Below are positions 1-64,000 of a stretch of DNA of 64,000 nt, piece after piece (within the stretch, counting starts at the first letter, position 1; each line of letters starts with the position of its first letter). The DNA comes from Roseomonas sp. (lineage in GTDB: Bacteria > Pseudomonadota > Alphaproteobacteria > Acetobacterales > Acetobacteraceae): contig JADCFA010000005.1 of NCBI GenBank assembly GCA_020249775.1, forward strand, positions 62,001 through 126,000, written 5' to 3'. The position numbers and the translations under genes are program-made. The notes below the pieces were generated by a model. The model worked only from the letters and a program-made list of their open reading frames with translations, did not search any database and was not told the origin of the DNA.

Positions 1-83
1 GTGCGATTGGGAAAATCCTGCGCGGCGGCAGACTGGGCAAGGCCCAGGAACAATCCGGCAAGGGCCGCGATAATGCGTTTCAT
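1..83 (-). CDS. Bug-type (TTT family) substrate-binding protein, 5' end only
   Basis: Reading leftwards from an ATG at 83, the first 27 codons give a signal peptide (MKRIIAALAGLFLGLAQSAA) followed by AQDFPNR, the usual mature start of Bug receptors of the tripartite tricarboxylate transporter family. GGAGGA lies just upstream of the ATG. The rest of the gene is outside the window, so the family call rests on the signal peptide and the xFPNR motif alone. It is divergent from the hydroxyacid dehydrogenase gene at 235. Any other periplasmic protein with a similar N-terminus is possible. Confidence 0.6.
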   Translation of the reverse strand, partial: MKRIIAALAGLFLGLAQSAAAQDFPNR

Positions 84-234
84 GAAGCTTCCTCCCGTCG
101 GGCTTTGCTGCCGGGTTTGCCCCGTTCTGCCCAGACTGATGGAAGCTGTCCCGCCCCCCGCCGTCAAGCGTCACCCCTTGCGCCATCGGCCCTGGCGTTT
201 CAGGGTCTGGCACAGAAGCCTCAAGGAGAACCCC

Positions 235-1203
235 ATGCTGCCGCCGCGCGAGAAACTCACCATCTGCTTCGCCCATGTCGCCTATCGCTTCGCCGATCGT
301 TTTGCGCTGCGCGGCGCTGGGATTGATTTCTTTGAAGTGCGCAATCGGGATGATCTGGATGCGCGGATTGGCGGCGCCGATGTGCTGGTCTGTTCCGGGC
401 TTTGGCGGAATGATTTGCCCAAGCTCTCACCCCGCCTGCGTTTCGTGCAATCCGCCAGTGCCGGGACGGATCAATATGACCGCGATGTGCTGCGCGCCGC
501 CGGCATCAGGCTGGCCAGCGCGCAGGGCTGCAATGCCAATGCGGTCAGCGAACATGCGATTGCGCTGATGCTGGGCATCCTGCGCCGCGTGCCGGAAGCG
601 CGCGACAATCAGGCCAAGCGTTTCTGGCGCGGCATGATGGGCGATTTCACGAAACGCGAGGATGAAGCGGGCGGCAAGACCGTGATTGTGGTCGGCACCG
701 GGCGCATTGGCGGGCGGATTGCGCGCATTTGCAAGGCTTTGGATATGCAGGTAATCGGCGTGCGCCGCGATGCCTCGGCCGGCGCCAATGGCGCGGATGA
801 GGTGCATGCCTTCACCAATCTGCCCGCGCTTTTGCCGCGTGCCGATTTCGTCGTGCTGGCCTGCCCGCTGACGGATGAAACACGCGGGTTGATTGGCGCT
901 TCCGCGCTGGCCGCCATGAAGCCCACCGCGCATCTGGTGAATGTCGCGCGCGGGCGCGTGGTGGATGAAGTGGCGCTGATTGCGGCCTTGCAGGCTGGCC
1001 GCATTGCCGGCGCTGCCCTGGATGTCACGGTGGATGAACCTCTGCCGGAGGCAAGCCCGCTTTGGACCATGCCCAATGTGCTGATCACGCCGCATACGGG
1101 TGGCGAGACGCATAAATACGAAGACAATGTGCTGGATATGATGATGGAAAACCTGAACCGGCAATGGCGCGGTGAAACCGCTTTGTTCAATCAAATTGTT
1201 TGA
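235..1203 (+). CDS. D-2-hydroxyacid dehydrogenase, NAD(P)-dependent
   Basis: 322 residues. Oxidoreductase of the D-isomer-specific 2-hydroxyacid dehydrogenase family (2-oxoacid + NAD(P)H to D-2-hydroxyacid). The Rossmann motif VGTGRIGG is near residue 153, the substrate-binding Arg in NVARGRVVDE near 239, the Glu of DEPLP near 268 and the catalytic His of TPHTGG near 287, in family order. I chose the ATG at 235 because AAGGAGAA sits 5 bases upstream; the frame stays open back to base 1 without family-like sequence. The M20 peptidase starts 8 bases after the stop, suggesting an operon. The exact substrate cannot be told. Confidence 0.9.
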   Translation: MLPPREKLTICFAHVAYRFADRFALRGAGIDFFEVRNRDDLDARIGGADVLVCSGLWRNDLPKLSPRLRFVQSASAGTDQYDRDVLRAAGIRLASAQGCNANAVSEHAIALMLGILRRVPEARDNQAKRFWRGMMGDFTKREDEAGGKTVIVVGTGRIGGRIARICKALDMQVIGVRRDASAGANGADEVHAFTNLPALLPRADFVVLACPLTDETRGLIGASALAAMKPTAHLVNVARGRVVDEVALIAALQAGRIAGAALDVTVDEPLPEASPLWTMPNVLITPHTGGETHKYEDNVLDMMMENLNRQWRGETALFNQIV

Positions 1204-1211
1204 GGTAGGCG

Positions 1212-2603
1212 ATGCCCAGCCGTGAAGGCGCGCTTGCCCGCGCCGCGACTTATTTCGATGATGGCAGCTACAAGAAATTGCTGACCGATCTTGTCGCCAT
1301 CCCCTCCACCGCGCAGGAAGCGGGGCATGAGGCGGATTTGCGCCATTACCTGGAAGGCGCGATTGGGCCCTGGCTGGAACGGCTTGGCTTTGCCGTCACC
1401 ATCCACCCCAATCCGCTGGAAGGTTTCGGCCCCATCCTGACCGCCACGCGCATTGAAGATGCCGCAAAACCGACCGTGCTGCTGTATGGCCATGGTGACA
1501 CGGTGCGCGGCCTGGATGAGCAATGGCGCCCAGGGCTGAAGCCTTGGGAATTATTCGAAGAAGATGGCCGCTGGTATGGCCGGGGTTCCGCCGATAATAA
1601 GGGCCAGCACGCGCTCAATATCGCAGCGCTTGAAGCCGTGCTGGCCGAACGCGGCGGCAAGCTTGGCTTCAATGTGAAGATCATTCTGGAAATGGCCGAA
1701 GAAAGGGGGTCTCGCGGCTTGCGCGAATTTGTCGCCGCAAATCGGGATATGCTGGCGGCTGATGTGCTGATTGCCTCGGACGGGCCGCGCGTTGAGCCTG
1801 AAGTACCCACCATCGCCACCGGCACGCGGGGCATTTTCCAATTCGATCTGGTGTTGAAGCTCCGCCCCGGCGGCGTGCATTCCGGCCATTGGGGCGGGCT
1901 GACGACGGACCCGGCCATTCGCATGAGCCACGCCATCGGCGCCATTATTGATGCGCGCGGCAAGATCCTGGTGCGCGATTGGCTGCCGCAAAATGGCGTG
2001 CCGGCAGAAGTGCGCGGCGTGCTGGATGGCTGCCCGGTGGGTGGCGGGGAAGGTGCTGCCACGATTGACGCCGATTGGGGTGAGCCCGGCCTGACGCCGG
2101 CCGAGAAAATCTATGGCTGGAACAGCTTCATTGTGCTGGCGATGCTTTCCGGCAAGCCGGATGCGCCGGTGAATGCGGTCGCACCCGATGCGCGCGCCAC
2201 CTGCCATATTCGCTACACGGTGGATACTGATCCCAATACCTTTGAGGCATCGCTTCGTCGGCATCTGAATGAACAGGGTTTTGGCGATATCGTGATCGAG
2301 AACGCCGGCGTGCGCATGGCGGCGTCCCGCACGCCGCCCAATCACCCCTGGGTGCGTTGGGCGCAGGCGAGCATGCAAAAAACGCTGGGTAAGCGCGTGC
2401 AGATCATCCCGAATTCCTCGGGCGGGCTGCCGGGCGATGTGTTTGTGGACCATATAGGCGTGCCGCTGGTTTGGGTGCCGCATTCCTATAATGGCTGCAA
2501 ACAACATGGCCCGGATGAGCATTTCCTGATCGCCCCCGCGCGGGAGGGCATTCTGGCCTTTACCGGCATGTGGTGGGATTTGGGGCAGGGCGCGACACCC
2601 TGA
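1212..2603 (+). CDS. M20 family metallopeptidase (dipeptidase-like)
   Basis: 463 residues, the usual length for M20 dipeptidases of the ArgE/DapE/CPG2 clan. Zinc-site motifs appear in order: YGHGDTV (His about 94, Asp about 96), SADNKG (bridging Asp about 128), MAEERGS (catalytic Glu pair about 163-164), ASDGPR (Asp about 190) and a C-terminal HGPDEH. HSGHWGG near 223 marks the start of the dimerisation lid. It probably hydrolyses a dipeptide or N-acyl amino acid in the cytoplasm. It follows the hydroxyacid dehydrogenase by 8 bases, and co-transcription is likely. Substrate unknown. Confidence 0.9.
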   Translation: MPSREGALARAATYFDDGSYKKLLTDLVAIPSTAQEAGHEADLRHYLEGAIGPWLERLGFAVTIHPNPLEGFGPILTATRIEDAAKPTVLLYGHGDTVRGLDEQWRPGLKPWELFEEDGRWYGRGSADNKGQHALNIAALEAVLAERGGKLGFNVKIILEMAEERGSRGLREFVAANRDMLAADVLIASDGPRVEPEVPTIATGTRGIFQFDLVLKLRPGGVHSGHWGGLTTDPAIRMSHAIGAIIDARGKILVRDWLPQNGVPAEVRGVLDGCPVGGGEGAATIDADWGEPGLTPAEKIYGWNSFIVLAMLSGKPDAPVNAVAPDARATCHIRYTVDTDPNTFEASLRRHLNEQGFGDIVIENAGVRMAASRTPPNHPWVRWAQASMQKTLGKRVQIIPNSSGGLPGDVFVDHIGVPLVWVPHSYNGCKQHGPDEHFLIAPAREGILAFTGMWWDLGQGATP

Positions 2604-2708
2604 CCCGCGTTACCTTTCTTCACGCGCGCTCTGCGCTGGCGCAATGCGGGCGTTACAGAAGGGGCGCATAAGACCCTCACGGCATATTGCCGTTTGCAGG
2701 AGTTTGAT

Positions 2709-3305
2709 ATGTCTTCCAGAACCTCACGCACCCTTTTCCTGACATCCGTATTCGCCCTTGGCGCGGCGGGGCTTGCTGGCGCGCAGCCCGCGCCTGGCCC
2801 CGGCCCCGGCCCGCAGGGCGCGCCGCCACAGCACATGCAGCAGATGCACCAGATGCATCACGGCCAGCGCGGCGATGGCATGATGGGCTTCGCCCTGGGC
2901 GAGGCTTTTGCCCGCGCTGACGCGAATAATGACGGCAAGGTCACGCGCGAAGAAGCCAATGCCTGGCTTGCGGCGCGTTTCGCCGAAATTGACGCGAATA
3001 AGGATGGCGGCCTGACGGCTGAGGAAATCCGCGCCCATTACAACGCCCGTCGCGGCGAAGGCCGTGGCCCGCCTGAGGGCATGCGTGAGCGCATGGAAGA
3101 CCGCCAGGCGGCGCGCTTCCGCTTCATTGACGCGGATTTGGATGGCAAGATCACCCTGCCTGAGCTTCGCGTCATGGCGGACGCCATGTTCCGTTCCATG
3201 GATGCGGATGGCGATGGCGCGCTGACGCGTGCCGAGGTGCAGCGCCGTGGCCGCCGCGCCGATGGCCCGCGCCCGCAACCGCCCGCGCAGCCCGCGCCGC
3301 GGTAG
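2709..3305 (+). CDS. exported EF-hand protein
   Basis: 198 residues. A signal peptide (hydrophobic core TLFLTSVFALGAAGLAG, cleavage probably after AGA) is followed by a Pro/Gly-rich stretch and a His/Met/Gln-rich stretch. Then come four EF-hand loops: DANNDGKVTREE, DANKDGGLTAEE, DADLDGKITLPE and DADGDGALTRAE. All have Asp at positions 1, 3 and 5 except for Asn/Asp exchange, so they should bind calcium. The ATG at 2709 is preceded by GCAGGAG; a TTG 15 bases upstream is less likely. Periplasmic calcium-binding or sensor role inferred; no partner visible. The C-terminus is Arg/Pro-rich. Confidence 0.85.
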   Translation: MSSRTSRTLFLTSVFALGAAGLAGAQPAPGPGPGPQGAPPQHMQQMHQMHHGQRGDGMMGFALGEAFARADANNDGKVTREEANAWLAARFAEIDANKDGGLTAEEIRAHYNARRGEGRGPPEGMRERMEDRQAARFRFIDADLDGKITLPELRVMADAMFRSMDADGDGALTRAEVQRRGRRADGPRPQPPAQPAPR

Positions 3306-3320
3306 GAAACCTGCTTGGGA

Positions 3321-3344
3321 TGACGCGCAAGCCGGGGCGCGTCA
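3321..3344. terminator. hairpin between convergent genes
   Basis: TGACGCGC (3321-3328) and GCGCGTCA (3337-3344) form a perfect 8-bp stem with an 8-base loop. It lies between the EF-hand gene (stop 3305) and the CitE-like gene (stop 3342), and its right arm contains the CitE stop codon. There is no T-run on either side, so a factor-independent terminator is not proven. Confidence 0.35.
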
Positions 3345-4241
3345 CGCCTGTTTGGCGGCGATCCTTGCCGCAATCGCCAGAATACGTTCTGCCTTCTTGA
3401 CAATCGGGTAATCCACGAAACGCCCATCCACCTGGATGGAAGCAAGCCCGCCTGCTTCTGCCGCCGCAAAGGCTGTAACAATGCGCTGGGCGCGGGTGAT
3501 TTCTGCCTCAGGCGGGGAATAGGCGGCGTTGGCGGGCACGATCTGATCGGGGTGAATGCACAGCCTACCCTGAAAGCCGAGCACCGCACCGCGCGTGCAG
3601 GAAGCCTCAAAGGCTGCGGTTTCACGCAATTCGATGAAGACCGTATCAATCGGCGGCTCAAGCCCCGCGGCGCGGGAGGCGAGGACGAATTCGCTCCGCG
3701 CCGGCGTCAATTCATCCTCATTCAAGGTCCAGGTAATGCCAAGATCCGTGGTGTAATCGCCCGCGCCAAAGGCAAGGCGCCGCACGCGCCCGGATGGCAG
3801 CGCAGCGGCGGCGCGCGCCAGATCGCGCAAGGCCACCAGTCCGCGCGCGGTTTCAATAATCGGCATCAGGTCAATGCCACCATTCGGCAGACCGCGTTCG
3901 GCTTCCAGATTGCCGATCATCCAATCCACCGCCAGCAATTGCCCGGTATCTTCCAGCTTGGGCAGCACAATCCCATCCAAACTGCCGCCGATCACCGCCT
4001 GCAGATCGCCAAAGCAGAATGGTGTATCAAAGGCATTGACGCGCACATAGGCACGGCATTGGCGCGGCCTTTCCAAGGCCGCCCGCACCGCCCCACGCGC
4101 CGCCGGCTTGGCGGCGATGGCAACCGCATCTTCCAAATCCAGAATGGCGGCATCGGCGCCGATTTGCAGCACCTTTTCCGCCCGGCGCGGATGATCCCCC
4201 GGGGCAAAGAGAAAACTGCGATTGGGGCCGGGTGCCTGCAT
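3342..4241 (-). CDS. CoA ester lyase, CitE / HpcH-HpaI aldolase family
   Basis: 299 residues, matching the CitE-like (citrate lyase beta, malyl-CoA/citramalyl-CoA lyase) family of TIM-barrel Mg-dependent C-C lyases. Visible hallmarks are the N-terminal SFLFAPGDHP, the acidic ILDLEDAV near 34-41, VLPKLEDT near 90, PIIETARG near 126-133 and AFGAGDYTTDLG near 160-170. No citF/citD partners are nearby, so it is more likely a stand-alone acyl-CoA lyase than a citrate lyase subunit. Monocistronic here, convergent with the EF-hand gene. Confidence 0.85.
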   Translation of the reverse strand: MQAPGPNRSFLFAPGDHPRRAEKVLQIGADAAILDLEDAVAIAAKPAARGAVRAALERPRQCRAYVRVNAFDTPFCFGDLQAVIGGSLDGIVLPKLEDTGQLLAVDWMIGNLEAERGLPNGGIDLMPIIETARGLVALRDLARAAAALPSGRVRRLAFGAGDYTTDLGITWTLNEDELTPARSEFVLASRAAGLEPPIDTVFIELRETAAFEASCTRGAVLGFQGRLCIHPDQIVPANAAYSPPEAEITRAQRIVTAFAAAEAGGLASIQVDGRFVDYPIVKKAERILAIAARIAAKQA

Positions 4242-4363
4242 GTCATGCTGTCCTTCGCGCGATGCTTCCGCCGGATTACGCCGTGATGGGCGGGGCGCTG
4301 ATCATGCCCTGCCATTCGCCACCTGTCATGGCGCATGTCAAAGCAAGGACGCAGCACCCTGCT

Positions 4364-4741
4364 TCAATTGAGGAACGGATTGCCCCCGCGCGCGCCTCGC
4401 GCCCTTGGCCCGTAATGGCGCGCCAGATAATCCACGATGGTTGTGCGGAATTCGCCTTCCAGCGGATTCATGCCGTGCTTTTCCGTCATCCAATCCATCA
4501 GCTCATCCCAGCGTTCGCGCGTAAAGGCACTGCGGCGGATCAGCGCGGTATTGTGGCAAGCGGTGCAATAGCCAAAAACTTCCGAACGGCCTTCGCCTTC
4601 CGCCAGCACGGTTTCTTCTTCCTGACGCTCAGCCAGGGCGGCGGCAGCCTCCGCCTGGCGCTGCGCCAGATCAGGCGTCTGGGCGATGGTGGCGGAAGCA
4701 GCGAGCAACATCGCCACCGCCGCATAAGGCAGCAATCGCAT
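4364..4741 (-). CDS. small periplasmic c-type cytochrome (SorB-like)
   Basis: 125 residues. A signal peptide ends near ATIAQ at 17-21. One haem-attachment motif CTACH is at 59-63, and a possible distal Met ligand is at about 91 (HGM). It begins 7 bases after the stop of the molybdopterin oxidoreductase gene upstream, the same arrangement as sorA-sorB sulfite:cytochrome c oxidoreductase pairs. Role inferred from that context: it would accept electrons from the molybdoenzyme in the periplasm. The sequence alone says only monohaem cytochrome c. Confidence 0.75.
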   Translation of the reverse strand: MRLLPYAAVAMLLAASATIAQTPDLAQRQAEAAAALAERQEEETVLAEGEGRSEVFGYCTACHNTALIRRSAFTRERWDELMDWMTEKHGMNPLEGEFRTTIVDYLARHYGPRARGARGGNPFLN

Positions 4742-4748
4742 GGTGGGT

Positions 4749-6053
4749 TCAGCCGATCAGAATGGCGACACGGCTGATCGGATTGGCGCCATAGCCTTGC
4801 GGATTCCAATTGGCCGCGACATGCGGCTGCATGCGGCCATTGCTATCCGTCGCGCGATACCAGATCTCATAATAGCCATCGCTCGGCAGCGCGATGCGGC
4901 CCTGCCAGCGCTGCCAGGCATGGCGATTGGGCGGTGCTTCCACCTGCATCGCCTGCCAGCTTTGCCCGAAATCGGTGGAGATATGCACATCCCGCACTGT
5001 CAGGTCGCCCGCCCAGGCATGGCCGCGAATATCCAGGCTGCGCGTGCCGGCGGGAAGCCTGCTGCCATGCGCATGGCTGCTGAGGACGGAGCGCACCGGC
5101 ATGCTCTCCATCTCCACGAAATCCGCACCATTATTGCGGCTGCCCGGCACGATGGGGCGGGCGGGGATGCGATAGGATGTGCCGCCCATGCCGCGCCCGG
5201 TATGGGGTGCGTTCAGCACTTCAAGCCGGGTGAACCATTTCTGGCTGAGTGATCCCGGCCAGCCCGGCACAATCAGCCGCGCCGGCGCACCATGGATTTG
5301 CGGAATGGCCGCGCCATTCATGCGAAAGCAGATCAGCGTGTCTTCATCCAGCGCTTTCTCAATCCGCATGCCGCGGCTGATCGCCGGGCCTTGCGCGGAA
5401 AGATGGCTATCGGCGCCATGCTGGCCGGTGAATTTGGCGCCATCCTTCACGCCGGCGGCGCGCAGCACATCGCGCAGCCGCACACCGGTCCATTCCGCGT
5501 TGGAAATGGCACCATTGCCCCATTGATTGCCCGCCGCTTGCGGGGAGAAGGCGGAACGCCCATTGCCGCCACATTCCATTTGCAGCCGGCGCGTCACGAC
5601 TTCAAAGCGCTGCTCAAGCTCGGCGATGGAAAGCTCAAGCGGGGTATTCACTTCCCCATCAATACGGATTTTCCAGGCGCGGGGATCGGCCGACGCTTCC
5701 GGCGTATTGCCATTATTGCGGATGAAGAATTTATCGGCAGGCGTGATCGGGTCATCCAGCAAATGTTCCGGTGTTTCGGCGCAAAGCGGGCGTTCGCCCT
5801 GCATGATCAGCGGCGCCTTGCCTTCCATTTGCAGCAATTGCGGTTGATTGCCGCCCTGCGCCAGCGCTGCCGGCACCAGCCCGCTTGGCATATGGCGCGC
5901 AAAGGGAATGCTGCCCCCAAGCGCAGCGCCCATGGCGGCCAGCGCGGCCCCTTGCAAAGCCCCGCGCCGGCCCCAAACCAGCGCATCGGCGCGTTCCGGG
6001 TCATCACGATAGAGTTCCTGGAATGAACGTTCCGGCTGCTTTTGATTGGCCAT
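4749..6053 (-). CDS. sulfite oxidase-family molybdopterin oxidoreductase (SorA-like), Tat-exported
   Basis: 434 residues. A twin-arginine signal (WGRRGALQGAALAAMG, Arg 29-30) precedes the mature protein. The molybdenum-ligating Cys of the sulfite oxidase fold is seen at about 161 in MECGGNGR, followed by an Ig-like dimerisation domain in the C-terminal third. I start it at the ATG at 6053, preceded by GGGAGG; the frame runs further upstream without plausible coding. With the adjacent cytochrome it probably forms a periplasmic sulfite dehydrogenase passing electrons to cytochrome c. Other SUOX-family substrates (as for MsrP/YedY) are possible, but the cytochrome partner favours sulfite. Confidence 0.8.
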   Translation of the reverse strand: MANQKQPERSFQELYRDDPERADALVWGRRGALQGAALAAMGAALGGSIPFARHMPSGLVPAALAQGGNQPQLLQMEGKAPLIMQGERPLCAETPEHLLDDPITPADKFFIRNNGNTPEASADPRAWKIRIDGEVNTPLELSIAELEQRFEVVTRRLQMECGGNGRSAFSPQAAGNQWGNGAISNAEWTGVRLRDVLRAAGVKDGAKFTGQHGADSHLSAQGPAISRGMRIEKALDEDTLICFRMNGAAIPQIHGAPARLIVPGWPGSLSQKWFTRLEVLNAPHTGRGMGGTSYRIPARPIVPGSRNNGADFVEMESMPVRSVLSSHAHGSRLPAGTRSLDIRGHAWAGDLTVRDVHISTDFGQSWQAMQVEAPPNRHAWQRWQGRIALPSDGYYEIWYRATDSNGRMQPHVAANWNPQGYGANPISRVAILIG

Positions 6054-6185
6054 GTTGGTGCCTCCCTGATGATTTGATTGACGTCGTTTTGCCCCATTCA
6101 ACGGCGCGAGTGCAAGCGAAAGCATCGCCCCCCTTTTCCGCGCGCCCCAAAGCCTGCAAGCTGACGCAACGACAGGAGAAACCCC

Positions 6186-7133
6186 ATGCAAAAGATCGAA
6201 TTGGGCCGTTCCGGCATTTTCGTCCCGCCCGTGATTTTCGGCTGCAATGTCTTCGGCTGGACCTTGGACAAGGCGCAATCCTTCCGGATTTTGGATGAGC
6301 TGGTGGAACGCGGGCTCAATGCGCTCGATACCGCAGATGTCTATGCCTATTGGGTGCCGGGCAATAAGGGTGGCGAGTCTGAGACCATCATGGGCGAATG
6401 GCTGAAGGCGCGCGGGCGGCGGCATGATGTGCTGATCCTGTCCAAGGCGGGCATGGAAATGCCCGGTATCGGCAAGGGGCTTTCGCCCGCCTATCTTGCC
6501 AGCGCCATTGAGGCATCCTTGAAGCGTTTGGGGACGGATGTGATTGATCTCTATCAGTCCCATCGCGATGATGAATCAGTGCCGCAGGAAGAAACGCTCG
6601 CGGCGTTTGACAAGATGATCAAGGCGGGCAAGGTGCGCGCCATTGGCGCTTCCAATTTCTCTGCCGCGCGCTTCAAGGAAGCGCTGGATATCAGCACCAA
6701 GCATGGCCTGCCGCGCTATCAGACCATGCAGCCGCATTACAATCTGCTGGAGCGTGGCATTGAAGCGGATATGCTGCCGCTTTGCGCCGCCGAAGGTGTT
6801 GGCGTGATCCCGTATTATTCGCTGGCGTCCGGCTTCCTGTCCGGCAAATACCGGTCAGAGGCTGACCTCGGCAAAAGCCCGCGCGGGGCGCGCGGGGCGG
6901 GGAAATACCTGAACGACAAGGGGCTGAAGGTGCTGGCCGCTTTGGACAAGGTGGCAGCGCGGATGGGCGCGACGCCCGCACAAGTCGCACTCGCCTGGTT
7001 CAAGGGCCGCCCTGGACTGGCAGCGCCGATTGCCAGTGCCACGACCTCCGCCCAGGTTGCGGACCTCGTGAAGGCCGCAGCGTTGACCTTGGATGCGGCG
7101 GCAGTGGCGGAATTGGATGCCGCCAGCGCGTAA
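6186..7133 (+). CDS. aldo/keto reductase
   Basis: 315 residues of the NAD(P)H-dependent AKR superfamily (TIM barrel). Catalytic tetrad candidates are Asp48 and Tyr53 in ALDTADVYAYW, Lys87 in ILSKAGM, and His in YQSHRDD. Other family blocks are VRAIGASNFSA and the cofactor-binding PIASATTSAQVADL near the C-terminus. GACAGGAGAAACCCC precedes the ATG. Likely a cytosolic carbonyl reductase of unknown substrate. It is divergent from the molybdoenzyme gene and stands alone. Confidence 0.9.
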   Translation: MQKIELGRSGIFVPPVIFGCNVFGWTLDKAQSFRILDELVERGLNALDTADVYAYWVPGNKGGESETIMGEWLKARGRRHDVLILSKAGMEMPGIGKGLSPAYLASAIEASLKRLGTDVIDLYQSHRDDESVPQEETLAAFDKMIKAGKVRAIGASNFSAARFKEALDISTKHGLPRYQTMQPHYNLLERGIEADMLPLCAAEGVGVIPYYSLASGFLSGKYRSEADLGKSPRGARGAGKYLNDKGLKVLAALDKVAARMGATPAQVALAWFKGRPGLAAPIASATTSAQVADLVKAAALTLDAAAVAELDAASA

Positions 7134-7150
7134 GGCGCTGGCTCATCCCC

Positions 7151-7393
7151 TCAGCGCAAATAGGGCTCCACCGTCCCGGTCAGCTTCATGGTGAGCGGCT
7201 TGCCGCGCCGATCCACGGCCTTGCCAAGGCTGACCCGGATCCAACCTTCCGAGACGCAATATTCCTCCACATTGGTCTTTTCCTGACCCTTGAAGCGAAT
7301 GCCAACGCCACGGCTCAGCAACGCCTCATCATAAAAGGGGCTGCTTGGGTCATTGGAAAGCCGATCCGGCAGGGTGGGGGTGTCTTCGGTCAT
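7151..7393 (-). CDS. DUF3297 family protein
   Basis: 80 residues, a small cytosolic protein matching the alphaproteobacterial DUF3297 family in length and in blocks such as LPDRLSNDPSSPFYDEALL, GIRFKGQEKTNVEEYCVSEG and KAVDRRGKPLT. Function is not known. The ATG at 7393 gives the normal family N-terminus; the frame stays open upstream but adds nothing family-like. It is convergent with the aldo/keto reductase gene. Confidence 0.85.
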   Translation of the reverse strand: MTEDTPTLPDRLSNDPSSPFYDEALLSRGVGIRFKGQEKTNVEEYCVSEGWIRVSLGKAVDRRGKPLTMKLTGTVEPYLR

Positions 7394-7510
7394 GCTAAAG
7401 CTCCAGGAGCGGTGTTTGCCCGAGAGCCACGTCGAAGGCAACGCAAGGGAGGTCTGATCATTATTAAGGAAGGGGGCACGCGCTGCGGTTGAGCCCAATT
7501 CGTTGTTGGT

Positions 7511-8281
7511 TCACACTCTACCTATGGCGGGTCTTGGCTTGGTTGCGAAGATCGGCGGCAGGCGCGCGAAGAAATCAAGCTCTGCCCGGTTCAGGCGTTC
7601 CAGCCGCGCCAGCGCCCTGGGGTAATCGTCCTGGGTTCGCGCCGGCGCCACCCCCGCCAGCACCGGCCTTTCATTGAAGCGCGGCAAGGCGCCGCCCAGT
7701 GTCAGGCCAAATAGCCCAAGCAGCCTTTGGGCAAAGGGTTCCAAAGCCTCCATCCGGCCAAGCAGATAGGGGTAGCGCTGCAACGCCGCCCGGATGCCAT
7801 TCGGGTCCGTGGCGTTGAACAAGGTGCGCAATTGCGCATCGCGGCAATGCACCGCGAAATCCGGCACCGCATCCAGCGCCTGATTGAGGGTCAGCGTGCT
7901 GAGCGCGGCATGTTCCGGATGATCCGGCCTGCCGCGAATGTAATCATAAAGCGAAACAATGCGTTCCAGCGGCTGGCGCAAGACAGCCGCGATGCCAACA
8001 GGGCGGGGCGCCTGCACCACCAGCGAGTGCGCCGCGCCGTAATGGCCCGTGATCAGCAGGGCCTCGCGATAAACACCCTCATCCGTGGCGAGTGCTGCGG
8101 CCAGCCCGGCTTCTCCGCCATATTCCGCCACAAGATCGGCATGGAAGAAGGCGCGATCCCCGAAGGCGTATTTCAACATGCGGTTGATGGTGGTGCCACC
8201 AGTACGGGGAAGGTGAAGAAAGCATAAAATTGGTGTTTCGGGCGAATTTTCCCTGAATTTTTCATTTAATACTATATTCAT
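7511..8281 (-). CDS. sulfotransferase-family protein
   Basis: 256 residues from the ATG at 8281. The 5'-phosphosulfate-binding motif FLHLPRTGGTTI (21-32) and a second motif VLRQPLERIVSLYDYIRG (about 98-115, 3'-phosphate binding) are those of PAPS-dependent sulfotransferases. It probably sulfates a carbohydrate or small molecule. An in-frame ATG at 8326 would add a hydrophobic 15-residue stretch. The first 120 bases and the upstream DNA (8210-8345) are clearly more AT-rich than the rest of the gene, so transfer or recombination at the 5' end is possible. Confidence 0.75.
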   Translation of the reverse strand: MNIVLNEKFRENSPETPILCFLHLPRTGGTTINRMLKYAFGDRAFFHADLVAEYGGEAGLAAALATDEGVYREALLITGHYGAAHSLVVQAPRPVGIAAVLRQPLERIVSLYDYIRGRPDHPEHAALSTLTLNQALDAVPDFAVHCRDAQLRTLFNATDPNGIRAALQRYPYLLGRMEALEPFAQRLLGLFGLTLGGALPRFNERPVLAGVAPARTQDDYPRALARLERLNRAELDFFARLPPIFATKPRPAIGRV

Positions 8282-8419
8282 TTCTTTGGCCTTGAAGAAG
8301 AGCCAAATAAATACAGAGAGGATCATAATATTCTCTTGCCACGCACCTTTGCGCACGCAGTCCGTCCGCGCCAAGCTTGACGCGGCACGGCCAGCGCCCC
8401 TAAAGGCTTGCTCAGGTAA

Positions 8420-8494
8420 GGGCGCGTAGCTCAGCGGTAGAGCATTCGCTTCACACGCGAAGGGTCACAGGTTCAATCCCTGTCGCGCCCACCA
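8420..8494 (+). tRNA. tRNA-Val (anticodon CAC)
   Basis: The acceptor stem GGGCGCG (8420-8426) pairs with CGCGCCC (8484-8490), followed by A and an encoded CCA (8492-8494). The D arm is TAGCTCAGCGGTAGAGC. The anticodon stem TTCGC/GCGAA encloses loop TTCACAC with anticodon CAC, reading GUG. The T arm is CACAGGTTCAATCCCTG. All arms pair cleanly, so it looks functional. Confidence 0.95.
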
Positions 8495-8501
8495 TCGGCC
8501 C

Positions 8502-8834
8502 TTAAATCCCACCAACATCCCTTAAGTAAGGTGTCGGCAGCCCAAGCAGTTTTTCGGGAATATGGCTCAGGGTCAATTGCTGGCTGACTGGGGCGGTGCG
8601 CGGGATCATGCTTTCGCGGGAATAGTTTTCCACCTGAAATTACTGAGCCTACCCCATGCCGCGAAGCTGCAGCACGGCGGCCTCCGCCGTGGCAAAGCCC
8701 GCTTCGGCCGCCAGATATTTTGCCGCATTGGCCTCGGCCTCGCAGTCCCGGCCGGCGTCGTAAAGCGCAACCGCCATCATCATCAGCAAGCCGGTTGCTT
8801 CCAACTGGGTCCATGCGCCCCTTTGAAGGGGCAA
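8502..8834 (-). pseudogene. acyl-CoA dehydrogenase C-terminal remnant
   Basis: One reading frame from 8834 to 8502 gives blocks like the last helical domain of acyl-CoA dehydrogenases: LEATGLLMMMAVALYDAGRD, EAEANAAKYLAAEAGF, then RGMG, and after two in-frame stops (TAG at 8649-8651, TAA at 8640-8642) the block TAPVSQQLTLSHIPEKLLGL ending PTPY. These correspond to the family's EANMAKLLASEA, HGGxGY and IAPVSxELILNYIAEHVLGLPRSY segments, with the stops replacing the residues after GMG and AQ. No N-terminal or flavin-binding part is present upstream. It is a 3' fragment degraded by nonsense mutations, lying just beyond tRNA-Val. Confidence 0.75.
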
Positions 8835-8877
8835 GGCGGCTCACCTCATGGATCGCGCGCAGATCGCTATGTGCTGA

Positions 8878-9531
8878 TCACGCCGTTTTTTGGTGCTCCA
8901 GCTCCGCCAGCCGTGCCCGCAAGGCGGCTACTTCCGCCCGCAGCGCCGCAATCTGATCCCCCACGGGATCATCCTCTGTATTGCTCAAGCCATAGCCTAG
9001 AAATGGGTCTGCGCAGGTCGTACCCACAGGTGGGCGCGCGGGAATGCCAACCACTGTGCATTCCGCCGGCACATCGCGGGTCACCACCGCATTGGCGCCA
9101 ATGCGCGCACCCTTGCCCACCGTAAGCGGCCCCAGAACCTGCGCCCCGGCACCGATGGAAACGCCCGCTTCAATCGTTGGGTGCCTTTTGCCCGGGCTGC
9201 CAGAAAGCCCGCCAAGCGTGACACCGTGATAGATCAGCACATCATCGGCGATTTCAGCAGTTTCGCCGATCACAACCCCCATGCCATGATCAATGAAAAG
9301 CCGCCGCCCAATCTGTGCGCCGGGGTGGATTTCAATGCCGGTCAGAAAACGGCTGAGATGCGAAACGAGCCGCCCCGCGCCGCGCCAGCCGCGCCGCCAA
9401 AGCCAATGCGCCAGCCTATGCCACAGCACCGCATGCAGCCCGGCGTAACAGAAAATCGTCTCAAGCCAGGAAGGCCGCGCCGGATCGCGCGCGCGAATAC
9501 TGCGACCGATTTCGACAAGCTCCTTTAACAC
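8878..9531 (-). CDS. cysE: serine O-acetyltransferase
   Basis: 217 residues. Makes O-acetylserine from serine and acetyl-CoA, the first step of cysteine synthesis. It is the short form that lacks most of the N-terminal helical domain of E. coli CysE. Left-handed beta-helix repeats run from about 65 to 165 ([58 protein letters not shown]-like end). A C-terminal tail ([20 protein letters not shown]) looks like a short coiled coil. The gene starts 9 bases after the cysK stop, so the pair is an operon. Confidence 0.92.
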
Positions 9532-9540
9532 GGGGCTACC

Positions 9541-10563
9541 TCACGCAAGCCATGGCGGTATTGGCAGGCCGCGTTCGCGCAGGAATTCCGGATTGAACAG
9601 CTTGGATTGGTAGCGCGCGCCGCCGTCACAGAGAATGGTCACCACGCGATGCCCCGGGCCCAACCGACGCGCAACCTTGATGGCAGCGGCAACATTCAAG
9701 CCGGCCGAGCCCCCGATGCAAATGCCTTCCTGCACCAAGAGGTCAAATACCTGCGTCAGTGCTTCCTCATCCGTCACCTGCACCGCGTCATCAATCAGCG
9801 CACGATCATCAACCAGATTTCCGGGCACCCGCGCCGCCTGGCCAATACCCTCAGTGATGGAAGACCCCTCGGGCTTCAATTCACCCGTTTTCACCCAGGA
9901 ATAAAGCGAACTGCCCATCGGGTCCGCCAGCACAATACGCGTCGCCGGGCCGCGCGCCTTCAAGGCACGCGCAATGCCGGCCAGCGTGCCGCCCGTGCCG
10001 CAAGAACAGGTGAAGGCGTCAATCCGCCCGCCCGTCTGGTCCCAGATCTCGGGCCCGGTGGTTGCCTCATGCGCCGCGCGATTGGCGAGGTTGTCGAATT
10101 GATTGGCGTAAACCGCGCCAAGCTCCTCGGCCAGGCGGCGGCTGTAATGCACGTAATTGCCGGGGTCAGAGAATGGCTTGGCCGGCACCAGGCGCAGATC
10201 AGCCCCGATCATCCGCAGAAAATCGAGCTTTTCGCGGCTTTGGGTTTCCGGCACCACAATGATGCTGCGATAGCCGCGCGCATTGGCGACCAGCGTGATG
10301 CCGATGCCCGTATTGCCCGCCGTGCCTTCCACAATCGTGCCAGCTTCGCCGGGCTTCAAGGCGCCGCGTGCTTCCGCATCCGCAATGATCCCAAGCCCCG
10401 CGCGATCCTTCACCGAACCACCCGGGTTCATGAATTCCGCCTTGCCGAGTATGTCGCAGCCCGTGATTTCACTGGCGCGCTTCAGGCGGATCAGTGGCGT
10501 ATTGCCGATCGCGCCGGCCAGCCCATCCACGATATCTTGCATGCCCGCCATCAATACCACCAT
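9541..10563 (-). CDS. cysK: cysteine synthase A (O-acetylserine sulfhydrylase)
   Basis: 340 residues, PLP fold type II. Converts O-acetylserine and sulfide to cysteine. The PLP lysine is at about 52 in NPGGSVKDRAG, the substrate loop EGTAGNTGIG near 74-83 and the phosphate-binding CGTGGT near 188-193. I kept the ATG at 10563 because GAAGGG lies 2-7 bases upstream; ATGs at 10551 and 10542 are alternatives, the last giving the common N-terminus MQDIVDG. First gene of the cysK-cysE operon on this strand. Cystathionine beta-synthase-like enzymes share the fold, but there is no CBS domain. Confidence 0.9.
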   Translation of the reverse strand: MVVLMAGMQDIVDGLAGAIGNTPLIRLKRASEITGCDILGKAEFMNPGGSVKDRAGLGIIADAEARGALKPGEAGTIVEGTAGNTGIGITLVANARGYRSIIVVPETQSREKLDFLRMIGADLRLVPAKPFSDPGNYVHYSRRLAEELGAVYANQFDNLANRAAHEATTGPEIWDQTGGRIDAFTCSCGTGGTLAGIARALKARGPATRIVLADPMGSSLYSWVKTGELKPEGSSITEGIGQAARVPGNLVDDRALIDDAVQVTDEEALTQVFDLLVQEGICIGGSAGLNVAAAIKVARRLGPGHRVVTILCDGGARYQSKLFNPEFLRERGLPIPPWLA

Positions 10564-10722
10564 GCCCTTCGCTGGATTATTGGCAAATCATGCTGGCCCG
10601 GACCGAAGGGCGACACAAGCTTCGGAAAAATCTTGTCTTTTTGTCGCTATCAGGAAATGGCGCTGCTCTTACGTGGCGAAAATACGGAAGGAATTGCCAC
10701 GCATGGTTAGGGCGCCGCCGAT

Positions 10723-11289
10723 TCAGGCGGCCTCGCCGCGCGGCTTGCGTGAACGCCGATACCAATGCCGCGCAATAAAGAAGGCCAAGGCGCCAAGGGC
10801 GATACCGGCGATGGTCCAACCCAGCCGCTCTGGCCCGATCAGGGTGCCAAGGAACCAACCAGCGGCGACAAAGCTGCTGGCCCAAATACCGGCTGCAATG
10901 AAATTCAGCATGGCGAAACGCGCCCAATTCAGCCCTGCCAAGCCGCAGGCGGCGGAAGCGACATTGCGGATGCCATACAGGAATCGAAAGCTCAGAATGA
11001 ACCAGGTGCCGTAGCGGTGCAGCAACACATTCACCCGCGCCACTTTTTCCTCGGCGCCCTTGATCCGGCGCACCACGCGCGGGCCGAAGCGCCGCCCCAG
11101 GGTGAACCAGGTTTGATCCCCAAGAAAGGACCCGAACCAAACCGCCAGAAGCAGCCACCAAGGATTGACCGCACCCGTCGCCGCCCCCAAGGCAGCTGCG
11201 GCCAGAACAAAAGTTTCACCCTCAAAAAACGCCCAAACAAACGACCCGAGATAGGCGTAGTGCCCCCAGGACTCCCAGATTTCTGCCAA
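10723..11289 (-). CDS. DedA family membrane protein
   Basis: 188 residues with several membrane segments and the DedA/SNARE-associated core: FEGETFVLAAAALGA near 22-36, FGSFLGDQTWFTLGRRFG near 51-68, and the RFLYGIRNVASAACGLAG segment near 101-118. DedA proteins are inner-membrane proteins, some of them lipid (undecaprenyl phosphate or phosphatidylethanolamine) translocases involved in membrane homeostasis. The C-terminus is basic. Monocistronic; divergent from hslO. The particular lipid is unknown. Confidence 0.88.
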   Translation of the reverse strand: MAEIWESWGHYAYLGSFVWAFFEGETFVLAAAALGAATGAVNPWWLLLAVWFGSFLGDQTWFTLGRRFGPRVVRRIKGAEEKVARVNVLLHRYGTWFILSFRFLYGIRNVASAACGLAGLNWARFAMLNFIAAGIWASSFVAAGWFLGTLIGPERLGWTIAGIALGALAFFIARHWYRRSRKPRGEAA

Positions 11290-11412
11290 GACACCACCCC
11301 CGGAATTTGACTATAATTGCCCTCGATTGGTGAAAAGGGGAAGGGGCAGCCCAATTTTGTGCGGGCCTGATCATGCTTCATCGCTTCGGCCCCGAATGGA
11401 TAAGGATGTCTC

Positions 11413-12378
11413 GTGTCGCAAATACCGGAACAAGCCGATGGCCCCATGTTTGACGCCTTCGGCCGCCCACCTGTGCCAGATTTGGTAGTGCCCAGGGCCA
11501 TTCTGCCCTTCCATTTGGATGAAAGGCCTGTGCGGGGCCGGCTGGTGCGCTTGGGTCCGCTGGCGGATGCCCTGTTGCGCCGCCATGACTATCAACCCGA
11601 GATTGCGAAACTCGCCGGAGAGGCGATGGCGCTGACCGCAGGCTTGGCTGCCGCGCTGAAATTCGAAGGTTCCTTCAGCTTGCAGGCCAAGGGCGATGGC
11701 CCGCTTTCCATGCTGCTTGCTGATTGCACCCATGCCGGTGCGCTGCGCGGCTATGCCAAGCTCAATGAGGAAAGGTTTGCAGGGCTTGCCGAAGCTTCCG
11801 CCGCGACGCTGTTGGGCAAGGGGTATCTCGCCTTCACCTGCGACCAGGGCCCCGATATGGACCGCTATCAGGGCATCGTTGCCATTGAAGGCGAAACACT
11901 GACGGATATGACCGGTGGCTATTTCCGCAATTCGGAACAGCTTGATACCTATCTGAAGCTCGCTTGCGAAGAAACGCCGGCCGGCTGGCGCGCCTCCGCG
12001 CTGCTGCTTGAACGTGTCGCCGGTGCCGGCTGGCTTGATCAGCAGATGGATCAGGATCAGCAGCAGGAAGCCTGGCAGACCGCAACCATCCTGGCGCGCA
12101 CCATCAGCAGCCAGGAATTGCTGGATGACACACTGTCAGGCGAACAGGTGCTGCATCGGCTTTTCCATGCCGAGGGGCTCAGGCTTGATCGGCCAAAGCC
12201 GCTTTCCTATGGCTGCCGCTGCTCACGCGAACGCTTGCTGAATGTGCTCTGCGGTTTCAGCGCGGATGATCTGGACCACATGGCCGATGAGGGAAGCATC
12301 ACCATGACCTGCGAATTCTGCAATTTCGATTTTCGTTTTGATCGCGCCAGCTTGCCGGTGCGCGGCGCGGGAAATTGA
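11413..12378 (+). CDS. hslO: Hsp33 redox-regulated chaperone
   Basis: 321 residues. A holdase activated by oxidation through a C-terminal zinc site: the CRCS (about 268-271) and CEFC (about 298-301) pairs supply the four cysteines. The N-terminal domain includes LAGEAMALTAGLAAALKFEG and the ADCTHAGALRGYAK block. The start is GTG at 11413, with AAGGA 6 bases upstream; an ATG at 11406 is out of frame, and the ATG at codon 12 lacks a ribosome site. The following lipoprotein gene begins 2 bases after the stop. Confidence 0.92.
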   Translation: MSQIPEQADGPMFDAFGRPPVPDLVVPRAILPFHLDERPVRGRLVRLGPLADALLRRHDYQPEIAKLAGEAMALTAGLAAALKFEGSFSLQAKGDGPLSMLLADCTHAGALRGYAKLNEERFAGLAEASAATLLGKGYLAFTCDQGPDMDRYQGIVAIEGETLTDMTGGYFRNSEQLDTYLKLACEETPAGWRASALLLERVAGAGWLDQQMDQDQQQEAWQTATILARTISSQELLDDTLSGEQVLHRLFHAEGLRLDRPKPLSYGCRCSRERLLNVLCGFSADDLDHMADEGSITMTCEFCNFDFRFDRASLPVRGAGN

Positions 12379-12380
12379 CC

Positions 12381-13010
12381 ATGGCTGTGTTCACAAGGCG
12401 CAGCGGTTTCCTGGCGCTTCCCTTCCTGGCCGCCTGCGCCAATGAAAAGCCAGGCCCTTACGTGCCGCCGGGGCCGCCGAGCTATGGGCATTTGACGCCA
12501 TTGCGCCTCAAGGTCGGTAGGCTAGCACTTCAGGAACCCGCCAGCGGCACGGCGATGCTGGTGGAGCAGCCCGCACCCCTGCAACCCGCTGATGTCATGC
12601 TGCGCATGGCGCAGGATCGGCTGAGTGCGGCCGGCGGCCCCGGCTCCGCGCGTTTTCTGATCCAGACCGCGCGCCTCACGCGTGAAAGGGCTGCCGCGGG
12701 CGGCATGTTCAGCCCAGCGTCAGAAACCTTCCGCTGCGTTATGCGTTGCCAATTGGAAATTGTCTCGGACGATAACATCACTCTGGCCGCTGCCGCCGCC
12801 GAAGCGCGCCGCGAATTGACCGGCCCTATTCACGATGATGCCGAACGCGCCGAAATGGCCGAGCGTGTGGTGAAGCTCGCGGGGCAGGATCTCAATGTCG
12901 AATTCGAATTTCAGCTAAGGTCCCATTTGCGGTCCTGGCTGCAATTGGTGGCGGGTCCGGGCGAAACCCTGCCGCAGCCGGTGGAACGCGAAGCCCTGCC
13001 GCGTTCCTGA
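12381..13010 (+). CDS. putative lipoprotein
   Basis: 209 residues. A type II signal peptide with lipobox FLAAC puts the lipidated Cys at 19. The mature protein starts with a Pro/Gly-rich linker (PGPYVPPGPPSYG). I do not recognise a family beyond a membrane-anchored periplasmic protein. A TTG start overlapping the hslO stop would add two residues, but the ATG at 12381 fits better. Translationally linked to hslO and 27 bases upstream of the aminoacylase gene. Confidence 0.65.
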   Translation: MAVFTRRSGFLALPFLAACANEKPGPYVPPGPPSYGHLTPLRLKVGRLALQEPASGTAMLVEQPAPLQPADVMLRMAQDRLSAAGGPGSARFLIQTARLTRERAAAGGMFSPASETFRCVMRCQLEIVSDDNITLAAAAAEARRELTGPIHDDAERAEMAERVVKLAGQDLNVEFEFQLRSHLRSWLQLVAGPGETLPQPVEREALPRS

Positions 13011-13037
13011 AACCTTTGGACGAAAGAGAATAAGCTT

Positions 13038-14225
13038 ATGACAAACCACCCGCTGATGCAGGAAATCGCGCCCATCCTGCCGGAACTGGTCGCGATCAGG
13101 CGGGATATCCATGCCCATCCGGAATTGGGCATGGAGGAAACCCGCACCGCCGCGTTGGTGGCGGCAAGGCTACGCAGCCTTGGCATTGAAACCGTGGAAG
13201 GGGTTGGCCGAATGGGCGTGGTCGGCACGCTTCGCGGCAAGCGCCCTGGTCAGGGCGCGATTGGGCTGCGCGCCGATATGGATGCTTTGGCGCTGACGGA
13301 GGCGACCAATCTTCCCTATGCATCACAAGATAACGGCAAGATGCATGCTTGCGGGCATGATGGGCATACCACCATGCTGTTGGGTGCCGCGCAGATACTG
13401 GCGCAAAATCCTGATTTCGCCGGCACGGTGCATTTCATTTTCCAACCCGCTGAAGAAGGCCGTGGCGGCGCGCGCGCCATGCTGGATGATGGCTTGTTTG
13501 ACCGTTTCCCCTGTGATGCCGTCTATGGCATGCATAATATGCCGGGGCTGCCGCTTGGCCATTTTGCGCTTTGCGATGGGCCGATGATGGCCGGGTCCGG
13601 GCGCTGGAAAGTGCTGTTTCGCGGCACTGGCGGGCATGGCGGCAATTCGCCCCATTTGGCGAGTGATATCACTGTCGCGCAGGCGAATTTCATTACCGCG
13701 CTGCAAAGCATTGTCAGCCGCAATGCGCCCGCGCTGGAAAGCGTGGTGATCAGCGTTGGCCATATCTCGGGTGGGTCGCCTGAGGCGCTGAATGTCATGC
13801 CCTCGGAAATCCTGGTGGGTGGCACCATGCGCGCCTTCAACCCCGGCATGCAAAAACTGCTGGAAGAGCGCATCCGTGAAGTGGCGGATTTCACCGCCCG
13901 CATGCAGGGCGCAAGCGCCGAGGTGACGCTGTGGTGGGGCGCCGCACCCTTGATCAATCACGCGCGAGAAAGCGCGATCCTGGCAGATACGGCGCGCGCC
14001 TTGGTGGGGGATAGTGCCGTCAATGACCAGATGACACCGGTGACGGGCGGCGAGGATTTCGCCTTCATGCTGCAAGCCAAGCCGGGCGCTTTTGTCTTCA
14101 TGGGCAATGGCACGGCGCCCGATGGCGCCGTGCATGCGCTGCACACACCAAACTATGATTTCAACGACGCCGCGCTACCCCATGGCGTTGCCTTTTGGGT
14201 CAATCTGGTACGGCGGGAGATGTAG
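13038..14225 (+). CDS. M20D family amidohydrolase (hippurate hydrolase / aminoacylase type)
   Basis: 395 residues. Family blocks in order: RRDIHAHPELGMEE (18-31), ADMDAL (about 80), MHACGHDGHTTMLLG with metal-binding Cys and His residues near 98-112, FQPAEEGRGGARAML with the catalytic Glu pair near 138, HNMPG, and the C-terminal ALHTPNYDFNDAALP. These enzymes remove N-acyl groups (benzoyl, acetyl, indole-3-acetyl) from amino acids in the cytoplasm. AAGAGAATAAGCTT precedes the ATG. It may be co-transcribed with hslO and the lipoprotein gene; the substrate is unknown. Confidence 0.88.
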   Translation: MTNHPLMQEIAPILPELVAIRRDIHAHPELGMEETRTAALVAARLRSLGIETVEGVGRMGVVGTLRGKRPGQGAIGLRADMDALALTEATNLPYASQDNGKMHACGHDGHTTMLLGAAQILAQNPDFAGTVHFIFQPAEEGRGGARAMLDDGLFDRFPCDAVYGMHNMPGLPLGHFALCDGPMMAGSGRWKVLFRGTGGHGGNSPHLASDITVAQANFITALQSIVSRNAPALESVVISVGHISGGSPEALNVMPSEILVGGTMRAFNPGMQKLLEERIREVADFTARMQGASAEVTLWWGAAPLINHARESAILADTARALVGDSAVNDQMTPVTGGEDFAFMLQAKPGAFVFMGNGTAPDGAVHALHTPNYDFNDAALPHGVAFWVNLVRREM

Positions 14226-14281
14226 CGAATGCCCTGGCGCGATGCCTTTTGCTGCGCCTCTGGTGGACTTGACATGATGCA

Positions 14282-14510
14282 TCACGCAATAACCGCGGGC
14301 CGCCGCCCATTAGGCGGCCGCTGGCCGTGGTGACAATGCTGATGGGTGGCAGCGGCGCTGACACTGAGTCCGGCGGCAAGCTGGCGCAATGAAAGCCCTT
14401 CGATATCGGGTTCGGCCAGGGCGGTATCCACCAAGGCTTGGCGCAGATTGCCGTGATGAAGGCGCCCTTCGGCTGGCCGCTTACGGGCGGCTTTTGCTGG
14501 GCGTTGGGTG
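14282..14510 (-). pseudogene. TetR-family regulator N-terminal remnant
   Basis: One frame on the minus strand reads ARKRPAEGRLHHGNLRQALV, then DTALAEPDIEGLSLRQLAAG and LSVSAAATH before a stop at 14282. This matches the start of many TetR regulators (YHHGNLRxALLDAAL...LSLRExAxxAGVSxAAxYRHF). After AAATH the similarity ends, and no ATG precedes the block. It is a helix-turn-helix fragment without a ligand domain. Adjacent fragments (IS630, repeat) suggest a decayed insertion region. Confidence 0.6.
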
Positions 14511-14613
14511 GCGGGGCGGTAAAGTGTTTCAGGCTTGGGTCGAGCAGCTTCTGGTCCCCTCGGTGCAGCCTGGTGACATGATCGCGCTTGGCAAACTTGG
14601 TAGCCACCAACGG
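14508..14613 (+). pseudogene. IS630-family transposase remnant
   Basis: The plus frame reads GKVFQAWVEQLLVPSVQPGD followed by MIALGKLGSHQ. It resembles the DDE-domain block of IS630 transposases (FxAYVEQxLxPTLxPGDIVVMDNLGSHK). The catalytic Asp of MDNLGSH is replaced (ALGKLGSH), and neither the N-terminal helix-turn-helix nor the C-terminal Glu region is visible. It abuts the TetR remnant on one side and a 107-bp repeat on the other. Non-functional. Confidence 0.6.
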
Positions 14614-14720
14614 CTAGTGCGTTTTCTGTTCACATGCGTTCACCAGTAACGCAGTAAATTTTTGTTTGATCGCATTTTCCGAACCGCCAAGCGATACCGC
14701 TTGGCTTGAAAATGCTCTGG
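14614..14720 (+). repeat. 107-bp two-hairpin repeat, copy C (diverged)
   Basis: Starts CTAGTGCG and ends TGCTCTGG. The 5' hairpin pairs TGCGTT with AACGCA and CTG with CAG around the loop GTTCAC-ATGC-GTTCAC. The linker is GTAAATTTTTGTTTGATC. The 3' hairpin pairs GCATTTTC with GAAAATGC and CCAAGCG with CGCTTGG around ATAC. It has the same length and layout as the copies at 27754 and 55609, about 60 of 107 positions identical to the 27754 copy by hand alignment, with paired changes in the stems. Lies between convergent genes. Confidence 0.8.
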
Positions 14721-14963
14721 GAAGTAGGGGATGCCCTAAAGGCCATATAAGTCCCCATCCTGTTCCCGCGCGCGACAGTCCCGCCCCCAACCGGCCGAGA
14801 TATTTTTCGCCAAAAACAAAGACGTTTTCAGTAAAAAACCGATGAATGCCCCTTCACCGCAGTCTGCACTCCTTTGTGAAAGCCACTCAACCTGTTTTGG
14901 CCGGAAGAATGCGCAAATTAAAGTCCGCATTCGGGCTTTGCACCGAAGGAAGCCAGACAGGCA
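14721..14963. other. intergenic stretch with no supported gene
   Basis: Together with the remnants before it, this completes a gene-free region of about 740 bases between the aminoacylase and GNAT genes. A weak stem (AATGCG/CGCATT around 14908-14931) lies shortly downstream of the GNAT stop. The open frames here show no family features. Confidence 0.5.
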
Positions 14964-15434
14964 CTAAAGCGAAGCCCTCGGATCGAGCCGCAGCACATAG
15001 GAACGCCAGGGAGCCCGGGCTGCGATACGCTCATAAAGCGCGATGGCGGCTTGATCGGTCTCGGGCACCATCCAGCGCAGATGTGACCAGCCACGCGCTG
15101 CGCCAAGCGCCGCGAGCGCTTCAATCAAGGCTTGTGCGACACCCTGACGGCGTGCGCCGGGGGCAACGAATAGATCATCCAGCGCGCCGCAGCGTCGGGC
15201 AAACACAATTTCCGGCAGGTCAAAAAACAGCGCGAAGCCCAATGGCGCGTCATTGCCAAAGGCCAACAGGATTTCCGCGCGCGGGTCATTGCTGATCAGG
15301 TCCATCATCGCCGCGGGCGTGGCGGGCGCGGCGCCAGCCAGATGCGGCGCCATTTCCGCGCCATAGGCGGCCAGCAGTGGCAGCAGCAGATGATGCTCAG
15401 GCGCCGACAGCAGGCGCGCTTCGAAATTCATCAC
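14964..15434 (-). CDS. GNAT-family N-acetyltransferase
   Basis: 156 residues. The acetyl-CoA-binding core is seen as LDDLFVAPGARRQGVAQALI (about 85-104, the Q/RxxGxG/A pyrophosphate loop as RRQGVA), followed by ARGWSHLRWMV and the C-terminal beta segment ALYERIAARAPWRSYVLRL. Transfers an acetyl group to an unknown amine. Two ATGs start the frame (15434 and 15431). No partner genes are adjacent. Confidence 0.85.
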   Translation of the reverse strand: MMNFEARLLSAPEHHLLLPLLAAYGAEMAPHLAGAAPATPAAMMDLISNDPRAEILLAFGNDAPLGFALFFDLPEIVFARRCGALDDLFVAPGARRQGVAQALIEALAALGAARGWSHLRWMVPETDQAAIALYERIAARAPWRSYVLRLDPRASL

Positions 15435-15506
15435 TCAGGGTCCAAAAGCACCTAGGGCGCCGCATGCTTGGCATGCGACGCCCCAGTGCCGGGATCCGGT
15501 AGCTAC

Positions 15507-15992
15507 TTAGCTCGCCGGGGTTTCGGCAGGCGCCGGAGCCGGAGCGGCCTTGCGGCGACGCGGAGCAGCCTTCTTCGCGGCAGGCTTCTTCGCAGCCTTC
15601 TTCGCAGCCGGCTTCTTCGCAGCCGCCTTCTTTGCGGCCGGCTTCTTCGCAGCAGCCTTCTTCGCGGCGGGCTTCTTCGCAGCAGCCTTCTTCGCAGCGG
15701 GCTTCCGCTTGGCGGCAGCCTTCTTCGCGGCGGGCTTCTTCGCAGCGGCCTTCTTTGCAGCCGGCTTCTTCTTGGCAGCAGCCTTCTTCGCAGCCGGCTT
15801 CTTCTTGGCAGCAGCCTTCTTTGCAGCCGGCTTCTTGGCAGCGGCCTTCTTCGCAGCCGGCTTCTTCGCAGCAGGCTTGCGCTTGGCCGGCGCCTTCTTC
15901 TTCGCCGCGGCCATGGCCATCGCCTGGGCGCGCGGGGTTTCTTCGGTTTCGGTAGTCTCGATGATATCAGTCATCAGAGGATGAATCTCCAT
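15507..15992 (-). CDS. histone H1-like Lys/Ala/Pro-repeat protein
   Basis: 161 residues. An acidic leader (TDIIETTETEETPR) is followed by about 110 residues of tandem KKPAAKKAAAKK-type repeats and a tail rich in Ala/Pro (APAPAPAETPAS). Such proteins resemble histone H1 C-terminal tails and bacterial AlgP/Hc1-like proteins and bind DNA non-specifically; a nucleoid role is inferred. The ATG at 15992 has AGGA 5 bases upstream; the ATG at 15974 is an alternative. The frame stays open to 16481, but that part is not protein-like. The repeats make this gene prone to length variation. Confidence 0.8.
   Translation of the reverse strand: MEIHPLMTDIIETTETEETPRAQAMAMAAAKKKAPAKRKPAAKKPAAKKAAAKKPAAKKAAAKKKPAAKKAAAKKKPAAKKAAAKKPAAKKAAAKRKPAAKKAAAKKPAAKKAAAKKPAAKKAAAKKPAAKKAAKKPAAKKAAPRRRKAAPAPAPAETPAS
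15560..15900. repeat. tandem short repeats inside the H1-like gene
   Basis: On the plus strand, units such as TTCTTCGCAGCCGGC and GCAGCCTTCTTCGCAG recur with small variations for about 340 bases. They are the coding repeats for AAKKPAAKK and are not spaced by unique sequence. Confidence 0.9.
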
Positions 15993-16499
15993 GTGTTCCT
16001 GTTGAAGGCGTTCATGGGAAGGCCGCGCTGGGCGCGACGCATTCCCAATTCCAACCCGGGGTACAGCAGGTGGGGTCGGTGATGGCGGCGACGCGCGGAT
16101 CCCGATGCGCGGACCGACAGGACTGAAAGTCTCCGCGAAGCGCAGCCGCCAGCAGCGAGACGGCGCGCGGCATTCCTGCGCGGCGTGTTCCCCCTGGCCT
16201 CTCTCCCGCCCCTTGCACATGCCATGATGGCGGCTTGGGGTGGTGTGGGACCCTGATCGCGTGAAGCGAAGCGTCCCTTGAGTCTGCGGTCCATGGACCG
16301 TCCTTCCCTGCTGCGGCAATTCTGCCTTGCCGATTGCAGCGCCTTCCCGCTTCATCGCGCCTGTTTCAGGTGATGCACCTGATGGGAGGAGCGATTTTTC
16401 GCAGCGCGGAGGCAGTGCGAATCGCGCAATAGAATCGCGCGCAACACACGCTATCTGCATCACCATGAGTCGTGTCAACAAAATCCGTCACATCTCGCA
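15993..16499. other. gene-free stretch upstream of the H1-like gene
   Basis: About 500 bases with no frame showing family features or a good ribosome site on either strand. It must contain the promoter of the H1-like gene; a long open minus frame (to 16481) runs through it in phase with that gene, but its composition is not protein-like. I see no convincing RNA gene. Confidence 0.4.
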
Positions 16500-16500
16500 G

Positions 16501-16531
16501 AAAAAAATGCGCGCATCGCTCTGCGATGCGC
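16501..16531 (-). terminator. intrinsic terminator of the prp operon
   Basis: Read on the minus strand, GCGCATCGC (16531-16523), loop AGA and GCGATGCGC (16519-16511) form a perfect 9-bp stem, followed within three bases by a run of seven T (16507-16501). It lies 83 bases downstream of the prpC stop and is correctly oriented for it. Confidence 0.8.
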
Positions 16532-16613
16532 TGAGTGTGACATGCATGCCGCAGCTTCACCGCCTGCGGCGCGCCTTCACCAGATCTGAAAAAATGATGA
16601 AGGCATCAGCAAA

Positions 16614-17750
16614 CTAACGTGCCGAAAGCGGTGGAACAGGGCGCTGATCAGGTCCCGTATACCAGGAAAGCGGACGGATCAGCCGATTATCCGCGCCTTG
16701 CTCGATCACATGCGCCGACCAGCCCGTGATGCGGGAAGCGACGAAGATCGGCGTGAAAAGCGGGATCTCAAAACCCATCAGGTAATAGGCCGGGCCTGCC
16801 GGGAAATCGAGATTCGGGTGGATGTTCTTCTTCTCCAGCATCTCGGCGGCCAGGATGCGGCTGATCTCCATCCAGGTCTTGTCGCCCACAACTTCGGCCA
16901 TTTTCTCGGCATATTTGCGCATGGTGGGCACGCGGCTATCGCCGGTCTTGTAGACGCGATGCCCAAAGCCCATCACCAGCGCCTTATGGTCGAAGCGGCT
17001 TTGAATCCATTCGCGGGCCAGCTTCGGGTCGCCGATTTCCTTCAGCGTATGCATCACCGCCTCATTGGCGCCGCCATGCAGCGGCCCCTTGAGCGAGGCG
17101 ATGCCCGCCGTGATCGCACCATGCATATCCGCACCTGAGGAGGTCACCAGCCGCGCCGTATAGGTGGAGGCGTTGAAGGTATGCTCGGCATAGAGGATCA
17201 TGGAAACATCAAAAGCCTTCAGCACTTCAGGCTGTGGCACCTTGCCCAGGATCAGGTTGAAGACATTCTCGGCAAAGCTATGCGCCGGGTTCGGCATCAC
17301 CACCGGCAGGCCGCGGGAAGCGCGATAGGCCGCTGCAATCGCCGTTGGGATTTTGGCGAAAAGCCGCTTCGCCTTGCGATATTGCGCGGGCAGCGAGACA
17401 TCGCCCGCTTCCGGGTCTTCCATGCCCATGAAGGATACGGCGGTGCGGATGGCATCCATCGGGTGCGCATCCTTGGGGAATTCGCGGATCACGCGATGCA
17501 GCGCGGGGCTGATCTCACGCTCGGCGGTAGTCTCGGCCTTGAAGGCGGCAAGCTGCTGGGCATTGGGCAATTCGCCTTCCCAGAGCAGATAGGCCACTTC
17601 CTCAAAGCTGCAATTCTCGGCCAAATCCTGCACCGCATAGCCGCGATAGGTCAGGCTATTTGTCTCCGGCATCACCTTGGACACAGCCGAGACATCGGCA
17701 TAGACGCCGACCAGGCCCTTATAGATTTCGGGTTTCGTGGTTTCGTTCAT
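16614..17750 (-). CDS. prpC: 2-methylcitrate synthase / citrate synthase
   Basis: 378 residues, the short PrpC-like type rather than the roughly 430-residue type II GltA. Condenses propionyl-CoA (or acetyl-CoA) with oxaloacetate. The active-site His in GPLHGGANEAV, the His in GFGHRVYKTGDSR and the Asp in NLDFPAGPAYYLMG are all present. I start it at the ATG at 17750; extending upstream adds non-family sequence. It lies 73 bases downstream of prpD on the same strand, which supports a methylcitrate-cycle role, though it may also act as citrate synthase. No prpB is in the window. Confidence 0.85.
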   Translation of the reverse strand: MNETTKPEIYKGLVGVYADVSAVSKVMPETNSLTYRGYAVQDLAENCSFEEVAYLLWEGELPNAQQLAAFKAETTAEREISPALHRVIREFPKDAHPMDAIRTAVSFMGMEDPEAGDVSLPAQYRKAKRLFAKIPTAIAAAYRASRGLPVVMPNPAHSFAENVFNLILGKVPQPEVLKAFDVSMILYAEHTFNASTYTARLVTSSGADMHGAITAGIASLKGPLHGGANEAVMHTLKEIGDPKLAREWIQSRFDHKALVMGFGHRVYKTGDSRVPTMRKYAEKMAEVVGDKTWMEISRILAAEMLEKKNIHPNLDFPAGPAYYLMGFEIPLFTPIFVASRITGWSAHVIEQGADNRLIRPLSWYTGPDQRPVPPLSAR

Positions 17751-17823
17751 TGGGTTTCTTCCCTTGCTTGGCAGCTTCGGGTCAGCGCCAATGGCGCCGA
17801 CCCTGCCTTCCTTAATGGTCAGT

Positions 17824-19350
17824 TCAGAAAATACCGGGCTTGCTGTCCAGCAGGCCGCCCGCCGGCAGCGCCACATTGAGCGCGCTGAGTTCGCCCGCCT
17901 TCAGCTTGGCCAAATCCTGCACCACTTCCAGGAAGCGGTTGGACTCGCGGCTTGAGATGATGCCATCGGTCAGCGTCTGGAATTTGCGGATGTAATCCGC
18001 CCGGCCGAAGGGCCTGGCGCCATTGGGGTGGGCATTGGCCACGCCAAGCTCATCCGTGAGGCGCGAGCCATCCTTGAACAGGATTTCGACGCGCCCGCCA
18101 AAAGAAAGCTCATTGGGGTCGCGGGAATGGTATTTGCGGGTCCATTCCGCATCCTCCCGCGTTTCGATCTTGTGCCAGAGCCGGACGGTATCGGCCCTTC
18201 CCGCCCGCTTCGGCGCATAGCTATCCACATGGTGCCAGCGCCCATCCTGCAGCGCGACCGCGAAGATATACATGATGGAGTGATCCAGCGTCTCACGGCT
18301 CGCCTTCGGGTCCATCTTTTGCGGGTCATTGGCGCCGGTGCCGATCACGTAATGGGTGTGATGGCTGGTATGGATGATGATCTTCTCGATCGCCTCCATA
18401 TCCGCGATCTGCTCACGCATGCGGAAGGCCAGGTCAATCAGGGCCTGGGATTGGTATTCGGCCGAGTGTTCCTTGGTGTAGGAATCAAGGATGGAGCGCT
18501 TGGGCTCGCCCGCTTCCGGCAGCGGCACTTCGTAATAGACCGGGCCATAGACATCCTTGCGGTTGGACCGCCCGGCAAGCACCCAGGCAATCACGCTGTC
18601 TTCGCCTTCATAAATCGGCGAAGGCGCGCCCTCGCCCCGCATGCAGCGATCCACCGCTTCGACGGCCAGCTTGCCGGCATGGGCCGGGGCATAGGCTTTC
18701 CAGGATGAAATCTCGCCCTTGCGGGATTGACGGAAAGAAATCGAGGTATGCAAAGCCTGCTGGATGGATTGGAAGACCACTTCCTGCTTCAGGCCAAGCA
18801 GCGTGCCAATGCCGGCAGCCGCCGCGGGGCAAAGATGGGCGATGTGGTCCACCTTATGTTCATGCAGGCAAATCGCGCGCACCAGATCAATATGCAGCTC
18901 ATAGCCGGTGGCAAGGCCACGGATCAGATCGCGACCGGATTTACCCATGGCCTGCGCCACCGCCAGGATCGGCGGGATATTGTCGCCAGGGTGGGAGTAA
19001 TCAGCGGCGAGGAACGTGTCGTGCATATCCAATTCACGCACGGCGGTGCCATTCGCCCAGGCTGCCCATTCGGGGGAGACGGTGGTGGCCGCCTTCACGC
19101 CAAATACCTGCGCGCCGCCGGCCTTCTTCGCATGGCCAAGCGCCATGCCGCGTGCCGAGACCACGGGGCGGCGATTGATGGCGGCGATGGCGACCGAAGC
19201 ATTGTCAATGATCCGGTTGATGATCATCTCCTGCACCGGCTTTTCGACCGCGACCTTGTCCACGGCGACTCCGGCCATTTTCCAGGCCAGTTGATCTTCG
19301 CGCTTCAATAGCGCCTTGGATGGGTGAACCTTTACGGCGTTGAGTTTCAT
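17824..19350 (-). CDS. prpD: 2-methylcitrate dehydratase (MmgE/PrpD family)
   Basis: 508 residues. Dehydrates 2-methylcitrate to cis-methylaconitate. MmgE/PrpD features include the [20 protein letters not shown] block, [20 protein letters not shown], and [20 protein letters not shown] with the conserved DHSxxY. The ATG at 19350 sits 10 bases after GGGAG; an ATG at 19359 is too close to it. Transcribed with prpC and divergent from a LysR gene that is a likely regulator. Other MmgE/PrpD enzymes (itaconate, iminodisuccinate) are less likely given prpC. Confidence 0.88.
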
Positions 19351-19488
19351 TTGGGGCATTCTCCCTTTCTTGTGTCTGGCGGCTTGCCTGATGCGCTTCT
19401 TCTGCGCCCATCTGGCGCCATCGTCCAATCCAATTGACGTGGCGCGCTGATAGGTTTTCCGTATGGGCGAAACAGTATTGGATCGCTC
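19351..19488. promoter_or_regulatory. divergent promoter region prpD / lysR
   Basis: 138 bases between divergently transcribed prpD and the LysR gene, the usual place for a LysR-type operator. I cannot point to one unambiguous T-N11-A site by eye. The arrangement alone supports the call. Confidence 0.45.
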
Positions 19489-20415
19489 ATGGATTTTCGC
19501 CTGATCCGCCGCCTGGGGCATTTTCTGGCCGTGGCCGAAGAAGGTCATTTCGGCCGCGCCGCCGCGCGGCTTGGCATTTCGCAGCCGCCGCTGACCGCAC
19601 AAATCCAGCTTCTGGAACGCGAACTTGGCGTGAAGCTGCTGGAACGCAGCGGCAAGGGCGCGCGCCCGACACGCGAAGGGGAAGCGCTGCTGCCACTCGC
19701 GCGCCGCATCGCTGGCAATGCCGCTGATCTTGAGAGTCTCGCGCGCGAATTGCGCATGGGCCATCACGCGCCGGTTTCCATTGCCTGCGTCACCTCGGCG
19801 CTGTTTGATTATCTGCCGCCCATTGTGCGCGCCATGCAGGCCGCGCGCCCGGAAGCCGCGATTGGCGTGCGTGAGATGGACACCGCCGAGGCTTTGGAAG
19901 CGCTTCGGCGGGGAGAGGTTGATCTGGCTTTGCTGCGTTCGGATCGTGACCGCGCGCCGATCAAGCTAAGGCCGCTCGGGGAAGACAGGCTCGCTGCCGC
20001 CTTGCCGGAAGGCCATCCGATTCTGAGCGGGCCTGATCCCTTGCCGCTGGCGGCACTCGCGGAAGCGCCGATGCTGATGCTGCCGCGCGCGATCAGCCCA
20101 GCCTATTCGGATGCCATGACAGCGGCCTGCCATGCGGCAGGCTTCACGCCGCGCGTGGTGCGCGAAGTGGGATCGGCCATGGCGCAGCTTGGTTTCGTTG
20201 CTGCCGGATTGGGGGTGGCCTTGGTCTCGGAAGGCATGGCGCGGCTCAATCCGCCGGGCGTGGCGTTTCGGATTCTGGCCGGCCCCATTCGCGGCGTTGG
20301 CGTGGCGCTCGCCTGGAATGCGGAGCGGGAGAATGAGGCGACAAGCCTCGCGCTTCAGATCGCCGATGCGCAATTCGGGCCATCGGCCCTGGCCCGCGGC
20401 GCCCGGCTGCTTTAG
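19489..20415 (+). CDS. LysR-family transcriptional regulator
   Basis: 308 residues. The N-terminal winged helix-turn-helix is classic: [20 protein letters not shown] then [20 protein letters not shown] and [15 protein letters not shown]. The effector domain follows ([38 protein letters not shown]). It sits between prpDC (divergent) and the cyclic-amide operon (38 bases downstream, same strand), so it could regulate either. Typical LysR autoregulation is expected but not shown. Confidence 0.9.
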
Positions 20416-20453
20416 GTTGCAAGCCTGTCATTGCGCAGCCGCAGGAGTAGCTA

Positions 20454-21842
20454 ATGCCCGCCACCACCCCTTTTGATCGCGTCATTCGTGGCACGCTGGT
20501 GCTGCCTGATCGCATCCTATCCAATGGCTGGGTCGCCACACGCGGCGAGGTGATTGCCGGCATCGGCGAAGGCCCCTCACCGGTTGCGGTTTCCGTGGAG
20601 GATTATGGCGCGCGCTACATCATGCCGGGGCTGGTGGATGGGCATATGCATACCTCATCCTCCCGCGGGTGGCCGGGGATTGAGGGCGCTTCCAAAACCG
20701 CAGCCGCGGGCGGTGTGACCACCTGCGTTGACATGCCCTATGATGTGCCGCGCCCGGTGACGGATGCGGGTATTTTCAAGGAGAAGGTCGAATATGTGAA
20801 TCGCCTGTCCCATGTGGATATGGCGCTTTACGGCACCATCCTGAAATCGGGCGGGGTGGATGCCATTGCGGGGCTCGCGGAGGCCGGCGCCTGTTCCTTC
20901 AAGCTTTCCACCTATGAATATGACCCGGTGCGCTTCCCGCGCATTGACCACCCGACCATGGTCGCGGCCTTTCGCGAAATCGCCAAGACCGGGCTGATGG
21001 TTGCCGTGCATAATGAGGATCAGGAAATCGTGGTGCGGCTGACCGAGGAAGCCAAGGCCGCTGGCAATACCTCCCCCATCTGGCATTGCCGCACCCGCCC
21101 GCCGCTCTGTGAGACCATGGCGGATCTCGAGATTTTTGAAATCGGGCTTGAGACCGGCGCGCATGTGCATATCGCCCATTCATCGCTCGCGCGCGGTTTT
21201 GAGATTGCCGAGGTGTTCCGCCGCATGGGCGGCAAGGCATCGGGCGAGGCCTGTCTGCAATACCTGTGCATGACGGAAGAAGACATCATCCGGCTGGAAG
21301 GCTTCGGCAAATGCAACCCGCCCTTCCGCACCGCAGATGAGGTGGAACGCATGTGGGGCGCCTTTGCCAAGGGGCAGGTGGCTTATGTTTCGACCGATCA
21401 CGCGCCTTGGCCGCGCGACCGCAAGACCTATACGGGCGATATCTTCACGGTCGGCGCGGGGCTGACGGGCATGCAAAGCTTCGCCCCCGTGATGTTCACG
21501 CTGCTGAAGCAGCGCGGCCTGTCGCCCAGCCTGATGGCGCTTTATTGCGCCGAACGCCCCGCGCGCTTCCATGGGCTTTATCCGAAGAAGGGTGCGCTGC
21601 GCATTGGGGCGGATGCCGATCTGCTGGTGATGGAAGAAGGCGATTTCACCTTTGATGCGCAGGATATCCAGGATCAGGAAGATGCCAAATGGTCGCCCTA
21701 TGATGGCATGAAGGTGAAGGGCCGCGTCGCCGCCACCTGGCTGCGCGGGCAGCAGATTTGGGATGGCAAGCAGGTTTTGGCCAAGCCCGGCGCCGGGCGC
21801 TTCGTGCCGCGTCAACACAAGGAAAGCTATGTCGGGGAATAA
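20454..21842 (+). CDS. cyclic amidohydrolase (dihydroorotase / hydantoinase / allantoinase type)
   Basis: 462 residues. Metal-site residues of the cyclic amidohydrolases are visible: DGHMH near 62-66, a Lys in the position of the carboxylated lysine (CSFKLSTYEYDP), His in AVHNEDQE, His in AHVHIAHSS and Asp in STDHAPWPRDRK. Hydrolyses a cyclic amide or ureide such as a hydantoin or dihydropyrimidine to an N-carbamoyl product. It leads an operon with two N-carbamoyl amino acid hydrolases, which fits hydantoinase activity. The next gene overlaps its 3' end by 14 bases. Confidence 0.85.
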   Translation: MPATTPFDRVIRGTLVLPDRILSNGWVATRGEVIAGIGEGPSPVAVSVEDYGARYIMPGLVDGHMHTSSSRGWPGIEGASKTAAAGGVTTCVDMPYDVPRPVTDAGIFKEKVEYVNRLSHVDMALYGTILKSGGVDAIAGLAEAGACSFKLSTYEYDPVRFPRIDHPTMVAAFREIAKTGLMVAVHNEDQEIVVRLTEEAKAAGNTSPIWHCRTRPPLCETMADLEIFEIGLETGAHVHIAHSSLARGFEIAEVFRRMGGKASGEACLQYLCMTEEDIIRLEGFGKCNPPFRTADEVERMWGAFAKGQVAYVSTDHAPWPRDRKTYTGDIFTVGAGLTGMQSFAPVMFTLLKQRGLSPSLMALYCAERPARFHGLYPKKGALRIGADADLLVMEEGDFTFDAQDIQDQEDAKWSPYDGMKVKGRVAATWLRGQQIWDGKQVLAKPGAGRFVPRQHKESYVGE

Positions 21843-22122
21843 GGAAAAGCAGCGCCCGGAAGGGCATTGGATCAAGCGGCCACCGCGACCTTCGAAGCAA
21901 GCTGCTCCGCCGCCGCGGCGCAAGCCCGGCTTGGTGCATGCCATGATCGCGGGTTCGGTTGGCATTATGCTTGGCATGTTGAACGCCGCCGCCACCGGGG
22001 CGGGCGGATTGCCTGATCCCGTGCCGGCGATTGCCGCCGGCATTGGGCTTTGCATTGGCGCCATTGCCACCTGGCGGCTGTTTGGCGGCACGCGGCAGGA
22101 TTTCCGGGATTTGTTTTTCTGA
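21829..22122 (+). CDS. small membrane protein
   Basis: 97 residues. A basic, Pro-rich N-terminus (RPPRPSKQAAPPPRRKPG) is followed by two membrane segments (MIAGSVGIMLGMLNAA and AIAAGIGLCIGAIATWRLFG). The ATG at 21829 has AGGAAAG just upstream and overlaps the end of the amidohydrolase gene, implying translational coupling. I recognise no family. As part of the operon it could assist uptake, but there is no direct evidence. Confidence 0.65.
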   Translation: MSGNKEKQRPEGHWIKRPPRPSKQAAPPPRRKPGLVHAMIAGSVGIMLGMLNAAATGAGGLPDPVPAIAAGIGLCIGAIATWRLFGGTRQDFRDLFF

Positions 22123-22190
22123 ACCCTGGCTTGTCGCCGGGGAGTGCTCGGCCCAAGGAAGGGCCTTTCATCATGCATGGAGAGAATGTG

Positions 22191-22688
22191 ATGAGTTCCA
22201 AGGATTATTACGTGAAGCATCTGGCGGTGGATCTGCCGCTGGCCACCGCCGATAAGATCGCCGATGTCACGCTGGCGACTGGCCGCGCGGCGGGCATGCT
22301 GCCGCTGACGGTGGTGGTGCTGGATGCGGGCGGGCATGTTGTCGTGCAGAAGCGCGAAGATGGCTCTGGCATTTTGCGGGCTGAAATCGCACGCGGCAAA
22401 GCCTATGGCGCGCTTGGCATGGGCATTGGCAGCCGCGTGATTCGTGATCGCCTCAAGGAACGCATCGGCTTTCAGGCGGCGGTTTCTGCGGCTTCCGATG
22501 GCAGCTTTGTTCCCGTGCCGGGTGGCGTGCTGATTCTGAATGCCGCAGGCGCCGTGATTGGCGCGGTTGGTGTCAGCGGCGATGCCTCTGACCGCGACGA
22601 ACACGCGGCGTGTGAGGGTATCAAGGCCGCCGGGCTTGCTTCCCACCCGGATGCGGCGGTTGAGAATTGGCGCGATGCCGCACTTTGA
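22191..22688 (+). CDS. GlcG/HbpS family protein
   Basis: 165 residues. The family's core pattern is present: VVVLDAGGHVVVQKREDGSG near 43-62, RAEIARGKAYGALGMG, and the Gly-rich VPGGVLILNAAGAVIGAVGV with GDASDRDEHAA near the end. GlcG/HbpS proteins bind haem or small ligands and are often found in catabolic operons; function here unknown. I chose the ATG at 22191, 8 bases after GGAGAG; an ATG at 22173 is in frame. Its 3' end overlaps the Bug gene by 14 bases. Confidence 0.85.
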   Translation: MSSKDYYVKHLAVDLPLATADKIADVTLATGRAAGMLPLTVVVLDAGGHVVVQKREDGSGILRAEIARGKAYGALGMGIGSRVIRDRLKERIGFQAAVSAASDGSFVPVPGGVLILNAAGAVIGAVGVSGDASDRDEHAACEGIKAAGLASHPDAAVENWRDAAL

Positions 22689-23667
22689 GATCACGCGCCG
22701 CGCCGCGCTGCTCGGCGCTGGCGCGGCGCTGATCAATACGGCGGCGCGGGCGCAGGAGGTTTTTCCCGCCCGCCCGATCCGCATGATCATCCCCTTCCCC
22801 GCCGGTGGCCCGACCGATGTCTATGCGCGGCTTTATGCTGAGCGCCTCAGCCGCGAATTGGGCCAGCCGGTGGTGACGGAAAATCGCGGTGGCGCGGGTG
22901 GGGCGATTGGCTCCTTGGAAGTGTCGCGCGCGCGGCCCGATGGCTACACCATTTTGTTCGGCACGGCTTCGACGCATGCGCTTTATCCGCTGGTCACGCG
23001 CCAGCCGCAATTTGATGTGGTGCGGGATTTCACGACCATAGCGGAATTGGGCGGCGGGCCGCTTTGTTGGTTGGCGCATCCCTCTCGCCCCGCGAGCTTG
23101 CGCGAATTTCTCGTTGCGGCGCGCAACGCCAATCCGCCGCTCTCCTGTGGCTCGCCGGGCAGTGGCACCATGATGCATCTTGCCACCGAGTTGCTGAAGC
23201 AGCAGGCGGGCGGGGTGGCGCTGACCCATGTGCCCTATCGCGGCGCGGCGCCGGCGATGAATGATTTGGTCGGCGGCACCTTGGCACTCGCGGTCAATAC
23301 GTTTGGCGGCGGCTTGCCTTTGCATCAGGGCGGGCGCGCGCGCATGCTGGCGGTGGCGACAGCGCAGCGTTTGGAAGCCACGCCAGATGTGCCGACCGTT
23401 GCCGAAGCGCTCGGCCTTGCTGGTTTTGGCGCGGTGCTCTGGCATGCAGTCTTCGCGCCCCCTGCCCTTCCCGCGCCGATCCTGGAACGGCTTTCGGCGG
23501 CGACCAATGCCGCGCTCGCCGATCCTGCCTTCCGTGCCAGCCTCGCCGCATCCGGCATCACCGCTTCAGCGCCTGGCACACCCGCCAGCGCCGCCGCCTT
23601 CATCGCCGCCGAGACCAGGCGTTACGCGCCTGTGGTCGAGGCTATTCGTCCGGAGCTTGATCAATGA
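22675..23667 (+). CDS. Bug-type (TTT family) solute-binding receptor
   Basis: 330 residues. A twin-arginine-like signal (TRRAALLGAGAALINTAARA) leads into the Bug start VFPARPIRMIIPFPAGGPTD. Other family marks are GQPVVTENRGGAGGAIG, the RPDGYT loop, THVPYRGAAPAMNDLVGG and a VPTVAEALG block. Such receptors bind carboxylates or other small molecules in the periplasm for TctAB-type transporters, none of which is in the window. It overlaps both the HbpS gene before it and the hydrolase gene after it, so it likely captures this pathway's substrate. Confidence 0.92.
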   Translation: MPHFEITRRAALLGAGAALINTAARAQEVFPARPIRMIIPFPAGGPTDVYARLYAERLSRELGQPVVTENRGGAGGAIGSLEVSRARPDGYTILFGTASTHALYPLVTRQPQFDVVRDFTTIAELGGGPLCWLAHPSRPASLREFLVAARNANPPLSCGSPGSGTMMHLATELLKQQAGGVALTHVPYRGAAPAMNDLVGGTLALAVNTFGGGLPLHQGGRARMLAVATAQRLEATPDVPTVAEALGLAGFGAVLWHAVFAPPALPAPILERLSAATNAALADPAFRASLAASGITASAPGTPASAAAFIAAETRRYAPVVEAIRPELDQ

Positions 23668-24608
23668 CACGCACTCTGCGCCTTGCCGGCGCCCAAATGG
23701 GACCGAACCAAAAAGCCGATAGCCGAGAGGCAATTCTGGCCCGCATGATCGCCTTGCTGGAACGGGCCGCTGCCGCGGGCGCGAAGATGGTGGTGTTCCC
23801 GGAATTGCCGCTGACCACGTTTTTCCCGCGCTGGCTGTTCACCGATCAGGCGGAATTGGACAGTTATTTTGAACGCGAAATGCCCAATCCGCGCGTGCAG
23901 CCGCTATTTGATCGCGCGCGCGCCTTGGGCATTGGCTTTTATCTTGGCTATGCGGAACTGACGCCGCATGGCAAGCGCTACAATACGGCCATCACGGTGG
24001 GGCCGGATGGCAGCGTGCTCGGAAAATATCGCAAAATCCATCTGCCCGGCACGGTGGAGCCGCGCATCGGTGATCGCTTCCAGCAATTGGAAAAGCGCTA
24101 TTTCGAATATGGCGATCTGGGCTTCCCCGCCTTTCGCGGCCCCGATGCCTGGGGCCGGCCCGTGCTTGGCATGTTGATCTGCAATGACCGCCGCTGGCCG
24201 GAAGCCTGGCGCTGCTATGGCTTGCAGGGGATTGAGCTAATGCTGATTGGCTATAACTCGGCCGCCTATGATCCGATGGGGGGCGATAGCGAAGACCAAT
24301 CGCTCCGCACCTTCCATTCGACGCTCGCGGTGCAGGGCAATGCCTATATGAACGCAACCTGGGCGATTTCGGTCGCCAAGGCGGGCGTCGAGGATGGCTC
24401 GGGCCTCATTGGTGGTTCGGTGATTGTGGACCCGAATGGCCGCGTGGTGGCGGAAGCTAAGACGCTGGGTGATGAGATCATCATCGCCGATGTGGATTTT
24501 GATGCCTGCCGCCAGGGGAAGGAGAAAATGTTCAACTTCGCCGCCCATCGCCGGCCGCAATGGTATCGCGCCATGATTGATCAGGTGGGGGCGGTGCCGC
24601 CGGCGTGA
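23664..24608 (+). CDS. N-carbamoyl-D-amino acid hydrolase-like nitrilase, paralogue 1
   Basis: 314 residues of the nitrilase superfamily. The catalytic triad is visible: Glu in VVFPELPLTTFFPRW (about 47), Lys in GKYRKIHLPG (about 117-126 region) and Cys in MLICNDRRWPEAWR (about 172). The CNDRRWPE context is typical of N-carbamoyl-D-amino acid amidohydrolases, which release ammonia, carbon dioxide and a D-amino acid. Starts 4 bases inside the end of the Bug gene. With the upstream cyclic amidohydrolase this forms a hydantoin-type route. Confidence 0.88.
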   Translation: MTRTLRLAGAQMGPNQKADSREAILARMIALLERAAAAGAKMVVFPELPLTTFFPRWLFTDQAELDSYFEREMPNPRVQPLFDRARALGIGFYLGYAELTPHGKRYNTAITVGPDGSVLGKYRKIHLPGTVEPRIGDRFQQLEKRYFEYGDLGFPAFRGPDAWGRPVLGMLICNDRRWPEAWRCYGLQGIELMLIGYNSAAYDPMGGDSEDQSLRTFHSTLAVQGNAYMNATWAISVAKAGVEDGSGLIGGSVIVDPNGRVVAEAKTLGDEIIIADVDFDACRQGKEKMFNFAAHRRPQWYRAMIDQVGAVPPA

Positions 24609-24655
24609 TGCGCGATGACACACTTATATACAGTGAGTAAGCGAAGGATCAGCGC

Positions 24656-25618
24656 ATGACCCGTTCCCTTGTTCTGGCCGCCGCGCAGCTGGGGCCGATC
24701 CAAAAGGCTGAAGGCCGCGATATTGCCGTTGGGCGCATGATCCGCCTGATGGAAAAGGCGCATCAACGCGGTGCTGAGGTCGTGGTCTTTCCCGAATTGG
24801 CGCTCACCACCTTCTTCCCGCGCTGGTATGAGGAAGATTTGGCCAATGCGGATCATTGGTATGAAGCGGCACTTCCTTCCAATGAAACCGCGCCGCTCTT
24901 TGAAGCCGCGCGCAAATACGGCATCGCCTTTCATCTTGGCTATGCCGAAAAAACGCCGGAAGGCAGGCGCTTCAATACCGCGGTCTTCGTGCTGCCTTCA
25001 GGCGAGATCGTGCTCAAATACCGCAAGGTTCATTTGCCGGGGCATAAGGAATTCGATCCCGTCCGCCATGTGCAGCATCTGGAAAAGCGCTATTTTGAAC
25101 CGGGTGATCTTGGCTTTCCCGTGATCCGCGCGCCGGTTGCAGGCCAGCCTGTCAATCTTGGCATGATGATCTGTAATGACCGCCGATGGCCGGAAGCCTG
25201 GCGCGTGATGGGCTTGCAGCAGGTGGAATTGGTCATGCTTGGCTACAATACGCCATCACTGAATATGGAAAATCGTGGCTTTGAAGCGCCTCATCTCCGC
25301 GTCTTCCATAGCCATCTCTCCATCCAATCCGGGTGCTATCAGAATTCATGCTTTGCGGTCGCAACCGCCAAGGCCGGCACGGAAGATGGGCATGAGCTGT
25401 TCGGCCATTCCATCATCGTGAACCCGCAAGGGGAGATCATGGCCCAGGCGACAAGCTGGGATGATGAGTTGATCGTGGCCGAAGCTGACCTCGGCAAATG
25501 CGAATTGGGCCGGAAGACCATTTTCGATTTCGCGCGCCATCGCCGCCCGGAACATTATGGCCGCATCGCCGAACAGGTGGGCAGCGTGGCGCCGGCGGAA
25601 TGGAAAGGCGGCGCGTAG
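24656..25618 (+). CDS. N-carbamoyl-D-amino acid hydrolase-like nitrilase, paralogue 2
   Basis: 320 residues, clearly homologous to the gene just upstream along its whole length. Catalytic Glu (VVFPELALTTFFPRW), Lys (LKYRKVHLPGHKEFDP) and Cys (MMICNDRRWPEAWRVMG) are all kept, and the GYNTPS and GCYQNSCFAVATAKAG blocks are closer to characterised N-carbamoyl-D-amino acid hydrolases. The 47-base gap holds AAGCGAAGGATCAGCGC, so it has its own ribosome site. The two enzymes may split substrate range. Its stop is 2 bases from that of the convergent dehydrogenase gene. Confidence 0.9.
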   Translation: MTRSLVLAAAQLGPIQKAEGRDIAVGRMIRLMEKAHQRGAEVVVFPELALTTFFPRWYEEDLANADHWYEAALPSNETAPLFEAARKYGIAFHLGYAEKTPEGRRFNTAVFVLPSGEIVLKYRKVHLPGHKEFDPVRHVQHLEKRYFEPGDLGFPVIRAPVAGQPVNLGMMICNDRRWPEAWRVMGLQQVELVMLGYNTPSLNMENRGFEAPHLRVFHSHLSIQSGCYQNSCFAVATAKAGTEDGHELFGHSIIVNPQGEIMAQATSWDDELIVAEADLGKCELGRKTIFDFARHRRPEHYGRIAEQVGSVAPAEWKGGA

Positions 25619-25620
25619 GG

Positions 25621-26886
25621 TCAGACCACGGCGACATTCGGCCCTGGCGGCAAAATGCCGAAGGGGTCAAATACTAAGGGCGCGGCGCGCGTGATCGCTG
25701 CGAAATCGAAACCGCGATGCGGCGTGCCAAGGATGATCGCCTCTGGCCGCGCGCCGTTCGGCATTGTCAGCGCGTCGCTGCGTGGAATGACTGACAAGGG
25801 CTTGGGAACCGCGCTCAGCACCGGATCATGCCAGGCAAGATTGGCGCCCGCGCCCTGCAAGCCGCGCAAAAGCCTGAGCGGCGCGGCGGCGCGCAAATCG
25901 GCGACATCGGGTTTGTAGGTGACCCCCGCCACCAATACGCGCTTGCCTGCAAGATCATCACCAAGCCGCACGCGGATTTCCGCCAATACGCGCGCCACGC
26001 GCCCGCGATTGCACGCCATGGCAATCGCCAGCAAAGCGGATGGCGCGCCCGCGCGCGCTGCCCCCATTTGCAAAAAGGCCGGGTCCACTGGAATGCAATG
26101 CCCACCAGCGCCAAGCCCAGGCCAGAAGGGCGAAAAGCCGAAGGGTTTTGTTGCCGCCGCCGCCACCACATCGCGCGTCGGCACACCAAGCGCGGTGAAG
26201 GCGGCATGGAGTTCATCCATCAGCGCGATATTCACCAGGCGATAGGTATTCTCCAACAGCTTGGCGCATTCTGCGATCTCGGGGCTCGCCACCACTTCCA
26301 CCCGATCCACCAAATGGCGCCAAAAGGCCAAGGCGCGGCGGAGCGACGCATCATCGGTAGCGCCCAGCAAACGCGGAATGCTGCGGGTTAGCGGCGCGTG
26401 CGGCCCTGGGTTTTCGCGTTCCGGCGAAACGGCGAGGAAGACATCACGCCCCAGGCACCAGCCCGCTGCTTCAAGCACTGAACGACATAACCCATTGGTG
26501 GCGCCTGGCTGGCAGGTGGACACAAGACACACCAACGCACCAGGCTTCAGGCCGCGCACCACCATGCCAAGCGCTGCGCGCACAGCAGTCAGATCAGGCC
26601 GCCCGCGCGAATCAAGCGGGGTTGGCACGCAAATCAACCAGGTATCGGCACCGGCCAATTCGGTCGGATCAGCACTGGTGCGGAAGCCACCCTTATTCTG
26701 CCGATGCGCAATGCCAGCGGCGTCGCGCGCGCTTGGCTGTGGATCATAACCAATCACCTCATAACCGGCAGCCGCGGCACCAAGCGCCAAGGGCCGCCCG
26801 ACATAGCCAAGCCCAAGCACGGCCAAGCTTCCCCGGCTGGGTCGGGGTGCGGGCGCAAGAACGGTCTGTAGCAGGTTCAGGCTCAT
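25621..26886 (-). CDS. nucleotide-sugar dehydrogenase (UDP-glucose/ManNAc dehydrogenase family)
   Basis: 421 residues. NAD-binding motif VLGLGYVGRPLA lies near 23-34, and the catalytic Cys is in GAGGHCIPVDPAFLQMG. The KVLVAGVTYKPDVADLRAAA-type block (here KRVLVAGVTYKPDVADLR) marks the UDP-binding domain. It oxidises a UDP- or GDP-sugar twice to the uronic acid for capsule or exopolysaccharide. Closest in motif to the WecC/CapL type, but the substrate cannot be fixed. A polysaccharide ABC exporter lies at 27857-29430, consistent with a shared surface-glycan role. Confidence 0.88.
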   Translation of the reverse strand: MSLNLLQTVLAPAPRPSRGSLAVLGLGYVGRPLALGAAAAGYEVIGYDPQPSARDAAGIAHRQNKGGFRTSADPTELAGADTWLICVPTPLDSRGRPDLTAVRAALGMVVRGLKPGALVCLVSTCQPGATNGLCRSVLEAAGWCLGRDVFLAVSPERENPGPHAPLTRSIPRLLGATDDASLRRALAFWRHLVDRVEVVASPEIAECAKLLENTYRLVNIALMDELHAAFTALGVPTRDVVAAAATKPFGFSPFWPGLGAGGHCIPVDPAFLQMGAARAGAPSALLAIAMACNRGRVARVLAEIRVRLGDDLAGKRVLVAGVTYKPDVADLRAAAPLRLLRGLQGAGANLAWHDPVLSAVPKPLSVIPRSDALTMPNGARPEAIILGTPHRGFDFAAITRAAPLVFDPFGILPPGPNVAVV

Positions 26887-26896
26887 ATTCTTATGA

Positions 26897-26920
26897 TTGT
26901 ATTGATATAAAATAATACAA
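26897..26920 (-). promoter_or_regulatory. AT-rich palindrome before the dehydrogenase start
   Basis: TTGTATT (26897-26903) and AATACAA (26914-26920) form a perfect 7-bp inverted repeat with a 10-base centre, starting 10 bases upstream of the dehydrogenase ATG. The surrounding 26885-26940 is very AT-rich for this genome. It may be an operator or a promoter element; the role is inferred. Confidence 0.45.
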
Positions 26921-27094
26921 CCTTTGGTTATATACTTTCCTTGGGTGTCCCGAACAACCGCTCACGCGCAAGGCGCGGCGGGGATAAGCACCAAGGCTAA
27001 ACCCTTGTTTTCGCGCCATCTCAGGCCCGACACCTTATTTCCTCCCCGCCGGATTCTCCCTTAAAGGAGCGTCTTCCGCGGGTAGGAGGCAACT

Positions 27095-27748
27095 ATGGCC
27101 ACGCTTTCAGGTTCAGATCAGGCCGGTATGCTCACGGTGGTCCGGCATCCGCTAATACAGCACCGGCTTTCGCAAATGCGCGAAAAATCCTGCCCCGTGC
27201 CGACCTTTCGAGCCCTACTCCGCGAAATCGCCATGCTGCTCGGCGCTGGCGCGCTGGCCGATCTGCCGCTGGAAGCGCGCGAGATTGAAACGCCTTTGGA
27301 ACGAATGGCGGCGCCAAAACTTGCCGGCAAGCCGCCGATCTTCGCCCCGGTGCTGCGCACGGGCATTGGCTTTCTGGACGGCATGCTGAACCTTCTGCCG
27401 GAAGCCGGTGTGGCGCATATCGGCGTCTATCGCGACCACAAGACGCTGGAGGCGCATGAATACTACTTCAAGGCGCCGGAGGATTTGGCCGAGCGTCTGG
27501 TCATTCTGCTCGATCCCATGCTGGCGACCGGCAATTCCGCAGTTGCCGCGCTGGATCGGCTGAAGGCGCGCGGTGCCAAGCGCATTCGCTTCATCTGCTT
27601 GCTCGCGGCACCTGAGGGTATCCGCCATGTCCGGCATGCCCATCCCGATGTGCCGATCTGGACCGCGGCAATTGACGAAAAGCTTGATGAAAACGGCTAT
27701 ATCCGCCCGGGCCTTGGCGATGCCGGGGATCGCGTTTTCGGGACCTGA
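27095..27748 (+). CDS. upp: uracil phosphoribosyltransferase
   Basis: 217 residues. Makes UMP from uracil and PRPP (pyrimidine salvage). Family blocks: [16 protein letters not shown] near the start, the PRPP-binding loop [20 protein letters not shown], and the uracil-site end [20 protein letters not shown] followed by GDRVFGT. TAGGAGGCAACT precedes the ATG at 27095. Its stop is 5 bases before a 107-bp repeat that separates it from the convergent ABC gene. Confidence 0.95.
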
Positions 27749-27753
27749 TCGGG

Positions 27754-27860
27754 CTAGAGCATGTTGCGTTCACATGGGTTCACGCAACCTGCTCTAAATT
27801 GTTGTTTTTCGAGCATCTTCACACGTTCAGATGATTCCATCTGAACGTGATCTGCTCTAG
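27754..27860 (+). repeat. 107-bp two-hairpin repeat, copy A
   Basis: Begins CTAGAGCA and ends TGCTCTAG (8-bp terminal inverted repeat). The 5' hairpin pairs AGAGCA with TGCTCT and GTTGCGT with ACGCAAC around a loop holding GTTCAC-ATGG-GTTCAC. A T-rich linker GTTGTTTTTC follows. The 3' hairpin is an 11-bp perfect stem, ACGTTCAGATG/CATCTGAACGT, with loop ATTC. It fills the gap between convergent upp and the ABC ATPase gene, whose TAG stop (27857-27859) is part of the terminal CTAG. 99 of 107 bases match the copy at 55609. Confidence 0.9.
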
Positions 27861-28591
27861 GCTTCTGGCCCCAGGACCTCGGCCACCGGGCCATCCGCCA
27901 CAATCCGCCCCGCTTCCAGCCTTATGGCGCGCGTGCACCATTGCCGCACAATCGCCATATCATGCGTCGCAATCATCAGGATATCCGCCCCGGCGACCAG
28001 GCGCGTCAGGCGTTCTTCTGCCTTCGTCATGAAATCCGCATCGACAGCCAAAAACCATTCATCCATGAGCAGAATTTCAGGGGTGATCGCGGTTGCCATG
28101 GCGAAGGAAAGGCGCACATTCATGCCGGCGGAATAGCCCCGGATAGGCAGATCAATGAATTCGCCAAGTCCGGAAAATTCAGCGACCTCATCGGCCAGGG
28201 CGCGGCCTTCTTTTTCCCTCATGCCACGGTAGAGCGCACGCAGCACGATATTCTCCCGCCCGGTCAAAAGCGGATTCATCCCGGCACCGGGGTCAATCAG
28301 GGAGCCGATCTCCCCCTCCACCAACAACCGGCCGGCAACCGGTTCGTAAATGCCTGCTATACTGCGTAGCAGCGTTGTCTTGCCCGCACCATTCGAACCC
28401 ACCAGCGCCACGCGTTCGCCCTTGCTGATGGTGAAGCTTAACCCGGCCAAGGCAGCGACCACCACGCGGCTTTCCGCATCCCGCTTCACACGGCGCGTGG
28501 CGCCATCAAAAATGCGCTTTTTCAATGATCGCGCATTGTGATGATAAAGCGGAAACTCGATCGTCAGGTCTTCGGCTTCAATGCGGGGCAT
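27857..28591 (-). CDS. polysaccharide ABC exporter, ATP-binding subunit (KpsT/Wzt-like)
   Basis: 244 residues. Walker A GSNGAGKTTLLR near 84-95, followed by GRENIVLRALYRGM, a signature region around FIDLPIRGYSAGMNVRLSFA and the Walker B LLMDEWFLAVD. The YSxGMxxRLxF pattern is typical of KpsT/Wzt/TagH exporters. It drives export of a polysaccharide across the inner membrane with the permease gene 5 bases upstream. It has no C-terminal carbohydrate-binding domain of the Wzt type. The stop codon lies inside the adjacent repeat. Confidence 0.9.
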   Translation of the reverse strand: MPRIEAEDLTIEFPLYHHNARSLKKRIFDGATRRVKRDAESRVVVAALAGLSFTISKGERVALVGSNGAGKTTLLRSIAGIYEPVAGRLLVEGEIGSLIDPGAGMNPLLTGRENIVLRALYRGMREKEGRALADEVAEFSGLGEFIDLPIRGYSAGMNVRLSFAMATAITPEILLMDEWFLAVDADFMTKAEERLTRLVAGADILMIATHDMAIVRQWCTRAIRLEAGRIVADGPVAEVLGPEA

Positions 28592-28596
28592 GGCGA

Positions 28597-29430
28597 TCAG
28601 ACCCAGAAAGCGATTCGCCCGCGAAAGCGGGTGAAAAATGCCAGCGCCAGACCCAATAGCGCTGCGGTGAAGCCCAGGGCGGATAACCAGACCTGCGGAT
28701 CAAGCGGGCGGCCCAGCAAGGGGGCGCGCATGGTTTCCATAATGGAATTGAAAGGGTTCAACAGAAGCCAAACGGCCCTGTCACCCAATAACTCAGGCAA
28801 CCAAATGATTGGCGTGACGAAAAAGCAAAGCTGCATCAGCGATGAAATGATGGGCGGAATATCGCGAAAGCGTGCGCAAATCATGCCGAGGAAAAATGCC
28901 ACGGAAAAGGCATTGCACAAGAACAACAGTAAGCCAGGCACAAAGGCCAGCAATCCAAGACCGGGCGATACGTCAAAAATGAGCATCACCACAACAATGA
29001 GCGGCAGGTTATGCGTCGCCACCAGCAGATTGCGGAAAACGCATCGCAGCACATGGACGGTAAAAGGCAGTGGAATTTGCCGAATGACAGCTTCGGCAGA
29101 AGCAAAACAATCTGCGCCATCGGTGACCGATTGGCTGACCATGCCCCAAAGAATCAAGCTGATGGCGAGCCAAGGAAAGAAAGTGCCGGGTTCTACCCGC
29201 ATGATATGGGAATAGAAAAAGCCAAGCGCCACAACCATGGCAGCGGTGGTCAGTGTAACCCAGAAGGGCCCGAGCACAGAACCTCGATAACGATGCTTGA
29301 TGTCGCCCCAGGCGAGGGCGGCGGCAAGGCGCCATTGCGCAAAGCCTTCCCGCAAATCGGCGCGCGCGCGCAAGGCGCGTTCGGGCTTGGAGGCATCGAA
29401 GACTCGCTTCGGGGATGGCTTCGCGCTCAT
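28597..29430 (-). CDS. polysaccharide ABC exporter, permease subunit (KpsM/Wzm-like)
   Basis: 277 residues from the ATG at 29430. ABC-2 type permease with six predicted membrane segments. Family marks are DIKHRYRGSVLGPFWVTLT near the N-terminus, FLGMICARFRDIPPIISSLM, and FFVTPIIWLPELLG with NPFNSIMETMRAPLLG. An upstream GTG (29466) is in frame but adds atypical sequence. Operon with the ATPase gene. The nucleotide-sugar dehydrogenase at 25621 and the glycosyltransferase at 41758 could serve the same glycan, which is inference. Confidence 0.88.
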   Translation of the reverse strand: MSAKPSPKRVFDASKPERALRARADLREGFAQWRLAAALAWGDIKHRYRGSVLGPFWVTLTTAAMVVALGFFYSHIMRVEPGTFFPWLAISLILWGMVSQSVTDGADCFASAEAVIRQIPLPFTVHVLRCVFRNLLVATHNLPLIVVVMLIFDVSPGLGLLAFVPGLLLFLCNAFSVAFFLGMICARFRDIPPIISSLMQLCFFVTPIIWLPELLGDRAVWLLLNPFNSIMETMRAPLLGRPLDPQVWLSALGFTAALLGLALAFFTRFRGRIAFWV

Positions 29431-29477
29431 GACAGGGCTTCTACAGGCTTGGCGCACCAGCGTCACGCCGCGATTTC

Positions 29478-30869
29478 TTAGATATGCAAAGCCCGCCCAT
29501 CCACGGCAAGTGCGGCTTCCTTCACCGCCTCATTCAGCGAGGGATGCGCATGGCAGGTGCGTGCCACATCCTCGGCACTTGCGCCGAATTCCATCGCCAA
29601 AGCCAATTCAGCAATCAGCGTGCCGGCATCCGGCCCAATGATATGCGCGCCCAGGACCTTATCAGTCGCCTTATCGGCGAGGATTTTCACAAAGCCATCC
29701 ATATCGCCCATGGCGCGGGCGCGGCCATTGGCGGTGAAGGGGAATTTCCCGATCTTATAGGCGACACCGCGTGCCTTGAGCTGTTCTTCCGTCTCACCCA
29801 CCGAAGCCACTTCCGGCCAAGTATAGACCACGCCGGGGATCGCGCCGTAATTCAGATGCGGCTTTTGCCCGGCCAGCATTTCCGCGAGTGCCACACCTTC
29901 TTCCTCTGCCTTATGCGCCAGCATCGGCCCGGTAATCACATCGCCAAGCGCATAGATGCCCGGCACGCTGGTCGCGTAATGGCCATCAACCTTGATGCGC
30001 CCACGCTCATCCAAGGCGACCCCCACCTTATCCAGGCCAAGCCCCGCGACATAAGGCCGGCGCCCAATCGCGACCAACACAACATCGGCGATCAGTTCTT
30101 CCGTGGCACCCCCGGCTGCAGGTTCCAACTTCAGCGTGACACCCTGTTTTGATTTGCTCGCCCCCATCACCTTGGTCTTGAGCTTCGTCTTGATGCCCTG
30201 CTTCGCCAGGATGCGTTCGAACGCCTTGCCCACTTCCAGATCCATGCTTGGCACCAGACGATCGAGGAATTCCACCACCGTGACTTCCGCGCCCAAGCGG
30301 CGCCAGACGCTGCCCAATTCAAGCCCGATATAGCCACCACCAATCACCACCAGATGCTTTGGAACGCTTGCCAATTCCAAACCCCCGGTGGAGGTGACAA
30401 TCTGCTTTTCATCCACTTCCACACCCGGCAGGGGAATGCTCTCACTCCCGGTCGCGATCACGATGTGCTTGGCGGTGTAATCCTTGCCAGCGATGCTGAC
30501 CGTGCCGGGGGCCTTGATGCTGCCCTCACCCTTCAGCCAGGTGACCTTATTCTTGCGGAACAGGAATTCGACACCCTTTACATTGGCGCTGACCACTTCG
30601 CCCTTGCGCGCTTGCATCCGCGCCAGATCAAGCTTCACGGAACCCACGGTGACACCATGATCGGCAAGCTTATGCAGCGCTTCTTCATAATGTTCCGAGG
30701 ATTGCAGCAAAGCCTTCGATGGGATGCAGCCGACATTGAGGCAGGTGCCACCCAGCGTCTCACGCTTTTCCACGCAAGCCACCTTCATGCCGAGTTGCGC
30801 GGCGCGGATCGCGCAAACATAGCCGCCGGGGCCGGCGCCGATCACGATTACATCAAAAGCATCACTCAT
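29478..30869 (-). CDS. lpdA: dihydrolipoyl dehydrogenase (E3)
   Basis: 463 residues. FAD motif VIGAGPGGYVCAIRAAQLG at the N-terminus, redox disulfide in GGTCLNVGCIPSKALL (Cys about 41 and 46), NAD motif VVIGGGYIGLELGSVW, and the catalytic His-Glu in HAHPSLNEAVKEAA. Reoxidises dihydrolipoamide of the 2-oxoglutarate complex. In related genomes it usually follows odhB directly; here two Bug genes on the opposite strand lie between them, so it needs its own promoter. Confidence 0.95.
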   Translation of the reverse strand: MSDAFDVIVIGAGPGGYVCAIRAAQLGMKVACVEKRETLGGTCLNVGCIPSKALLQSSEHYEEALHKLADHGVTVGSVKLDLARMQARKGEVVSANVKGVEFLFRKNKVTWLKGEGSIKAPGTVSIAGKDYTAKHIVIATGSESIPLPGVEVDEKQIVTSTGGLELASVPKHLVVIGGGYIGLELGSVWRRLGAEVTVVEFLDRLVPSMDLEVGKAFERILAKQGIKTKLKTKVMGASKSKQGVTLKLEPAAGGATEELIADVVLVAIGRRPYVAGLGLDKVGVALDERGRIKVDGHYATSVPGIYALGDVITGPMLAHKAEEEGVALAEMLAGQKPHLNYGAIPGVVYTWPEVASVGETEEQLKARGVAYKIGKFPFTANGRARAMGDMDGFVKILADKATDKVLGAHIIGPDAGTLIAELALAMEFGASAEDVARTCHAHPSLNEAVKEAALAVDGRALHI

Positions 30870-31023
30870 GGTCAGGCGTCCTCAACCCTTGTCTTTTCGC
30901 CGCCATGTTTGGACCGGTCAGGCGGGCCGATCAAGCCATGGAATTAGGGCTTGGGTTTTGCGCGCTTTCCCCCCTATCCTTCCCCGGAAAGCGGCGCCGA
31001 TAGACGCGCGCTCGGGAGGAAGC

Positions 31024-32013
31024 ATGATGACGCAAAGCTCTTTCATTTCACGCCGGGGCGTGCTGGCCGCAACCGGGGCGGTGCTCGCAGCCCCTGGCCT
31101 TGCCCTCGCGCAGGGGCGCTACCCTGATCGGCCCATTCAGCTTGTGGTGCCCTGGCCTGCCGGCGGTTCCGCAGATGCGCAATTGCGCTCCATCGCCGAA
31201 CTGGTCGGCAAGGCGCTCGGCCAGCCCATGGTGGTGCAAAACCGCCCGGGCGCTGGCGGCACGCTCGGCCCGCTGACCGTCGCACAACAGGCGCGGCCTG
31301 ATGGCTATACGCTGACGCAGATGCATCTTTCCGTGCTGCGCCGGCCCTGGATGATGCGCACACCCGGCTGGGACCCTATTGGCGATTTCACGCATATCAT
31401 CGGCATGACCGGCTGGCTTTTCGGCACTGCCGTCAAGGCCGATAGCCCGCTCAAATCCTGGCAGGATCTGATTGCCTATGCGCGCGCCAATCCGGGCAAG
31501 CTGACCTATTCGACCAGCGGTATTGGCACCACCAATCACCTTGCCATGGAAAGCATTCAGGAAATCGAAAAGATCAGCCTGACCCATGTGCCCTTCCGCG
31601 GCGCCAATGAAGGTGTCACCGCCGTGCTTTCCGGCCAGGTGGATATGATTTGCGATAGCTCCACCTGGGCGCCCAATGTGGAAGCCGGGCAAATGCGCGC
31701 CCTTGCGGTCTGGAGCGCGGAACGCGCCCCGCGCTTCCCCGCCGTGCCCACCTTGAAGGAGCTTGGCTATGATATGGTCGTCGCCTCCCCCTATGGCGTG
31801 AGCGGCCCCAAGGGCATGGACCCCGGCATTGTGCGCGTGCTGCATGACGCCATGAAGGACGCGCTGTTCAGCCCCGAAAATACGCGCATCCGTAGCCAAT
31901 TCGATATGCCCTTGGTCTATCACGATACGGAAAGCTATCGTCGCTTCATCCTTGAGCGGGTCGAATACGAAAAGACCATGGTGCGCCGCCTTGGCTTGAC
32001 GCTGGATGGCTGA
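31024..32013 (+). CDS. Bug-type (TTT family) solute-binding receptor
   Basis: 329 residues. The signal peptide has a twin-Arg start (ISRRGVLAATGAVLAAPG), then GRYPDRPIQLVVPWPAGGSA. Family marks: GQPMVVQNRPGAGGTLG, RPDGYTL, STSGIGTTNHLAMES, THVPFRGANEGVTAVLSGQ and VPTLKELGYDMVV. GGGAGGAAGC precedes the ATG at 31024. Paired with a second, related receptor 10 bases downstream; both differ from most Bugs in the long TYSTSGIxTTNH block, suggesting local duplication. Ligand unknown. Confidence 0.92.
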   Translation: MMTQSSFISRRGVLAATGAVLAAPGLALAQGRYPDRPIQLVVPWPAGGSADAQLRSIAELVGKALGQPMVVQNRPGAGGTLGPLTVAQQARPDGYTLTQMHLSVLRRPWMMRTPGWDPIGDFTHIIGMTGWLFGTAVKADSPLKSWQDLIAYARANPGKLTYSTSGIGTTNHLAMESIQEIEKISLTHVPFRGANEGVTAVLSGQVDMICDSSTWAPNVEAGQMRALAVWSAERAPRFPAVPTLKELGYDMVVASPYGVSGPKGMDPGIVRVLHDAMKDALFSPENTRIRSQFDMPLVYHDTESYRRFILERVEYEKTMVRRLGLTLDG

Positions 32014-32023
32014 GGGCAGCGCC

Positions 32024-32992
32024 ATGGTGACATTCCATCGCCGCGCGGCGCTTTCCCTTGGCGCGAGCCTTTTGGCCGCACCCGCCCTTGGGCAAGGCCG
32101 CTTTCCCAATCGGCCCATTCGCTTCATCACACCCTGGCCGCCCGGCGGCTCGCTCGATGTGCTTCAACGCAGCATGTTCGAAGTGGTGAGGAAGGACCTC
32201 GGCCAACCAATCCTGTCCGAGAATCTGCCCGGCGCGCGCGGCACCCGCGCCGCCACCTTCCTGGTCACGCAAGGCGTGCCCGATGGCTATACGCTGGCGC
32301 ATCATCATCTTTCCGTCCTGCGCCACCCTTTCCTGACCAGGCAGCCAAGCTGTGACCCGGTGAATGACTTCAGCTACATCATGCAATTCTCGGGCTTTAC
32401 CTTCGGGACCGTGGTGCGCACCGATAGCCCCTATCAGCGCCTGGCCGATGTATTCGCTGAAGCCCGCCGCAAGCCCGGCGAGCTGACCTATTCCACCAGC
32501 GGCATCGCCACCACCAACCATATCGCCATGGAAGACCTGCTCCGCCGCGAAAAGGCGGAAATGACCCATGTGCCCTATCGCGGCGCGCAGGAAGGTGTGA
32601 CCGCCCTGCTCGGCCGGCAAATCACCATGGTCGCCGACGCGCAAGTCTGGCGCCCGCAAGTGGAAGCGGGCGAATTCCGCCTGCTAAGCGTCTGGACGCG
32701 TGATCGCCTGGGCGGCTTTCCCAATGCGCCAACACTCAATGAACTCGGCTACGATATGGTGGTCACCAGCCCCTATGGCGTGGTCGGGCCACGCGGCATG
32801 CCGGGGGAAATCGTCGAAATCCTTCACAACGCCTTCAAAAAAGCCTGGGAAGATGAATCATCTCAGGCCGTGGTGCGCCGCTGGGACATGCCGCGCGAAT
32901 ATCTGAATACCGCGGATTATCTGGCCTTTGTGAAGGCGCGGGTGGAATATGAAAAGGAATGGGTGCAGCGACTGAATCTCAGCATTGACTGA
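32024..32992 (+). CDS. Bug-type (TTT family) solute-binding receptor, tandem paralogue
   Basis: 322 residues. Signal peptide TFHRRAALSLGASLLAAPAL, then GRFPNRPIRFITPWPPGGSL. Shares the TYSTSGIATTNHIAMEDLL, THVPYRGAQEGVTALLGRQ and LNELGYDMVVTSPYGVVGP blocks with the gene before it, pointing to tandem duplication. The ATG at 32024 is 7 bases after GAGGG; an ATG at 32006 overlapping the previous stop is an alternative. Ends at a bidirectional terminator facing odhB. Confidence 0.92.
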   Translation: MVTFHRRAALSLGASLLAAPALGQGRFPNRPIRFITPWPPGGSLDVLQRSMFEVVRKDLGQPILSENLPGARGTRAATFLVTQGVPDGYTLAHHHLSVLRHPFLTRQPSCDPVNDFSYIMQFSGFTFGTVVRTDSPYQRLADVFAEARRKPGELTYSTSGIATTNHIAMEDLLRREKAEMTHVPYRGAQEGVTALLGRQITMVADAQVWRPQVEAGEFRLLSVWTRDRLGGFPNAPTLNELGYDMVVTSPYGVVGPRGMPGEIVEILHNAFKKAWEDESSQAVVRRWDMPREYLNTADYLAFVKARVEYEKEWVQRLNLSID

Positions 32993-32996
32993 AAAC

Positions 32997-33026
32997 AAAA
33001 ACGGGAGGGCTCTGCCCTCCCGTTTT
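32997..33026. terminator. bidirectional intrinsic terminator
   Basis: ACGGGAGGGC-TCT-GCCCTCCCGT forms a perfect 10-bp stem (33001-33023), flanked by AAAA on the left and TTTT on the right, so it can end transcripts from both sides. It sits between the Bug gene (stop 32992) and odhB (stop 33029). Confidence 0.9.
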
Positions 33027-33028
33027 GT

Positions 33029-34231
33029 TCAGATATCCAACATCAGCCGACGCGGATCTTCCACACTTTCCTTCACACGGACAAGGAAGCTCACAGCTTC
33101 CTTACCGTCCACAATGCGGTGGTCATAAGACAGCGCGATATACATCATGGGGCGGATTTCGATCTTGCCAGCCACCGCCATGGGGCGATCCTGAATCTTG
33201 TGCATGCCAAGAATGCCCGATTGCGGCGGGTTCAAGATCGGCGTGGACATCAAGGAACCATAAATGCCGCCATTGGTGATGGTGAAGGAACCACCGGCCA
33301 ATTCCTCAAGCTTCAAGGCACCATCACGCGCACGCTTGCCGAATTCACCAATGCGCTTTTCAATTTCGGCAAAGCCCATCGTATCGGCATTGCGCAGCAC
33401 CGGCACCACCAGGCCCGAAGGCCCACCGACCGCAATGCCCATATGCACGAAATTCTTATAGACGAGCTCATCGCCATCAATCTCGGCATTTACGGCGGGG
33501 AATTCCTTCAACGCCGCAATGCACGCCTTCACGAAAAAGGACATGAAGCCGAGCTTCACGCCATGCCGCTTTTCAAAGGCATCGCGATATTCTGAACGGA
33601 GCGCCATGGCGGCCGACATATCCACCTCATTGAAGGTGGTGAGCATCGCCGCCGTATTCTGCGCTTCCTTCAAGCGGCGCGCGATGGTGGCACGCAGCCG
33701 GGTCATCTTCACGCGCTCCTCACCCGCTTCTGGCGGGCGCGAGGCCCGCGCGGCGGGTGCGGGCGCCGGCGCTGCAGCGGGCTGCGCCAAATAGGCCAGC
33801 ACATCACCCTTGGTGATGCGCCCATCCTTGCCCGAACCTGCACCAATTGCGGCAGCAGAAACGCCCGTTTCGGCAATCATCTTCGCCGCCGCCGGTAATG
33901 GCGCATGGGCCGCAGCGGCAGCCGGCGTCGGTGCAGGCGCCGCAGCGGGCTTGGGTGCAGGGGCAGGCGCGGCGGCAGGCTTCGCCGCAGCGGCGGCGCC
34001 GGCCGTAATGCTGCCAAGCACGGCACCGGGCGCGACCTCGGCCCCCGTATCGGCGGCAATCGCGGAAACAACACCCGCCACCGGCGCATTCACTTCAACC
34101 GTCACCTTATCGGTCTCAAGCTCCACCAAGGGCTCATCCGCCGCAACGGCATCCCCGGCCTTTTTCAGCCAACGCGCGACGGTGGCGGAAGAAACGCTTT
34201 CGCCCAAGCTGGGCACGACAATATTGGTCAT
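33029..34231 (-). CDS. odhB: 2-oxoglutarate dehydrogenase E2, dihydrolipoamide succinyltransferase
   Basis: 400 residues (also called sucB). Domain order: one lipoyl domain at 1-76 with the lipoylated Lys in [14 protein letters not shown], an Ala/Pro-rich linker, a peripheral-subunit-binding domain around 112-150 ([20 protein letters not shown]), a second Ala/Pro linker, and the catalytic domain with [16 protein letters not shown] near the end. Transfers the succinyl group from TPP to CoA. It starts 29 bases after odhA and ends the operon at a strong terminator. Confidence 0.95.
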
Positions 34232-34260
34232 TGCTCGATCCGTTCCAAAACCATTGCGCG

Positions 34261-37131
34261 TCAGCCCGCCAGGGCCGCGCGCACCAATGCTTGCTGTTGT
34301 TGTTGATGCACCTTGGCAAGGCCGGTGGCGGGGCTCGCCGCCTCCTCCCGGCCTACATATTCGGGGCGCTTTGCTGCGATATCCAGCGTCTTCAAGACAC
34401 TTTCAATGCGGCGATCCACGAAATTCCACGCGCCCATATTCTCGGGCTCTTCCTGGCACCAGACCACTTCCGCATTGCCATATTGCGCCAGCACGCGGGG
34501 CAGGCTGATGCGCGGGAAGGGGTAAAGCTGTTCCAGCCGCACAATCGCGACATCCTTGATGCCCTTGTCGCGGCGTTCCTGAAGCAGATCATAATAGACC
34601 TTGCCGGTGCAGAGCACGACGCGGCGGATCTTCCTTGCCGGAGCGATTTTATCCACCTCATCAATCACATGGCGGAAGCCGCTACCTGGGCCGAATTCCG
34701 AAAGGTTGCTGATGGCAAGCTTATGCCGCAGCAGTGATTTCGGCGTCATCACCACCAAGGGCTTGCGGTAATTCGCCTTCATCTGCCGGCGCAACGCATG
34801 GAAGTAATTGGCCGGCGTCGTGAAATTGCAAACGCGCATGTTGCGCTCGGCGCAAAGCTGCAAATAGCGTTCAAGCCGGGCGGAGGAATGTTCCGGCCCC
34901 TGCCCTTCATAGCCATGTGGCAAAAGCATGACCAAGCCCGACATGCGGAGCCACTTCGTCTCACCCGAGGCGATGAACTGATCAATGATCACCTGCGCGC
35001 CATTGGCGAAATCGCCAAACTGACCTTCCCAAAGCACCAATGTCTTCGGATCAGCCAGCGAATAGCCATAGTCAAAACCAAGCACGCCAAATTCCGCGAG
35101 CAGCGAATTGAAGGCTTCAAACTTCGCCTGACCGGCGCGGATATTATTGAGCGGCGTGTATTCCGCCTGGCTCGCCTGATCAATCAAGACCGCATGGCGA
35201 TGGCTGAAGGTGCCGCGCTGCACATCCTCCCCCGAAAGCCGCACGCGATGGCCTTCCAGCAGGAGCGAGCCGAAAGCCAGCGCCTCACCGGTTGCCCAAT
35301 CAATGCCCTCCCCGGTTTCAATCGCCTGACGCTTCTGTTCCAATTGCCGTGCGATCTTGGAATTGACGCCGAAATCGGCAGGCACGCGCGATAGCGCAAG
35401 GCCAATTTCCTTCAGCGTGTCCGGCGCAACAGAAGTCGCTTCAAGCTGCTCGGCCTCATCCGTGGAACCCGCCGGGCGCAGGCCGGACCAATGGCCTTCC
35501 AGCCAATCCGCCTTGTTCGGGCGATAGGATTGCGAAGCTTCAAAGGCTTCTTCAAGCCGCGCATTGAAGGCATCGAGCATCGCCTTGGAGGATTCGGACG
35601 GAACCGAGCCTTCCTGCGCGAGCCGTTCCGCATAAAGCGTGCGGGTCGTGCGCATTTCACGGATGCGATTATACATCAGCGGTTGGGTGAAGGCGGGCTC
35701 ATCGCTTTCGTTATGGCCGTGGCGACGATAGCAGACGATATCCAGCACGACATCCGCGCCGAATACCATGCGGAATTCTGACGCAAGGCGCGCGCAGAAC
35801 ACCACCGCTTCCGGATCATCGCCATTCACATGCAGGATCGGCGCCTGGACGGATTTCGCCACATCGGTGCAATACAGGCCGGAATAGGCATGTGCCGGCA
35901 CGGTGGTGAAGCCGATCTGATTATTCGTGACGATATGCAGCGTGCCGCCCGTGCGATAGCCAACGAGTTGGCTCATGGCCAGCGTTTCATAGACAACGCC
36001 CTGCCCCGCAAAGGCCGCATCGCCATGCAGCAGAATGCCCATCACGGAACGCCGGCCCTTGATATCGCCGCCCATATCCTGCCGCGCGCGCACCTTGCCT
36101 GCCACCACCGGGTCAACCGCTTCCAGATGCGAAGGATTGGGTTGCAGCGAAAGATGGATCTTGTTGCCGGCAATCTCGATATCGGTGCTGGTGCCAAGAT
36201 GGTATTTCACATCGCCCGAGCTTTCGATGTCATCCGGATTGGCTGAATTGCCTTTGAATTCGGAAAACACCTGGGTGAAGGATTTCTTGACAACATTGAC
36301 CAGCATATTGAGCCGCCCGCGATGGGCCATGCCAATCACGATTTCCTTGGCACCTTGCTTGGCCGCGGTTTCAATCGCCGCCTGCACCGCCGGAATGGTG
36401 GTTTCACCACCTTCCAGCCCGAAGCGCTTGGTGCCGACAAATTTCCGCGCACAAAAGGCTTCAAAGCCTTCCGCTTCCGTCAATTGCTGGAGGATTTGAT
36501 TCTTCTGCGTGGTGTCAAAGGCGCCGATCCAGGGGGCGCCTTCAATGCGGCGCTGGATCCAGGATTTCTGGTCCGGGTCCTGGATATGCATGAATTCAAC
36601 GCCGATCGAACCGCAATAGGAAGCGCGGCAAATGGCAAGGATTTCGCGAAGCGTGGCGGTTTCCTTGCCCAGTACGAAATCAAGGAAGATCGGCCGATCC
36701 CAATCCTCATCCGTGAAACCATAGGTCTTGGGGTCAAGCTCAGGATGGGGTTTGGGCACTTGCAGGCCAAGCGGATCAAGCCGCGCTTCCAAATGCCCGC
36801 GCACGCGATAGCTGCGGATCAGCATCAGCGCCCTGATCGAATCCAGCACCGCGCGGCGCGTGGCTTCCGGGTCAGCCGTACCTGGCTTGGCGCCCTTGGC
36901 GGGCGCTGGCTTTTCGGGTTCTGGCCCGAAGGCGCCACGGATGCGCGGCGCCCAGGAAGCGCCAGAGGCATCCGTCAGCACCGCGCGGGCTTCATCATTC
37001 AACGAAGCGAAAAGCTCCGCAAAGGTGGGGTCCACGCTTCCGGGATTTTCTGTCCATCTGGCGTAGAGATCAGCAAGATAGGCAGCATTCGCCCCCGTCA
37101 TCGCGGTTGCGAGAATATCCACTCCGGCCAT
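34261..37131 (-). CDS. odhA: 2-oxoglutarate dehydrogenase E1
   Basis: 956 residues (also called sucA). Thiamine-dependent decarboxylation of 2-oxoglutarate. Visible blocks: the N-terminal [73 protein letters not shown], and the C-terminal [20 protein letters not shown]. The ATG at 37131 follows GGGAGAAGG. Membership of the mdh-sucC-sucD-odhA-odhB cluster is clear, but the 155-base gap to sucD could hold a separate promoter. Confidence 0.95.
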
Positions 37132-37286
37132 CAACCTTCTCCCTCCCGCCCGGTCTTCCCCAATGGGGGATGGGCGGATGTATTCTTGTGGTGCCGTGCA
37201 GCGCCCCGGCACCGGGGCAGAGGGCTGCGAGCATAAGGCCTGAACGCCCGATGCGGCAGCCCCCCTAATTCAACTTTGGGGCGAAA

Positions 37287-38177
37287 TCAGCCGCCAAGCG
37301 CCTTGACCATGGTGGAGCCTAGCGCAGAAGGACTATCCGCAACGTGAATCCCGGCCGCTTTCATGGCGGCCATTTTCGCTTCCGCAGTATCCGCGCCGCC
37401 GGAAATCACCGCCCCGGCATGGCCCATGCGCCGGCCGGGCGGCGCCGTGGCGCCGGCAATGAAGCCAACCACCGGCTTGTTCGGCTTGCCGGGGGCGAAA
37501 TTCTCCCGCTTCAGGTATTCGGCGGCCAGGATTTCGGATTGCCCGCCAATCTCGCCGATCATGACGATGGATTTGGTATCGGGATCGGCCAGGAACATCT
37601 CAAGCACTTCGATGAAATCCATGCCCTTCACCGGGTCACCACCAATGCCAACACAGGTGGATTGCCCAAGCCCGGCAGCCGTGGTTTGCGCCACCGCTTC
37701 ATAGGTCAGCGTCCCGGAACGCGAGACAATGCCGACCGACCCTGGCTTATGGATATGCCCTGGCATGATGCCGATCTTGCAGGCGCCCGGCGTGATCACG
37801 CCCGGGCAATTCGGCCCCACCAGGCGGGATTTTGACCCATCAAGCGCGCGCTTCACCTTCACCATATCCAAAACCGGAATGCCTTCCGTGATGCAGATGA
37901 TCAGCGGCACTTCCGCATCAATCGCTTCCAGAATCGCATCCGCGGCGAAGGGCGGCGGCACATAGATCACGGAAGCATTGGCGCGCGTTGCGGCCACGCA
38001 ATCGGCCACCGTGTCAAACACGGGCAGGCCGATATGGGTGGTGCCGCCCTTGCCCGGCGTGACACCGCCGACATAGGTGGAGCCATAGGCAATGCCCTGT
38101 TCAGCATGGAAAGTGCCCTGCGAACCGGTAAAGCCCTGGGTCATCACGCGGGTATTGGCGTTGACAAGAACAGCCAT
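37287..38177 (-). CDS. sucD: succinyl-CoA ligase, alpha subunit
   Basis: 296 residues. CoA-binding Rossmann start [37 protein letters not shown], and the phosphohistidine in [20 protein letters not shown] near the C-terminus. With SucC it makes ATP or GTP from succinyl-CoA. Starts 3 bases after sucC; tightly coupled. Confidence 0.96.
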
Positions 38178-38180
38178 GGT

Positions 38181-39374
38181 TCAGGCCCCCTTCACGGCAG
38201 CGACAACTTTCTTCGCCGCATCGGCAAGATTATCGGCGGCGATAATGGCAAGCCCGCTATCGGCGAGGATCTTCTTGCCCAAATCCACATTGGTGCCTTC
38301 AAGCCGGACCACCAAAGGCACTTTTAAGGAAAGCGTCTTGGTCGCCTCCACAATGCCTGTTGCGATCATGTCGCATTTCGCGATGCCGCCGAAGATATTC
38401 ACCAGAATGGCCTTCACATTGGCATCCGAGGTGATGATGCGAAACGCCTCCGTCACGCGTGCCGCTGTTGCGGTGCCGCCCACATCCAGGAAATTCGCCG
38501 GGCTTGAACCATAAAGCTTGATGATATCCATCGTCGCCATGGCCAGGCCCGCGCCATTGACCATGCAGCCGATCTCACCATCCAGCGCGACGTAGTTCAG
38601 ATCATTCTTGACCGCGTCCAATTCCTTCGGGTCCATTTCGCTGTCATCGCGCAGCGCTTCCAGGTCCTTGTGCCGGAACAGCGCATTGTCATCGAAGGAT
38701 ACCTTGGCATCAAGCGCGACAATCTCACCCGCGCCGGTCACGACCAGCGGGTTGATCTCCACAATCGCGCAATCAAGCTCAACAAAGGCGCCGTAAAGCG
38801 CCAGCACAAACTTGGTGAAGGACGCAACCTGCTTGCCGGTCAGCCCAAGCCCGAAGGCGAGCTTGCGGGCATGAAAGCCTGAGACGCCCGAAGCGGGGTC
38901 AATCGCGACCTTCAGGATTTTCTCGGGGTGGTTTTCGGCAACTTCCTCAATCTCCATCCCGCCTTCGGTGGAGGCCATGATCGTCAGGCGCGATGTGGCG
39001 CGATCCACCAGCAGGCCAAGATATAATTCGCGGGCGATATCGCAGCCATCTTCGATATAAACGCGGGATACCAGCTTGCCCGCGGGGCCGGTTTGCTTGG
39101 TCACCAGCGTCTTGCCGATCATGGCATCGGCAGCCGCCTTCACATCGGCCACTGACTTCACAACGCGCACGCCGCCCTTTCCATTAGGGTCTTCCTTGAA
39201 GCGGCCAGCGCCGCGTCCACCCGCATGGATTTGCGATTTCACCACATAGACCGGGCCAGGGAGCTTGGCCGCAGCGGCGGCAGCTTCCTCGGCATTCCAG
39301 GCGACATGGCCTTCAAGCACCGCAACGCCATAGCGGCGCAGCAGCTCCTTCGCCTGATATTCATGGATATTCAT
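38181..39374 (-). CDS. sucC: succinyl-CoA ligase, beta subunit
   Basis: 397 residues. ATP-grasp domain from [19 protein letters not shown] through [20 protein letters not shown] and [15 protein letters not shown]. The C-terminal domain holds [17 protein letters not shown] and [17 protein letters not shown]. Nucleotide-binding half of the succinyl-CoA synthetase. Follows mdh by 58 bases, precedes sucD by 3. Confidence 0.96.
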
Positions 39375-39432
39375 GCAAAATGCCTCCGGTCCGGATGCGA
39401 AAAGGGCCAGGCATGGCCTGGCCCTGGGCTTG

Positions 39433-40395
<963 letters not shown>

Positions 40396-40458
40396 TTAAA
40401 CCTTGCTGGAAAACGCCCGTTTCCTAGCCCCGAAGCCCCCGCCCGGCAAGGCGGGAAC

Positions 40459-41655
40459 CTATTGCGCCGGGCTTGCCCCCCCAAGATGCGGCAGGGCCAG
40501 GTATTCCTGGCTTTGCATTTCGGTCAGGCGGGACGCCGTGCGTTCAAACATGGCGGCATTGGTGCCGCGTTCATAAAGCTGATCGGGGCTCGATGCGGCA
40601 CTCGCCACAAGCTTGCAGCGGTGTTCATAAAGCGTGTCTATGCAGGTGATGAAGCGGCGAGCCTTGTCGAAATTCTCGGGGCCCAGGCGGGGGATATCGT
40701 CCAGCACCAGGGTATGGAAAGCCTCGGCAATGGCGAGGTAATCCGCCGGGCCCAGCGGCTTGCCGCAAAGCTGGTTGAAGTCGAAGCGTGCCACGCCACG
40801 TGCGGCCTCCGGCACCTCAATCACCCGGCCAAGTAGGGGCAGTTCCATGGGTGCCCCCCGTGCCTGACCGGTGAGTTCGGCGAAAGCGGCATCGAGCGCG
40901 GCTTCGGCGCGGCCATCGGCGGGGACATGCCAGGTGGGCAGGCTTCTGATCCTTTCGCGCCGGTAATCCCGGGCCGCTACCAGGGGCCAGACTTCAACAT
41001 GCTGCTTGATCAGGGCGATGAAGGGCAGAAAGGCGTCACGCCCCGGTTGGCCCTTGAAAAGATCATCGGGCGCGGTGTTGGAGGTCGCGACCACCACCGT
41101 GCCACGGGCAAACAGCGCCTCAAACAGCCGGCCAAGGATCATGGCGTCCGCAATGTCATGGACCTGGAATTCATCAAAACAGAGAAGCGCGGCATCGGCG
41201 GCGATGGAATCGGCCAAGGGCGGGATCGGGTCCGCGCTATCGCCATGAGCCTGCTTCCAGCCATGGATGCGCCGATGCGCCTGCTGCATGAAGGCATGGA
41301 AATGCAGCCTTTGCTTGCGCGGGACCTCGGCGGTCTCAAAAAACAGGTCCATGAGCATGGATTTGCCGCGCCCGACCTCGCCTACCAGATAAAGCCCTTG
41401 CGGGGGTTCGGGGCGCGGCGGAGAGGTGGTGCGGCCGAAAAGCCGGCCAAGCAGCCCGGCGGGCTTGGGCGCGGCCTCCAAGGGGGCGGGGTCATAGCCG
41501 CGCAGCGCCTGCCAAAGGGCCTGCAAACGCGCCATCGCCGCGGCCTGGGCTGGGTCTGGCGCCAATTCACCGCCAGCAAGCCGGGCCTGATAGGCCGCCC
41601 AAGGCCCAAGCGCCGGCCCTTTGGTTCGCGAGTCGCTTTCCTCAACAAGCTGCAT
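40459..41655 (-). CDS. zapE: ZapE-type AFG1-family ATPase
   Basis: 398 residues. Walker A GEVGRGKSMLMDLFFE near 111-126, Walker B LLCFDEFQVHDIADAMILGR near 155-175, and the HFHAFMQQAHRRIHGWK block. ZapE binds FtsZ during division under some conditions; mitochondrial AFG1 homologues act in protein quality control. Lies 72 bases upstream of mdh on the same strand, an arrangement common in alphaproteobacteria. Confidence 0.92.
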   Translation of the reverse strand: MQLVEESDSRTKGPALGPWAAYQARLAGGELAPDPAQAAAMARLQALWQALRGYDPAPLEAAPKPAGLLGRLFGRTTSPPRPEPPQGLYLVGEVGRGKSMLMDLFFETAEVPRKQRLHFHAFMQQAHRRIHGWKQAHGDSADPIPPLADSIAADAALLCFDEFQVHDIADAMILGRLFEALFARGTVVVATSNTAPDDLFKGQPGRDAFLPFIALIKQHVEVWPLVAARDYRRERIRSLPTWHVPADGRAEAALDAAFAELTGQARGAPMELPLLGRVIEVPEAARGVARFDFNQLCGKPLGPADYLAIAEAFHTLVLDDIPRLGPENFDKARRFITCIDTLYEHRCKLVASAASSPDQLYERGTNAAMFERTASRLTEMQSQEYLALPHLGGASPAQ

Positions 41656-41757
41656 GGGTCGCGCTTAACCCGGCAGGCGTTCTCCCACAATCCGCCCGGC
41701 ATTGATCAGGCGCCCCAAAGCTTTTAGGTGAAAGACACAACGAGTTTTCGGGCCGCC

Positions 41758-43431
41758 ATGATCCGTTCAGCCGCAATCCTCTATGCTTCCGATGGGTATG
41801 TATCCCAAGGCCGCGCCATGCTGGGCAGGCGGGTCGCCGGGGATAGTTTCCTCAATGGCTTGCTTCGCCATGGTGGGCTTGAAAGCCTGGTCGGGCTCAT
41901 GCTGAACGACAATGAAGCAAAGGGCTTTCCGGCGGAAATCCAGGCCCGCGCCCCTGGCTTGCGCGTGCAGATGGCAACCTATGAAACCCCCCAGCCGGTG
42001 ATTGAAGCGGGGACATTGTTTCTGCCAGGACCGGGTCTTGAGAGTTATGCCTTTTGGCGGCGGCGGATGGGCAATCAGCGTGCCTTCAGCCTTTGCGGTG
42101 TGACGCATACCACCTCCACCGATCGGGTGATGCAGGCGCTGGCCACTGGCCTCACCGCGCCAGTGCAGCCTTGGGATGCCATTATCTGCACCTCCCGCGC
42201 GGTGCAGAGCATGGTGCGGCGCCAATTGCAGGAGAATGCGCATTACCTGCAGCAAGCACTCGGCGCGACGCGGGTCGGCGTGCCCTTGCTGCCCATGATT
42301 CCGCTTGGCGTGGATTGCGATGCCTTCAAGCGCGACCCGGCGCTCGGGGCCGCCTATCGCCAGGAATTGGGCATCGGGGCCGAGGATATCGCCATCATCC
42401 TCGTGGCGCGCTTATCCAACGCGACGAAATTCTCGCCCCTTCCCATGTATCTCGCCTTGCAACGCGCCGCCGAAAAGCGGGGGCGGAAGCTGCATCTGTT
42501 GCTTGCCGGTTGGATTGAAGGCGATGGATCGCGCGCCGCCTTCATTGAGGGCGCGCAAAAGGCCTGCCCGGATGTGAAGGTGCATTTCGTGGATGGCCAG
42601 AATGCCGAAATCCGCGCCAAGGCATGGGCTGCGGCGGATATCTTCACCCTGCCCGTGGATAATGTGCAGGAAACCTTCGGCCTTGCGCCGGTGGAAGCCA
42701 TGGCGGCGGGGCTGCCCGTCGTGGTGACGGATTGGGATGGTTTCCGTGATACGGTTGAAGATGGCGTGACGGGCTTTCGTATCCCGACCATCATGGGCGG
42801 GAATGGTAATGCCATTTCGCTTCGCTATCAGATGGGCGCGGATGATTACAACGCCTATTTGCGGAGCACGTCGCAGGCCATTGCCATGGATATTGGCGCG
42901 GCCGCGGATGCCTATCATCGGCTTGCCGAAGATGCCGGATTGCGCCGGCAAATGGGTGAGGCAGCCCGGGCGCGGGCGCGGCGCATGTATGATTGGGCCG
43001 CCGTCATCCCGCAATATCTGGCGCTTTGGCAGGAACAGGCACGCATCCGCACCAAGGCCAAGGAATTCGCCCCGCTGATCAGGGGGCGCCAGCCCGCGCC
43101 GACCCGCCCCGATCCTTTCATGCTATTTGCCGATTACCCGACGCAGCGGCTTGAACCCGGCCAACGTGTGAGCCTGGTGCCTGGTGCCAGCCTTGATCGC
43201 TTGCGTGAATTGGCCGCCATTCCCGGTACGGTGGCGCGTGGTTCCCTGCTGCCATCCTTGAACGGCTTCGCCATCATGCTGGAACGGCTGGCGCAAGGCA
43301 GCATGACAGCGGCGGAATTGGGCGGCACGCTGCCGCCCGACCAGCGCCCCCGCGCTGGTGCTGGGATGGTCTGGATGATGAAACTTGGGCTGATCAACAT
43401 TGCCCCTGCAGCAGAGACCAAAGCCGATTGA
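41758..43431 (+). CDS. glycosyltransferase, GT4-like
   Basis: 557 residues from the ATG at 41758 (a GTG at 41728 is in frame). GT-B fold: the nucleotide-sugar domain has IAIILVARLSNATKFSPLPM, the Asp/Glu-rich DIFTLPVDNVQETFGLAPVE and AMAAGLPVVVTDWDGFRDTV blocks of GT4 enzymes. A roughly 130-residue C-terminal extension after residue 425 has no assigned role. Probably adds a sugar to a surface polysaccharide. No ribosome site stands out. Divergent from zapE. Confidence 0.82.
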   Translation: MIRSAAILYASDGYVSQGRAMLGRRVAGDSFLNGLLRHGGLESLVGLMLNDNEAKGFPAEIQARAPGLRVQMATYETPQPVIEAGTLFLPGPGLESYAFWRRRMGNQRAFSLCGVTHTTSTDRVMQALATGLTAPVQPWDAIICTSRAVQSMVRRQLQENAHYLQQALGATRVGVPLLPMIPLGVDCDAFKRDPALGAAYRQELGIGAEDIAIILVARLSNATKFSPLPMYLALQRAAEKRGRKLHLLLAGWIEGDGSRAAFIEGAQKACPDVKVHFVDGQNAEIRAKAWAAADIFTLPVDNVQETFGLAPVEAMAAGLPVVVTDWDGFRDTVEDGVTGFRIPTIMGGNGNAISLRYQMGADDYNAYLRSTSQAIAMDIGAAADAYHRLAEDAGLRRQMGEAARARARRMYDWAAVIPQYLALWQEQARIRTKAKEFAPLIRGRQPAPTRPDPFMLFADYPTQRLEPGQRVSLVPGASLDRLRELAAIPGTVARGSLLPSLNGFAIMLERLAQGSMTAAELGGTLPPDQRPRAGAGMVWMMKLGLINIAPAAETKAD

Positions 43432-43508
43432 CTTGACGCGCTTGCCAAGCGGGCGTCCGATGCGCGCGCCTTGCGTGAAGCATGGTGTTCGCCTTGGGAT
43501 GGAGCAGC

Positions 43509-45170
43509 ATGGCAGCGAAGAATCGGCACGACGCCTTTGATCCAATCAGTCTGGAAATCTATTGGTCACGGCTGATTTCCATCGCTGATGAGGCCGCAAC
43601 CGGCCTGCTGCGCACCGCCTTTTCCACCATTGTGCGCGAATCAAATGACTTCGCGACCGTGCTGATGGACCGCAATGGCGATTCCATCAGCGAAAATACC
43701 GGGGGCATTGCCTCCTTTTCATGTATTCTGCCGAAAACCACGAAGACATTTCTGGAACGCTTCCCAGCGGAGACTTGGCAGCCGGGCGATTGCGTCATCA
43801 CCAATGATCCCTGGCTTGCCACCGGGCATTTGCCGGATTTCACCGCCGTCAGCCCGATTTTCCACCAGGGCCGTTTGGTCGGCTTCGCCGGGTCCATTTC
43901 GCATTCGCCTGATGTTGGCGGCGCGCTTTGGTCCGCTGATTGCCGGGAGTTGTTTGAGGAAGGCATCCGCATCCCCCCGTCCCGTCTGTTTCGCGCTGGC
44001 AAGCGCAATGAGGATTTGGTGGAAGTCCTACTCGCGAATGTACGCCTGCCGCGGCAGGTGATGGGCGATCTGGAAGCGCAGGTGATCGCCAATGAGGTCT
44101 GCGCGCGTGGCGTTGATGAATTCCTGACCGATACGGGCCTGCCTGATCTGCAAGGGTTGGGCGCAGCACTGCATCAGCGGGCGGATGCCGCCATGCGCAG
44201 CGCCATCGCGGCGCTGCCCGATGGCACCTGGCATTCCACCCTGGAAGCGGATGGCTTTGATGAGGCGATTACGCGCATTGCCTGCGCTGTCACCATCAAG
44301 GGTGAGACCATGCATATTGATTTCGCCGGTACGTCCAAGCAGGTTGATCGCGGCATCAATTGCGTGATGAATTACACCCATGCCTATGCGGTTTACCCGG
44401 TGAAATGCGCGCTTGATCCCTTCACGCCGCGCAATGAGGGTTCCTATGGCGCCATTACCGTGAGCGCGCCTGAGGGCAGCATCCTGAACCCGCGCTTTCC
44501 GGCGGCGTGCAGCGCGCGACAATTGACTGGGCATTTGCTGGCGGGCGCGATCTACAAGGCGCTGGCACCGGTGATGCCGGATAAGATCATCGCCGAATGC
44601 GGCGGCGCGCCCACCATGCGCGCGCTGTTCAGCGGGTTGGATGGTGCGGGGGATCGGTTCTCACAAGTCTTGTTCGCCTCGGGCGGCATGGGCGCTTCGC
44701 CGCATCGTGACGGGCTGCCGACCACCGCCTTCCCTACCAATGTCGGCGCCGGTTCGATTGAGGCTTATGAGAGTGTGGCGCCCTTGGTTGTCTGGAAGAA
44801 ACGACTGCGCGCGGATTCCGGTGGTGCCGGGCGCTTCCGTGGCGGGCTTGGGCAGGAAGTGGAGATTGAGGTGCGCGCGCCGGATGAGGTGCGGCTTTCG
44901 CTGCTGTCAGACCGGCGCGACCATCCGGCGCAAGGCGTGCTGGGCGGCGCGGCTGGCGGTGCCGCGGTGATTGCCTTTGATGATGGCACGCACCCGCATC
45001 CGAAATCCCGCACCACCGTCGCGCCCGGGACGCGCGTGGCGCTGCTTTATCCCGGCGGTGGGGGGTATGGAGACCCCGGAACGCGCGATCCCGAAGCCTT
45101 GGCGGCTGATATCCGCGATGGCTATGTCTCCGCCGAAGGTGCCACGCGCGATTACGGGGTGAAGCCATGA
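43509..45170 (+). CDS. hyuB: hydantoinase B / oxoprolinase family subunit
   Basis: 553 residues. Family blocks: DPISLEIYWSRLISIADEAA near 9-28, LRTAFSTIVRESNDFATVLM, DCVITNDPWLATGHLPDFTA, ISHSPDVGGALWSADCRELF and the Gly-rich AGRFRGGLGQEVEIEV. ATP-dependent ring opening of a hydantoin, 5-oxoproline or acetophenone-like substrate together with HyuA. The ATG at 43509 follows GGATGGAGCAGC. Its stop overlaps the hyuA start (ATGA), so the pair is translationally coupled, with B before A. Confidence 0.9.
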   Translation: MAAKNRHDAFDPISLEIYWSRLISIADEAATGLLRTAFSTIVRESNDFATVLMDRNGDSISENTGGIASFSCILPKTTKTFLERFPAETWQPGDCVITNDPWLATGHLPDFTAVSPIFHQGRLVGFAGSISHSPDVGGALWSADCRELFEEGIRIPPSRLFRAGKRNEDLVEVLLANVRLPRQVMGDLEAQVIANEVCARGVDEFLTDTGLPDLQGLGAALHQRADAAMRSAIAALPDGTWHSTLEADGFDEAITRIACAVTIKGETMHIDFAGTSKQVDRGINCVMNYTHAYAVYPVKCALDPFTPRNEGSYGAITVSAPEGSILNPRFPAACSARQLTGHLLAGAIYKALAPVMPDKIIAECGGAPTMRALFSGLDGAGDRFSQVLFASGGMGASPHRDGLPTTAFPTNVGAGSIEAYESVAPLVVWKKRLRADSGGAGRFRGGLGQEVEIEVRAPDEVRLSLLSDRRDHPAQGVLGGAAGGAAVIAFDDGTHPHPKSRTTVAPGTRVALLYPGGGGYGDPGTRDPEALAADIRDGYVSAEGATRDYGVKP

Positions 45171-47257
45171 AGGCGACAGCCCGCATCGGTGTTGATGTCG
45201 GTGGTACCTTCACCGATTTCGTCTTGCATGATCCCGCACGCAATCTGGTCGCGACCGGCAAGCGGCTGACGACGCCGGATGATCCATCGGAAGCGATTGT
45301 CGCCGGCATTGCGCGCTTGCTGGAAGAAACCGGCCTGAAGCCCGGCGATCTGCACAGCATCGTGCATGGCACGACGCTGGTGACGAATACCATCATTGAA
45401 CGCACCGGCTGCAAGGTGGGTTTGCTCACCACCGATGGCTTTCGCGATTCCATCGAGATCGGGCGCGAAATCCGCTATGATCTGTATGATCTTTTCCTGG
45501 AAGCGCCGACAACTTTGGTGCCGCGCCATTTGCGCCTTGAAGTGCCGGAGCGACTGGATGTCCAGGGCAATATATTGCTGCCGCTGGATGAGGCCGCGCT
45601 GATCACCGCCGCGCGGCAATTGGTGGAGGTTGAGAAGGTCGAGGCGCTGGCGATTGGCTTTTTGCATGCCTGGCGTGACCCACGCCATGAACGCCGCGCG
45701 GCGGAAGTGATACGCGCGCTTTATCCTGATCTGCCCATGACCCTTTCTTCCGCCGTGGCGCCGGAAATTCGTGAGTTTGAACGCATCAGCACCGCCTGCG
45801 CCAATGCCTATGTGCAACCGCGCATGCAGCGCTATCTCGCAAAACTTGAAGCATCCCTCGCCGCACTTGGCGTGACGGGGGCGCTTTATGTGATGCTCTC
45901 GGGCGGTGGCATTGCCTCGGTGCAGGAGGCGAAGGATTACCCGATCCGCCTGATTGAAAGCGGGCCGGCTGCGGGGGCTATGGCGGCATCATGGCTCGCG
46001 CAGCGTGCCGGGCTTGATCAGGTGATTTCCTATGACATGGGCGGCACCACCGCGAAGATGTGCCTGATCCAGCATGGAGCGCCAGACCGGAAATTCGATT
46101 TCGAGGCGGGGCGCGTGCGGCGCTTCCAGAAGGGGTCAGGCCTGCCTTTGAAAGTATCCGTGGTGGATATGATCGAAATCGGCGCTGGCGGCGGTTCCAT
46201 CGCGCGGGTTGATCCCGCTTCCGGGCTGATGAAGGTCGGCCCGCGCAGCGCCGGCGCCAAGCCCGGGCCGATCTGCTATGGACGCGGTGGGGTTGAGCCA
46301 ACGGTGACCGATTCCGATTTGGTGCTGGGCCGGCTTGATCCCGCCTATTTCCTGGGTGGGGAGATGGCGCTTGACCTTAATGCCGTGACGCGCGCCGTGA
46401 GTGGTGATCTATCCGCGAAGCTGGGCGTGAGTGCGGATGACGCCGCCCTTGGCATTCGCCGCATTGTGGATGAGACCATGGCGGCGGCAACGCGCATGCA
46501 TATGGCGGAAAAGGGCCGCGATCCGCGCCGCTTTACGCTGATTGCCTTTGGCGGTGCTGGGCCGGTGCATGCGTGTGACCTCGCAAGGCTGCTGAAGATC
46601 AAGCGCGTGCTGGTGCCGCTTGGCGCCGGGGTTGCCTCCGCGATCGGCTTTCTGGTCGCACCTCCCGCGACTGATCTGGTGCGCAGCCTGGTCGGGCGGT
46701 TGGAGCGGTTGGAGTGGGCGAAGGTGGCCGCACTTTATGCCGAGATGGTCGCGGAAGCGCGTGGATTGTTGCTGGGGGCTGGCGCTGATCCGGCGGACAT
46801 TATCTACAAGCCGGCGGCGGATATGCGCTATGTCGGCCAGGGTTTTGAAATTCCCGTGCCCATGCCGAGCCTGACGCCCGGTGCGAAGGATGTTGCGGCG
46901 ATTGAGCAGAATTTTCTGGCCGCCTATCGTGAGCGCTTTGGCCGCGCGCTGGATGGGCTGCCGATTGAAGCGCTGACCTGGCGGCTGGCGGCCTCAGCGC
47001 CGGGGCGCGATATCGCCATGGAAGGCGCGCAAAAATCCGAAGCGGGTGAGGCGCGGCGCGGCACCCGGCGCGCACTGTTTGAAGGCCAGGGTTGGTGTGA
47101 TTGCTCGGTCTATGACCGCTATCGTCTGGCGCCCGGTGCCAGTTTCGCTGGGCCCGCGCTGGTGGAAGAACGCGAATCAACCTGTGTTATTCCACCGGGC
47201 GCGCAGGTTTCCGTGGACAGGCATCGCAATCTAATCATTGAATTGAGCCAAAGCTGA
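45167..47257 (+). CDS. hyuA: hydantoinase A / oxoprolinase family subunit
   Basis: 696 residues. N-terminal ATPase fold starts GVDVGGTFTDFVLHD, then HGTTLVTNTIIERTGCKVGL and a second phosphate loop SYDMGGTTAKMCLI near 287. C-terminal LIAFGGAGPVHACDLARLL is a family signature. With HyuB forms the ATP-dependent hydrolase. Starts inside the hyuB stop and is followed after 11 bases by a Bug receptor, so uptake and ring opening appear linked. Confidence 0.92.
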   Translation: MKATARIGVDVGGTFTDFVLHDPARNLVATGKRLTTPDDPSEAIVAGIARLLEETGLKPGDLHSIVHGTTLVTNTIIERTGCKVGLLTTDGFRDSIEIGREIRYDLYDLFLEAPTTLVPRHLRLEVPERLDVQGNILLPLDEAALITAARQLVEVEKVEALAIGFLHAWRDPRHERRAAEVIRALYPDLPMTLSSAVAPEIREFERISTACANAYVQPRMQRYLAKLEASLAALGVTGALYVMLSGGGIASVQEAKDYPIRLIESGPAAGAMAASWLAQRAGLDQVISYDMGGTTAKMCLIQHGAPDRKFDFEAGRVRRFQKGSGLPLKVSVVDMIEIGAGGGSIARVDPASGLMKVGPRSAGAKPGPICYGRGGVEPTVTDSDLVLGRLDPAYFLGGEMALDLNAVTRAVSGDLSAKLGVSADDAALGIRRIVDETMAAATRMHMAEKGRDPRRFTLIAFGGAGPVHACDLARLLKIKRVLVPLGAGVASAIGFLVAPPATDLVRSLVGRLERLEWAKVAALYAEMVAEARGLLLGAGADPADIIYKPAADMRYVGQGFEIPVPMPSLTPGAKDVAAIEQNFLAAYRERFGRALDGLPIEALTWRLAASAPGRDIAMEGAQKSEAGEARRGTRRALFEGQGWCDCSVYDRYRLAPGASFAGPALVEERESTCVIPPGAQVSVDRHRNLIIELSQS

Positions 47258-47268
47258 GGGAGGCTTCC

Positions 47269-48249
47269 ATGCATTCCATTCAACGCCGCGTGGTCTTGGC
47301 CGGGCTTCTCGCCGCGCCCGCGATCCGCAGCGCCTCCGCGCAGGAGATGTGGCCGGCGCGCCCGGTGCAGATCATCAATCCCTGGCCGGCGGGGGGGTCA
47401 TCGGACACCATGGCGCGGCTTTTCGCGCAGCGCTTTTCCAATGCGTTCTGGCAGCAATTCGTGGTGGATAATCGCGCCGGCGCTTCCGGCACCATCGGGC
47501 ATGGCGCTGTCGCGCGTGCGCGGCCGGATGGCTATACGCTGCTATTCGCGACCAATAGCACCTATGCCATCGCGCCCCATCTGATCAGCCCGCTGCCTTA
47601 TGATAATCGCGCAGATTTCATCGGGATCAGCCTGGTCGGGCGCACGCCGCAGGCGCTTTGCGTGCATCCCGCGCTGCCAGTGAACAACATCGCGGAATTC
47701 CTGGCCTATGTGCGCGCCAGGCCAGATCAGATTTTCTTTTCCTCCGCCGGACTTGGCGCTTCCAGCCATTTGGCGGCAGAAATGCTGATGGGAATTGCGG
47801 GCCTGCGCATGATTCATGTGCCCTATCGAGGTGGTGCGCCTTCCATGCAGGCGGTGGTAGCTGGGGAGACGCAAATGTCCTTCATTGATGCGGTATCTTC
47901 CCTGCCACATCGCGCTGCCGGCACGCTGAAATTGCTGGCGGTGGGCACGGCAACGCGCAGTTCCTTGCTGCCGGAATTGCCGACACTGGCGGAATCAGGT
48001 GTGACGGGGTTTGATTCCTCGACCGATATGGCGCTGATGGGCCCGGCAGGCTTGCCGAGCATCGTGGTGGAACGGCTGGCCGGCGCGGTGCGTGCGGCGA
48101 TGGATGACCCGGCTTTCCGCCAGCAGATGATCACGCAGGGAACAGAGCCGATTGGCGAAAGCCCGGCGGAGTTTAACGATTATTGGACGCGGGAGCTTGC
48201 CAAATGGGGTGAGGTGATCAGGAGCCGGGGGATACGCGCGGCGGGATAG
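47269..48249 (+). CDS. Bug-type (TTT family) solute-binding receptor
   Basis: 326 residues. Signal peptide QRRVVLAGLLAAPAIRSASA, then EMWPARPVQIINPWPAGGSS. Marks: VVDNRAGASGTIGHGAVARA, RPDGYTLLF, HVPYRGGAPSMQAVVAGETQ and LPTLAESGVTGFD. GGGAGGCTTCC precedes the ATG. Placed directly after hyuA, suggesting it binds the substrate of the HyuAB enzyme. No transporter membrane subunits nearby. Confidence 0.92.
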   Translation: MHSIQRRVVLAGLLAAPAIRSASAQEMWPARPVQIINPWPAGGSSDTMARLFAQRFSNAFWQQFVVDNRAGASGTIGHGAVARARPDGYTLLFATNSTYAIAPHLISPLPYDNRADFIGISLVGRTPQALCVHPALPVNNIAEFLAYVRARPDQIFFSSAGLGASSHLAAEMLMGIAGLRMIHVPYRGGAPSMQAVVAGETQMSFIDAVSSLPHRAAGTLKLLAVGTATRSSLLPELPTLAESGVTGFDSSTDMALMGPAGLPSIVVERLAGAVRAAMDDPAFRQQMITQGTEPIGESPAEFNDYWTRELAKWGEVIRSRGIRAAG

Positions 48250-48411
48250 GGTGAGCCATCCAAAATGAAGGCCTAGTATACACATCGGCAACTTCTCCAT
48301 CGCAGATCGATTAAAAACAAGTAGCCAGAGGATGTTTAAAATGATTTAGGTATACCTTCGCTGACGAAATGAACGACTCCTTAAGAGAACCACGATCGAT
48401 CCGCAGGGGAG

Positions 48412-49335
48412 TCACTCGTTTCGCTGTCCAAGTTCTTCTTTAGGAGAATTTATCAGCGCGTTGGCTAGACTGTTTCTGTAAATTACTTCTTCTCGTTCCA
48501 CATAACGCTCAATAAAACCAATCTTAGCAATCACCTCCTCACTTTGTTTGCTGCCTAGGCGCCCACGAATTCGAGGGTCGCTTAACAGCCGCTTCATAAA
48601 TGACAGCATTAAATCAACTGACCCCCATTGTTCGCGAAAGTAGCGACTGCGCATCATCGTTTCGATTAAGTTTAATGACTCCAACATTAAGCCAATGATT
48701 GTAGAAGAATGTCCCAAATCGTCGTAGTCTGAATCGGCTCTTCGCAGGCTGCGTATTCCAGGTCCACGACTTAGGTCGCGCAATAAACTCAGCATTTCTT
48801 CCAATAGCTCGCGATCTTCTCTACCCTTGGGAAGCCCCCTCGTCTCACGCTTCGCTGTAATCACTGCCTCAATTTTCGTCTCCAAGTCCGGCCAAAATTT
48901 CTCGAACACAGTCTTCAACACACTTGGGTCAAGCCTAGCGTCTGCTAGTTTGTCATTCATTGTTGAAACAACGCGTTCAATGTCATCCTTGGAGAAATTA
49001 ACTGATTGAAATTGTGAAAGAGGACCATCAAGATCAGCAATCTTTAAGCCGAATAAGATAGGGCATACGCTCGCTTCAGAGACTTTTTTCGATATTGCGC
49101 CAGCCTCAAACATAAGCCATGGGGCATGCTTGCTCTCCGCAGTCACAATGATTACGCCCATCGAACATGCTTCTAACTGACTTGCAATTTCTGGCGACCA
49201 TCTCGAGCCCGCCTTGAGATCTTCGGGACTAAAATAAGGCTTAACAGCCTGCAAAACGCCCGGTAGCCATTCGCGAAGTACTCCAGCGATCTGTTGTCCC
49301 TGCTTCCCTGACCAGCTGAAAAATACCTTCATCAT
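48412..49335 (-). CDS. TIR-domain protein
   Basis: 307 residues. Residues 3-140 form a TIR domain: KVFFSWSGKQGQQIA, the PYFSPEDLKAGSRWSPEI block (34-50), GVIIVTAESKHAPWLMFEAG with the likely NAD-cleaving Glu at 78, and CPILFGLKIADL. Residues 150-307 are helical with no family I recognise (LLEEMLSLLRDLSRG, FIERYVEREEVIYRN). GGAG lies 4 bases before the ATG. Codon use is clearly lower in GC than the neighbours, pointing to transfer. Many bacterial TIR proteins act in phage defence, often with a partner; none is seen here. Confidence 0.85.
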   Translation of the reverse strand: MMKVFFSWSGKQGQQIAGVLREWLPGVLQAVKPYFSPEDLKAGSRWSPEIASQLEACSMGVIIVTAESKHAPWLMFEAGAISKKVSEASVCPILFGLKIADLDGPLSQFQSVNFSKDDIERVVSTMNDKLADARLDPSVLKTVFEKFWPDLETKIEAVITAKRETRGLPKGREDRELLEEMLSLLRDLSRGPGIRSLRRADSDYDDLGHSSTIIGLMLESLNLIETMMRSRYFREQWGSVDLMLSFMKRLLSDPRIRGRLGSKQSEEVIAKIGFIERYVEREEVIYRNSLANALINSPKEELGQRNE

Positions 49336-49720
49336 GAATCTCCGGAAAGTTTGATACAGAAACGACCGAGATTGTGCCTATCAGATTTTATCTTGTTTGA
49401 TAAAATTTTTCTTGAAAACGCCCAGCGAGTCGAGGTGAGCGTCACTTTAGGATTGAGGCTGAACGGAAGCGCTAGCGTGGCACCTTATCCCCTTCGCAAA
49501 GGCGTCGTGTGGCAGTTAAAATTTTTTTGTTCCATTTTTGTTCTTGCCAAATCCCTAACGTTTCGGCATCCTCCTCTTGCATCGAATCGAGGTCGCAGGG
49601 CCTTGTGACGGGGCTCTGACGAATTTTCTGGTCTCCCTGCCATAAGTTGTGGTAGTTACGACCAAAATCGCGTTATGGTTGAAATATTCACAGGTTACTC
49701 ACCAGCATCAGGGGTGCAGC
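49336..49720. other. AT-rich intergenic region between the TIR gene and recA
   Basis: 385 bases, low in GC up to about 49560. Holds the divergent promoters of the TIR gene and recA and one AT-rich hairpin (49385-49406). An 85-codon open frame at 49351-49608 has no ribosome site or family features. I see no exact GTTC-N7-GTTC alphaproteobacterial SOS box before recA. Confidence 0.5.
49385..49411 (+). promoter_or_regulatory. AT-only hairpin upstream of the TIR gene
   Basis: ATTTTATC (49385-49392), loop TTGTTT and GATAAAAT (49399-49406) give a perfect 8-bp stem followed by a T-run. It lies 50 bases upstream of the TIR ATG. As DNA it could be an operator for the TIR gene; as plus-strand RNA it would be a weak terminator-like structure. 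Role not determined. Confidence 0.4.
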
Positions 49721-50767
49721 ATGGATAAGGGAAAGGCGCTCGACGCAGCGCTCAGCCAGATCGAAAGGGCCTTCGGCAAGGGCTCCATCATGCGCCTCGG
49801 CGCCAAACAGTCCCAGCAGGGCGATATTGAGGTCGTGTCCTCAGGCTCGCTCGGGCTTGACCTCGCGCTTGGTATTGGCGGCCTGCCGAAAGGGCGCATT
49901 GTCGAAATCTACGGGCCGGAATCTTCGGGCAAAACCACTCTTGCATTGCATGTGATCGCGGAAGCGCAGAAGCGCGGCGGCACCTGCGCCTTTGTGGATG
50001 CGGAACATGCGCTTGATCCCGGCTATGCCAAGAAGCTTGGCGTGGATGTGGATAATCTGCTGATCAGCCAGCCCGATGCCGGCGAACAGGCGCTGGAAAT
50101 CGCCGATACGCTGGTGCGTTCCGGCGCCGTTGATGTGCTGGTGGTGGATTCCGTCGCAGCGCTTGTGCCGCGCGCGGAATTGGAAGGCGAAATGGGCGAT
50201 AGCCATGTCGGGCTGCATGCGCGCCTCATGTCCCAGGCGCTGCGCAAGCTTACGGGTTCGGTCGCCAAATCCAATACGCTGCTGATTTTCCTGAACCAGA
50301 TCCGCCTCAAGATCGGGGTGATGTTCGGCAATCCGGAAACCACCACCGGCGGCAATGCGCTGAAATTCTACGCCTCGGTCCGCATGGAAATCCGCCGCAT
50401 CGGCGCCATCAAGGAACGTGATGAGGTGACGGGCAACCATACCCGCGTGAAGGTGGTGAAGAACAAGATGGCCCCACCTTTCCGAGAGGTGGAATTCGAC
50501 ATCATGTATGGTGAAGGCATCAGCAAACTTGGTGAACTCATTGATCTTGGCGTGAAGGCCAATATCGTCGAGAAATCGGGTGCCTGGTTCTCCTGCGATA
50601 GTCAGCGCATCGGCCAGGGGCGTGAAAACGCCAAGGCCTTCCTGCGTGACCATCCGGAAATGGCCGCTTCCATCGAACAGCGTATCCGCGGCCAAGCCGG
50701 CTTGCTGGCCGAGAAGATGCTCTCGGGCGATGTCACCGAAGAAGAGGAAAAGGCCGCGGCGGAATAG
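49721..50767 (+). CDS. recA: recombinase RecA
   Basis: 348 residues. Walker A GPESSGKT at 65-72, the catalytic Glu in [14 protein letters not shown], Walker [21 protein letters not shown], the L2 loop region [19 protein letters not shown], and an acidic tail ([12 protein letters not shown]). Central enzyme of homologous recombination and SOS induction. The ATG at 49721 gives the family start [15 protein letters not shown]. Normally next to unrelated housekeeping genes; here a low-GC TIR gene lies upstream, divergent. Confidence 0.97.
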
Positions 50768-50781
50768 CGGCGCCCCAAAAA

Positions 50782-50807
50782 GCGTGATCCGCCTTTCCGG
50801 ATCACGC
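50782..50807 (+). terminator. hairpin downstream of recA
   Basis: GCGTGATCCG (50782-50791), loop CCTTTC and CGGATCACGC (50798-50807) form a perfect 10-bp stem 15 bases after the recA stop, followed by CCCTGTTTCC, a weak T-run. Probably the recA terminator. The GTGATCC/GGATCAC core is shared with the palindrome at 60846. Confidence 0.6.
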
Positions 50808-51138
50808 CCCTGTTTCCGTCCTTATTGCGTGTCTGGTTCAACTCGGTTGACTGGCCAGATACTGCGCTCAGTGAGTCTGGTTGCAAGCCAACCGGCCGCG
50901 CTGGTCGTCGTGAAAAATGCAACAAGGCACGGAATCCGGCAGGGCCTAGCCCCATCGCCCGGCGAGCAGAAAATCGGATAACCCAGGACTTCATGCGGGG
51001 CGGGCTAAGGCTGGAAAAAAACGCGCTGGATATACCAGCCTCGATCGCCATCCGCGCAAAAGGCTATGCACCAATCTATCAGCACCGGCGGGCGAAAGCC
51101 CGGCTTCTTCAAAATAAGCTGCGGGGAAAAGGAGGCGA
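50808..51138. other. intergenic stretch after recA
   Basis: About 330 bases with open frames on both strands (for example a plus frame at 50825-51160) but no ribosome site or recognisable protein features. Nothing further supported. Confidence 0.4.
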
Positions 51139-51234
51139 ATGGCAAACCCGCCCGGATTGACCAACGGGGCCACTCCAGGAACTATCGAAGCGTCCGCCCC
51201 GGTCCAGCCTGTGCCAAAACCATGGGCCGACTGA
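51139..51234 (+). CDS. possible 31-residue small protein
   Basis: An ATG at 51139 is preceded by the near-perfect ribosome site AAAAGGAGGCGA and opens a 31-codon frame (MANPPGLTNGATPGTIEASA, then VQPVPKPWAD) ending at 51234. It overlaps the 3' end of the lytic transglycosylase gene on the other strand by 53 bases. No family known; the strong ribosome site is the only support. Confidence 0.25.
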   Translation: MANPPGLTNGATPGTIEASAPVQPVPKPWAD

Positions 51235-52051
51235 CCGCGTGAATCGGAGCTGAGCGATACGCATCAAGCCCACGTCCCGGTGAAGCGCCACCCGCCGCCC
51301 CGCCCAGCGCGCCCCCGCCACCTTCCAAGGGGATAACCCGCGCACGTTCCGCCCGATTGCTCAGCGAAATGCCTCCCGCACTCGCCAGCGCCACGCTCCC
51401 CCAACCGCCGCGCAGCCGCGCCAGCGCCAGGGCCTCGGCTGAGCTATCCCCGGCATTGCGCGCTTCCTGTTCCCAGGCGGCCAGCACCTTTTCGCGGTAT
51501 GGCCCAGCCCTTTCGGGTGTTTGTGAGTGGTAATGCCCCGCCGCCTGGCGCCAATCCGACCGCCCGCCATTCAACTCGGTCAGGAAGCGCGCCGCGTAAC
51601 GGGCATTGATCAGCGGGTCGAAAGCCTGCTCCAGCGAGGTAAAAGCATTAGGGTGATGATGCAGGTTCACCTGCATGCAGCCGACGTCAATGATTCGCAC
51701 GCCGCGCGCCTGCAATTGCCGCACATGGGCAATGGCTGCCTCTCTGGTTGGGAAATATTTGCCTTCCCCCTCGGCGTTTATTGTCCAGGGCCAGGGGGCG
51801 AATTGGCCGGTTTCGGGGTCGCGGCGACCGGATTCAACGCGGCCGATTGCCTGCAAAAGCCCGCGTGGCAAATTGGCGCCGCGCTCGGCCTCGGCAATGG
51901 CGGCGCGGCATAAATGGCCTTCGCTGAAGCCCCTAGCCGGTACGGCCTGCGCCGCCGCGCCTGATGGCGATAACGCCAAGCCAAGCAGGGCGGCAAGCGT
52001 AAGTGCCACCCTGCGAAGGGCGCGTTCCAGAAAGGGTTGGGCCAAAATCAT
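51182..52051 (-). CDS. lytic transglycosylase, SLT-domain
   Basis: 289 residues from the ATG at 52051 (GAAGG 2 bases upstream). Signal peptide ERALRRVALTLAALLGLALS ending near GAAAQ. The transglycosylase domain shows GLLQAIGRVESGRRD with the catalytic Glu, the INAEGEGKYFPTREAA block, DVGCMQVNLHHHPNAFTSLE and NARYAARFLTEL. Cleaves peptidoglycan glycan strands to anhydro-muropeptides in the periplasm. The frame is open to 52171, but the extra N-terminus would overlap the promoter of the small RNA candidate. May serve flagellar or secretion assembly; not shown. Confidence 0.85.
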   Translation of the reverse strand: MILAQPFLERALRRVALTLAALLGLALSPSGAAAQAVPARGFSEGHLCRAAIAEAERGANLPRGLLQAIGRVESGRRDPETGQFAPWPWTINAEGEGKYFPTREAAIAHVRQLQARGVRIIDVGCMQVNLHHHPNAFTSLEQAFDPLINARYAARFLTELNGGRSDWRQAAGHYHSQTPERAGPYREKVLAAWEQEARNAGDSSAEALALARLRGGWGSVALASAGGISLSNRAERARVIPLEGGGGALGGAAGGASPGRGLDAYRSAPIHAVSRPMVLAQAGPGRTLR

Positions 52052-52165
52052 GACCTTCGCCAGGGCAAGCCGCGTGCCAGCTTTACCGCTACCCGGCGGA
52101 AAACACGCAAGAAACCTATGGTTGATATTGCAAAAGCCCATTTTGCTGCGCTGCAAAAAATAATC

Positions 52166-52194
52166 TTGCAAAGCGCGGAGCAGGCACCTATATC
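52166..52194 (+). promoter_or_regulatory. sigma-70-type promoter for the small RNA candidate
   Basis: TTGCAA (52166-52171) and TATATC (52189-52194) are spaced by exactly 17 bases. Predicted start is about 52201, where a hairpin-terminator unit begins. Confidence 0.5.
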
Positions 52195-52200
52195 CGCCGC

Positions 52201-52278
52201 GTGCGACGGTTTCCGTTGCACATTCTTGGACGTTTCCTCCCTAAACTTGGCGGTGCCTTCGGGCACCGCCCTTTTTTT
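52201..52278 (+). ncRNA. putative trans-acting small RNA (MmgR/ar8-like candidate)
   Basis: About 78 nt. The 5' hairpin GTGCGACGG-TTT-CCGTTGCAC (9 pairs, one G-U) is followed by a single-stranded stretch carrying TTTCCTCCCT (52233-52242). A strong terminator, GGCGGTGCC-TTCG-GGCACCGCC, ends in seven T (52249-52278) with a UUCG tetraloop. No plus-strand gene ends here; both flanking genes are on the minus strand. The exposed CCUCCC could pair with Shine-Dalgarno sequences. From memory, UUUCCUCCCU is the invariant stretch of the alphaproteobacterial MmgR family, about the same size; this needs a covariance search. Confidence 0.6.
52249..52278 (+). terminator. UUCG-capped intrinsic terminator
   Basis: 9-bp stem GGCGGTGCC/GGCACCGCC closed by TTCG, then C and seven T. 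Oriented for the plus strand only; it ends the small RNA candidate. Confidence 0.9.
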
Positions 52279-53167
52279 ATCCTGGGGCTGCCGGGGCCAG
52301 GAAATCCCATTCCACGCGCGCCAGGCTTTCAATCAGCCCGCTCATATCGCGGCGTAGCGGGCCAAAGCCCGGAAGGCGTTCGATCCGGGTTTCGTCCATA
52401 TAAAGGCTGCGCGCCACTTCCACTTGCAGCGCATGGGTCGCTTCCCGCGGGCGGCCATAATGGCGGGTGACAAAGCCCCCCGCATAGGGGTCGTTGCGCC
52501 TGACCTTATAGCCAAGGCCCATCAAGGCTTCCTCTACCAGGCGGGTCGCGCGCGGGATACATGCTGTGCCATGAGCGTCTCCCAACACAAAATGTGGTGG
52601 GTTGGCCAGATGCGCGGGATGGGCCGGCATGGAATGGCAATCAATCAGCAGGCAAAAGCCAAACATCGCCCGGGTCTCCGCGATCAACCCGGCCAGCGCG
52701 GCGTGATAGGGTTCCCAACAGGCGCGGATGCGGGCCTCGGCCTCGGCAAAGCTCAGCTTGCGGCGGTAGATTTGCTCGCCGCCGGTGACGATCCGCGCGA
52801 GCGTACCAAGCCCCGCCCCGACACGGGGGCTCGCGCTATTGACCCAAGGCGGCAGGGGTTCGGTGAACATGGCGGGGTCCAATTCCCAGGCTTCCCGGTT
52901 CACATCGCACCAGACCCGGGGGAAGCAGGCAGCGATCAACGGGGCGCCATGGGCGGGGGCCGCGGCAAAGAGCTCATCCACGAAGGAATCCTCGCTCCGG
53001 CGAAGTGCAATGGGGTCCATCCGGGCGTCCAAAAGCAGTTGGTCCGGATATTGCTGACCCGAATGAGGTGATGCGAAGACCAGGGGGATGGTCTGACGTT
53101 CCGGCCGCTTGATAAGGTAGGGCTCCGCTTTGGCAGCCTCTTGGGCGGGAAAAAAGGAGGAATTCAT
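52277..53167 (-). CDS. N-formylglutamate amidohydrolase family protein
   Basis: 296 residues from the ATG at 53167; a GTG at 53206 would add 13. Family blocks: VFASPHSGQQYPDQLL (metal His), CFPRVWCDVNREAWELDPAM, LLIDCHSMPAHPAHL and VRRNDPYAGGFVTRHYGRP. Hydrolyses N-formylglutamate or a related N-acyl amino acid. No hut genes are nearby, so the histidine pathway is not implied. The ribosome site is poor for either start. Confidence 0.85.
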   Translation of the reverse strand: MNSSFFPAQEAAKAEPYLIKRPERQTIPLVFASPHSGQQYPDQLLLDARMDPIALRRSEDSFVDELFAAAPAHGAPLIAACFPRVWCDVNREAWELDPAMFTEPLPPWVNSASPRVGAGLGTLARIVTGGEQIYRRKLSFAEAEARIRACWEPYHAALAGLIAETRAMFGFCLLIDCHSMPAHPAHLANPPHFVLGDAHGTACIPRATRLVEEALMGLGYKVRRNDPYAGGFVTRHYGRPREATHALQVEVARSLYMDETRIERLPGFGPLRRDMSGLIESLARVEWDFLAPAAPG

Positions 53168-53277
53168 GGAAAATATCTCAAAATCACGCTTAAGCCCTTC
53201 CGTCACTCTGGCGCTTCACCGGTGAAATGGCGCTATGTATTAGCTGATTTTAGGTTTTAGGGGCTATACGACGATTC

Positions 53278-54336
53278 ATGGCGCGCAAAGGTAGAGGCTC
53301 GCAAAGCGGCGGTGATTTGATTATCGTCCGCAAGGAAGAAGGGGGCGCGCACGCACATCACGGCGGCGCCTGGAAGGTTGCCTATGCCGATTTCGTGACG
53401 GCAATGATGGCCTTCTTCCTTCTGATGTGGCTGATCAATGCCACCACCGAAGAACAACGCCGCGGCATCGCGGATTACTTTAATCCGACCAATGTGCTGT
53501 CGAGATCCGATTCAGGCTCTGGCAGGCCCTTTGGCGGCCAGACGCCGAATGACAATGCGCGTTTGATGTCCACCACCGGCACAATCGAGGTCCAACCCGG
53601 CAAGCGCCCAGTAGTGATGGATATTGATGAGGATGATAGCCAAACCCCAGCCGAACCCGTGCCAAGGCGTGAGGGCCCGCGGGGCCAAGAAGATGCTGAA
53701 ACCGCTCGGCTGGTGATTCGCACGCCGCCCGGCGTCCTGGCGGGTCCGGAACAACCCCGCGGCGGACCGGCGGCCGAGCCTTCCCCGGAGCAGAAGCCGG
53801 AAAATGTCGGCGAGACTGAATTGCGCCAGGAACTTGCTCGGCGCGAACGCGAAGCTTTTGAAACTGCCGCTCAACAAATTCGCGAAGCGGTGCGATCGGA
53901 TCCAGCCCTTGCTGATCTCAATCGTCAATTGCTGATCGAGCAAACGCCAGAGGGCATGCGCATCCAATTGGTGGATGCGGACCGCCAGCCCATGTTTGCG
54001 CTGGGCGGCGCCGCGCCCAATGATCGCGCCCGGGCTTTGTTGCTGCGCGTCGCGCAGGTGATCCAGCGCCTGCCCAACAATATCAGCATTGCGGGCCATA
54101 CCGATGCCACGCCCTTCCGCGGCGGGGGTGAGCGCAGCAATTGGGACCTTTCGACCGAACGCGCCAATGTCACGCGCCGGCTACTGATTGACGCCGGCGT
54201 GGCAGATAACCGCATAAGAAACCTGACAGGCCATGCGGAACGTGACCTGTTGATCCCGGAACAACCAACCGCTGCTGCCAATCGCCGCGTTTCCATCACA
54301 CTGATCCGTCAGTCGCCGGAGACACCACGTCCATGA
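53278..54336 (+). CDS. motB: flagellar motor protein MotB
   Basis: 352 residues. The N-terminal cytoplasmic part has VRKEEGGAHAHHGGAWKVAY; a single membrane segment holds the proton-carrying Asp38 in YADFVTAMMAFFLLMWLI. An OmpA-type peptidoglycan-binding domain occupies the C-terminus (NISIAGHTDATPFRGGG, LSTERANVTRRLLIDAGV). Part of the proton-driven stator. It overlaps motA by 4 bases (ATGA) and, unusually, precedes it. Confidence 0.94.
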   Translation: MARKGRGSQSGGDLIIVRKEEGGAHAHHGGAWKVAYADFVTAMMAFFLLMWLINATTEEQRRGIADYFNPTNVLSRSDSGSGRPFGGQTPNDNARLMSTTGTIEVQPGKRPVVMDIDEDDSQTPAEPVPRREGPRGQEDAETARLVIRTPPGVLAGPEQPRGGPAAEPSPEQKPENVGETELRQELARREREAFETAAQQIREAVRSDPALADLNRQLLIEQTPEGMRIQLVDADRQPMFALGGAAPNDRARALLLRVAQVIQRLPNNISIAGHTDATPFRGGGERSNWDLSTERANVTRRLLIDAGVADNRIRNLTGHAERDLLIPEQPTAAANRRVSITLIRQSPETPRP

Positions 54337-55196
54337 TCTCAATCGTCGGTTTCATTTTTGTTCTGATCTGCGTTTTTGGTGGCTATATGGCTGCCGGGGG
54401 GAAGATCGACATTATTCTGCAGGCGCTGCCCTTCGAATTCGCAATTATCGGCGGCGCGGCCCTTGGCTCTCTACTTATGGCCAATAGCTTATCCGAGGTT
54501 AAACATATCTTCGGGGGTGTCGGCAAAATCCTGAAGGGCGGCAAGTATAGACGCCAGGATTACATGGAATTGCTGAGCCTGCTTTTCTGGCTTGTACGTC
54601 TTGCGCAGACGAAGGGGCCCATGGCGATAGAACCGCATATTGAAAAGCCCGAAGAAAGCGCCGCCTTTCAGAAATTTCCGGGCATTTTGAAGGATCATTA
54701 TACAGTCGCCATCATCTGCGATTATCTTCGCATGGTCGGCATGAATGCCGATGACCCGCATCAGATCGAAGATGTGATGGCGCGCGAATTGAAAAAAATG
54801 AAGGAAGAGGAATTGCACAGCGCCCATGCGCTGCAACAGGTGGCCGATGCGCTACCCGCGCTCGGTATCGTTGCCGCCGTGATGGGCGTGATCAAGACTA
54901 TGGCATCCATTGACCAGCCCCCGGCAATCCTGGGCAAGATGATCGGTAGCGCGCTGGTTGGTACTTTTCTTGGCGTTTTGCTCTCCTACGGGCTGGTCGG
55001 GCCCCTCGCCGCACGCCTCAAGGCCGTGATCGAAGAGGAGGCGAAGTATTATGAGGTGATCCGGGCGGTACTGGTCGCGCATCTGCATGGCAATGCGCCG
55101 CAGGTGGCGGTAGAAACTGGCCGCAAAATGGTCCCGACCGATCTGATGCCGAGCTTCCTCGAGGTGGAAGAATCTCTGCAAGACCTTAAAATTTAA
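54333..55196 (+). CDS. motA: flagellar motor stator protein MotA
   Basis: 287 residues. Membrane segments at the start (IVGFIFVLICVFGGYMAAGG), around LPFEFAIIGGAALGSLLMAN and two near 188-235 (LGIVAAVMGVIKTMASID, ALVGTFLGVLLSYGLVGPLA, which carries the conserved Pro). A cytoplasmic loop with charged residues contacts the rotor. Forms the MotA5B2 stator with MotB. Start overlaps the motB stop. No other flagellar genes in the window. Confidence 0.94.
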   Translation: MISIVGFIFVLICVFGGYMAAGGKIDIILQALPFEFAIIGGAALGSLLMANSLSEVKHIFGGVGKILKGGKYRRQDYMELLSLLFWLVRLAQTKGPMAIEPHIEKPEESAAFQKFPGILKDHYTVAIICDYLRMVGMNADDPHQIEDVMARELKKMKEEELHSAHALQQVADALPALGIVAAVMGVIKTMASIDQPPAILGKMIGSALVGTFLGVLLSYGLVGPLAARLKAVIEEEAKYYEVIRAVLVAHLHGNAPQVAVETGRKMVPTDLMPSFLEVEESLQDLKI

Positions 55197-55554
55197 TGGG
55201 CGTGCCTCATCGCTGTTGCGCGCGCTCCTGCCCGAACCGATCATCTCTGATGTTGGCTTGCCTGCTCCACTGCGAGCGGTCTCATTGCAGGGTCTATTGG
55301 TAACTTTGTGCGCGATGTCGGTTTTGTTCATCAGACCACGAACCCTTCGCCGAATAGGATGGCGAATTGGGTTTTAGATTGACGCTGCTCGACCGGTGAT
55401 CGCCTTCATTCCTCGACCGCTCGATTGGGAACAAGACATAACAGCTGCAAGGCTACCGCTTCAGCCGGGAGTTGGCGAGGCGTGCGCGCCGTATGCGAGG
55501 CTTCGCATTCAGGGCCCCGATAGCAATCTTGTCACACGCTTCCCACGTTTCCAT
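55197..55554. other. intergenic region after motA
   Basis: About 360 bases without a supported gene. An open plus frame (55396-55689) runs into the repeat at 55609 and has no protein features. Repeats follow at 55555 and 55609. Confidence 0.45.
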
Positions 55555-55591
55555 AGCGGTTTCCGTTCACCCTGGTTCGCAGGGAACCGCT
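55555..55591 (+). repeat. half copy of the two-hairpin repeat (5' arm only), copy E
   Basis: AGCGGTT (55555-55561) pairs with AACCGCT (55585-55591), with inner stem CCCTG/CAGGG. Inside lies GTTCAC-CCTG-GTTCGC, the same two-unit loop as the full copies. No 3' hairpin follows before copy B starts 17 bases on. Confidence 0.5.
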
Positions 55592-55608
55592 TGACCATCA
55601 CGGATACT

Positions 55609-55715
55609 CTAGAGCGTGTTGCGTTCACATATGTTCACGCCACCCGCTCTACCTCGTTGTTTTTCGAGCATCTTCACACGTTCAGATGATTCCATCTGAA
55701 CGTGATCTGCTCTAG
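55609..55715 (+). repeat. 107-bp two-hairpin repeat, copy B
   Basis: CTAGAGCG to TGCTCTAG. Differs from the 27754 copy at 8 positions, all in the first 47 bases; the last 60 are identical. At the 5' stem base, A8 to G is matched by T37 to C, keeping AGAGCG/CGCTCT paired. The 3' hairpin is the same perfect 11-bp stem. It lies between convergent motA and nagZ, ending 14 bases before the nagZ stop. Confidence 0.9.
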
Positions 55716-55728
55716 TGTTCAGGCTGTT

Positions 55729-56850
55729 TTAGCGTTCTGTCGGATCCGGATCATGTGTTGCGGTAAGATCCACGCCTACAGGATTGCCTGATCTGAAAGC
55801 TGACCACGCTTCACTGCCAGCAGCCAATGCGCCGTCATGGCAACCCGACGCTCCTGCTTGATCACGTCCCAATCTGCCATCGCGCAAGATCCGCAGCGCC
55901 GCCTGATCCCCCGCACCAAAGCCCCGTCGCGCCACATCGGCAAAGGCCAAACGCCGCATGGTGCCCTCAGTGATCAATGGACAGGTCGCAAGTAGTGCTG
56001 CGCCATCCTCAAATTTTCCAGTACAATGAAGCACAATATCGCAGCCAGCCAAGAATGCTGCGCTTGCCAGATCATTCGTCCTGCCGGCAAGCGCACCCAT
56101 GGCCAGATCATCGGTGATCAGCAATCCATCAAAGCCAATCTCACCCCGGATCACGCGTTGAATCACGGTGGGCGAAAGCGTCGCCGGCAGGTGGGCATCC
56201 CAAGCCTCGTACAGCACATGCGCCGTCATTGCCCAGGCGCCGCTGCCTGCCACGGCACGAAACGGTGCGATATCAGCGGCAAGGTCGGCCGCGCTCGCAC
56301 CAACCCGCGGCAATTCATGATGGCTATCGGACAAGCTACGACCATGGCCGGGGATATGTTTCATCACCGGAATGCAGCCGGCGGCCTGAAGCCCGGCGAT
56401 GCAAGCGGCGCCAAGCCGTACAACTTCCTCAGGTGCGGCGCTGAAGGCGCGATCGCCGATCACCTGATGCGCCCCTGGAAGCCGAAGATCCAGAACAGGC
56501 GCGCAGACCACATCAAGCCCCGCTGCCCGGCACATGGCCCCCAGAAGCCGCGCATTGGCACGTTGCGCGATTTCAGCTCTGCCTTCAAATCGCGCTGCAG
56601 CGGGAAAGGCCTCCCAATGCGGTGGCTTCAGGCGCGCTACGCGCCCGCCTTCCTGATCAATGAGAATGGGTGCGGCGGCGCCGAGCAACCCGCGAATATC
56701 ATCGGTAAGCGCGCGCAACTGCGCCGGGCTTTCTATGTTGCGCGCAAACAGGATGACGCCTAGCGGTGGCGAATTACGAAAAAGCGCAGCCTCCTCCGGC
56801 ATCAATCGTGGACCGGCCACGCCGATAATCGCGGCACGCGGTGGCGCCAT
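55729..56850 (-). CDS. nagZ: beta-N-acetylhexosaminidase
   Basis: 373 residues of glycoside hydrolase family 3, from the ATG at 56850. LIDQEGGRVARLKPP near 63-77, the catalytic-loop motif KHIPGHG at 164-170 with SDSHHELP (His177 as acid/base), and the nucleophile Asp in LLITDDLAMGALAG. Removes GlcNAc from anhydro-muropeptides in the cytosol (peptidoglycan recycling). Starts 5 bases after the SPOR gene stop, so the two are co-transcribed. Confidence 0.93.
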   Translation of the reverse strand: MAPPRAAIIGVAGPRLMPEEAALFRNSPPLGVILFARNIESPAQLRALTDDIRGLLGAAAPILIDQEGGRVARLKPPHWEAFPAAARFEGRAEIAQRANARLLGAMCRAAGLDVVCAPVLDLRLPGAHQVIGDRAFSAAPEEVVRLGAACIAGLQAAGCIPVMKHIPGHGRSLSDSHHELPRVGASAADLAADIAPFRAVAGSGAWAMTAHVLYEAWDAHLPATLSPTVIQRVIRGEIGFDGLLITDDLAMGALAGRTNDLASAAFLAGCDIVLHCTGKFEDGAALLATCPLITEGTMRRLAFADVARRGFGAGDQAALRILRDGRLGRDQAGASGCHDGALAAGSEAWSAFRSGNPVGVDLTATHDPDPTER

Positions 56851-56855
56851 GAGCT

Positions 56856-57671
56856 TCAGCTGCCAACCACCAGGCAGGGGAGGTTGCGGCTCTTCATCTC
56901 CTCGCAAAAAGCCCGCGCGGTTGCCACATCAGCAAAGCCACCGGTGCGTAGCCGATAGAGCGTCGTCTGGCCCTCTCGTTCCAAAGGCTGAACTATGGGG
57001 CGGCGATTGCCTAGGAGTTCAGGCACCCGGCGCTGCAATCTTTGCCAATCGGCTTGCGCGCCCGCCTCGCTCGGCAAGGCGCCAAGCTGTACCTGAACCC
57101 GCCCATTGGGAACTGGGGCAAAGCGCTGCGCATTCTGCGGCACAGGCGCGGGCAGGCTTGGCGCATTCAATGCCGAAGTGGTGGGCGGCGTTGCCGCACG
57201 CGGCGCTGTTGCGGATGGCGCCGTGGCGCGCTGACCAGCTTCATTACCCCTCGGCACAGAGTTGGTCGGAGGGGTCTGAGACGGCGCATTGGCGGGTGGT
57301 GTGCCGCGTGCCGTCTCCTGCGCTGCGCGGTCGGCCAATTGCGCGCGTAACTGATCCACGCGCGGGTTCTCGGCTTCAGGCGCGAGCCCCCCCTGAGCCG
57401 AAGGAGTAGCCCCGCGATTGCGATCAAAAATCAGCTCATCCTGATTAGGCACGCGCAAGCCGCCCGGATTATCCGGCCGCACCTTGATCGCGCGCCCATC
57501 GGCCTCCACCAGGGGCGCATTGCGCGATGACCCGCGTGAAACGCCCCAGACTATTGCCGCAATCACAGCGCCCGCCGCAAGCAAGGAGCCGGCGATGAGG
57601 ATCATGCGCCAGGGCGGGCCCCCGCCCTCCCTACGACCCATCCTATAAGCAGGAACCGGAACTTCCTTCAC
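56856..57671 (-). CDS. SPOR-domain membrane protein
   Basis: 271 residues. Short cytoplasmic N-terminus, one membrane segment (MILIAGSLLAAGAVIAAIVWG, about 23-43), a long Pro/Ala/Thr-rich periplasmic linker and a C-terminal SPOR domain (VQVQLGALPSEAGAQADWQR ... LYRLRTGGFADVATARAFCE). SPOR domains bind denuded peptidoglycan at the division septum, as in FtsN/DedD. Between argS and nagZ, in a likely argS-spor-nagZ unit. Confidence 0.88.
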   Translation of the reverse strand: MKEVPVPAYRMGRREGGGPPWRMILIAGSLLAAGAVIAAIVWGVSRGSSRNAPLVEADGRAIKVRPDNPGGLRVPNQDELIFDRNRGATPSAQGGLAPEAENPRVDQLRAQLADRAAQETARGTPPANAPSQTPPTNSVPRGNEAGQRATAPSATAPRAATPPTTSALNAPSLPAPVPQNAQRFAPVPNGRVQVQLGALPSEAGAQADWQRLQRRVPELLGNRRPIVQPLEREGQTTLYRLRTGGFADVATARAFCEEMKSRNLPCLVVGS

Positions 57672-57701
57672 GCCTTACTCCCGACCGACGCTGAAATAGT
57701 A

Positions 57702-59537
57702 TCAGCGCATTTCATCGACAGGCGTCACCCCAATGACGCCCAAACCGGACCGAATGACACTCGCCGTGGCCGCCACCAGCGCCAGCCTGGCGGCCGTAGC
57801 TTCAGCCTCATCCTCTCGGATGAAACGCAGCGCCGCCTCTTCGCGACCCCTAGACCATAATACATGGAAATCCGCTGCCAAGTCATGAAGGAAAAAGGCG
57901 ACCCGGTGCGGTTCCCGGGCCAGGGCAGCTGCTTCCACAACCCGCGGCCAGGAAATCAAGCGCCGGATCACGTCCAATTCCGCTTTGTTCCTCAATTGTT
58001 CGAGCGGTGCGGCGAGGAGCTGGGCGAGGGCAGGCTCACCCGCCTGGCGCAGCACAGACCGGCAGCGCGCATGGGCGTATTGCACGTAAAACACGGGGTT
58101 TTCTCGGGTTTGTTCGACAACCTTGTCCAGGTCGAATTCCATCTGCGCGTCGGATTTGCGCGTCAGCATGGTAAAGCGCACCGCATCGCGGCCCACTTCT
58201 TCGATCAAATCGCGCAAGGTCACATAGGTTCCGGCGCGCTTGGACATGCGCACGGGCTCACCCGCCTTCATCACATGCACAATCTGGCAAAGCACCACTT
58301 CCAAGGGCACGCGCCCATCGGAAAGCGCCTTCACGGCAGCACCCATGCGCGAAACATAGCCGCCATGATCCGCGCCCCAGACATCAATCAGCAGATCATA
58401 GCCGCGTTTGAGCTTATCCGCATGGCAGGCGATATCATTGGCAAAATACGTGTTGGATCCATCGGATTTCTTGAGCGGCCGATCCACATCATCGCCGAAT
58501 TGCGTGGACCGGAACAGCAATTGCGGCCGCGGTTCCCAATCATCCGGCGTCTTGCCCTTGGGTGGTTCCAGCACGCCTTCATACAGCAAACCCTTACCTT
58601 CAAGGGCAGCAATCGCGGCATCGGTTGCATTCGCTTGCACCAGCGCGCGTTCGGATAAGAACACTTCCTGATTGACGCCGAGCAGCGCCAAATCCTCGCG
58701 GATCGCGATCATCATCATCGCAACCGCCCGCTCGCGCGCCGCATCCAGCCAGGCGCGATCCACGAACCAGCCAAGTTCCAAAGCGCTGGCCACACCAGAG
58801 GCTGCTTGTGCGGCACTTGGCGCGCCATCCAGGCGCTGCGGTGCCATGGATGCACCGTGATGCTCCGCCAAAGCCTCACCCACCGCGACCAGATAATCGC
58901 CGCGATATTGCAGCGTCACGCCAAAGCGGCGTTCCACCTGTTCCGCCGTCCATTCCTCAAGATTGGGCTCAATCACGCGCAAATAGCGCCAATAGGCAGC
59001 CCAGCCGAGGGCCGCGACCTGCGCCCCCGCATCATTCACATAATATTCCTTGGTGACAGCAAAACCCGCCTTGGCCAGAAGATTGGCAAGCGCATCGCCG
59101 ACCACCGCGCCACGGCAATGCCCGACATGCATGGGCCCCGTTGGATTGGCCGAGACATATTCGACATTGACGCGCCGCCCCGCGCCAATCGCGCTATCGC
59201 CATAGCCAAGCCCAGCCGCCAGCACCGTCTTGATCTGTCCCGCCATATAGCTTTCGCGCAGACGCAAATTGACAAAGCCCGGCCCAGCCGCTTCGGCCGT
59301 CTCAACCATTGGCAAAGCACCAAGCTTTTCCACCAGTGCCGCGGCAATCTTGGCCGGCGGCAGGCGCGCGGGCTTGGCAATCACCAAGGCAGCATTGGTT
59401 GCCATATCGCCATGCGCCGCATCGCGCGGCGGTTCCACCTGAACGCGGGCCAAAACCTCCGCCGGCAGATCGGGATAGAGTTCCACCAGCGCAGCGCGCA
59501 GCTGGTCCGCCATGGCGGTGAAAACATTTTCGGTCAT
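57702..59537 (-). CDS. argS: arginyl-tRNA synthetase
   Basis: 611 residues, class I synthetase. HIGH-like motif in PTGPMHVGHCRGAVVGDALA near 133-152 and KMSKS-like VRMSKRAGTYVTLRD. The N-terminal Add1 domain and the C-terminal DALR anticodon domain (YVQYAHARCRSVLRQAG ... GVIGVTPVDEM) are complete. Charges tRNA-Arg. Starts 7 bases after the dgt stop. Confidence 0.95.
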   Translation of the reverse strand: MTENVFTAMADQLRAALVELYPDLPAEVLARVQVEPPRDAAHGDMATNAALVIAKPARLPPAKIAAALVEKLGALPMVETAEAAGPGFVNLRLRESYMAGQIKTVLAAGLGYGDSAIGAGRRVNVEYVSANPTGPMHVGHCRGAVVGDALANLLAKAGFAVTKEYYVNDAGAQVAALGWAAYWRYLRVIEPNLEEWTAEQVERRFGVTLQYRGDYLVAVGEALAEHHGASMAPQRLDGAPSAAQAASGVASALELGWFVDRAWLDAARERAVAMMMIAIREDLALLGVNQEVFLSERALVQANATDAAIAALEGKGLLYEGVLEPPKGKTPDDWEPRPQLLFRSTQFGDDVDRPLKKSDGSNTYFANDIACHADKLKRGYDLLIDVWGADHGGYVSRMGAAVKALSDGRVPLEVVLCQIVHVMKAGEPVRMSKRAGTYVTLRDLIEEVGRDAVRFTMLTRKSDAQMEFDLDKVVEQTRENPVFYVQYAHARCRSVLRQAGEPALAQLLAAPLEQLRNKAELDVIRRLISWPRVVEAAALAREPHRVAFFLHDLAADFHVLWSRGREEAALRFIREDEAEATAARLALVAATASVIRSGLGVIGVTPVDEMR

Positions 59538-59544
59538 GCAAATC

Positions 59545-60693
59545 TCAGCCTGAAATATCGGGGTCGGTCATGCGCCGGTGTTCCTCCAGCGCGAAACGGT
59601 CTGTCATGCCGGCGATATAATCGCAAACTACCAGCGCGGCCTGGGCGGAACCGGCTTCCCCGGCGCGGGCGCGCCAGAGCGGCGGCAGCATGGCCGGCCC
59701 GCCATGCAGCAGGCTGAACAGCACCTGCACCACGCGCTTTGATTTCGCCATGGTGCGATTGACGCGCCAATGCCGATACATGCGCTGGAACAGGAACTCG
59801 CGAATGGTGAGGTGGGCACGCGCCATTTCCTCGGAAAATACCAGCATCGGCCGGTCTGCCGCGCGAATATCCGCAACCGTCGTCGGTTTCAGCACAGCCA
59901 GGCGCCGCGTCGCCTCGGCCGCCACATCGCCCACCATGCGGCTGATCACGCGCCGGATCATCTCGGGCGCGAGGCGTTCCACCGGCGCATCGGGCGCCGC
60001 TGCGCGTACGGCGGCCAGCGCTTCGCCAATCACCGGCAAAGCGCCCACTTCTTCCAAGGAGAACAGGCCCGCGCGCAGCCCATCATCCAAATCATGGTTG
60101 TTATAGGCGATATCATCGGCAATCGCGGCGATTTGCGCCTCGGCCGAGGCATAGCTCGTCAAATCCAGACTATGGCGCGCGTCATATTCGGCGATATAGG
60201 GCGAGGGCCGGCGCAGTGGGCCGTTATGTTTGGCGAGCCCTTCCAGCGTTTCCCAAGTCAAATTGAGCCCATCAAACCCGGCATAGCGGGCTTCCAACTG
60301 AGTCACGACACGCAAGGACTGCGCGTTATGGTCAAACCCGCCATAGGGCTTCATCGCCGCATTCAGCGCATCTTCGCCGGCATGGCCGAAGGGCGGATGG
60401 CCCAGATCATGCGCCAGCGCCAAGGCCTCGGCCAAATCCTCATCCAGGCGCAAAAGTCGCGCGATGGAGCGCGCGATTTGCGCGACCTCGATGGAATGGG
60501 TCAGCCTTGTGCGGAAATGATCGCCCTCATGGTAGATAAAGACCTGCGTCTTGTATTGCAGGCGCCTGAAGGCAGTGGCGTGGATGATGCGGTCCCGGTC
60601 GCGCTGAAAGGGTGACCGCGCATCGCCGCTTGGTTCCGGGTAAAGCCGCCCGCGAGAGGTCTCCGGCAGCACCGCGTAAGGGGCAAGGTTCAT
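59545..60693 (-). CDS. dgt: dGTP triphosphohydrolase-like HD protein
   Basis: 382 residues. Metal-binding HD motifs: RLTHSIEVAQIARSIARLL, then ALAHDLGHPPFGHAGEDALN and AIADDIAYNNHDLDDGL. This is the shorter Dgt-like type common in alphaproteobacteria. Cleaves dNTPs to deoxynucleosides and triphosphate. Heads the dgt-argS-SPOR-nagZ unit; divergent from erpA across a palindrome-bearing gap. Confidence 0.92.
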   Translation of the reverse strand: MNLAPYAVLPETSRGRLYPEPSGDARSPFQRDRDRIIHATAFRRLQYKTQVFIYHEGDHFRTRLTHSIEVAQIARSIARLLRLDEDLAEALALAHDLGHPPFGHAGEDALNAAMKPYGGFDHNAQSLRVVTQLEARYAGFDGLNLTWETLEGLAKHNGPLRRPSPYIAEYDARHSLDLTSYASAEAQIAAIADDIAYNNHDLDDGLRAGLFSLEEVGALPVIGEALAAVRAAAPDAPVERLAPEMIRRVISRMVGDVAAEATRRLAVLKPTTVADIRAADRPMLVFSEEMARAHLTIREFLFQRMYRHWRVNRTMAKSKRVVQVLFSLLHGGPAMLPPLWRARAGEAGSAQAALVVCDYIAGMTDRFALEEHRRMTDPDISG

Positions 60694-60845
60694 TGAGCCC
60701 CCTGCCCTTTGGGCTGGCTGATCGCTGCTTTGGCCTGGGCTTGCATGGAAATCGGGGGTTTCCGGGAAATTCGCTTCGCAGATTGCTGTAACATCCGCCC
60801 CGCGCCGCCCGCAATCTTTGGTGATTGGAAGCGGCGGCCAAAATG

Positions 60846-60883
60846 CCTATATCGTGATCCTGAGGGATGGATCACGATATAGG
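60846..60883. promoter_or_regulatory. perfect 15-bp palindrome between dgt and erpA
   Basis: CCTATATCGTGATCC (60846-60860) and GGATCACGATATAGG (60869-60883) are exact inverted copies with an 8-base centre (TGAGGGAT). It lies in the 273-base gap between divergent dgt and erpA, 83 bases before the erpA start. Could be an operator for one or both genes, or a mobile palindrome. No known regulator site matches it. Confidence 0.6.
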
Positions 60884-60966
60884 TTAGTTCGAGCGGCTGA
60901 TTCACCGCTTCGGCGTTTCCGCCTACGCGGATTAGACGCTATGTTAGACTTCAAGGAGTCCACACC

Positions 60967-61320
60967 ATGCCGGATGGCAGCACCAACCCCGCCCCATTTC
61001 GCGTCACCGCCCGCGCCGCCGCGCAGGTGGCCGATATTGCCGCGCGTGAAGGCCGGCCGGATGCGGGGCTCAGGCTCGCCGTGGAGGCGGGCGGCTGTTC
61101 GGGTTTTCAGTATAAATTCGGCCTGGAAGACGCCCCTGCGCCCGATGATCTGGTGATCGGTGAGGGCAAGGGCCGGGTCTTCATTGACCCCGTTTCGCTG
61201 GATTTATTGGCCGGCGCTGAGTTGGACTGGGCCGAAGCGCTGATCGGCGCGCATTTCGCCATCAACAACCCGCAGGCGAGTTCCGGCTGCGGCTGCGGTT
61301 CCTCCTTTGCGATTGGCTGA
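60967..61320 (+). CDS. erpA: iron-sulfur cluster insertion protein, HesB/ErpA/IscA type
   Basis: 117 residues. The three conserved cysteines are present: Cys44 in EAGGCSGFQYKF and Cys108/Cys110 in SGCGCGSSFAIG. A-type carrier that delivers Fe-S clusters to apoproteins. AAGGAG lies 8 bases before the ATG. The xth gene seems to begin at its stop codon. Confidence 0.93.
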   Translation: MPDGSTNPAPFRVTARAAAQVADIAAREGRPDAGLRLAVEAGGCSGFQYKFGLEDAPAPDDLVIGEGKGRVFIDPVSLDLLAGAELDWAEALIGAHFAINNPQASSGCGCGSSFAIG

Positions 61321-62102
61321 TCCCCCTGCTTCGCCTTTGCACCTTCAACGTCAATTCCATTCGCGCCCGCGCGGCCCATGTCGCGCGCTTTCTGGAACGC
61401 CAGCTGCCTGATCTGGTGTTTTTGCAGGAAACCCGCTGCACGGCGGAACAGGTGCCTGCCATGGAATTCGCGGGGCTTGGCTATAAGACCCATGCGGTGG
61501 GCCAGGCGGGCGGGCGGAATGGTGTTGCCCTACTGTCACGCATTCCGTTTGAGGTGCTGGCCGAAGCCCTGCCCGGCGATGCCGAAGATACCCAAGCGCG
61601 CTATATCGAAGTGGCAGCGGCCGGGCTCCGCGCGGCGGGGATCTACCTGCCCAATGGCAATTCGGGCGGCGATGCCGGCTTCGCCTATAAGCTTGCCTGG
61701 ATGGATCGGCTGCGCGCGCTGGTGCAGGCCCGGCTTGATGCCTTTCAGCCCTTTGCGGTTCTCGGCGATTACAATGTATGCCCGACCGAGGCGGACCTTG
61801 CCCCTGGCGCGCTGCCGGCGACCGATGCGCTGGTCCATCCCGAAAGCCGGGCGCGTTTTCGTGGCCTGCTGCATCTGGGCATGACGGATGCGCTCCGCGC
61901 GCTCCATCCCAGCGAAAGGCTCTACACCTATTGGGATTACGGCGCGGCCTTTGAGGCCAATCGCGGGCTTCGCATAGACCACGCTTTGCTCAGCCCCGAA
62001 TTGGCCGAACGGCTCGAAGCCTGTGAGGTGGATGTCGCGCCGCGTGCCGAGGCGCAGCCTTCCGATCACACGCCGCTGATCGTCACCTTGCGGGACGCCT
62101 AG
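61317..62102 (+). CDS. xth: exodeoxyribonuclease III, apparent CTG start
   Basis: 261 residues if begun at the CTG at 61317, the usual ExoIII length (about 260). Motifs: LCTFNVNSIRARAAHVARFL, DLVFLQETRC with the metal Glu, GIYLPNGNSG, GDYNVCPTEAD and QPSDHTPLIVTL with the active His. Family similarity begins at LLRLCTFN, but between the upstream in-frame stop and that point there is no ATG, GTG or TTG; the first is the GTG at 61416, which would lose the conserved N-terminus. The CTG overlaps the erpA stop (CTGA). AP endonuclease/3'-5' exonuclease in base-excision repair. Confidence 0.8.
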   Translation: MIPLLRLCTFNVNSIRARAAHVARFLERQLPDLVFLQETRCTAEQVPAMEFAGLGYKTHAVGQAGGRNGVALLSRIPFEVLAEALPGDAEDTQARYIEVAAAGLRAAGIYLPNGNSGGDAGFAYKLAWMDRLRALVQARLDAFQPFAVLGDYNVCPTEADLAPGALPATDALVHPESRARFRGLLHLGMTDALRALHPSERLYTYWDYGAAFEANRGLRIDHALLSPELAERLEACEVDVAPRAEAQPSDHTPLIVTLRDA

Positions 62103-62113
62103 TGGTGCGATTC

Positions 62114-62221
62114 ATGCTGACCTTCCCCGATCCCAAACTGCCCCTGCGCACCACTAACCCTTTATTTGGTGGGCCGATTCACGCTGCGTTCGGGAACCGA
62201 CAGCAGCGATCGGATGACTAG
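62114..62221 (+). CDS. possible short ORF after xth
   Basis: 35 codons (MLTFPDPKLPLRTTNPLF then GGPIHAAFGNRQQRSDD), beginning 11 bases after the xth stop and ending in a TAG that belongs to the CTAG end of repeat copy D. It may be the front of a gene cut short by that element. No family recognised, and no clear ribosome site. Confidence 0.25.
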   Translation: MLTFPDPKLPLRTTNPLFGGPIHAAFGNRQQRSDD

Positions 62222-62322
62222 CGTAGGTCCGAACCGAGTGGAAGCATTTCGCGGCTCTGGATATGCGACCAAACATTTTTTGTCTGTGCCCGGTAAACCA
62301 ATGTGAACGGGACAGGCAGCAG
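62218..62322 (-). repeat. two-hairpin repeat, copy D (degenerate, minus strand)
   Basis: Read on the minus strand it has the family loop GTTCAC-ATTG-GTTTAC, with stem CTGT/ACAG plus CCCG/CGGG, then the linker GACAAAAAATGTTTGGTC and CGCAT, close to copy C's GTAAATTTTTGTTTGATC and CGCAT. It ends in CTAG at 62218-62221. The 3' hairpin is eroded. Length about 105. Lies between convergent xth and the Bug gene. Confidence 0.65.
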
Positions 62323-62414
62323 TGCCCGCACCATTCTGATCCTCCGGCGGGGCATGAAGCAAAGGCCGTGACCTGTCCTACCAGATCACGCCCCAACCCT
62401 TCCCGCCCGACCGC
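62323..62414. other. short intergenic stretch before the convergent Bug gene stop
   Basis: 92 bases between repeat copy D and the Bug stop. No gene or clear terminator seen. Confidence 0.4.
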
Positions 62415-63380
62415 TCAATCCGCGTAAGCCCCGGCGGCTTCAATAATGGGCCGCCAGCGATCCACTTCCTCGGCCACGAAGCGGCGATGGAAGGCGATGG
62501 AAGCGCGCTCATCGGAGGGCACATCGGTCAGCAGATCTGCAAAGCGCTGACGAAGCCTTTCTTCCTTCAAGGCCGCACGCAGCGCGGCCGAGATATGTTC
62601 CTGGATCGGTTCCGGTGTGCCGGCGGGCGCGTAAAGCCCGTGCCAGGTGGACATGGCGATGCCGGGTGAACCGGCCTCAGAGGTCGTGGGCACACTCGGC
62701 AGGCCCGCAAGGCGCGCGGGGCTGCTCACGGCAAAGACCTTCACGCGATTATCGCGGATATAGGGCACCGTATTGGTGGCCTGATCACAGAGCACATCAA
62801 TCCGCCCGGCCATGAGTTCGGCGATTGCGGGCGCGGTGCCGCGAAACACCACCGTGGTGGCCTTGGCCCCGGCGGCCTGCTGCACCAAAAGCCCGCATAG
62901 ATTGGCCGCCGAGCTGATCCCGGCAGTCGCCAGATTGATCACATCACCCTTGCGGTTCATTTCTGCCATCAATTCGCGCAGGCTGGCGGCCGGGAAATCG
63001 GGCCGGGTGATCACCGTCATGGCAGCGTCGGAGACTATGCCAAGGGGCGCAAAACTGCCCGGCACCTGATAGGGCAAGCGGCGATAGAGCGTCGCACTTG
63101 CCGCCATGCCGATGTTATTGATCATCAAGGTGTAGCCATCGGGGCGGGACTGCGCGAGGCGCTGCGGCCCCACCACGGAACCGCCAATCGATTCAACCAC
63201 CACGGATTGGCCGATATGCTTGCCGAGACTATCGGCAACGATGCGCGTGATGGTGTCGGTCGGCCCCCCGGCGGCACCGGCCGCGATGATGGTGATGGGG
63301 CGCACGGGATAGGCCTGGGCGCGCACGGCGGGGGCGGCGAGCACCCCTGCCCCGACCGCCAGGATTTGGCGACGCTTCAT
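62415..63380 (-). CDS. Bug-type (TTT family) solute-binding receptor
   Basis: 321 residues. Signal peptide MKRRQILAVGAGVLAAPAVR, then AQAYPVRPITIIAAGAAGGP. Marks: GQSVVVESIGGSVVGPQRLA, RPDGYTLMI, GISSAANLCGLLVQQAAG, VVFRGTAPAIAELMAGR and LPSVPTTSEAG. GAGGAAATC precedes the ATG. The ESIGGS in place of the usual ENRGGA-type motif suggests a different ligand. Divergent from a TRAP transporter gene, not from TctAB. Confidence 0.92.
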   Translation of the reverse strand: MKRRQILAVGAGVLAAPAVRAQAYPVRPITIIAAGAAGGPTDTITRIVADSLGKHIGQSVVVESIGGSVVGPQRLAQSRPDGYTLMINNIGMAASATLYRRLPYQVPGSFAPLGIVSDAAMTVITRPDFPAASLRELMAEMNRKGDVINLATAGISSAANLCGLLVQQAAGAKATTVVFRGTAPAIAELMAGRIDVLCDQATNTVPYIRDNRVKVFAVSSPARLAGLPSVPTTSEAGSPGIAMSTWHGLYAPAGTPEPIQEHISAALRAALKEERLRQRFADLLTDVPSDERASIAFHRRFVAEEVDRWRPIIEAAGAYAD

Positions 63381-63603
63381 GATTTCCTCCTGCTTGGCCG
63401 GGCCGGGTTCACGCCCCGCCCTCGGCGGCGACCATCCTGGCAGGGGAAGGCCAGGGCGCGAAAGGGGGCGGCTTACCGAAATCTAATTTGCCACCCCCTT
63501 GAAGTGGTTTCCTTTTCCACGCGCCTCCGGTAGCTTGACGCGAACCAGTAAAGAATCCCGCGCGCCGAGCGGGACGGAAGTTCCAACAGGGGGTACTTGC
63601 TTC

Positions 63604-64000
63604 ATGGCGCCACTCTTGGCGTTCAGTCGGTTTATCGACTGGATCAATCAAAATATCGGCAAGGTCTGCGACTGGCTTGTCTTGCTCGCCTGCCTGGTCA
63701 GTTCCGTCAACGCCATGATGCGCTACGGCTTCGACATGAGCTCCAACGCCTGGCTTGAAGCGCAGTGGTATATGTACGCCACCATCGTCATGCTGGGCGC
63801 CAGCTATACGCTGAAGAAGAATGAGCATGTGCGGGTGGATATCCTCTACATGATGCTCTCGCGCCGCGGTCAGATCCTGCTGGATATCGCGGGCATTATC
63901 GTCTTCATGTTGCCGGCCTGCATTCTGCTTGGTTGGCTTTCCTGGCCCTTCTTCATGCAGTCTTTCCATATGGGCGAATGGTCCAGCAATGCCGGCGGCT
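63604..64000 (+). CDS. TRAP transporter small permease (DctQ-type), 5' part
   Basis: First 132 codons; the gene runs off the window. Membrane segments VCDWLVLLACLVSSVNAMMR, WYMYATIVMLGASYTL and LLDIAGIIVFMLPACILLGW, with the DctQ-type motif NEHVRVDILYMMLSRRGQ. Small membrane subunit of a tripartite ATP-independent periplasmic transporter. The ATG at 63604 follows a GGGG-containing stretch 11 bases upstream. The large permease (DctM) and receptor should lie beyond 64000. Confidence 0.85.
   Translation, partial: MAPLLAFSRFIDWINQNIGKVCDWLVLLACLVSSVNAMMRYGFDMSSNAWLEAQWYMYATIVMLGASYTLKKNEHVRVDILYMMLSRRGQILLDIAGIIVFMLPACILLGWLSWPFFMQSFHMGEWSSNAGG

Follow-up and report, generated by a model that had tools for sequence, protein, structure and literature searches.

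Palindromic intergenic repeats in a Roseomonas genome have ends resembling those of IS630 elements and often carry a CcrM-type methylation site

Results

Two-hairpin repeats in the window

We analysed 64,000 nucleotides of a Roseomonas sp. contig (the window), which contains three repeat copies of exactly 107 bp and one degenerate copy. Their features are:

14614..14720, + strand: type A copy, 107 bp (E 8.1e-20 in the model search)
14615-14656: 5′ hairpin of the 14614 copy
14672-14715: 3′ hairpin of the 14614 copy
27754..27860, + strand: type B copy, 107 bp, with convergent ORFs on both sides
27755-27796, 27797-27810 and 27811-27857: 5′ hairpin, linker and 3′ hairpin of the 27754 copy
27755..27782, + strand: terminal repeat at the left end of the 27754 copy, tip TAGAGC, GGTTC at 23-27
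27832..27859, − strand: terminal repeat at the right end of the 27754 copy, given from the tip inward, tip TAGAGC, GAATC at 23-27
27833..27837, no strand assigned: CcrM-type GANTC in the loop of the 3′ hairpin, 27754 copy
55609..55715, + strand: type B copy, 107 bp, identical to the 27754 copy at 99 of 107 positions
55688..55692, no strand assigned: CcrM-type GANTC in the loop of the 3′ hairpin, 55609 copy
62218..62322, − strand: fourth copy, degenerate, detected only with the models (R2, E 9.2e-5; R1, contig positions 124218-124322, E 1.9e-5)

An earlier note on this DNA had described the three 107-bp copies, with 99 shared bases between the two close copies and about 60 between these and the 14614 copy. 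Comparison over 107 bp bears this out: besides the 99 positions shared by the 27754 and 55609 copies, the 14614 copy shares 60 with the former and 58 with the latter, against a mean of 26 and a maximum of 42 for the 14614 copy and 2000 random 107-mers of the window. The exchange of A-T for G-C reported in the 5′ stem is likewise real (columns 8 and 37 of rows L001 and L011). The degenerate copy had been overlooked. The model search of the window further returned a weaker match at 55551-55652 (− strand, E 0.0044) that overlaps the 55609 copy. The inner block at the 3′ end of the 14614 copy reads GTATC and lacks GANTC, and the TAG stop of the minus-strand ORF 27857-28591 is part of the last CTAG of the 27754 copy.

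Copy number and genomic placement

Covariance-model searches, a check suggested in the earlier note, yielded further copies and so did not refute it. The genome from which the window comes holds at least 107 matches at E ≤ 0.01, some of them overlapping (150 of 1441 candidates scored). Counted by type, there are 34 type B copies and at least 48 type A matches, many of which consist of the 3′ hairpin alone (40 of 74 candidates scored). The family extends across Alphaproteobacteria: it occurs in 43 of 385 genomes sampled and in named Sphingobium, Novosphingobium and Roseinatronobacter. With model R3, the S. meliloti megaplasmids pSymB and pSymA gave 14 and 5 matches, respectively; a BLAST search of plasmids with a single copy returned matches to Mesorhizobium only, all weak.

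Based on crude ORF calls, 57 of 58 classifiable copies in the own genome are intergenic. Copies lie between convergent genes in 25 of 57 cases (background gaps, 32 of 137) and in divergent gaps in 5 of 57 (background, 44 of 137), where adjacent ORF pairs at the same loci, of which 17 of 106 are divergent, come nearer to the value for the elements than to that background, which speaks against a depletion in divergent gaps. Relative to tandem genes, 15 copies have the same orientation and 12 the opposite one.

Palindromic, intergenic repeats in many copies with a tetranucleotide at the hairpin base call to mind REP or BIME-type elements mobilised by a RAYT (Y1) transposase, a gene the earlier note had advised looking for. 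A search of the own genome for Y1_Tnp (PF01797) gave nothing at E ≤ 1, whereas 10 of 14 control genomes contained a match, 6 of them above the cut-off; we therefore disfavour this explanation and regard it as scarcely credible.

Sites occupied and empty

Near-identical copies, two of them 100% identical, are dispersed among unrelated flanks. Tandem copies have one CTAG in common, as expected if the newer copy entered the terminal TA of an existing one; in the L171 pair the two copies have opposite orientations. We observed ten sites that are empty in a relative, with flanks that are 83–94% identical, in a scan of 245 places in which overlapping loci were counted more than once. This count was reached after removal of 11 of 21 listed rows: (i) two tandem rows (L355/L363), (ii) two with negative gaps (L140, L149), (iii) one duplicate (L068) and (iv) six with gaps of 26-71 (L254, L122, L217, L318, L284, L291/L230). 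TA is present in the residue of five of the ten sites and absent from the other five; at one site with TA in its residue (L028), the right flank is unaligned over 45 bp. An empty site could also arise by precise loss as an alternative to insertion. For the window copies themselves no empty site was found in the relatives searched, in which their flanks are not adjacent.

Pairing of the stems

The alignment of 71 rows (A6), which is fitted to the structure and takes in three weak matches overlapping better ones, shows changes on both sides in 29 of 31 stem pairs, so that the claim that both hairpins are kept through paired changes holds well beyond the window. Its covariation score is 0.607; shuffles give 0.191, with 0 of 500 reaching the observed value, and slid partners do not exceed 0.102. 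In the alignment that is not model-fitted (A2), covariation exceeds that of all 500 shuffles, and the number of pair types is not above chance (222 of 500 shuffles reach it).

Such very strong covariation would be expected of a structured RNA, an RNA-processing element or a terminator, in which RNA pairing is selected and the hairpins act in transcripts. The location of copies at gene 3′ ends, with the convergent share given above, would fit this explanation, as would an S. meliloti survey in which 26 REP elements and 16 repeats are reported to be transcribed (PMC2873474). A preference for G-U over A-C, our test for structured RNA, is absent overall: G-U and A-C cells number 63 and 64 in A6, 23 and 41 in A5, 7 and 25 in A1, and 17 and 19 in A2. 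Only A4 leans to G-U (49 against 31 A-C), with two column pairs supplying 16 of the 49 G-U cells. By comparison, 19 tRNAs of the same DNA contain 28 G-U and 0 A-C cells in stems chosen by ARAGORN, which favours allowed pairs. Copies also occur in both orientations to tandem genes, and an Rfam scan of the window at gathering score, a check the earlier note had suggested, matched only a tRNA and suhB and none of the repeat copies. Because G-U and A-C cells are equal, the palindromes appear to be kept as DNA and not as one-strand RNA; the pairing looks like a DNA palindrome and does not in itself speak for an RNA, and we judge the RNA explanation improbable.

Repeat ends and the GANTC register

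Of the 28 nt of each repeat end, the TA|GAGC tip and positions 22-28, an inner block often containing GANTC, are conserved while the stems vary. The earlier reading that structure rather than sequence is selected is thus borne out for the stems and fails for the tips, the inner block and the frequent GANTC. The flank bases outside the left and right TA vary and the inner G and C are mostly constant, which fits a 2-bp duplication. Most type A rows have a 3′ side other than CTAG, and their 3′ tips are often degenerate. When the two ends of one copy are compared beyond the tip, type B ends are alike (0 of 5000 shuffles) and type A ends are not (p 0.37).

Some IS5-family elements use CTAG-like targets. 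We therefore considered whether the MITEs derive from the IS5 family, with a 4-bp YTAR duplication, rather than from IS630; such an origin would account for the CTAG-like targets of the repeats. The two terminal tetranucleotides of a copy, however, often differ (TTAG..CTAG, CTAG..CTAA), as a 2-bp TA duplication predicts, and the tip and inner block resemble IS630 ends in a comparison that covers IS630 ends only, so that an IS5 origin is extremely unlikely.

A GANTC lies in a loop segment of 46 of the 71 A6 repeats (shuffles: mean 6.7, maximum 16). It starts at position 23 in 45 of the 71, comprising 36 three-prime and 9 five-prime ends and never both ends of one copy; the rate for the 3′ loop is biased upward, since the models were built mainly on Acetobacteraceae-like copies whose 3′ loop has GATTC, and the 5′-loop cases are free of this bias. 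GANTC is missing from 26 of 71 repeats in A6 and 8 of 14 in A2; by type, it is found in a loop of 27 of 30 type B and 6 of 14 type A copies. Class-wide (A5), 25 of 33 repeats carry GANTC in exactly one loop and none in both. Of 23 matches on named Rhizobiales plasmids, 3 have it at 23-27 and 20 do not, the S. meliloti copies being mostly without.

IS630 elements and a CcrM homologue

Among all 256 TA+4-mers, TAGAGC ranks first as a pair enclosing an IS630 DDE domain (9 of 30 loci, 6 of the 30 being too short to contain both ends), and a TAGAG[CT] pair surrounds the domain at 10 of 30 loci (shuffles: mean 0.81, maximum 3). We searched 42 of 49 loci for IS630 ends, leaving out duplicates and loci cut short (L091, L192, L209, L213, L214, L215, L392), and obtained no candidate pair at 18, a weaker pair without GANTC at 7 and a strong pair at 17. 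In the resulting 18 rows, which represent 16 distinct ISs, GANTC occupies positions 23-27 of the end upstream of the transposase in 18 of 18 and never those of the opposite end (0 of 18); 17 rows were selected by their tips, and L195 was added by hand with a pair from an earlier arm search, the tip selection having picked another pair that lacks GANTC.

Of 779 records, 60 rows were listed, and among these we sampled eight named IS630 loci. GANTC is present in the transposase-upstream end of three of four, namely S. meliloti ISRm2011-2 and the Azospirillum and Novosphingobium elements, while the Methylobacterium element has TAGAGC ends without GANTC; at L398, L401 and L402 both ends were not found. 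The own genome has four DDE_3 matches and a 1049-bp IS630. In this resident element (L090) the transposase is split over two frames, both of which match NF033545, one above the cut-off; its TA-flanked arms, taken alone, are no better than shuffles (16 vs 16). Type B ends match a non-resident IS630 (L197) better than the resident one. Judged by sequence, the repeat ends appear to match IS630 terminal repeats in tip, inner block and GANTC register, less closely for type A.

The own genome also encodes a CcrM homologue (NF050803, E 5.7e-180, under its curated cut-off). Together with the loop GANTC, this would suit immobile, domesticated CcrM/GcrA regulatory sites kept for cell-cycle control of neighbouring genes. 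Copies in divergent gaps are few, relatives have empty sites, and the GANTC register is that of the IS630 end; this explanation is very improbable.

Discussion

The repeats are very probably MITEs of IS630-type (Tc1/mariner-like) elements and of the CIR kind, many of which carry a CcrM site. The observation made in the earlier note was right and understated, and its interpretation is partly supported: it could name no family, although CIR have this anatomy, and its suggestion of a known class of alphaproteobacterial intergenic repeats stands.

CIR are reportedly the Caulobacter CcrM-associated intergenic repeats of Chen and Shapiro (2003). A review describes them as intergenic alphaproteobacterial repeats of ~110 bp with two inverted-repeat arms and a linker, GANTC in the terminal loop of one arm and TA termini; its entry gives no TIR, marks the TSD with '?' and leaves the mechanism of mobility open, and the non-CIR repeats it covers have neither arms nor linker, their stem forming by pairing of the 5′ and 3′ ends (PMC2229807). 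Judged by this description, and not by Caulobacter sequence, our repeats share with CIR the two arms and linker, the length of ~110 bp, GANTC in the loop of one arm, the intergenic location and, in most rows, the TA tips. Beyond it go the sites empty in relatives and the IS630-like 28-nt ends with GANTC at 23-27 of one end only, the latter being new here.

RUP of Streptococcus pneumoniae, with 107 bp, about a hundred intergenic copies, target TA and a proposed mobilisation by IS630 (PMC2229807), offers a parallel. On that account, size, copy number and the proposed IS630/TA route are the same, and the host phylum and the IS630 differ. RIME of Rhizobium and Sinorhizobium (Osteras 1995) is said to be a palindromic mosaic intergenic element of similar size, and Bru-RS1 and Bru-RS2 of Brucella (Halling and Bricker 1994) are said to be palindromic repeats of ~103-105 bp in two related types. 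Both may belong to the same family; the likeness is by description in each case, for RIME joined by the R3 matches in S. meliloti. Alphaproteobacterial IS630s (e.g., ISRm2011-2, L397) share with the repeats the 28-nt ends, the TAGAGC tip, the inner block at 22-28 and the one-end GANTC, and differ from them in being ~1.05 kb long and in encoding a transposase. The Paracoccus MITE in print is described as IS1182-like and so is not of this family (PMC11578231).

From these features we infer transposition, and any effect of methylation, as follows. Each repeat end would be a 28-nt terminal repeat resembling that of the local IS630 clade, and behind it would come a partial inverted copy of the same end, so that each element has two hairpins. 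Provided in trans, an IS630 transposase would bind the element at its two ends and place it at a TA, often within CTAG, presumably duplicating the TA as a rule. One of the two inner blocks is in many copies a GANTC, the site that CcrM methylates; in IS630s the end that carries it lies upstream of the transposase gene. Methylation, altered at each replication, might tune transposase binding or expression and thereby tie movement to the cell cycle. A MITE origin alone does not explain the palindromic nature of each end; arm complementarity may be kept by template switching or by a need for cruciforms.

Dam control of IS10 is a precedent for methylation-tuned transposition. We give an even chance to the more specific proposal that IS630s and CIR-type MITEs of Alphaproteobacteria carry an evolutionarily kept CcrM switch, with GANTC confined to positions 23-27 of the end on the transposase side, in which the methylation state after replication licenses transposase binding or expression. 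If true, Dam control of IS10 would have a counterpart based on CcrM, and the presence of a methylation site in just one CIR hairpin would be explained.

The equal count of G-U and A-C cells means that strong covariation alone need not indicate an RNA. The mobility of CIR and the role of their methylation site were both left open in the review's account (PMC2229807); the common ends, the sites empty in relatives and the constant GANTC register offer a concrete, experimentally testable answer. If the IS630 origin is right, IS630 would be the source of CIR-type repeats and perhaps also of RIME and Bru-RS.

Repeat copies in the window and the genome

The earlier note had described three 107-bp copies in the window, the two close ones (at 27754 and 55609) sharing 99 of 107 bases and the third (at 14614) sharing about 60. 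Direct checking confirmed the three copies and the 99 common bases, and the third copy shares 60/107 and 58/107 with the other two, far above the maximum of 42 identities obtained with 2000 random 107-mers. Copies like that at 14614 are referred to as type A and those like that at 27754 as type B. A further copy was found in the window:

62218-62322, (-) strand, degenerate additional repeat copy (model match)

Across the whole 4.07-Mb genome there are 34 type B copies at E≤1e-24, including a 100% identical pair that lies on different contigs. Type A yields at least 48 matches (40 of 74 candidates scored); many of these are a single 3' hairpin module or such modules in head-to-tail order. The covariance model R1, built from 14 type A copies, gave 107 matches at E≤0.01 in the genome, some overlapping. 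Because these take in 32 of the 34 type B places, types A and B form one family. The 3' hairpin module also forms head-to-tail arrays with a period of about 57-58 bp (L252 7471-7744; L220 2992-3153; G000:C4:28912-29127), so multiplication of the 3' half does not require the 5' half.

Of 58 classifiable copies in this genome, 57 are intergenic by crude ORF calls, lying in 25 convergent, 27 tandem and 5 divergent contexts; adjacent ORF pairs at the same loci are 39 convergent, 50 tandem and 17 divergent, and background gaps in two relatives 32, 61 and 44, respectively. Other features of the window are:

52211-52285, (+) strand, suhB/mmgR small RNA (Rfam RF00519, E 1.9e-8)
15544-15945, 15/18-bp direct-repeat array overlapping open reading frames
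31465-32800 and 23778-25256, diverged direct repeats (982- and 992-bp spacing), which look like tandemly duplicated genes

Covariation and the nature of the palindromes

The covarying stems persist in a larger alignment: in A6 (71 related rows, fitted to the structure), 29 of 31 pairs changed on both sides, 91.1% of cells are paired, and the covariation score is 0.607 versus 0.191 for shuffles and at most 0.102 for slid partners. In A2 (14 rows, no structure fitting) the score is 0.182 versus 0.109, with 0 of 500 shuffles as high, and 10 pairs changed on both sides; the number of pair types in A2, by contrast, does not stand out from the shuffles (222 of 500 are as high). Pairing within one RNA strand is expected to tolerate G-U, not A-C. 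We read the palindromes as a property of the DNA, because G-U and A-C cells are about equally frequent in the repeats (63 versus 64), unlike in 19 control tRNAs (28 versus 0).

Probable relation to IS630

The genome contains four DDE_3 matches, the best being L090, whose transposase is split over two frames, both parts matching the IS630 family:

L090, resident IS630, 1049 bp, ends TAGAGCGAGATGACGTTTGGGTGAATCG and TAGACCATGATGACATTACGCTGCACCA
L090 1992-1999 (G000:C2), stretch of eight A separating the HTH part from the DDE part

This A run lies between the two reading frames, an arrangement seen in programmed frameshifting, for which it is a candidate site. Of the 256 possible TA+4-mers, the one that most often forms an enclosing pair is TAGAGC, at 9 of 30 IS630 loci; inside of the tip, IS630 ends carry a second, weaker block at positions 23-28. 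The ends of the 27754 copy, TAGAGCATGTTGCGTTCACATGGGTTCA and TAGAGCAGATCACGTTCAGATGGAATCA, follow the same layout. Inward of the tip, the similarity of its right end to the upstream end of L090 exceeds that of every one of 2000 shuffles; in this comparison of 6 element ends with 22 IS ends, the non-resident IS630 L197 outscores L090. The repeats are probably of IS630 origin.

Tandem copies have one CTAG in common, and the bases just outside the TA at one end change independently of those at the other. We compared the flanks of 245 element places in 372 sequences (overlapping loci counted repeatedly). With a small gap and an aligned length of at least 150 bp required on either side, 21 rows remained, and these reduce to ten distinct sites that are empty in a relative. 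At nine of these the alignment comes within 10 bp of both borders; at L028, 45 bp of the right flank are unaligned, which slightly lowers our confidence in the IS630 origin. The residue contains TA at five sites (TTAA at L028, CCTTAT, CTAT, TTA and ATAA) and lacks it at five (GATGGC, TTGA, CTGACC, CC and TTTC). Of the five residues with TA, four have it directly after their first base (probability of at least 4 of 10 at 1/16, 0.0024). L355 carries two tandem type B copies (13324-13534), and its relative L363, about 95% identical in this neighbourhood, has one (about 4949-5053).

Distribution and known repeats

R1 matches at E≤1e-6 occur in 28 of 150 genomes and 12 of 41 genera of the order sample, and R2, a second model, matches at E≤1e-5 in 43 of 385 genomes and 35 of 277 genera of the class sample (own genome included in both); the genome counts are lower bounds, since few candidates were scored per genome. 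Named hosts of full-length matches are Sphingobium, two Novosphingobium species and Roseinatronobacter. Genome contigs scanned with a sequence pattern gave at least 104 stretches, most of those listed belonging to Roseomonas, Siccirubricoccus, 'Asaia' and Rhodospirillales records and a small number to Novosphingobium, Sphingobium, Sphingomonas and Rhizobium. The model R3 was run on five named Rhizobiales megaplasmids, out of 13 records chosen, and matched at E≤0.01 on pSymB (14), pSymA (5), R. etli p42f (1), M. extorquens (2) and A. fabrum pAt (1); 400 kb of sequence taken from three non-alphaproteobacterial megaplasmids gave 0 matches at E≤1.

The earlier suggestion that the repeat may belong to a known class is borne out: by anatomy the element is a CIR-type repeat, the CIR repeats of Caulobacter and Brucella being built as seen here, according to the Delihas review (PMC2229807). 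There, the CIR target-site duplication is marked '?' and more information on mobility is called for; a separate section covers RUP, a repeat of 107 bp that is probably mobilized by an IS630. A 2024 MITE review calls CIR strictly intergenic, and its text does not use the term IS630 (PMC10969869). Searches of the openly licensed literature, which takes in neither Chen & Shapiro 2003 nor Osteras 1995, listed no paper connecting CIR with IS630.

GANTC at one end

GANTC occupies positions 23-27 of the transposase-upstream end in 18 of 18 IS630 rows (16 distinct), versus 0 of 18 at the other end; 17 rows were picked by their tips among 42 loci, and L195 was added manually. Both ends were located in four named alphaproteobacterial IS630s; three have it in the upstream end (S. 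meliloti ISRm2011-2, Azospirillum, Novosphingobium) and that of Methylobacterium lacks it. A Hymenobacter (Bacteroidota) IS630 has TAGAGC tips without GANTC. An Azotobacter copy, clear at its left end only, also lacks GANTC. In the 71 repeats, GANTC starts exactly at 23 in 36 three-prime and 9 five-prime ends, never in both, and at neither end in 26; it occurs in loop segments of 46 (shuffled mean, 6.7). Only 3 of 23 matches on the S. meliloti, R. etli, M. extorquens and A. fabrum plasmids contain it.

The genome encodes a CcrM homologue (N6_N4_Mtase plus RAMA; NF050803, E 5.7e-180), whose score of 598 bits is below the curated cut-off of 830. A functional methylation switch acting through the one-sided GANTC could reasonably be envisaged from these sequences, with the chances for and against it evenly balanced. 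The new points for this family are the probable IS630 origin and the one-sided GANTC.
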